Virus record (IMG/VR): IMGVR_UViG_3300035188_000217
Location: 1 to 23,503 of that record
DNA: 23,503 bases
Reading direction: 5' to 3' (one strand)
Origin: a virus
Both the position numbers and the translations under genes were made by a program. Shown here in pieces: positions 1 to 23,503 of the stretch. The notes below the pieces were generated by a model. It was not told the DNA's origin and searched no databases. It saw only the letters and a program-made list of their open reading frames with translations. The stretch's first letter is position 1; each line of letters starts with the position of its first letter.

Positions 1-93
1 GAGTTGGCCACCAACGAGGACGCACGTCGCAAGTTCAACGTCCTGAAAAACGAGTTCGAGCTTGCCGTGAAGAAGGGGGAAGTGCCGAAATGA
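1..93 (+). CDS. 3' end of an unidentified gene upstream of the integrase
   Basis: The frame is open from the left edge and ends in TGA, giving the last 30 residues of a highly charged, probably helical protein that ends KKGEVPK. The start and most of the gene lie outside the window, so no function can be assigned. Its TGA overlaps the integrase ATG (ATGA), which implies co-transcription and translational coupling with the integrase. A purine-rich GGGGGA stretch inside its last codons is a plausible ribosome binding site for the integrase. It may be a small regulatory or excision gene, but nothing visible proves this. Confidence 0.55.
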   Translation, partial: ELATNEDARRKFNVLKNEFELAVKKGEVPK

Positions 94-908
94 ATTTCGC
101 AAAGCTGTTCCGGCTATACGAGGCTTCGCCGGGGTTTGACAAATTGTCGCACCGCTCGAAGCAAGCCTACGTCTACTGCTCGAAGAGGCTTGAGGATGAA
201 CTTGGCAAGGAGGACGTATCCAACCTTCGCCGCTCCACGTTCCTCGCAATGCAAGCCCGTCTGCGTCACCGCCCGGCACTGGTCAACCTGATGACCCGCG
301 TTGCCTCTGTTACGATGTCCTATGGCGTTGACATGGACATTATTCCGGCGAACCCCGTTGCGGGGCTCAAGTCCTTGAAGATTGGCTCTCACGTTCGTTG
401 GGAACCCGACGAGGTCAGGAAGGTGATTGCCCTGAATGATAGGAAGATCTCTACGGCGGTGGCAATCGCGTGGTACACCGGCCAACGCGAGTCCGACATC
501 CTCGGTTTGCGCTGGTCCGACATCGACGATGGCTACCTGTGCATTACGCAGCAGAAGACCAAGCGTGAGTTGAAGATCCGGCTTCACAAGGATCTGATCG
601 ACTATCTGGATGCCATTCGCAATGGAGACCCCGAAGACTACTTCATCGTGTCTGGTAAGGTGCGCATGACGGACGGCGCTTTCCGTGCGGCATTCCGCAG
701 GAAGATGGACGGGATCGGTATCGAGAAGACGTTCCACGGCATCCGCAAGGGCGTTGCTTCTTCTCTCGCGGAGAACGGAAGCTCTATAAACGAGATCGCC
801 GCCATCCTTGGACACAAGTCCATACGAATGGCGGCGTACTATGCGGAGCAGGCAAGCGGGAAGAAGCTGGTCGAGAATGCCGTGAGCAGCATCACGTCCT
901 GCGTTTAG
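90..908 (+). CDS. int: Tyrosine recombinase (phage integrase)
   Basis: This site-specific recombinase probably integrates the phage genome into a host chromosome and helps excise it. The 272-residue protein has an N-terminal helical core-binding (SAM-like) region at about residues 1-90 and a catalytic domain from about 105. All the expected catalytic residues are visible: R133 in TGQRESD, a beta-hairpin lysine at K156 or K158, H216 and R219 in FHGIRKG, H242 in LGHKS, and Y251 in AAYYAEQ. Y251 lies nine residues after H242, as is usual for this family. At 272 residues it is short compared with lambda Int and lacks an obvious N-terminal arm-binding domain, resembling compact prophage integrases. 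The ATG overlaps the upstream stop. Its own TAG overlaps the TAA of the convergent late gene by four bases. No att core could be recognised nearby. Confidence 0.95.
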   Translation: MNFAKLFRLYEASPGFDKLSHRSKQAYVYCSKRLEDELGKEDVSNLRRSTFLAMQARLRHRPALVNLMTRVASVTMSYGVDMDIIPANPVAGLKSLKIGSHVRWEPDEVRKVIALNDRKISTAVAIAWYTGQRESDILGLRWSDIDDGYLCITQQKTKRELKIRLHKDLIDYLDAIRNGDPEDYFIVSGKVRMTDGAFRAAFRRKMDGIGIEKTFHGIRKGVASSLAENGSSINEIAAILGHKSIRMAAYYAEQASGKKLVENAVSSITSCV

Positions 909-3900
909 GAGAAGAAGTCGGGGTACTTGCTGCCAATTTCCTTGCCATACAGGATGTCAACTTGATTGATTATTTCCTCAAGCTGCTTCTGTAGAAATTC
1001 TTGACGCTTTAGCTTGGACTCAGGAGGTATCTTTTCGTTTTCACGAAGCTTCCTGAGTTCGCTTGCTATTTTGTTGCGCCTATTGGAGAGGGCTTTGATG
1101 GTGGGGTAAATCTTGAGTTCTGATTTGTACTTTTCCCGTACAGACCTAACCCTCTCCGGGTCTCCATTCTTTATGGCGTCTTTAAGTTCTTCCCCGCGCA
1201 GAAGAACGTGATTTACTTTGTCGAAATAGTCCTCAAACGACATTCGTTCGGAAACATTTCCGACAAGCTTTCTGAAGACTGGAATGTTGTTGATTTCCAC
1301 ATTTGACCAGTCGCCCTGTATGACCCTTGGCAGGTCATTTGTTGCCGTGTCGAACAACCGCCTAGCCGTGGCTCCCGTCGCTCCCAAAATGTAATCGTAC
1401 ACGTATTCAATAACATCCGGCTTCACCTCAATAAGGCCCGGCACGAACTCCCCACCGCCAGTCCACTTGCTGAGATAGTCTGCAATGGATATGGCTGTTG
1501 GGCTGGTTGACGAGAAAAATGTTTGGCTGTTTGCCTTCGGGATTGACCCCGGAAAGGACTCCGGATAAATTCTTTTTCCGGAATAATCCAAGTTAAGAGA
1601 GAGCGCAACCACGGGGTCCATTGCGGTTGGGAGGGCAAAGTTAAGGAAGCTTTCAGTGCCGCCAACGGGGTTAAATGCGTCCACAAACGTGAAGCCTAGG
1701 CTGGTTGCGGCCTGACTTGTCGGGTACTTCCCGCGAAAGCTGCGCGAAATCACACGGCCCGCATTGACAAATGCGTTGGCCCCGTAGGCAAGAGGTATGG
1801 CGATATACCCCTTCTTGGTTATGCCAAACGGATCCATAAGGATGATGTTGTTTTCGAGCTTGTAGTCTGGGATTTTGTCGTACAAAGGCTCGCCATCCTC
1901 GCCCTTCTCCGACATCAAACTGTTTATCAAGTCCTGCACGAGGCCAAACCCAACAAGCCCGCCAAGCGCAATGCGCACCTTCTTGGATCTAAACATGGCG
2001 GTGAACAGGGCAAGGTTGCCCTGTACTGAAGCGTTGTAGAAAAGATAAAGCGAGTTCATCACCGGGCCAAGCTCGCCGCGCTGATCAAAGTTCACGGTGA
2101 TGTTTTTGGCTATGAATGCGGCTTTTGGCCTACTGACATTCGCGGTTTCGATGAGGTTCTTGTAAACGGAAAGCCTGACGGCATTTTCAAATGCGCCGTT
2201 GTAGTTCTCAACAAGATCCCTGATTGACTCGAATGACTTACGTATCCTAGACTCTCTAGAGCCAGAGATGTCATTAGCCATTTTCTCAATCCTGCGAAGT
2301 CGATCTTCAATTGAGAAGGCCCCGTAAAATCCGGTGGTGCTGCCGCCATCAGCCCTGAAGTCGTCGTACCACTGCTTCCACTCGCTTTGTGCTTCGGGAT
2401 TTTTAAGAAGGCGAAATACTCCCAGCGCCGCCGAAGGGGCGTCCTTCAGTATCTTCATCTTGACGCCGTCAATGTCGTACTGCGTGAGGTTCAGCATTGC
2501 CTGCTGAAGATCCCTTGGGAAGTTAACGAGGGCAAACTCGGGGTTGTAAACCGTGTTCATCTGGGCAAGAAAACGGTTCAGCCCGCCAAGCATTTTTACA
2601 AATTTGTTGTTTATCGCTGGGTCGGCGCTTGATGTGGTGATAAGCGCCCTTTGAAGAAGCCGGTTTTCGACAAGGATTGGGATCTCTTCTCCGTTGCGCT
2701 TTACAACAAACACGTCGTCCCGATTTTTGTACATCGGGTCAACTATTGACTTGATAACGCCCTTTGAGGTAACGACCCTCTTTAGGGGCTTCTTACCCTT
2801 TTCAAGGACTTTCACGCCGTAGCTTTCCATAAGCTTCGGGTTCGCCTCGATAAGCTCCAAGAAAGACAGTCCAACCTTGTTCTTCTCTGCACGAACAACG
2901 GCTTCGCTGTTCTGCATCATCGCGTGGGCAATTATGTCAGAAGCCTCAGATGTTCGGCCAAGGGCTCTGGGGTCTTCGCGGCCCCTTATCTTTAAGCCCT
3001 GACCAAGCCTTGCAAACGACTCTGATGATGTTTCTCCATCAACGCTCGTCTCGTCCGCGAAGCCGCGAAGAGGGGCGTAGTATTTGTACATCTCAATCTT
3101 CACCATCTGGCCGTCTTCATTCTCGACCATCATGGTTTCAAAATCTGGTGTAAGGCCAGCCTCCACACGAAGCCTGTTTGTGTCGTCGATTATGGCTCTA
3201 AAAAGACGCTCTGCCTCAAGATATGCGTTCACGTTGGGTGATGCAGCAACATCTTTAAGGATGTCTCCTGCGTCTTTGTAGGACATACCAGACCCATAAG
3301 ACGGGTCGAACGGTATTTCCTCACCAGTTTCTTTGTCAATCTTCTTGGGGGTTATAGCCCTTATTCTGTCGTTCCGCTCTGCGGCGTGTCGAGCATATAA
3401 AAACTTTTCAAACTTGCGGATGTCAAGGCCAGATTTAGTTATGTACTCGACAAGCCTCTTGTAGAGCCCATTTTCCCTGTCCTTCAATTTCTCAGACGTT
3501 ATGCTTTGTGAGCGCTGGGCGTTCTGGTAGAAGTCCATGGCGTCTGTGACGGTGCCACCATTTTGGCGCACGAAGTCTATTGTTTGGGCAAACGGGATAA
3601 TCCTGTCCGCCCAACGCATAACAAACAAAGTGATTGCTTCCGTTGATGGCTTGTACCTATCCGGAATAAATCCAAGGGTCTTAGACTTGATCACCCGCTC
3701 AATGCCGGTGACAATGGCCGCGTAGTCAAGCTCCTCAATTACCCTGTTGTTGTCCTTTGCGGAAACCTGTGGGACTCGCTGGCCATAGGGATAAACGGGT
3801 GCGACAGACATTCTCGGGTTTGGCGGAACATCAATTCGCTGCGACCCCGCCGACTCAACACCGCGCAGGCTTTGCCCACGATCTCTCGCTCCAATGGCTC

Positions 3901-6703
3901 CCTCCTCAATGGAGGTGAACACATCTTCGTATGTGTTAAGGCGCATGCTGTTGAAGATGCTGCGCACGACCTCTATGATGCGATTTATGAGCCCCGCAAC
4001 CTTTGGCGGCGGGCCGAGCTTGTTGAGCCTCCAGTCGCGGAACATATCCGCAATTGCTTCCTCAAGGATTGCGTCGGGGTTTTGGTATATCGGGTTTTCG
4101 GCAGCCAGAGGACCGTAGATCGCGTTGGCCTTGTCAAGGTAGGTGTACTTCTTACCCTTTATGGGGGTCTCTCTTGCGGCACGCTTTAGCATGTCGAACT
4201 CTGCCTGCTTGAGAAGGCCAAGAGACACAAGAGAGTGGATGGCTTCGTGGTCAAGAGCCTCGAAGACGCGATCTGTCATCTCCTCAACAGTGAGGTCGGG
4301 GTTGTATATATTGGTAGCGAGAGAAATGACGGACTTCCCTTCGGCGTCCGTCTCCATGCCGAAGGCAACCTTCGATCCTAACCCCCGCGAAAGGGATGAG
4401 GCAATCTTCGCATCTACGTCTCTCAGACCATACTTGTTCAGCCTTTCGCGGACCCCGGAAGATATCTTCTCGACCTTGTCCGCCATTGCCTGACGCACGG
4501 CAGCTTGTTCCTGCTCGCTAACCGTGGTTGGCCCGGCAAGGCCCCGGAGGAAAAACGAACGCTGATCAGTCCCAGAAAAATCCGCTGCTTGAGCAGCGCC
4601 AATTGGACGCGAAGATTTAAGCTGCGCTTCCGGCACATAGTTTTCTGTGCCGTCGTCAAGCTTTACCCTGCGGAACCTCTCGCCATCCGGGGATGTCTCT
4701 GCCGGGGCGTCTAAAACCTCTACAGGGATGTCGTAGTCACGGTTAGACCAAGTGCCGGGGCCGGGCTTGATTTCGGCACCCCGGACTTCCTGTTCAACGT
4801 CCTCGGGTACAGGCGACCTTACGCGCTCTACAACCGAACGAACATTCTTGGAAACCCTGTCTCCGGTGTCCTCTTGTGCGTTGTCGGTCGGATCAAGGCC
4901 GTCGTTTATTGCGTTAATATGGGTGCCGGAAAGGCCGACCCGGGGGATGGTGTCATCGCTACGAATGTCGCCGATGGATTGGTTAAGCTCTTCGGCAGCA
5001 GAACGAAGCTCATCGCTACCGTAGAAGTTGTTTATTTCTTCTTCGGTTCCCTTGTTTATCCAATTGTCATTTGGGCCAATGCCAAAGAACGGATACCACT
5101 TGCCGGGCTCCACATTCTTTTTGCCAGCAGAGCCGGTGCTAAGGTAGAAGGGCACCTTCGTACCGTTGACGCGCTTGAGTACAATCTTGCGGTTGCCGTA
5201 ATCAATAATCGGTGCGGAGCCGGAAATTGGGGTTCTGGTTTTTGTCTCCGAGTCATAGATGCTCGACTCGTAGGGGATCGGATCGAGCCCCCTAATCTTC
5301 AAGTCCGGTGCTGAAGGTGCTGCGGAGCTAATAGGCTTAACAGCGAGGCTAGGAAGCTCTACAGCGGGCGGCTCTGGGATATCTGCTACTGGGGTGGCTG
5401 GCTGCGGGATTTCCTCTGTACGGCCAACTGTGTCGATCTGTGTGTCTGTCTGTAAAGCCTGCCCGGTAAGCCGGTTCCGAAGCGGAATCCTCTTGCCGAC
5501 CTGCTTCTGGTAACGATTAACCGCGTCTACGGCGTTTACGGGGTCGCTGAAATCGGCAATGAGATTGCCCTGCTCATCCGTCAACTGGAAGCGATCAGTG
5601 GCAATCCCAATCTTGTCATCCGGTGCTGGCTGGATCGTCCTTTTATTAAGGACCAAACCACCAATCTTGGGTTGCGCAGACAGGCGCTCAAGACCAGTGT
5701 TGATTTCGGCAAATCGACCGGCCTGTCTGGACTGCTGCTGCTCAGTTGTGATGTCGCCGCCAAGCTCTGCTTGGGCTCGAACCTGCTCGGGAGTCCGTGC
5801 TGGGGCTGCAATTCTGGCGACGGTCTCAGCGCCACCACCGATAACACCGCCAGCCAATGCGCCCGCAGCAGCAGCGTTCAGAAGCTCGTTCTGAACCGAT
5901 GCGTCGAACTCAAGAAGCTTTTCGGGGTTTGCCTGTGCAAGCTCAATCGCCTGCTGAGCGGGCTCGGTGAGAGCCTCTGTGCCCGCTATTGTGGCGACCT
6001 CCTTAAAGAAGGATTTCTTTGCCGCATCGTAAGCAATACCGGCACCCGGAAGCTTCCTTGCGACAAGAACATCAAATGCCGCGTCAAGGGGGGCCTGCGC
6101 AACAGCGCCAACAGTCGCAGCCGTGCCGCTGGTTTCCTCAAGCGGGATGCCCTGCTCTTGAGCTTGACGCTGAAGGTTTCCGCCAATAAAGAATGGCAGC
6201 GAAGCCAAGGCGCTGCCTATAAGCGCACCAATGGGAATCGTCACAGGTGCGGCTGGGCCACCTAGCGCACCGACTGAAGCACCGACAAGAGCGCCACCAA
6301 TTCCAACAGCAGTCTCGGGCGCAGATTGGGCAATGGTGGAACCTGCAAACTTAGCTACATCGCCGACTCCCTCAATCTCGGAGATGTCAGCGACATCCGG
6401 CTTGTACTTGGCGGCATACTCTTCGCTCTCGCGGGATTTGTTGAAGAGATATTCAGCAAGGCTCTCAAGGCCGGTTGCTTGCGCAGCCATGCCACCCGCA
6501 GCCTCAAGCCGACCCAATGAACCATAGAAGCCAGATTCAAGGGCACCAACCCCCTCTTCCGGAGGTGCCGGAGGAGGAGTGGGTGGTGGAGGTGCTGGCT
6601 TTGGATATTTAGCCCTGATCCACGATTGGATTTGAGCATCAGTCGCCGTGTCGCTGAAGTCAATAAATTCATCAGCTTGCGGTACATATATGGTTCGAGC
6701 CAT
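905..6703 (-). CDS. Giant polyvalent virion protein with HExxH metallopeptidase and LPD38-like region
   Basis: The 1932-residue protein is probably ejected into the host with the DNA, like the large internal virion proteins of podoviruses. Residues 15-34 form a short 'DAQIQSWIRAKYP' element seen at the start of many such proteins, followed by a Pro-rich linker (35-50). Residues 131-175 are Gly/Ala-rich and hydrophobic and could insert into a membrane. H819-E820-x-x-H823 in LDHEAIHSL, with acidic residues E881/E882 downstream, forms a zinc-metallopeptidase signature. A KYYAPLRGF motif lies near residue 1205. Residues about 1384-1560 (NPEFALVNFPRDLQQ, then AAFIAKNITVNFDQRGELGP) resemble the large polyvalent protein-associated domain LPD38. 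It is the last gene of the late unit. The start is ATG after a weak ribosome binding site. The ejection role is inferred; the peptidase motif is seen directly. Confidence 0.85.
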   Translation of the reverse strand: MARTIYVPQADEFIDFSDTATDAQIQSWIRAKYPKPAPPPPTPPPAPPEEGVGALESGFYGSLGRLEAAGGMAAQATGLESLAEYLFNKSRESEEYAAKYKPDVADISEIEGVGDVAKFAGSTIAQSAPETAVGIGGALVGASVGALGGPAAPVTIPIGALIGSALASLPFFIGGNLQRQAQEQGIPLEETSGTAATVGAVAQAPLDAAFDVLVARKLPGAGIAYDAAKKSFFKEVATIAGTEALTEPAQQAIELAQANPEKLLEFDASVQNELLNAAAAGALAGGVIGGGAETVARIAAPARTPEQVRAQAELGGDITTEQQQSRQAGRFAEINTGLERLSAQPKIGGLVLNKRTIQPAPDDKIGIATDRFQLTDEQGNLIADFSDPVNAVDAVNRYQKQVGKRIPLRNRLTGQALQTDTQIDTVGRTEEIPQPATPVADIPEPPAVELPSLAVKPISSAAPSAPDLKIRGLDPIPYESSIYDSETKTRTPISGSAPIIDYGNRKIVLKRVNGTKVPFYLSTGSAGKKNVEPGKWYPFFGIGPNDNWINKGTEEEINNFYGSDELRSAAEELNQSIGDIRSDDTIPRVGLSGTHINAINDGLDPTDNAQEDTGDRVSKNVRSVVERVRSPVPEDVEQEVRGAEIKPGPGTWSNRDYDIPVEVLDAPAETSPDGERFRRVKLDDGTENYVPEAQLKSSRPIGAAQAADFSGTDQRSFFLRGLAGPTTVSEQEQAAVRQAMADKVEKISSGVRERLNKYGLRDVDAKIASSLSRGLGSKVAFGMETDAEGKSVISLATNIYNPDLTVEEMTDRVFEALDHEAIHSLVSLGLLKQAEFDMLKRAARETPIKGKKYTYLDKANAIYGPLAAENPIYQNPDAILEEAIADMFRDWRLNKLGPPPKVAGLINRIIEVVRSIFNSMRLNTYEDVFTSIEEGAIGARDRGQSLRGVESAGSQRIDVPPNPRMSVAPVYPYGQRVPQVSAKDNNRVIEELDYAAIVTGIERVIKSKTLGFIPDRYKPSTEAITLFVMRWADRIIPFAQTIDFVRQNGGTVTDAMDFYQNAQRSQSITSEKLKDRENGLYKRLVEYITKSGLDIRKFEKFLYARHAAERNDRIRAITPKKIDKETGEEIPFDPSYGSGMSYKDAGDILKDVAASPNVNAYLEAERLFRAIIDDTNRLRVEAGLTPDFETMMVENEDGQMVKIEMYKYYAPLRGFADETSVDGETSSESFARLGQGLKIRGREDPRALGRTSEASDIIAHAMMQNSEAVVRAEKNKVGLSFLELIEANPKLMESYGVKVLEKGKKPLKRVVTSKGVIKSIVDPMYKNRDDVFVVKRNGEEIPILVENRLLQRALITTSSADPAINNKFVKMLGGLNRFLAQMNTVYNPEFALVNFPRDLQQAMLNLTQYDIDGVKMKILKDAPSAALGVFRLLKNPEAQSEWKQWYDDFRADGGSTTGFYGAFSIEDRLRRIEKMANDISGSRESRIRKSFESIRDLVENYNGAFENAVRLSVYKNLIETANVSRPKAAFIAKNITVNFDQRGELGPVMNSLYLFYNASVQGNLALFTAMFRSKKVRIALGGLVGFGLVQDLINSLMSEKGEDGEPLYDKIPDYKLENNIILMDPFGITKKGYIAIPLAYGANAFVNAGRVISRSFRGKYPTSQAATSLGFTFVDAFNPVGGTESFLNFALPTAMDPVVALSLNLDYSGKRIYPESFPGSIPKANSQTFFSSTSPTAISIADYLSKWTGGGEFVPGLIEVKPDVIEYVYDYILGATGATARRLFDTATNDLPRVIQGDWSNVEINNIPVFRKLVGNVSERMSFEDYFDKVNHVLLRGEELKDAIKNGDPERVRSVREKYKSELKIYPTIKALSNRRNKIASELRKLRENEKIPPESKLKRQEFLQKQLEEIINQVDILYGKEIGSKYPDFFS

Positions 6704-6729
6704 CTAACTAGCCGTTTCCGGTAATTGAA

Positions 6730-8202
6730 TTAGTCGAGATACCCCATGGTATCTCCATCTGCGTATTCGGTTCTTGTGAGGGAACCAGTCGCGCCGCCAA
6801 ACCTTCTCTGCAACATGCGGGACCGTATCACGGCATTGTTGGCCTTGAGATTATTTTCTTCTATTCTCTTTGTCAAGTCCATGATCTCTGTGTCTTTTGA
6901 GATCTCTTCCGGCGAAACAATGCCGCTGCGCATAAGGTCGGACACCCGCCGATTGAGATTGTCAGAAAGGTCATCAGCCGCAGACTTGTACATCCTCGCT
7001 GTTTCGATCTCTTGCTGAGCCTGCCATTTATAGCCCTCAATTTCACGCTCTGCGCTTGCTGCTTCATTAGCGCGAACACGATCAATCTCCGACTGCTCAT
7101 ACTCAAGAAGACCCTTTGCAATATCTCTTTGCGACTGCCTTTCGTCTTGACGGGCACCAAGCTCATACTTGAGGAGCGCTTGCTGCATTTCTCTATTGTT
7201 GGCACGTTCTTCGGCGCGCTCTTGGGCGTAACCACCGCCAAGAGCAGAAAGAGCATTGATTGCCGCCTGCATATTGCTTTGTCCCGGCTTAATCGCAGCC
7301 TGTGCAGCGTCAAACCATTTCTGCGCCTTCTCCCAACTTGAAATTTCGCCGCCGTAAAGCTCCTTTAATTTTTCCTCAACGTATTCTCTGTCTTCTGCGT
7401 TTACGCCAAAAATTGACTCAAGTCGCTTTTTCCGTTCCTCAATAGAGATCGCGGCTTTGTTCTCAAAAGAAGAGTCTCTCTTGCCGATGTTTGGGTCTGG
7501 GGGAATAGAGGCATTGGCAGATCGCTTCGCCGCTCTCTCTCCGGGCATTGATGAATCAAAAATCATTCTTACTGCCGCCTGATATCCGGGGTAAGAATCC
7601 ATATCAAGATACTTTTGCTCGCGCATCCTTTCAGCTTCATAACCGGCAACCTCTTCAGGGCTGGCGGTTAGCACAGGAATTGGCGGAAGCGATGGATTCG
7701 CGTAAGGCTGTACATTCTGCTCCAATACGCTAGGCGGCAAACCAAAAGAGGACTCTGGTTTTTGACCAGATAAGTCCGGATTGTTCTCCAGCATCCTTGC
7801 GGCGTCTTCAACGGTCATGCCATATTGATTGGCAATTTCCTGAACGCGGCTGCCATTTGGAACGACCAACCCAAGAGACTGGTATCTCTGTACAAAACCA
7901 CCACGCCGCATGCCCTGCTGGAGAGCGTCAATGCCAGCCCGCATCTGAGGCGGCGGCATCTGGGGCGGCGTCTGCATCGGGGCCTCAATATTCTGCGGCA
8001 CACTCGCAAGCTGCTTAGTTAGTGTATCGACAACCGACTCCTGCGGACCACCGGAGAACTGCTCACGAATGGACTGACGGCGCTGAGCCTCTGCCGCAAC
8101 AAGGAACGGCGGGATGTCACCCGTCGGGTTCTGCATGAGCATCGAGAGCCTAGCGTCTGGAAGGCCCTTGAGGAGATCCTGCTGTTCAATGATGTTGGGC
8201 AT
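6730..8202 (-). CDS. Putative internal virion protein with long coiled coil
   Basis: This 490-residue protein has an N-terminal motif, GLPDARLSMLMQNPTGDIPPF followed by LVAAEAQRR, that I recognise from many marine and freshwater podovirus structural genes. A Pro/Gln/Met-rich linker (70-90) leads to an RRGGFV motif (99-104). A short helical segment, YGMTVEDAARMLENNPDLSG (127-146), follows. The C-terminal half (about 245-470) is rich in Glu, Arg, Ala and Gln and is almost certainly a long coiled coil. It sits between the 410-residue and 1932-residue genes, in the position of the T7 gp14-gp16 ejection-protein module, so a role in the ejected core is likely but inferred. ATG follows the upstream TAA after only three bases, without a clear Shine-Dalgarno sequence, which suggests coupling. 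Confidence 0.7.
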   Translation of the reverse strand: MPNIIEQQDLLKGLPDARLSMLMQNPTGDIPPFLVAAEAQRRQSIREQFSGGPQESVVDTLTKQLASVPQNIEAPMQTPPQMPPPQMRAGIDALQQGMRRGGFVQRYQSLGLVVPNGSRVQEIANQYGMTVEDAARMLENNPDLSGQKPESSFGLPPSVLEQNVQPYANPSLPPIPVLTASPEEVAGYEAERMREQKYLDMDSYPGYQAAVRMIFDSSMPGERAAKRSANASIPPDPNIGKRDSSFENKAAISIEERKKRLESIFGVNAEDREYVEEKLKELYGGEISSWEKAQKWFDAAQAAIKPGQSNMQAAINALSALGGGYAQERAEERANNREMQQALLKYELGARQDERQSQRDIAKGLLEYEQSEIDRVRANEAASAEREIEGYKWQAQQEIETARMYKSAADDLSDNLNRRVSDLMRSGIVSPEEISKDTEIMDLTKRIEENNLKANNAVIRSRMLQRRFGGATGSLTRTEYADGDTMGYLD

Positions 8203-8205
8203 TTT

Positions 8206-9438
8206 TTAGCGCTCGTACTGATCGTAGTATTCGGGTTCAAGATCGGCGAGGCCACCACCGCGATATACGACGCCACCCTTGCGGAAGCCACCAAAGCCCT
8301 GAAGAATTCCACCAACGGCGGATCCGAGGCCGATGGCATTTTGGAGCCAAGATGGCTTATCATTGCCCATTGATTTCACGGGCTGATAGCCGCCTGACAT
8401 GCCGCCCAAGACGCCAGCCTGCATCTGCGAAACCTGAAGCGGATAATACCGCTGCGCCAAGTTGTACTGCTCTTGTAAATTTCCTCCAGCCTGAAGGGCC
8501 GCGAGGTTCGCAAGCTGCATGTTCTTCTTCTGCTCCGCAAGGAGCGCCTGCTCACGGGCAGAAGATGCGCGACCCTGAAGGGCGGCAAGCTCCGCTTCCT
8601 TTGCGGCGGCAATCTGACCAGCCTCGGCTTGACGTGCGCCCATAAGGCCCTGAAGCCCTTGAAACTGAGCCTGAGATGCAAACTGCCTTGAGGCTTCGCC
8701 AGCCTGACGGGCAGCCATAGCGCCCTGAAGCCCCTGAAGACCAAGGTTGGCACCAAACTGACGTGACTGTTCCTCGGCCTGCTGTGCCGCCATGTTGTCG
8801 GCGAACTCCTTGCCGTAGAGACCAACGGCAGATTCGTATGCGTTCTGGAGGCTCTGAGCGTTTACATCCGCCATCTGCTCCTGCATATTGCGGCGGGCTA
8901 CCTCTTGGGCAACTGCCGCACCAGATCCACCAAAGGAACCCGCACGAGCAGCTTCAAGGGCGCGGCTTGATGCCGCCTCATCGTACTGCTTCTGAAGGCG
9001 GTCTGTTGCCCGCTTTGCGACAAGCTCCTCATAGGGAGACATGCGCTGCTTGATGTTTTTGGTGGTGTAGTCGGCTTCTGCGAAATCCGTAGGGCCGTAT
9101 CTGCCCTGCCTGCGATACGCATCCTGTAGGTTGGCGTAGCTGGTCGGATCATACTCACCGGCCCGCTCGTACTTTCTGCCGATGTCGGAAAAATTCGTCA
9201 TGTCGTACTGGCCAGCCTGACCATACTGGCGATACATATCGCCCATGCGACGAAGTGCTTCGCGCTGCTCGGCATCGCCATACTGGCCTAGCCCCGGGAG
9301 GCCACGCAAGTACGCCATCGTGTATTTAGACAAGCCCGGATAGCCAGCCTCAATGGCCGCGCTTCCGCCACTTTGAGCCTGATCTAGTACGTCTTGTACG
9401 TAGTTGGCTACCGATTTACCTGTTTCTGTCTTTGCCAT
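8206..9438 (-). CDS. Putative internal virion protein, Ala/Gln/Gly-rich with repeats
   Basis: The protein has 410 residues. The N-terminal part holds about three copies of a Tyr/Gly unit of 18-20 residues (about 67-124), for example YERAGEYDPTSYANLQ. Residues 135-225 look helical, and residues 225-274 are two adjacent copies of a 25-residue Gln/Ala unit beginning SRQF. Residues 275-330 are strongly helical. The C-terminal region has a hydrophobic glycine stretch (GSAVGGILQGFGG) followed by FRKGGVVYRGGG (about 385-396) and a short acidic tail. The composition and position match the small ejection or core proteins of podoviruses, but there is no enzymatic motif. The gene is joined to its neighbours by short TAA-AAA-ATG junctions on both sides. 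The function is inferred from context only. Confidence 0.65.
   Translation of the reverse strand: MAKTETGKSVANYVQDVLDQAQSGGSAAIEAGYPGLSKYTMAYLRGLPGLGQYGDAEQREALRRMGDMYRQYGQAGQYDMTNFSDIGRKYERAGEYDPTSYANLQDAYRRQGRYGPTDFAEADYTTKNIKQRMSPYEELVAKRATDRLQKQYDEAASSRALEAARAGSFGGSGAAVAQEVARRNMQEQMADVNAQSLQNAYESAVGLYGKEFADNMAAQQAEEQSRQFGANLGLQGLQGAMAARQAGEASRQFASQAQFQGLQGLMGARQAEAGQIAAAKEAELAALQGRASSAREQALLAEQKKNMQLANLAALQAGGNLQEQYNLAQRYYPLQVSQMQAGVLGGMSGGYQPVKSMGNDKPSWLQNAIGLGSAVGGILQGFGGFRKGGVVYRGGGLADLEPEYYDQYER
8617..8766 (-). repeat. Two tandem 25-codon units in the 410-residue protein
   Basis: Residues 225-249 and 250-274 align without gaps: both begin SRQF, share QGLQG followed by an Ala/Met-rich stretch, and contain ARQA. 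This is a simple internal duplication in a helical region. Confidence 0.7.
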
Positions 9439-9441
9439 TTT

Positions 9442-10137
9442 TTACGCCGGAAGAAATTCGCTGGGGTTGATGGGTTCAGATCCCTTGATAAGCTCGGATC
9501 CTTCTTCTCTCAGACGCGCGACCATGGCGTCTAGGACTTTTGCACCGGCCTCTGTCGAACCATCGCCAAGTGTGGCAACAGCCCACGCCGGAATAACATA
9601 CTCGCCGCTCGCAATCCGGACATCCTCTCGGCCATCAATTGAACCGGGGACCAAATCTGCGACCCCGCTTCCGGGGCCGGACACAACGCCTCCATCTGCG
9701 TAGGCGCGGATAAGCTCTGCTGTGGCATCCCTGCCGAACATGCGATCATAGCGATCAAGTGCCTGACGCGGATTAGGGTGCTGCCCACGAAGGGCCGAAA
9801 TGCCGCCAGCAACTACGCCACCCTTTTCGAGGGTCTGGTTAACAACCCCTCCACGCGCCATCGCCTGACCGGCCATTGGCTTGCTGTAGGACTGGAGCGG
9901 CATAATTTGCCTACCGGCACCCCCTGTGGTGGAATTTACGCTTGAGCTTTGCTGCTGCGGAGGCTGACCAGAGCCGCCAATGTTTCCAAGCTGCGGCGGT
10001 GGCGACCACTGTGATTGCTGGTTTGACTGAATGCCGCTAATACCCTGATTATAACCGAAAACGGGCTTATTCATAAGGTCCTGCGGATTGTTGTATTGGG
10101 CCTGCCCAAACGCTGGTGGAATTCCGTTGAAATACAT
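9442..10137 (-). CDS. Structural protein with phage 'SGEYVIP' C-terminal domain
   Basis: The first 90 of its 231 residues are low complexity (Asn, Gln, Pro, Ser) and probably disordered. Next come MARGGVV (93-99) and EKGGVVAGG (104-112), then a helical segment with DRYDRMFGRDATAELIRAYADGG (128-150). The C-terminal part, from GPGSGVADLVPG (154-165) through SGEYVIP (177-183) to GNGS-like GDGSTEAGAKVLDAM (191-205), is a module I recognise from many podovirus internal and tape-measure-like proteins. Its biochemical role is unknown. It lies between the small gp at 10139 and the 410-residue protein, so it probably belongs to the tail-core group. A one-base gap separates it from the upstream stop. 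Confidence 0.65.
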   Translation of the reverse strand: MYFNGIPPAFGQAQYNNPQDLMNKPVFGYNQGISGIQSNQQSQWSPPPQLGNIGGSGQPPQQQSSSVNSTTGGAGRQIMPLQSYSKPMAGQAMARGGVVNQTLEKGGVVAGGISALRGQHPNPRQALDRYDRMFGRDATAELIRAYADGGVVSGPGSGVADLVPGSIDGREDVRIASGEYVIPAWAVATLGDGSTEAGAKVLDAMVARLREEGSELIKGSEPINPSEFLPA

Positions 10138-10138
10138 A

Positions 10139-10399
10139 TTAGCTCACGATCTTCAAGATGCCGCCGTCTGACCAAACACTGCCAGACGGAAGGCCGGTTG
10201 AGGTTGTGGGTATGTTCTGGATTGTCAGGCCAGAAATGGGAAATGCCGCGACCTGATTTGTAAGGTCGGAAGCAACAGTTATCGGCCTGATTGCGTCGAG
10301 CTTCTGGAGGCTAATCTCAATCTGTTTGATAAGCCTGTTCATGTACTCTTGGCTGTAGTCCTTGGTGGCCAGCGGAAGAGCAGATTTTGTGCCCGTCAT
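10139..10399 (-). CDS. Small conserved phage structural-region protein
   Basis: The protein has 86 residues: an N-terminal helix (about 15-40, NRLIKQIEISLQKLDAIRP), then beta-prone sequence ending LPSGSVWSDGGILKIV. That ending recurs in small podovirus proteins, but I know of no assigned function. The start is supported by GGGAGGA nine bases upstream. The ATG overlaps the stop of the upstream hub-like gene (ATGA), so the two are translationally coupled and may assemble together. Confidence 0.6.
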   Translation of the reverse strand: MTGTKSALPLATKDYSQEYMNRLIKQIEISLQKLDAIRPITVASDLTNQVAAFPISGLTIQNIPTTSTGLPSGSVWSDGGILKIVS

Positions 10400-12591
10400 C
10401 GACGACCATCCTCCCTCATGTCAAGGCGCGGCACCCCAAGACGCCAAGCGACATTGAGTTCATCGCTCTCTACCCGGAGAGCAACGGACCTTGCCCTGAT
10501 GCGAGTAAACATCTGATCGGTAAACCTGTTAACGGCAAGGGTTGCCGAGGAACTCCTCTGGGCGTTTCGTTCATCACCAGCGCCAATTGCGGAACCCGGA
10601 TAGTCCTGCGGCCTGATCGTGAATTTGACAATCGGCTCCACGTCGCCGTCATGCACTGTAGAGTTCTTGAACGTGAGGTCCGGTATAATGCGGTTCACGA
10701 ACATGAATTTCTGGCCCTCCCCGATCTCTACAGGGCTGGACTGGATGTATGCGTTGATCGGCGTTTCGGGGTTGGTGCTGCCATCGTTGAAGCCGGACTC
10801 TTGGGCGTACAGGTATCCGTCCACGCTTACGGCGCGGGGGGTAGTTCTGCCCGTCCGATCAATCCAAGCTGTGCGAGCAAGGCTTCCGTAATACCAAGCG
10901 TTTTCCGCGTAGTTGTAAACGACATAACGGTCAACCTCCACATCAGCCGGGGCAACCCCGTCCTCTGTGGACTGCGTCTTTGACGGGTAAAACCAGATGA
11001 TCTCGTTGTTGCCGGAGTCGGCAGAACAGTAGACCTTGTCGCCGTTGTCGGTGTCCAGATCCAAGAACACGTAATCCCTGACCGTGCAGGGTAGCGGTTC
11101 AATGCGTCCATTGTAGGAGTAGAAGTTGTTTGACCCCATCCAGAAGGCGGCTGAGCCAGCGACGATCTTTGCGTTCGGACCTATGATGTCAAAGGAAGAC
11201 CCGACATAGTTGAAGCCGTATCCATAAGGAGGACCGATGTAGGTCATCGTGTAAAGCGATGTGTCGGTCCAGATCAGGATTTCCTCTCTGTTCTGGACGG
11301 CTGTGACAATATACGACCCCGAAGAAAGCCTGTTGTCGCCAGCAGTTGTTGTGAGGTCTGCGGCATCCCAATTCGTTGGATCGGACGAATCAGACCAGCG
11401 AATTGTCATCTTGTCCTGCGGCTGCGTAACGTCGTATGGATTGCAACCAAAAGCGATGATCTGCCTGTTCTGGTCGGAGACCAAAATCTCAGTTGCGACA
11501 TACGGCAAATACTTCTTGGAGTATACGGACCCAAGGTTGCTAAAGCTGACGGCGGGGCCGTCGGTGTCGGTGATGTCCCAATAGACGATGGATGATGTGT
11601 AAACTTCGCATCCTGTGCCGCCAGACTCCGTCGTTGTGGCGTTGCTCGTTACGGTAAACGTGTACGCATTCGCGTTGACAACGGAAATTGTATGCGTTCC
11701 GTTCAGGGCGGAAACAGAGACGCCGCCGATGTCCACAGAAACATTACCGATGATTACTGCATTTCCATTCGAGAAGCCGTGGTTCAACTGCGTGACGGTC
11801 ACGACGTTGCTGCCGTTTGTCAGGTCAAGCGGATTTGATCCAAGGGTGTAATAGTTGGTGAGATCGCGCGGACAGGCGACCATGTCCTCGCCATAGTTGT
11901 CCACCGTCCATAGGCCGCTGTAGTACGTTGAGAGGGTGCTGTCTGGGCCATATCCCCAGCCATAGGATCCAGATACACCACCCCACGGACCACTGCCCCA
12001 GCCTGCAAACGTAACATTGGTGGATATGCCGGGATGGAACTGATATTCTACCGATACGCTTGAACCGCCACCAGAACCAGTTGATGTTGCGGTGCCTGTC
12101 GTGGTAACGGTATAGGCGTTCGCGTTCACGACGTTCTGGACGATTAGCTCCGTATTGATGGCGGTGCTAAGTATACCGTTTACATTCGACGAGCCAGACA
12201 CGGTTATATAGTCACCGGCAATCGCCCCGTGAGCAACGTCTGTGATTGTCACGTTGCTTGAACCGTTTACCGTCGCTATCGGATTTGAGCCAAGGTTTGA
12301 TGTTCGCCGAAGGGGCGTGATGTCAACTATGGTCGAGGAATCATCAACGTAAAATTTGATGTTGGTCGGCATGGCAAGATAGTTGGTGCCGACAAGGCTA
12401 GACCACCCATACAGCTTGCGGCACTTGCCGATCAGCGCTGTCTGGTTGGCATATATCTTCGTCCAGCCGCCAATTTTCTCCGGGAGGCCGTTCCTGAAGC
12501 GTATGAAATCCGAGTCAAACCACCCGCCGCTATTGGCATAGCTCGTCGTGTCACGGTTGATGCCGGGCTGGAATTTGAGCTTGGAGAGCAT
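10396..12591 (-). CDS. Tail hub/nozzle or stabilization-like protein with two FCCH-like inserts
   Basis: The N-terminal region of this 731-residue protein (LKFQPGINRDTTSYANSGGW, then DFIRFRNGLPEKIGGW) is typical of large podovirus proteins annotated as packaged-DNA stabilization or tail-nozzle proteins (P22 gp10 or T7 gp12 role). Residues 101-175 and 251-327 are two copies of a beta module (GSNP-xxxxNGSxxVT, then HGxxxGxxxxxxG, then NANAYT). This module resembles the phage repeat often labelled 'ubiquitin-activating enzyme E1 FCCH domain'. Between them lies a Trp/Gly-rich stretch (GWGSGPWGG). The remainder (about 330-731) is probably a beta-propeller-like body with W and DP turns. The role fits the neighbouring adaptor genes and is inferred. 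The start is ATG with a modest AGGG upstream. Confidence 0.7.
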   Translation of the reverse strand: MLSKLKFQPGINRDTTSYANSGGWFDSDFIRFRNGLPEKIGGWTKIYANQTALIGKCRKLYGWSSLVGTNYLAMPTNIKFYVDDSSTIVDITPLRRTSNLGSNPIATVNGSSNVTITDVAHGAIAGDYITVSGSSNVNGILSTAINTELIVQNVVNANAYTVTTTGTATSTGSGGGSSVSVEYQFHPGISTNVTFAGWGSGPWGGVSGSYGWGYGPDSTLSTYYSGLWTVDNYGEDMVACPRDLTNYYTLGSNPLDLTNGSNVVTVTQLNHGFSNGNAVIIGNVSVDIGGVSVSALNGTHTISVVNANAYTFTVTSNATTTESGGTGCEVYTSSIVYWDITDTDGPAVSFSNLGSVYSKKYLPYVATEILVSDQNRQIIAFGCNPYDVTQPQDKMTIRWSDSSDPTNWDAADLTTTAGDNRLSSGSYIVTAVQNREEILIWTDTSLYTMTYIGPPYGYGFNYVGSSFDIIGPNAKIVAGSAAFWMGSNNFYSYNGRIEPLPCTVRDYVFLDLDTDNGDKVYCSADSGNNEIIWFYPSKTQSTEDGVAPADVEVDRYVVYNYAENAWYYGSLARTAWIDRTGRTTPRAVSVDGYLYAQESGFNDGSTNPETPINAYIQSSPVEIGEGQKFMFVNRIIPDLTFKNSTVHDGDVEPIVKFTIRPQDYPGSAIGAGDERNAQRSSSATLAVNRFTDQMFTRIRARSVALRVESDELNVAWRLGVPRLDMREDGRR
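11611..12291 (-). repeat. Two FCCH-like beta repeats within the hub-like gene
   Basis: Codons 101-175 and 251-327 encode two related modules separated by a 75-residue Gly/Trp-rich spacer. Both begin with GSNP and an NGS turn, continue to an 'HG' motif, and end in 'VVNANAYT' plus a Thr/Ser-rich strand and a GG turn. Confidence 0.75.
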
Positions 12592-12601
12592 CTAGAACGC
12601 C

Positions 12602-12958
12602 CTATGAAAGGTTCTTCAGCTTGTATAGCGTGGAGAGGTATGTGCCGACGAGTTCGTCGATGATGTTCTCGATTGCGGGGACCCCGTGAGCAACCTTTGT
12701 GCGGCTCTTCGAGATCCAGTTTGCATCTTCCGTAAGGCACTTAATGATGTCCACGGATTCGTCCTTGCAGGAAAGATCAACGTGGCCGATGATGCCCTTC
12801 GATCCCTGACAAGCCTCCACCAGCTTGTCAAGCGTGTCAATCACATCGTCGTAGAAAGACCCGAGTGCCTTATGCTCGGCATAGGACTTCGTTTTCCAGT
12901 GGGCCAGATGGGCCTGATTGCGGGTCTTGAAAACCCGGGCGACGAGTTCCTCAATCAT
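12602..12958 (-). CDS. Dps/ferritin-like helical protein (resembles DUF5856)
   Basis: The protein is 118 residues and apparently all-helical. The segment HLAHWKTKSYAEHKALGSF followed by YDDVIDTLDKLVEA (17-49) closely follows the first Dps ferroxidase region. H20-W21 matches the Dps 'HW', H29 the second His, and D41, D44 and E48 match the ID-x-LD-x-x-x-E pattern. The position of E. coli Dps D67 is G33 here, and the loop between the two histidines is three residues shorter. The later part (50-118) holds two more helices. I recognise the overall pattern from phage proteins grouped as DUF5856, but am not certain of the number. Whether it binds iron or protects DNA is inference. It sits between the tail-hub gene and a 66-residue protein inside the late unit. 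Confidence 0.7.
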   Translation of the reverse strand: MIEELVARVFKTRNQAHLAHWKTKSYAEHKALGSFYDDVIDTLDKLVEACQGSKGIIGHVDLSCKDESVDIIKCLTEDANWISKSRTKVAHGVPAIENIIDELVGTYLSTLYKLKNLS

Positions 12959-12960
12959 TT

Positions 12961-13161
12961 TTACCAGCCCGCCATTTGCGTGTACTTGTTGGAACCAGCA
13001 CCACAGTCAGCCTCAAACTCTGCCTTCTGATCCTGACTGTAGTTGCGGCGCTGAACGGATTTCAACGAAACAACCTCGCCGTACTCGTTGACGACGGGCT
13101 CAAGCCAATTCGCCTCAAGCGTGTTGTGATTTAGGTCGTGGGTGACAAATGCAAGGTACAT
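12961..13161 (-). CDS. Small unknown phage protein
   Basis: This 66-residue protein starts MYLAFVTHDLNHNT and ends AGSNKYTQMAGW. It has a short beta-prone N-terminus, a charged middle (SVQRRNYSQDQKAEFEADCG) and no motif I can link to a function. The start is well supported by GAGGA four bases upstream, lying in the nine-base gap after the fibre gene. The next gene, the Dps-like protein, starts two bases after its TAA. I have seen similar short proteins next to fibre genes in environmental phages, but no role is known to me. Confidence 0.6.
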   Translation of the reverse strand: MYLAFVTHDLNHNTLEANWLEPVVNEYGEVVSLKSVQRRNYSQDQKAEFEADCGAGSNKYTQMAGW

Positions 13162-13170
13162 ATATTCCTC

Positions 13171-15612
13171 TTAGGTTATGGAGCCGCTGATAACAGCGAA
13201 TGAGAATGTTGGCGTTTCCGTTGTCGTTCCGCCAGTAGTCCGGAAGGACAGCCTAAAGGATCCGGCAGAAACCGCCGTTACGTGGATTTCGTATAAGTCT
13301 GTTCCAGTCCTTTGGTTAACGACGATTAAGTCGCTTGTTCCAACGGTTGAGTTGGTCACGGTGAATGATGCAAAAGTCGGCGATCCAGCCGCGCTGACGA
13401 GCGTAATCCTTCCAACGGGGTTATTTATTGTAACGCCGGTTGTCCTGCTGGTGGCCTGTGTGACGCTGGAACCAGAGCCAGCGCCATAGCCAAGGAGGCT
13501 TGTTCCAATGACCAAGCAGTCGCCGCTGCTGTCGATCTTGAATCTTTCAGTTACGCTTCCAGCGCCATCGCTTGTGGTCGAGAATATTATAGCGCCCGGA
13601 ACATCACCAGAAGAAACGGCTCCGTCAACACTGAAGTTAATTCTTGCCGATCCCCGCCAAATCGCACCATCGTAGATGTTTCCGCGAATCGAAAGGATGT
13701 CATCGCCGCTTGCGGCTGCGGTAATCGTGGTGGTGTCGCCGCCACGGGCTTTGTACCCCTCGTAGAATACACCACCTGTGCCAGTAGACTGGTTTCCGAG
13801 GCCAACTGCGGTCGCAGAGCCAGTCGCGTTCCACCCAATATACTGCGAGCCCGTCGCCCCGACGGCGGCATTGGCAACAGTCTTTGTGTTGGCGTTCTGG
13901 ACGTTATATATGGCATTCGCGGTGGATTGAATTCCTCCGGTAAACGTCTTGAGGCCCGCGAAAGTCTGGGCCGCAGTAAGCATTGCAACCGTGTCGCCTT
14001 CAACCGCGATAACACCGGCAGACACGCGAGAGATAGTCGTGTCGGATACGTTACCAACCTCAAAGGTGGTCGCCTGTGCCGCTCCGCCTACATCCAAAAG
14101 ATTTCCGGGCGCTGATGTTCCTATGCCGACATTACCGCCTGATGTAATGCGCATGCGCTCAACAGCCTGTGTGCTGGCTGTATTGTCGGACGTTCCGAAC
14201 AGCATTGCTGTATCTGGGGTCGCGCTTTCGGCAACGGTTGCGATGTAAGCCTTAACGCCAGCGCCGGGAGTGCTTACATCAGATCCGTACCACTCAATAC
14301 CGCCAATCGGCTGATTTGTAAGCAATGTCGTGTCGGTATTAACGAAGCTAATCGTACTGTTTTTTGAAGGGGAAGAGTATATTGTCGTACTGGCAAGTGT
14401 AGTGGTGTTGTTGATTGTATATGTACCAACGCCACCAGTACCCGTGCCAAGGGCGGTTATGTATGTGTTGTAATCAAGGCCGGATGTCCCAAGGAACACT
14501 CGATCACCAACCGAAATGGAGCCAGAGGATACGGATGTGATCGTGAGCGTGGTTCCGCTTATTGAACCAACCATAATGCCAGTAACATTTGTGTTTCCGG
14601 TGATCTGGAGGACATAACCGGGGTCGGCGGCATCGCCGATATTTACATTGCCTTTTGAGTTAATCCGCATACGCTCCGTTGTTGTGGAAGAACCGTCGGC
14701 GGTTGTGCTAAAAACAATACGGGATGGCATATCTCCGAGGCCCGGAGTTCCATCTACCCAGCCAACAATTGAAGCGCCAACCACCAATTCGGTGCCGTCG
14801 TCCCCGTTGAAGGTTATGTCACCAAGTACGTCGTTGTTCTGTACAATCGTATTTGTACCGATTGCTCCTCTGGATTTTCCAAAGTTAATGGAAGGAGGGG
14901 TGTTCGCAGCAGCCCAGCAATTCACACTAAGTGAAGAATTTTGCGCGTTCGCACCGTGAATCTGAGCCTTTGGAGTTTGCTGGGTTCCGACAAAACTGTC
15001 GGTGGAAAGGGCGGTCGTATGCCCCACAATAACCGTTCCGTCTGCGGCAATCACCGTGGGTGTTGCGTCGGGGTTCGTGCTGTCCTCGACCAGAAGTGCA
15101 TTGCCGGTGCCAAGCTGGGTAATGCGCAAGGCGGCATCGGTGTTGTCTGTGACAGAGATAATCTGGTTTTCGGTAAACGTGTTCGTGGCATTTGTGGACG
15201 CCACATTGCCGACGATCTTATTGGCGTCAATGCCGTCTACATAAAGGAAGTACGTTTCGCCATTGGGGATGGTTACGCCGGTCTGGCCAGACACCTTGAA
15301 GGTCACGCTGAATCCGCCGGTCGTGGCGTTCTTCACCACGTATAGCTTTTCAATCGCGGGGCAGATCACATTGCGGGCGGCGGTAATGGTGCCGGTTAGA
15401 TTGATGACCGCATTACGGGATTGATCGGCAGAGCCGTTGTTGGTGGAAAGGGTTGTGTCGCCGCTGTTGGAAACCGTAACAGAGACGTAACCGCCAATCG
15501 CCTCCTCAAGGAGGGTGCCAAGGTTGGTGTTCGTGGTTGTACCCCACGTACCCTGCTGCTCGCCGGTTCCAATGAGTTCAAGACGGAGATTGGGAGAGTA
15601 TGTTGATGCCAT
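13171..15612 (-). CDS. Tail fibre protein
   Basis: The N-terminus of this 813-residue protein, MASTYSPNLRLELIGTGEQQ followed by GTWGTTTNTNLGTLLEEAI, is a well-known phage fibre start that anchors to the tail. The rest is Gly/Thr/Ser/Asn-rich beta sequence typical of trimeric fibres. Three related modules end in 'ERMRINSKGNVNIG', 'ERMRITSGGNVGIG' and 'ERFKIDSSGDCLVIG'; two of them are preceded by 'IVFSTTADG' or 'IIFSTTSDG'. Such modules are common in receptor-binding fibre shafts. No C-terminal peptidase chaperone or enzymatic depolymerase motif is visible. The C-terminus (SAGSFRLSFRTTGG onward) looks like a small beta tip. It presumably binds the host surface. The gene is followed by a small protein and preceded by the repeat protein, possibly another appendage. 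Confidence 0.85.
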   Translation of the reverse strand: MASTYSPNLRLELIGTGEQQGTWGTTTNTNLGTLLEEAIGGYVSVTVSNSGDTTLSTNNGSADQSRNAVINLTGTITAARNVICPAIEKLYVVKNATTGGFSVTFKVSGQTGVTIPNGETYFLYVDGIDANKIVGNVASTNATNTFTENQIISVTDNTDAALRITQLGTGNALLVEDSTNPDATPTVIAADGTVIVGHTTALSTDSFVGTQQTPKAQIHGANAQNSSLSVNCWAAANTPPSINFGKSRGAIGTNTIVQNNDVLGDITFNGDDGTELVVGASIVGWVDGTPGLGDMPSRIVFSTTADGSSTTTERMRINSKGNVNIGDAADPGYVLQITGNTNVTGIMVGSISGTTLTITSVSSGSISVGDRVFLGTSGLDYNTYITALGTGTGGVGTYTINNTTTLASTTIYSSPSKNSTISFVNTDTTLLTNQPIGGIEWYGSDVSTPGAGVKAYIATVAESATPDTAMLFGTSDNTASTQAVERMRITSGGNVGIGTSAPGNLLDVGGAAQATTFEVGNVSDTTISRVSAGVIAVEGDTVAMLTAAQTFAGLKTFTGGIQSTANAIYNVQNANTKTVANAAVGATGSQYIGWNATGSATAVGLGNQSTGTGGVFYEGYKARGGDTTTITAAASGDDILSIRGNIYDGAIWRGSARINFSVDGAVSSGDVPGAIIFSTTSDGAGSVTERFKIDSSGDCLVIGTSLLGYGAGSGSSVTQATSRTTGVTINNPVGRITLVSAAGSPTFASFTVTNSTVGTSDLIVVNQRTGTDLYEIHVTAVSAGSFRLSFRTTGGTTTETPTFSFAVISGSIT

Positions 15613-15616
15613 GTGC

Positions 15617-16585
15617 CTACGCCGCTATTTGCGTCCAAGTGGTTGTTTGTGAGTCGCTCACCGGCCCCCAATCCGGGGTCTGAGAATCTGTAACCGGGGT
15701 CCACCCGGGAGTTTGCGGGGTGGATACAGAAGACCATCCGGGGCTTTGCCCATCAGAGATCGCCTGCCAATCTGGAGTCTGGTCTGTGTCAACGAGACCC
15801 CAGATCAAGACCCCGCCGTTTACATATCCGGTGGCGGATACACCGACCAGATATACAGTCGTTCCGAGGTTTACGGTCACTTCCTCGGCATATCCATACG
15901 CCGTGGAACCCTCGACCGTAACGCTTGAGTTCACCTTGATTATAACACTGCCGACGGCAGTAGTGCCAGAGACTCCGGTGACGCTAAGCACTTGGTCTGT
16001 CTGGATCTCTGGGGTGCCGACCCCTCCTGTGGCAAGGCTACCGGAGACATCGACATTCGCGTCGGCAGAGACGGTTACAGACCCCGGGCTTCCGGTTGCC
16101 TCAATGCCGACCACGTATATGTAATTGACGCTGCGGACTGTTACCGTGCCTGCGGCACCAGTTGCCTCGGAGCCGGACACATCGACATTTGCCGTGCCGG
16201 TTACGGTTACATCGCCGGAAGATCCAGCGGCAGAGAGGCCGGTAACGGAAACATTTGCCCCGCCAGAGACGGTCGGCGCTGTAGTCGCACCCGTCGCGGA
16301 GACGCCAGTAACCGATACGTTTGCCTTACCGGATACCGTTACGGATCCAGCAGACCCCGTTGCCTGAAGGCCATCAACGGGCACAAAGGAGTTAACGATG
16401 ACCTCAATTGTGCCGACACTGCCGGTCGCTGAGACGCCGTTTACACTTGCGTTTGCGCTTCCGGATACGGTTACGCTACCGGGCGATCCTGTCGCTCCGG
16501 TGTCCAGTATACCGGAATACCCCCAAGGGGCCTCGCCCCAGCCGAACGAGCCCCAGCCTTGGAATGGGACGATTGCGTCGGCCAT
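15617..16585 (-). CDS. Repeat protein: eleven 22-residue beta repeats plus five 11-residue QTPxW repeats
   Basis: This 322-residue protein is built almost entirely of repeats. Residues 1-26 are Trp/Gly-rich (GWGSFGWGEAPWG). Residues 27-266 are ten exact-length 22-residue units and a final 20-residue unit, with approximate consensus xGvsATGsxGsVtVsGxaNvsV. Residues 267-321 are five 11-residue units of the form DSQTPDWxxVS. The 22-residue spacing predicts a regular beta-solenoid or stacked beta-hairpins. Lying just upstream of the fibre gene, it may be a spike, a fibre partner or a virion decoration, but no function is proven. Start: ATG with AAGG eight bases upstream. Phage proteins with 'QTPxW' tails are familiar, although their role is not known to me. 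Confidence 0.75.
   Translation of the reverse strand: MADAIVPFQGWGSFGWGEAPWGYSGILDTGATGSPGSVTVSGSANASVNGVSATGSVGTIEVIVNSFVPVDGLQATGSAGSVTVSGKANVSVTGVSATGATTAPTVSGGANVSVTGLSAAGSSGDVTVTGTANVDVSGSEATGAAGTVTVRSVNYIYVVGIEATGSPGSVTVSADANVDVSGSLATGGVGTPEIQTDQVLSVTGVSGTTAVGSVIIKVNSSVTVEGSTAYGYAEEVTVNLGTTVYLVGVSATGYVNGGVLIWGLVDTDQTPDWQAISDGQSPGWSSVSTPQTPGWTPVTDSQTPDWGPVSDSQTTTWTQIAA
15623..15787 (-). repeat. Five tandem 33-base coding units (11 residues, QTPxW)
   Basis: Units are TDQTPDWQAIS, DGQSPGWSSVS, TPQTPGWTPVT, DSQTPDWGPVS and DSQTTTWTQIA. Gln3 and Trp7 are invariant. The unit length is exactly half that of the 22-residue repeats upstream. Confidence 0.9.
15788..16507 (-). repeat. Eleven tandem 66-base coding units (22 residues each)
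   Basis: Codons 27-266 divide into units such as NGVSATGSVGTIEVIVNS + FVPV and DGLQATGSAGSVTVSGKA + NVSV with no gaps in register. The final unit is shortened to 20 residues. The DNA copies have diverged, so the repeat is old or held by protein structure. Confidence 0.85.
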
Positions 16586-16597
16586 GGCGATACCTTA

Positions 16598-17026
16598 TTA
16601 GGCGATGCGGATGATGGCGTCAGTCGCGTTGGCGGTGGGGAAAACGATCACGAAGTCGCCGTTGGACGAAGACTTGTCGGAACCAAATGCCAAGGTCACA
16701 ACAGCCGCATTGGATGAGTTGGCGTTGTAGATCAGGGCACCGTTGGCGGTGATCGTGGAAGAAGACCAAGTCGTGTCGGCAAAGTCAACATAGGCAGTCG
16801 TGCCGGAGGTGGTCGGAGACACCGATGTAAGGGTGTTTCCGCCAGCGCTGTAGCCGGTACCCGTAACCTCGTTCGACGTGGAATAAACCGTTGTCGAAGC
16901 GCCAAGCGTGGCGGACGAGGTGTAAAGGGCGATCTTGAAGGTGTTGCCGCCCGGGTTGTCGAAGTCGTGCAGCGCAGACATAAGCTGCGACTTGAACGAT
17001 GTACACATAGCCGTGGAAATTGCCAC
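16598..17026 (-). CDS. Conserved phage beta-rich structural protein
   Basis: The protein has 142 residues and starts at GTG (MAISTAMCTSFKSQLMSALH). It has an N-terminal helix, then NTFKIALYTSSATLGASTT and alternating Ser/Thr/Ala/Val strands consistent with a beta-sandwich, ending FVIVFPTANATDAIIRIA. I recognise the 'FKxALYTSSATL' pattern from many podovirus gene clusters next to fibre and adaptor genes. It is probably a virion or appendage component, but this is inferred. The GTG is chosen because a perfect AGGAGG lies five bases upstream and the G overlaps the preceding TAG. No in-frame ATG near it has comparable support. Confidence 0.7.
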   Translation of the reverse strand: MAISTAMCTSFKSQLMSALHDFDNPGGNTFKIALYTSSATLGASTTVYSTSNEVTGTGYSAGGNTLTSVSPTTSGTTAYVDFADTTWSSSTITANGALIYNANSSNAAVVTLAFGSDKSSSNGDFVIVFPTANATDAIIRIA

Positions 17027-17310
17027 TAGAGCCTCCTGATGATTGCGGCCATGTCCTCATGGCCTTGCTTGCCTAGCTGTGCCGCCAGAGTTGTACGGTC
17101 TGACCTTACAGCCTGTTTCATGTAGTGGATGATCGCGGGACGGATACGGTCCTTGTACGCCATCGCCTGATCTCGTATTGCCGGGTGGGCCTCCGACGAA
17201 ATGAACAAGAGCTTGTTCAGAAGGTCTTCGGCAATCTCTTCAACGGTAAAACCCCGCTCGTGCGTGGTCCGTACCTCAAATGCTCCTACGGAGCCAAATC
17301 CATTGTTCAT
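17026..17310 (-). CDS. Small conserved phage protein (helical)
   Basis: The 94-residue, predominantly helical protein carries FTVEEIAEDLLNKLLFISSE, AHPAIRDQAMAYKDRIRPAI, YMKQAVRSDRTT and a C-terminal GHEDMAAIIRRL. The same run of motifs (HPAIRDQA, AVRSDRTT, IRRL end) is familiar from phages and prophages of Alphaproteobacteria, without a known function. It is tightly coupled to both neighbours: the stop of the adaptor-like gene overlaps its ATG by one base (TGATG), and its TAG shares a base with the next GTG. Confidence 0.65.
   Translation of the reverse strand: MNNGFGSVGAFEVRTTHERGFTVEEIAEDLLNKLLFISSEAHPAIRDQAMAYKDRIRPAIIHYMKQAVRSDRTTLAAQLGKQGHEDMAAIIRRL
17032..17037 (-). promoter_or_regulatory. 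Strong Shine-Dalgarno site AGGAGG fixing a GTG start
   Basis: AGGAGG on the minus strand lies five bases before the GTG at 17024-17026 and inside the end of the 94-residue gene. It is the best ribosome binding site in the window and suggests high expression of the 142-residue protein. Confidence 0.75.
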
Positions 17311-17954
17311 CAGTTCGGCGTGATGCGGGGTTCAGAATTTCTGTACGTGTCGGAACGGTTACGGCCTTCGCCAATGACCTTGAGCGCCTGTAGCGACTCC
17401 TTGTACTTCCCGGCGTAAAGGCCAATGAGATCCTGCTCGCCCTTGAGGTACGTGTACGCCTCAAATAGGCAGCCGTACAGTAGAGCATTTTCGGCGTTTT
17501 CGCTGATCCAAGTGCCTGCTGGCTGATCAACGATGGACGCCGGTTCGTAGAAGTAGTGAAGCTCGACTTCGTAAGATGAATCCGGTGGAGGACCGATCAG
17601 GAAGGTGTCGTTGTCGAAGATCGCGTAGTAGCGGGGAACCCCGGTCGTCGATGTAGAGGGATACGCCTCACGGAGAAACGCAACCTCCTTCGGGAGCAAA
17701 TACTCGTATGTGCCGTTGTTGTTCACGGCAATGGAGTATGTCGCCAGATAGTCCGTCGGGGTCGTGAGATAGCGATTGTTCGCCGTCAGGTTGCCCGTCA
17801 CGTTCTTCTTGAGGACCGGGATCTGCACGTCATAGTAGATGCGCTGCTCGGCCTGCCGAATGATCGTGTCCATATCGGTAGTCGAGATACCATTCGAGTC
17901 TACCTGAAGGTAGCCGTGGATCGCATCTACAAGCTGTGCATACGTGAAGGCCAT
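17310..17954 (-). CDS. Adaptor-fold / tail tubular protein A-like protein
   Basis: The architecture of this 214-residue protein matches podovirus adaptor or tail tubular proteins. Helices come first (YAQLVDAIHGYLQ, then DTIIRQAEQRIYYDVQIP). A beta insertion follows (GNLTANNRYLTTPTDYLATY to TFLIGPPPDSSYEVELHYFY). Two C-terminal helices close the protein (ENALLYGCLFEAYTYLKGEQ and LYAGKYKESLQALKVIGEG), with a disordered tail. In virions this fold forms the dodecameric ring between portal and nozzle. A second, different protein of the same architecture is encoded at 20728-21429, so this one is more likely the tail tubular ring. A one-base gap follows the 55-residue gene stop. Confidence 0.75.
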   Translation of the reverse strand: MAFTYAQLVDAIHGYLQVDSNGISTTDMDTIIRQAEQRIYYDVQIPVLKKNVTGNLTANNRYLTTPTDYLATYSIAVNNNGTYEYLLPKEVAFLREAYPSTSTTGVPRYYAIFDNDTFLIGPPPDSSYEVELHYFYEPASIVDQPAGTWISENAENALLYGCLFEAYTYLKGEQDLIGLYAGKYKESLQALKVIGEGRNRSDTYRNSEPRITPN

Positions 17955-17955
17955 A

Positions 17956-18123
17956 TCAGCCCTGCTTCTCCGAGATCCTCAGACCCTTCGTCGCGGCACC
18001 ACCGCCGCGCATCTTCATGGGCTTCTTCAGGATCTTCATGTTCCCGACGTTTACACCGCGCCGCATGCCGCCTTCAACGGTGGCATCCGACGGGTCCTTG
18101 AGCCGTGCGTTCTGCTTCTGCAT
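17956..18123 (-). CDS. 55-residue basic Gly-rich protein
   Basis: I place the start at the internal ATG (MQKQNARLKDPSDATVEGGM) because it lies one base after the stop of the upstream gene, the junction type used throughout this cluster. A longer frame reaching 18216 would overlap the 92-residue gene. The protein is basic and has RRGVNVGNMKILKKPMKMRG + GGAATKGLRISEK in its second half, including the recurrent 'MRGGGAATKG' motif. It has no transmembrane segment and no known domain. It is one of five consecutive Gly/Arg/Lys-rich small proteins, and the function is unknown. Confidence 0.6.
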   Translation of the reverse strand: MQKQNARLKDPSDATVEGGMRRGVNVGNMKILKKPMKMRGGGAATKGLRISEKQG

Positions 18124-18124
18124 T

Positions 18125-18403
18125 TTAGCGACCCCGCTGGATTTTGGTCTTCTGAAGCCGACCGACACCGCTACCGGCACCAGCCCGCATGTCACGATGA
18201 GAGCGAGCGGGAGCATTCACAATGCCGCCAGCAGCCATCTTCTTTTTGCTCTTCTTGATGATGGTGACAGAGCTACCGCCCGTTACGTCACCGGCATAAG
18301 GATCGGCCATCTCCTCGATAAGGCGACGGAGACTTTTGCGCTCCTTGGCGGTGTAGCCGACCTTGCCGCCTTCCGCCATCTTCTTCCTGTACGTGTACTT
18401 CAT
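18125..18403 (-). CDS. 92-residue basic protein with AEGG/AAGG motifs
   Basis: The start ATG has AGAGGA immediately upstream. The sequence has MAEGGKVGYTAKERKSLRRL (9-28), an acidic patch (EEMADPYAGD, 30-39), KKSKKKMAAGGIVNAPARSH (50-69) and a C-terminal GSGVGRLQKTKIQRGR. It is rich in Lys, Arg and Gly, and the two 'MAxGGxV' motifs match those of neighbouring proteins. I recognise no family. DNA binding or a minor virion role is conceivable but unproven. Nine bases separate it from the 114-residue gene, and one base separates it from the 55-residue gene. Confidence 0.6.
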   Translation of the reverse strand: MKYTYRKKMAEGGKVGYTAKERKSLRRLIEEMADPYAGDVTGGSSVTIIKKSKKKMAAGGIVNAPARSHRDMRAGAGSGVGRLQKTKIQRGR

Positions 18404-18412
18404 TTCTTCCTC

Positions 18413-18757
18413 TTACTTGATTTTTCCGCGAGTGAGCCCACGCTGAGCGGAACCACAACCACGAACCATTCCGCCGGAACGCATGTCCTTTGACAACCTG
18501 CTGCCAACCTTCGGCTTGTAGGCTTCCGAATCAGAGCGCTTTTCGGGCCCCTTGTCGCTCAAAGGGAGGTTGATGTCCTTGATCGGCTTCGCTGTCGGCT
18601 TGTCTTCCTTGTCTCCGGAGGACATGCTGTCCGGCCACGCAAAAAAGTGACCATGAAACATGACTCCGGGTGTCCCATCTCTGTGAACACCAAAGGCCAG
18701 CGGACCAAGGCCGACAAACTTACCCGGCTCTGTTGGGGCCTTGATCGGCTTTGACAT
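18413..18757 (-). CDS. 114-residue basic-tailed protein, paralogue of the next gene upstream
   Basis: The ATG at 18757 is preferred because it follows the upstream TGA after one base; a longer frame would run into that gene. Residues 12-40 (GKFVGLGPLAFGVHRDGTPG, then VMFHGHFF) look like a small beta module. Residues 41-60 are acidic and disordered. Residues 57-65 are KPIKDINLP, and the C-terminus is KVGSRLSKDMRSGGMVRGCG followed by SAQRGLTRGKIK. All four elements recur in the same order in the 133-residue protein encoded next door. The function is unknown. The shared layout and basic tail suggest a duplicated virion-associated or regulatory protein. Confidence 0.65.
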   Translation of the reverse strand: MSKPIKAPTEPGKFVGLGPLAFGVHRDGTPGVMFHGHFFAWPDSMSSGDKEDKPTAKPIKDINLPLSDKGPEKRSDSEAYKPKVGSRLSKDMRSGGMVRGCGSAQRGLTRGKIK

Positions 18758-18758
18758 A

Positions 18759-19160
18759 TCAGACCATCCTTCCGCGCCCGCGCCCGCGCTCAGCCTTACC
18801 GGCACCACGGACAAGGCCACCAGCCTTCATTCCAGAAGCTTTCAATCTGCTGCCAACCTTTATCGGAAGGTCAATATCCTTGATCGGCTTGCCTGAAGGC
18901 TTTTCCTCATCATCCGATGAATCCCCGGGGGAGTACGGGGATTCGTAGTAATTCTGGCTTGTCGGCACAAACTTGTTGCCAATCAGGACACCTGTCTGGC
19001 CCTCCCTATTTGTACCGGCAACAGCAAGACCCGTGCCGCCGAGAAGATCAACAAACCTTCCGGGGCTACGGGTGCCCATGCCCAAGCCCTGACTAAGCGC
19101 ATAGATCATGTCTGCTGCGCCTGTCGCCGCCTCTTCTTTTGTGGGCTTGTCTTTTGCCAT
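18759..19160 (-). CDS. 133-residue basic-tailed protein, paralogue of the next gene downstream
   Basis: The start at 19160 (MAKDKPTKEEAATGAADMIY) lies one base after the upstream TAA. A longer frame to 19274 would overlap that gene. A helix (8-28) absent from the paralogue comes first, then GRFVDLLGGTGLAVAGTNRE and GQTGVLIGNKF (35-64), a Ser/Asp/Glu linker (72-90), KPIKDIDLPIKVGSRL (91-106) and the basic tail MKAGGLVRGAGKAERGRGRG + RMV. It shares the last four parts with the 114-residue protein and the extreme C-terminus with the 215-residue protein. No domain of known function is recognised. The last codons contain AAGGA nine bases before the next ATG. Confidence 0.65.
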   Translation of the reverse strand: MAKDKPTKEEAATGAADMIYALSQGLGMGTRSPGRFVDLLGGTGLAVAGTNREGQTGVLIGNKFVPTSQNYYESPYSPGDSSDDEEKPSGKPIKDIDLPIKVGSRLKASGMKAGGLVRGAGKAERGRGRGRMV

Positions 19161-19161
19161 G

Positions 19162-19809
19162 TTATACCATCTTTCCGCGACCAACGCCGCGCTTCGCGCA
19201 ACCACCGGCACGCTTCGCAAGTCCACCCTTGGCGAGGGCCATGCCGACACCCTTACGGGCGAGACCGCCACCACGCATATTCTTCTTGGCCTTCACAGCA
19301 CCGCCCTTGCGGAAACCGCGACCCATCGGAACTGAGTCGGCATCGGATGTCATTCCGCCGCCAGCCTGATAGCCTGTGGCACCACCAATAGAACCACCAC
19401 GGCCCATCGGCTGAGCGCCGGAAGCAATGCCCCGAGAGATAGCGGATGGCATTGCGCCACCACGACCCGGGAGACGCACTGGCTGAGCTTCCATGGATGC
19501 CATGGCACCACCACGACCCATGGGGACGGAACCAATATCAGATGTCATTCCGCCACCACGGATAGGGAGGCCCATAGCCCCACCGATGATGCCCTGAATG
19601 TCGGAGAACGAACCGCCACGGCCCGAGCGACCAATTGGACGATACATTCCCTCATTGCCACGCCCCGGCCTGCGCATATAGGCATCGCTTGAGGCAAGAG
19701 CCTGCATACCCGGCTTCAGATTTGACGCGCTACCGTAGCTGGTAATTCCGCCGTCCTGCATACGCTTGTGAGACTTACGGGCCTTGCCGCCATGCTTCAT
19801 CTTCTTCAT
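19162..19809 (-). CDS. 215-residue Gly/Arg/Met-rich low-complexity protein
   Basis: The sequence is dominated by Gly, Arg, Met, Ala and Ser. It begins MKKMKHGGKARKSHKRMQDG and carries about five 'PMGRGG' or 'LPGRGG' motifs. A 16-residue direct repeat (GGGMTSDIGSVPMGRG at 85-100, GGGMTSDADSVPMGRG at 150-165) differs at two positions. The C-terminus holds FRKGGAV, MRGGGLARKG, LAKGGLAKRAGGCAKRG and ends GRGKMV. It is strongly basic and probably disordered, with RGG-type sequence that in other proteins can bind nucleic acid. No enzymatic motif is present. The ATG has GGAGA eight bases upstream and overlaps the zinc-ribbon gene stop by one base. Confidence 0.6.
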   Translation of the reverse strand: MKKMKHGGKARKSHKRMQDGGITSYGSASNLKPGMQALASSDAYMRRPGRGNEGMYRPIGRSGRGGSFSDIQGIIGGAMGLPIRGGGMTSDIGSVPMGRGGAMASMEAQPVRLPGRGGAMPSAISRGIASGAQPMGRGGSIGGATGYQAGGGMTSDADSVPMGRGFRKGGAVKAKKNMRGGGLARKGVGMALAKGGLAKRAGGCAKRGVGRGKMV

Positions 19810-20165
19810 TATAGTTCTCCAGAGTAAGTGATGGGGCTCGGCACCCCGTTGAGATAAATGCCGATCACGCCAACCTGTCCGGTTCCGTAAACAGCGGGGT
19901 TTCCTACGGGGTTCCAGCCCCAGAGTTCGCGGCTGACAACCTGTGCAGTGTCAGGCCGGGGATTGTAGAGGGCTTGCGGATCGTTGATCGGCACACGCCC
20001 GACGAAATATTGAGGCTGATCCTTGTCGAGGCAATAGGGGCAGTTCTTGATGTTTGTGACGCGACCGGCGACGACTTGAGGCTTTAGCTCGTGGAGGTCA
20101 TACCTCTGGTTGCATGTATCACAAAAACCGAATGCAAGTTTTCCTTTGGCATACGGAACGCTCAT
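19809..20165 (-). CDS. Zinc-ribbon phage protein
   Basis: Two Cys pairs form a zinc ribbon in this 118-residue protein: C15-x-x-C18 (FGFCDTCNQRY) and C42-x-x-C45 (NCPYCLD). The rest includes DPQALYNPRPD and a Gly/Val-rich C-terminus with WGWNPVGNPA. I recognise the pattern MSVPYAKGK...FGFCDxC...ELK...DPQALxxPRPD from many podovirus late regions. The function is not established; a small structural or nucleic-acid-binding role is possible. The start codon overlaps the TGA of the homing endonuclease (ATGA), so its expression may depend on translation of that selfish gene. Confidence 0.75.
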   Translation of the reverse strand: MSVPYAKGKLAFGFCDTCNQRYDLHELKPQVVAGRVTNIKNCPYCLDKDQPQYFVGRVPINDPQALYNPRPDTAQVVSRELWGWNPVGNPAVYGTGQVGVIGIYLNGVPSPITYSGEL

Positions 20166-20728
20166 TCAGAAACCCTCCGTATCTGCCAGCCCTTTATGCC
20201 GCGAGATCTGCGCCTGACCTTCCTGTTCATGTGGTTAACGACATTTGGTAGGTCGAGACCAAGGGACTTGCAAGCTTCAGAGATCGTCGGGAAACGCAGG
20301 ACAATTCCGTCCTTTTCGCACTCGACAGCAGACCCTCCAAGCGACCTAGATTTCTTGATCTTGGTCGCAAGTGAATATTTCCGGCCAACATTCCACTGAT
20401 TGCCAATTTTGGCAGCGGCCATCCTTGCCCGGGCTTCGGGGGACCGAACTGCACCCTTGGTGCCGTCGCCTCCCTCAGTTAAGTTTACAATGCCAACGCC
20501 CATTTTACGAAGCCTTTTTATCAGGCCCCGCTCAAGGTCGAAGGCGATATCCTCCGTCGAACACTCCATCTTTCCCACGAGGATCTTGTCCTCGCCGTAC
20601 TTGTTCAGGATGTTCATGTGATGGCGGTTGTGGTAACGCTTCTTGAACGACACCCGCGTTTCGTCGCCCTTGCCAACATAGAAAGGCGTTCCGTCGGGTT
20701 TACAGTGGATGTAGGCATAGAACGACAT
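20162..20728 (-). CDS. GIY-YIG homing endonuclease with NUMOD3 and NUMOD1-like modules
   Basis: This 188-residue free-standing homing endonuclease would cut endonuclease-free alleles and spread its own gene. The GIY-YIG domain (about 1-90) has Y6 in YAYI, Y17-V-G in FYVGKG, an Arg at R25 (or R31), E66 in LERGLIKRL and N82 in IVNLTEGGDG: all the expected active-site positions. NUMOD3 follows (SPEARARMAAAKIGNQW, 96-112). The C-terminal region (about 134-186, with FPTISEACKSLGL and GIKGWQI) resembles the NUMOD1/IENR DNA-binding repeat. The gene looks intact. It lies exactly between the adaptor gene (1-base overlap) and the zinc-ribbon gene (4-base overlap). No intron is evident, as both neighbours read as complete genes. 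Confidence 0.92.
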   Translation of the reverse strand: MSFYAYIHCKPDGTPFYVGKGDETRVSFKKRYHNRHHMNILNKYGEDKILVGKMECSTEDIAFDLERGLIKRLRKMGVGIVNLTEGGDGTKGAVRSPEARARMAAAKIGNQWNVGRKYSLATKIKKSRSLGGSAVECEKDGIVLRFPTISEACKSLGLDLPNVVNHMNRKVRRRSRGIKGWQIRRVSE

Positions 20729-21429
20729 CAGAAATCATATCCAACAAACGGGATGAACCTGTCGCTGGAGCGATCCCGGTCCTCGTCGGCGGCAAGCTGG
20801 AACGCCTCGTCGTAGAGATCCTTCAGCATGGAAACCCTATCGGCGGCTTCCGGCTTTTTCAAGGCAATGTGATATGCCAGCCCGGCAACGAGGGCATTGT
20901 AGAACCGGAATGGGATCTCAATCGTCTGGCTTACGGGGTTCGTCGCGTCGTCCATACGCTTCAGATACCAGTACGCGAGCGTGTAAACGGTGCTAGAGTC
21001 CGGAACCGGCCAGAGCGTAATCTGTGGCGAGTTTGTCGCCCTGTTTACATAGATCTGGTAGGGACGCCCAGTCTGGTCCTTGGTCGGGATGTTTGCGTAT
21101 GTGGACACCGAGATCCTGTTCAGGGAAATGTCGGTGTTGATTCCGGCGCTGCTCGTCCGGCACACATGCTCAATGTAGTCAATCGCGTCAGCCGGGAGCC
21201 CGTCGGCAGACGTGTAGGTCTTCTGACCGGCCACAAGAGTAATGGTGCCGGAACGAACAGTCCAGAGGTTAAGGCCCTTGTTGGCCCACTCCGCTAGGAG
21301 GAAGTTCATGCTGCGCCGAGCAGTCTTCAGGTCATAGCCAGAACGCAGTTCAAGGCCAGCCCTCTCGTAGGCTTCCTCGACCAATTCCCCGATGTCGGGG
21401 TTCCAAGTTGTCGTTCCGCTTGTTGTCAT
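20728..21429 (-). CDS. Head-tail adaptor, P22 gp4-like
   Basis: The chosen start gives 233 residues (MTTSGTTTWNPDIGELVEEA). It is an ATG with AGGA six bases upstream; a TTG 30 bases further upstream is less likely. Helices at about 10-50 (ELVEEAYERAGLELRSGYDL, then ARRSMNFLLAEWANKGLNLW) match the N-terminal helical hairpin of podovirus adaptors. A beta insertion follows (GTITLVAGQKTYTSADG through PQITLWPVPDSSTVYTLAYW). The C-terminal helices are IPFRFYNALVAGLAYHIALK and RVSMLKDLYDEAFQLAADED, ending with a tail that probably contacts the portal. The protein would form the ring beneath the portal vertex. Its stop shares one base with the homing endonuclease ATG. Confidence 0.8.
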   Translation of the reverse strand: MTTSGTTTWNPDIGELVEEAYERAGLELRSGYDLKTARRSMNFLLAEWANKGLNLWTVRSGTITLVAGQKTYTSADGLPADAIDYIEHVCRTSSAGINTDISLNRISVSTYANIPTKDQTGRPYQIYVNRATNSPQITLWPVPDSSTVYTLAYWYLKRMDDATNPVSQTIEIPFRFYNALVAGLAYHIALKKPEAADRVSMLKDLYDEAFQLAADEDRDRSSDRFIPFVGYDF

Positions 21430-21516
21430 CTTTGATCCTAAGTGTGAGCCCCGCTCCAAGAGGCATACCGCCGATTACAGGAGCCGCCTGCCCAAATGCT
21501 CACGTTCCCCGCTATC
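21430..21516 (-). other. 87-base intergenic gap with nested inverted repeats
   Basis: This is the only sizeable non-coding gap in the late unit. On the minus strand GTGAGC (21498-21503) can pair with GCTCAC (21444-21449), GCTCC (21480-21484) with GGAGC (21453-21457), and GGC-GGTAT-GCC (21462-21472) forms a small hairpin inside. No U-run follows, so it is not a typical terminator, and it does not fit a tRNA. A short open frame (AFGQAAPVIGGMPLGAGLTL) also crosses the gap in one register, but it begins after a stop and runs into the adaptor gene out of frame. Confidence 0.4.
21436..21439 (-). promoter_or_regulatory. Ribosome binding site AGGA for the adaptor start
   Basis: AGGA six bases before the ATG at 21427-21429 decides between this start and a TTG at 21457-21459, which has no comparable site. 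Confidence 0.65.
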
Positions 21517-21660
21517 TTAATATTTGCCTCTGTCGCCCCTGTTGGGGTCCTTCGGGCCAAGCTTTTTGGAACCCCGCCTATGGACCGGCTTGCTGCGCCC
21601 CCGGCTCTTTTTGGTGAAGAGGGGGAGGCTATTCCCAATTGCGTCTTTCTTTTTTGCCAT
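21517..21660 (-). CDS. 47-residue very basic small protein
   Basis: The start ATG has GAGGA six bases upstream and lies one base after the stop of the preceding gene. The protein begins MAKKKDAIGNSLPLFTKKSR and ends in PKDPNRGDRGKY. About one third of its residues are Lys or Arg, with no hydrophobic core, so it is probably disordered and could bind nucleic acid. Good ribosome binding site, good spacing and sense-strand continuity with the late unit support it as real, although it is short and I recognise no family. Its position just before the adaptor suggests a head or packaging accessory role, which is inference. Confidence 0.55.
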   Translation of the reverse strand: MAKKKDAIGNSLPLFTKKSRGRSKPVHRRGSKKLGPKDPNRGDRGKY

Positions 21661-21661
21661 C

Positions 21662-23503
21662 TCAGGTCCTCGCGGACGGCTCGCGTCCAGCTAGATATTC
21701 CTGATAGTCATTATAGTCCGGGTCCCCCGGAGATGGAATTCCGACGCCAAGGTCCCAGAGGTAATACTGGTACGGCCTCCCGGTTGACTCTTCCGGTGCC
21801 GGTGTCGCGCCCGACGGATAAGATGGGCTTGTGGGGTTGTATGCTGTTTCGTAGCTCTGTTTGCCGCCAAGCTCACGAATTGGAGCTCCACCCTGATACG
21901 CAGATCCACCATACCCCGGGATTGGCATACCCTTCGGGATTACCCCTGAAGCAATTCTCTGGTTTTGCCAGTCTTGCATGTTCTCGTCAGTTACGTCAAC
22001 GCCAGCCTGCCGCGCAAAAGGCACAAGCTGCGGGTTGTCGGAAATAATCTGCTGCCTCTCCTCATCAGTTCTTGCTTGCATAAGGGAGCGTCTGGCAGAG
22101 GATGCCGGATCGGTTATTGTTTCACTGAAATCTCTGCCCGTGAAGTAGTCAAGACCTTTTTCGACACCGGAAAGAGCCAGCGAACCAAGACCTCCCGTAA
22201 AGGCTCCGACGACCCCCTTTGCCAAGCCAATACCACCGCCAACGACTTTGTCGTTTATTTTGTCGTAGCGGCGCATGACCTCTTGGATTTTTTGATCAAC
22301 ATAAATTGGGCCATACGGGACGGCGGGCTTTACCTGATTTACGATATCTTCCTCTTGGGACGGTATAGCGATTGATCCCGCTGGGGCCGCCGGAGCCTCC
22401 GGCGGCACATCCTCCACCATAATTTCAGTGCCAAGATACTTTTCACGGTAGCCCGGCGGCAGCGAATCGCTTGCATATTTTGCAAACGGATTTGTTCTAT
22501 CCCCGATTGCGGTTGGCCCAATCGGGCTGTCGTACTTACCAGCAACAAACCCAATCTTTCCGAAGTCTGGGCTTCCGTATGCTATATTCCTAAGTTCGAG
22601 ATTAGTGAACGGGCTAATCTTTTGTGATTGTGCCGACCCCGTGGTCGCAGGCATACCAAGACCTCCGATAACGCTCATGCTGATGTCGTTCTTGACATCC
22701 GGAGATTTGTTTGCAATTTCAAGAGAAGGAATACCACCAAGGCCAGCAACGCCGCCAGACGGAGTTTCCGGCGAAAAGTAGTTGCCAATTGCCTTGTAAG
22801 CATCCCCGATGGCCTGCTTGAGCGGTTCAATCCTGCTGAACCCGAGGGCGCTTATCCCGCCGGGCTCTGACATCCACATATTGCTCGGCTGCGTGTATGG
22901 GGAGAGATCAGGATCAGTAGGACGGCGTGAAGTAGGTGAAGATATGCGAGGCCCAAAAGACCCCTGCGGCGCGTCTGGATAATATGTTTTGATGGGGGAT
23001 ATCGGGCCAAAAGTCCCGGAAGGCGCATCAGGATATGAAGTCGGCAATTTTAAATCTGTACTGGATCCAAATCCGGGATACGACCCAAGCGGAGATATAC
23101 GGGACGGACCAACATTGCCAAATGCTTCTGTTCCGCTAGAAGGACCAACGGGCGAAAGAAGGCTGCTACGACGAGTATCAAGTGAACCAAAGCCGCCGCC
23201 CGCACCGGGGCTCGTCGGTGTAACCGGACGATAAGAATAGCTGGCAACCTCGGAAAGAGCGTCATGTATCTGACCGCCGCCAATCGCAACAGGCGTTTGC
23301 ATCGGGCCAACATTGATAGAAGAAATGCCTCCCCTTCTGGAGTCATCCATGAGTGCCGAGCTAAGCGAAGCTTCTTTGGCGTTGTTAACCTCTGCCGCGT
23401 TCTGTGCGGCTGTATCGGGAGACTGCTGCTGAGACGGAGATGGCGATTCGGGTGATGCAGCCGTATCTCTGGACGACTGATATGCACCCGTGGATGACCC
23501 AGA
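21662..23503 (-). CDS. Large Pro/Ser/Gly-rich virion-region protein, 5' end cut by window
   Basis: The frame is open to the right edge with no stop, so the true start lies outside; 613 residues are visible. The internal ATG at 23350 is unlikely to be the start, because 51 further codons upstream (SGSSTGAYQSSRDTAASPES onward) have the same composition. The first two-thirds are low complexity (Gly, Pro, Ser) with short repeats such as YPDAPSGTFGP and YPDAPQGSFGP. Around 22160-22250 it encodes a Gly/Ala/Val hydrophobic stretch (GGIGLAKGVVGAFTGGLGSL), then a charged helical part (SSARRSLMQARTDEERQQII). The C-terminus ends YYLWDLGVGIPSPGDPDYND + YQEYLAGREPSART. No family is recognised. Its position ahead of the adaptor suggests a minor head or ejected protein. 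Confidence 0.6.
   Translation of the reverse strand, partial: SGSSTGAYQSSRDTAASPESPSPSQQQSPDTAAQNAAEVNNAKEASLSSALMDDSRRGGISSINVGPMQTPVAIGGGQIHDALSEVASYSYRPVTPTSPGAGGGFGSLDTRRSSLLSPVGPSSGTEAFGNVGPSRISPLGSYPGFGSSTDLKLPTSYPDAPSGTFGPISPIKTYYPDAPQGSFGPRISSPTSRRPTDPDLSPYTQPSNMWMSEPGGISALGFSRIEPLKQAIGDAYKAIGNYFSPETPSGGVAGLGGIPSLEIANKSPDVKNDISMSVIGGLGMPATTGSAQSQKISPFTNLELRNIAYGSPDFGKIGFVAGKYDSPIGPTAIGDRTNPFAKYASDSLPPGYREKYLGTEIMVEDVPPEAPAAPAGSIAIPSQEEDIVNQVKPAVPYGPIYVDQKIQEVMRRYDKINDKVVGGGIGLAKGVVGAFTGGLGSLALSGVEKGLDYFTGRDFSETITDPASSARRSLMQARTDEERQQIISDNPQLVPFARQAGVDVTDENMQDWQNQRIASGVIPKGMPIPGYGGSAYQGGAPIRELGGKQSYETAYNPTSPSYPSGATPAPEESTGRPYQYYLWDLGVGIPSPGDPDYNDYQEYLAGREPSART

Follow-up and report, generated by a model that had tools for sequence, protein, structure and literature searches.

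A single short C-terminal peptide, referred to here as the tag, recurs on about 100 unrelated protein bodies in environmental phages. The DNA under study was a 23.5-kb IMG/VR virus fragment (the window, meaning this whole stretch), in which the tag is carried by proteins of 114, 133, and 215 amino acids. By analogy with known phage tail proteins, the peptide may be a docking tag for virion assembly, a reading to which we give a probability of roughly 45%; taken more broadly, it is probable from the sequence evidence that the peptide serves as some form of docking or address signal in the virion, a likelihood shared between docking at the head–tail junction and capsid targeting.

From position 905 to its right end, the window encodes every gene on the minus strand. 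A single transcription unit spanning 6730–23503 is plausible because the genes in this interval are all co-oriented and closely spaced. The one plus-strand gene noted (90–908) is tyrosine-recombinase-like, an assignment made from its own sequence rather than by profile. Two members of the SU10 adaptor family lie in the minus-strand block: adaptor 1 (20728–21429, minus strand; PF24175, E = 2.6e-14), whose counterpart in other phages adjoins tags, and adaptor 2 (17310–17954, minus strand; PF24175, E = 6.5e-26). The block also contains a P22 gp10-like stabilisation protein (10396–12591, minus strand; PHROG 3287), a tail fibre (13171–15612, minus strand), and an LPD38-domain protein of 1932 residues. 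Rfam and tRNA scans of the window returned no matches. Relatives of the window were found at 26 IMG/VR loci, 2 of them on contigs near 60 kb, and more distant relatives are present among isolates, e.g. DSL-LC04, HTVC023P, CRP-901, and MinM2.

The initial annotation had described a basic-x-GG-hydrophobic motif in at least ten proteins of this block. Every peptide that it listed was located in the window sequence, and the proteins carrying them number nine. In the late proteins of the window, 18 sites fit the motif, compared with 7.0 in composition shuffles (0 of 1000 reached 18) and 11.9 in shuffles that kept GG (41 of 1000 reached 18); the enrichment it had anticipated therefore stands above composition and is only slight once GG is held fixed. 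Its expectation that late genes would exceed early genes failed, as in two near-complete relatives the motif, given GG, was found at 36 of 264 late and 5 of 42 early sites (Fisher 0.49). The loose motif is accordingly only weakly supported by the enrichment check that the annotation itself had set and is little more than a by-product of Gly-rich late proteins. It was dropped as a functional unit since, given GG, late genes are no richer in it than early ones. A further GG peptide, FRQGGF at the end of TerL, lies inside the conserved TerL C-terminus and was regarded as a coincidence.

What the sites do share is one of Met, Phe, Tyr, and Leu at position −3 relative to GG, with GG followed by a hydrophobic residue or Lys and then by V, A, T, I, or R. 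This sharper motif, [MFYL]-x-x-GG-[hydrophobic/K]-[VATIR], was derived from the same sites after inspection of the window, where it occurs 17 times compared with 1.7 in composition shuffles and 3.2 with GG kept. Late genes of two relatives gave 17 versus 4.6 and 17 versus 5.0 (GG kept), making it ~3–5 times commoner in late genes than in GG-kept shuffles, while early genes of two relatives (2 versus 1.0 and 0 versus 0.8) showed no significant excess. Strong enrichment is restricted to late proteins. Because the sharper motif was defined post hoc and the relatives carry homologous proteins, the independent evidence comes from the collection-wide scans described below. The motif as originally written was too loose, and what survives of it is a bipartite C-terminal cassette together with a related internal Phi-x-x-GG-Phi-V.

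All sites in the window lie on the minus strand. The 215-aa protein (gene 19162–19809) contains MQDGGITS, FRKGGAV, MRGGGLARKG, and LAKGGLAKR, and its C-terminal cassette, MRGGGLARKGVGMALAKGGLAKRAGGCAKRGVGRGKMV (19165–19278), is supported by homologues and the profile family. In the 133-aa protein (gene 18759–19160), MKAGGLVRG belongs to the profile-matched tag MKAGGLVRGAGKAERGRGRGRMV (18762–18830), which stands directly before the stop codon; 15 of the 18 invariant columns of this protein's family fall in the last 22 residues. MRSGGMVRG of the 114-aa protein (gene 18413–18757) lies in the tag MRSGGMVRGCGSAQRGLTRGKIK (18416–18484; six-frame profile E = 2e-5). A related variant, MRGGGAATKGLRISEKQG (17959–18012), ends the 55-aa protein (gene 17956–18123) and includes MRGGGAATKG, of which MRGGGAAT is identical in 14 of 14 aligned homologues; the ending MKDGGVVRGTARGGGAATKG in other phages resembles this C-terminus.

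Elsewhere, the sharper motif forms a conserved spot inside otherwise variable regions of homologues, as seen for the 410-, 490-, 92-, and 231-aa proteins. In the 92-aa protein (gene 18125–18403), these spots are MAEGGKV (18359–18379), present in 13 of 13 cluster members, and MAAGGIV (18218–18238). The 231-aa protein (gene 9442–10137) carries MARGGVV (9841–9861), LEKGGVV (9811–9831), and YADGGVV (9682–9702), the last with its motif in 20 of 20 members; YADGGVV opens a module resembling tape-measure proteins, to which PHROG tape-measure matches were weak (best E = 0.021). In the 410-aa protein (gene 8206–9438), which contains FRKGGVVYRGGG as originally listed, the C-terminus FRKGGVVYRGGGLADLEPEYYDQYER (8209–8286) keeps GG and GGGLAD invariant across 13 homologues, with a length-variable linker flanking them. 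The site in the 490-aa protein (gene 6730–8202), MRRGGFV within MRRGGFVQRY (7882–7911), has its conserved spot at residues 98–106, and all 11 homologues keep M, GG, V, and R. SRRGGISS (23318–23341) in the 613-aa partial protein (gene 21662–23503) is the weakest member and is not clearly the same motif. From their resemblance, the internal GG motifs of the 92-, 231-, 410-, and 490-aa proteins may represent the same signal as the C-terminal tag. Structure models of the 133- and 410-aa proteins were of low confidence, with the tag of the former unstructured.

A scan of IMG/VR with MKxGGxVRG recovered a cassette of fixed length on differing proteins, the largest group having 23 residues from Met to stop. 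Across the family, tags are 14–28 residues long and end at the stop codon. The consensus of the main form is [MFY]-K-x-GG-x-V-SASxRA-DGCAxRGKT-[KR]-G-[KR]-M-V-stop, in which GG, D, G, A, G, and T were invariant in a sample of 18 tags; the window carries a shorter form, GG-x-V-RG-x-G-x-A-x-RG-x-x-RG-K-M-V. Scanning IMG/VR with the core DGCAxRGKT gave at least 120 stretches with at least 139 ORF matches. Among the matches listed, the core lay within 31 residues of the stop codon in 139 of 139, at a distance of exactly 14 in 87 and exactly 11 in 30, and 17 contigs had two or three such tags. A control run of this DNA pattern against 257 Gb of bacterial and archaeal genomes gave 47 matches, close to the chance estimate of ~30. 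Since only 3 of these 47 matches are C-terminal tags, the tag is a virus feature. No family in Pfam or PHROGs matched the tag peptides, no NCBIfam model matched the tagged proteins scanned, and the PDB held no credible chain match to the tag. A literature search covering few subscription journals found no description of it. A Walker A reading of GCAQRGKT was ruled out, given that the window tags are without GKT and that the tag terminates disordered proteins.

Within 4 kb of 211 tagged loci, the first adaptor was found in 130, the second adaptor in 101, and the major capsid protein in 45; genes adjacent to tagged genes were co-stranded in 524 of 529 cases. Pfam searches of the neighbours identified SU10-type adaptors (PF24175), SU10-type portal (PF23899; E = 1.4e-12 on one tagged contig, L154), and major capsid protein. 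To obtain loci not chosen by tag, 80 were fetched by adaptor alone from at least 595 that exist, and prevalence was counted in the 45 that extended 2.5 kb or more upstream, at a threshold of 12 bits. The tag was present in 42 of these 45 (mean of 1.8 per locus, range of 0 to 5). At this threshold, there were 104 C-terminal matches in sense frames, none in antisense, and none in shuffled ORFs, and 101 of the 104 tags lay within 3 kb of the adaptor. Since tags of this same phage group supplied the profiles, the scan speaks to prevalence and specificity and is not an independent discovery.

Among isolates, tblastn with short tag peptides gave no informative matches, short Gly-rich queries being insensitive, and profile searches on chosen records were used in its place. 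The cyanophages MinM2, Pag-Yong1, and Pra-JY27 have a clear tag on a protein of 308 aa that ends in RFI and whose gene lies between those for capsid and adaptor, and pelagiphage HTVC023P has a weak tag in two proteins. The profiles detected no tag in HTVC008M, Syn9, S-PM2, P-SSM2, P-SSP7, SU10, HTVC019P, HTVC010P, HTVC027P, CRP-901, DSL-LC04, MW202675, Octadecabacter virus DB2, or Vibrio phage 1.205.O. Because this group includes phages with a related module (SU10, CRP-901, HTVC027P, and DSL-LC04), the tag is dispensable for this tail type in general.

Tagged proteins are small, mostly disordered, and rich in lysine and arginine, with several per phage. When stripped of their tags, 207 bodies fell into 102 clusters, 68 of them singletons. 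The contrast between tag and body is visible at close range: the window and a relative (G011) share adaptors and a 118-aa gene at 90–93% identity, and three tagged proteins can be aligned between them only over the last 27–47 residues. The earlier proposal of a common short signal instead of common ancestry therefore holds in that one signal sits on about 100 unrelated bodies and gives way in that the cassettes are alignable across the 114-, 133-, and 215-aa proteins and their relatives; the cassette looks homologous and the bodies do not. Recent copying of tags within genomes was dismissed, as tags of the same contig are barely closer than those of different contigs (amino acid identity of 0.877 versus 0.855, DNA identity of 0.764 versus 0.707). 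For the same reason, no co-adaptation with a phage-specific partner can be seen.

At the invariant tag residues, codons vary synonymously, which places selection at the level of the peptide. The final four codons are a special case in that they double as the Shine–Dalgarno sequence of the next gene, which starts within 12 nt of most tags. At codon −4, 59 of 91 tags use GGA or GGG, compared with 11 of 91 and 7 of 91 at the other two Gly positions, and AAG or AGG is favoured at codon −3. Together with the lack of loose-motif enrichment in late genes given GG, these biases could suggest that the ending is mainly a by-product of translation and Gly-rich low complexity, which we consider quite improbable. 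The overlap does explain part of the tag ending. It leaves DGCAxRGKT and GGxVRGxGxAxRG, whose codons vary freely, without explanation; among 19 tags separated from the next called gene by more than 25 nt, 12 retain MV or MI at their end, and antisense and shuffled matches are zero. As a source of the tag core this account is refuted, and only for the last four residues does it remain part of the explanation.

The composition of the tag, rich in Gly, Arg, and Lys with many R-G pairs, could also point to contact with DNA or RNA that needs no protein partner, particularly as the bodies are basic as well (net charge of +0.05 per residue). However, neighbouring gene products are nearly as basic (+0.043), hydrophobic tag positions are conserved, and the order of DGCA-x-RGKT and its fixed distance from the stop codon exceed by far the specificity that a charge-driven contact requires, all of which make this explanation improbable. 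Even lower odds attach to the suggestion that the double glycine is cleaved during assembly, perhaps by the HExxH protein, despite the invariant GG and a HEAIH sequence at residue 819 of the 1932-residue protein: conservation from GG to the stop codon equals that of GG, which is the pattern a retained peptide should show, and GG motifs occur near N-termini, internally, and at C-termini, with fourteen GG runs in one protein. Among the roles suggested in the initial annotation, the sequence pattern favours docking or virion sorting, and cleavage found no support.

A stronger competitor, although less likely than docking at the head–tail junction, is capsid targeting, whereby the tag would bind the scaffold or the inner capsid surface and load variable small proteins into the head; these would then be ejected and act in the host, e.g. 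against defences, as T4 internal proteins do. In T4, the capsid targeting sequence marks a highly diverse set of small proteins in a single phage with one short signal (PMC3012670), and the tagged proteins likewise follow the pattern known from T-even internal proteins, in which the signal is conserved and the bodies are hypervariable. The range of 0 to 5 tagged genes per locus fits such a cargo, as does the frequent location of tagged genes between capsid and adaptor genes (as in MinM2). Yet tagged genes hug the adaptor and not scaffold or protease genes, the bodies are mostly of low complexity, and the scans made showed no effector domain. Moreover, the T4 signal comprises the N-terminal 10–20 residues and is removed by the prohead protease (PMC5694885), whereas the tags here are C-terminal and their sequences give no sign of removal. 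Encapsulin cargo loading peptides offer a C-terminal parallel, being conserved, ~10 residues long, and sufficient to load cargo into an HK97-fold shell, with cargo and shell genes adjacent (PMC7355545); encapsulins differ in being cellular compartments with folded-enzyme cargo and in the shorter and different sequence of the peptide.

For the docking tag that we prefer, the closest match to the tagged proteins is T7 gp7.3, which we use as a working analogy and not as a claim of membership. A 15-residue C-terminal loop of gp7.3 is anchored at the nozzle–adaptor junction, and its basic disordered N-terminus surrounds the DNA end; tail assembly requires gp7.3, which is ejected (PMC11784390). Like gp7.3, the tagged proteins are small, belong to short-tailed phages, and pair a disordered basic body with a short C-terminal stretch that is conserved. 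The two are not similar in sequence, as tag profiles scored below zero on gp7.3. T7 also has one gp7.3 per phage in contrast to a set of proteins sharing a tag, and its gene adjoins the portal gene, whereas tagged genes adjoin SU10-type adaptor genes. In this respect, the loci resemble the tail module of SU10 (Kuravirus), with adaptor (PF24175) and portal (PF23899) families adjoining the tagged genes. They differ in that tagged phages encode two adaptor paralogues and SU10 is without a detectable tag.

By this analogy, the cassette would bind a repeated site on a ring protein of the head–tail junction (adaptor, portal, or nozzle) during morphogenesis. The flexible basic body would occupy the channel or abut the packaged DNA at its end, and would exit with the DNA at infection. 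The short Phi-x-x-GG-Phi-V motifs of the 92-, 231-, 410-, and 490-aa proteins may conceivably bind the same or a similar site, which is the weakest step of the proposal.

Environmental phage genes are for the most part without a functional assignment, and classification is most difficult for short disordered proteins. A virus-specific and easily searched tag, near-universal beside the adaptor in the sampled loci, provides a handle on about 100 unrelated protein groups. Should the tag be an address, it would reveal new virion or ejected proteins and what phages bring into cells, and the recruitment of small proteins by particles would become testable with a peptide. In its most far-reaching form, which we put forward tentatively and with some doubt, there would be a lineage-wide modular address code, shared by a large group of environmental podoviruses, in which one C-terminal tag loads interchangeable disordered proteins into the particle or the head–tail channel. 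If such a code is true, phages would exchange cargo at will under a constant label, and the tag would serve to find unknown virion cargo in metagenomes.

In the tagged genes at 18,759–19,809 of the window, comprising the minus-strand 133-aa (18,759–19,160) and 215-aa (19,162–19,809) genes, the final codons of the tag, a conserved C-terminal cassette of 14–28 residues, also provide the following gene with its Shine-Dalgarno sequence (e.g. GGAAGGATGGTCTGATATG), and only 1 nt lies between the stop codon and that gene's start. The tag was also found at the end of a membrane-acyltransferase-like reading frame (L335:165–1841; ADGCAQRGKTKGRMI) on a contig assigned by binning to a Patulibacter genome; this reading frame may represent a chimaera or a viral fusion.

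Tagged genes adjoin adaptors, and between the SU10-type adaptor gene of the window (20,728–21,429, minus strand) and the 118-aa gene, a gene for a GIY-YIG-like homing endonuclease is inserted (20,162–20,728; assigned by PHROG 314). This endonuclease is also present in the related viral contig G003; no match to it was found in a second relative, G011. Some tagged contigs carry adaptor homologues of ~310 aa (L211:2398–3348 and L211:4757–5686), in which an inserted stretch matches fibre and baseplate families. The large terminase of G011 contains an intein (L035:15539–17929; Intein_splicing, E = 9.6e-15), and its homologues in relatives G021 and G007, at 499 aa, are without this extra length. Inspection of the 59-kb contig G021 (L037 and L039) revealed one gene divided between both ends, with MRGGGMTT... 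in the right-hand part and ...MFKRGGVVRRKKTRK in the left-hand part, which suggests a circular or permuted complete genome.

For the 231-aa protein, the C-terminal half (GGVVSGPGSGVADLVPGSIDGREDVRIASGEYVIPAWAV; window 9442–9702) bears a weak likeness to a tail tape-measure protein module (best PHROG E = 0.021). When the window was compared with G003, the 1932-aa LPD38-domain protein, whose HExxH motif lies at residue 819 (4235–4249), and much of the 490-aa protein (6730–8202, minus strand) were strongly diverged (38% over 201 aa; 48%). The genes flanking this stretch (905–8202) are nevertheless 99–100% identical, a contrast that suggests recombination here.
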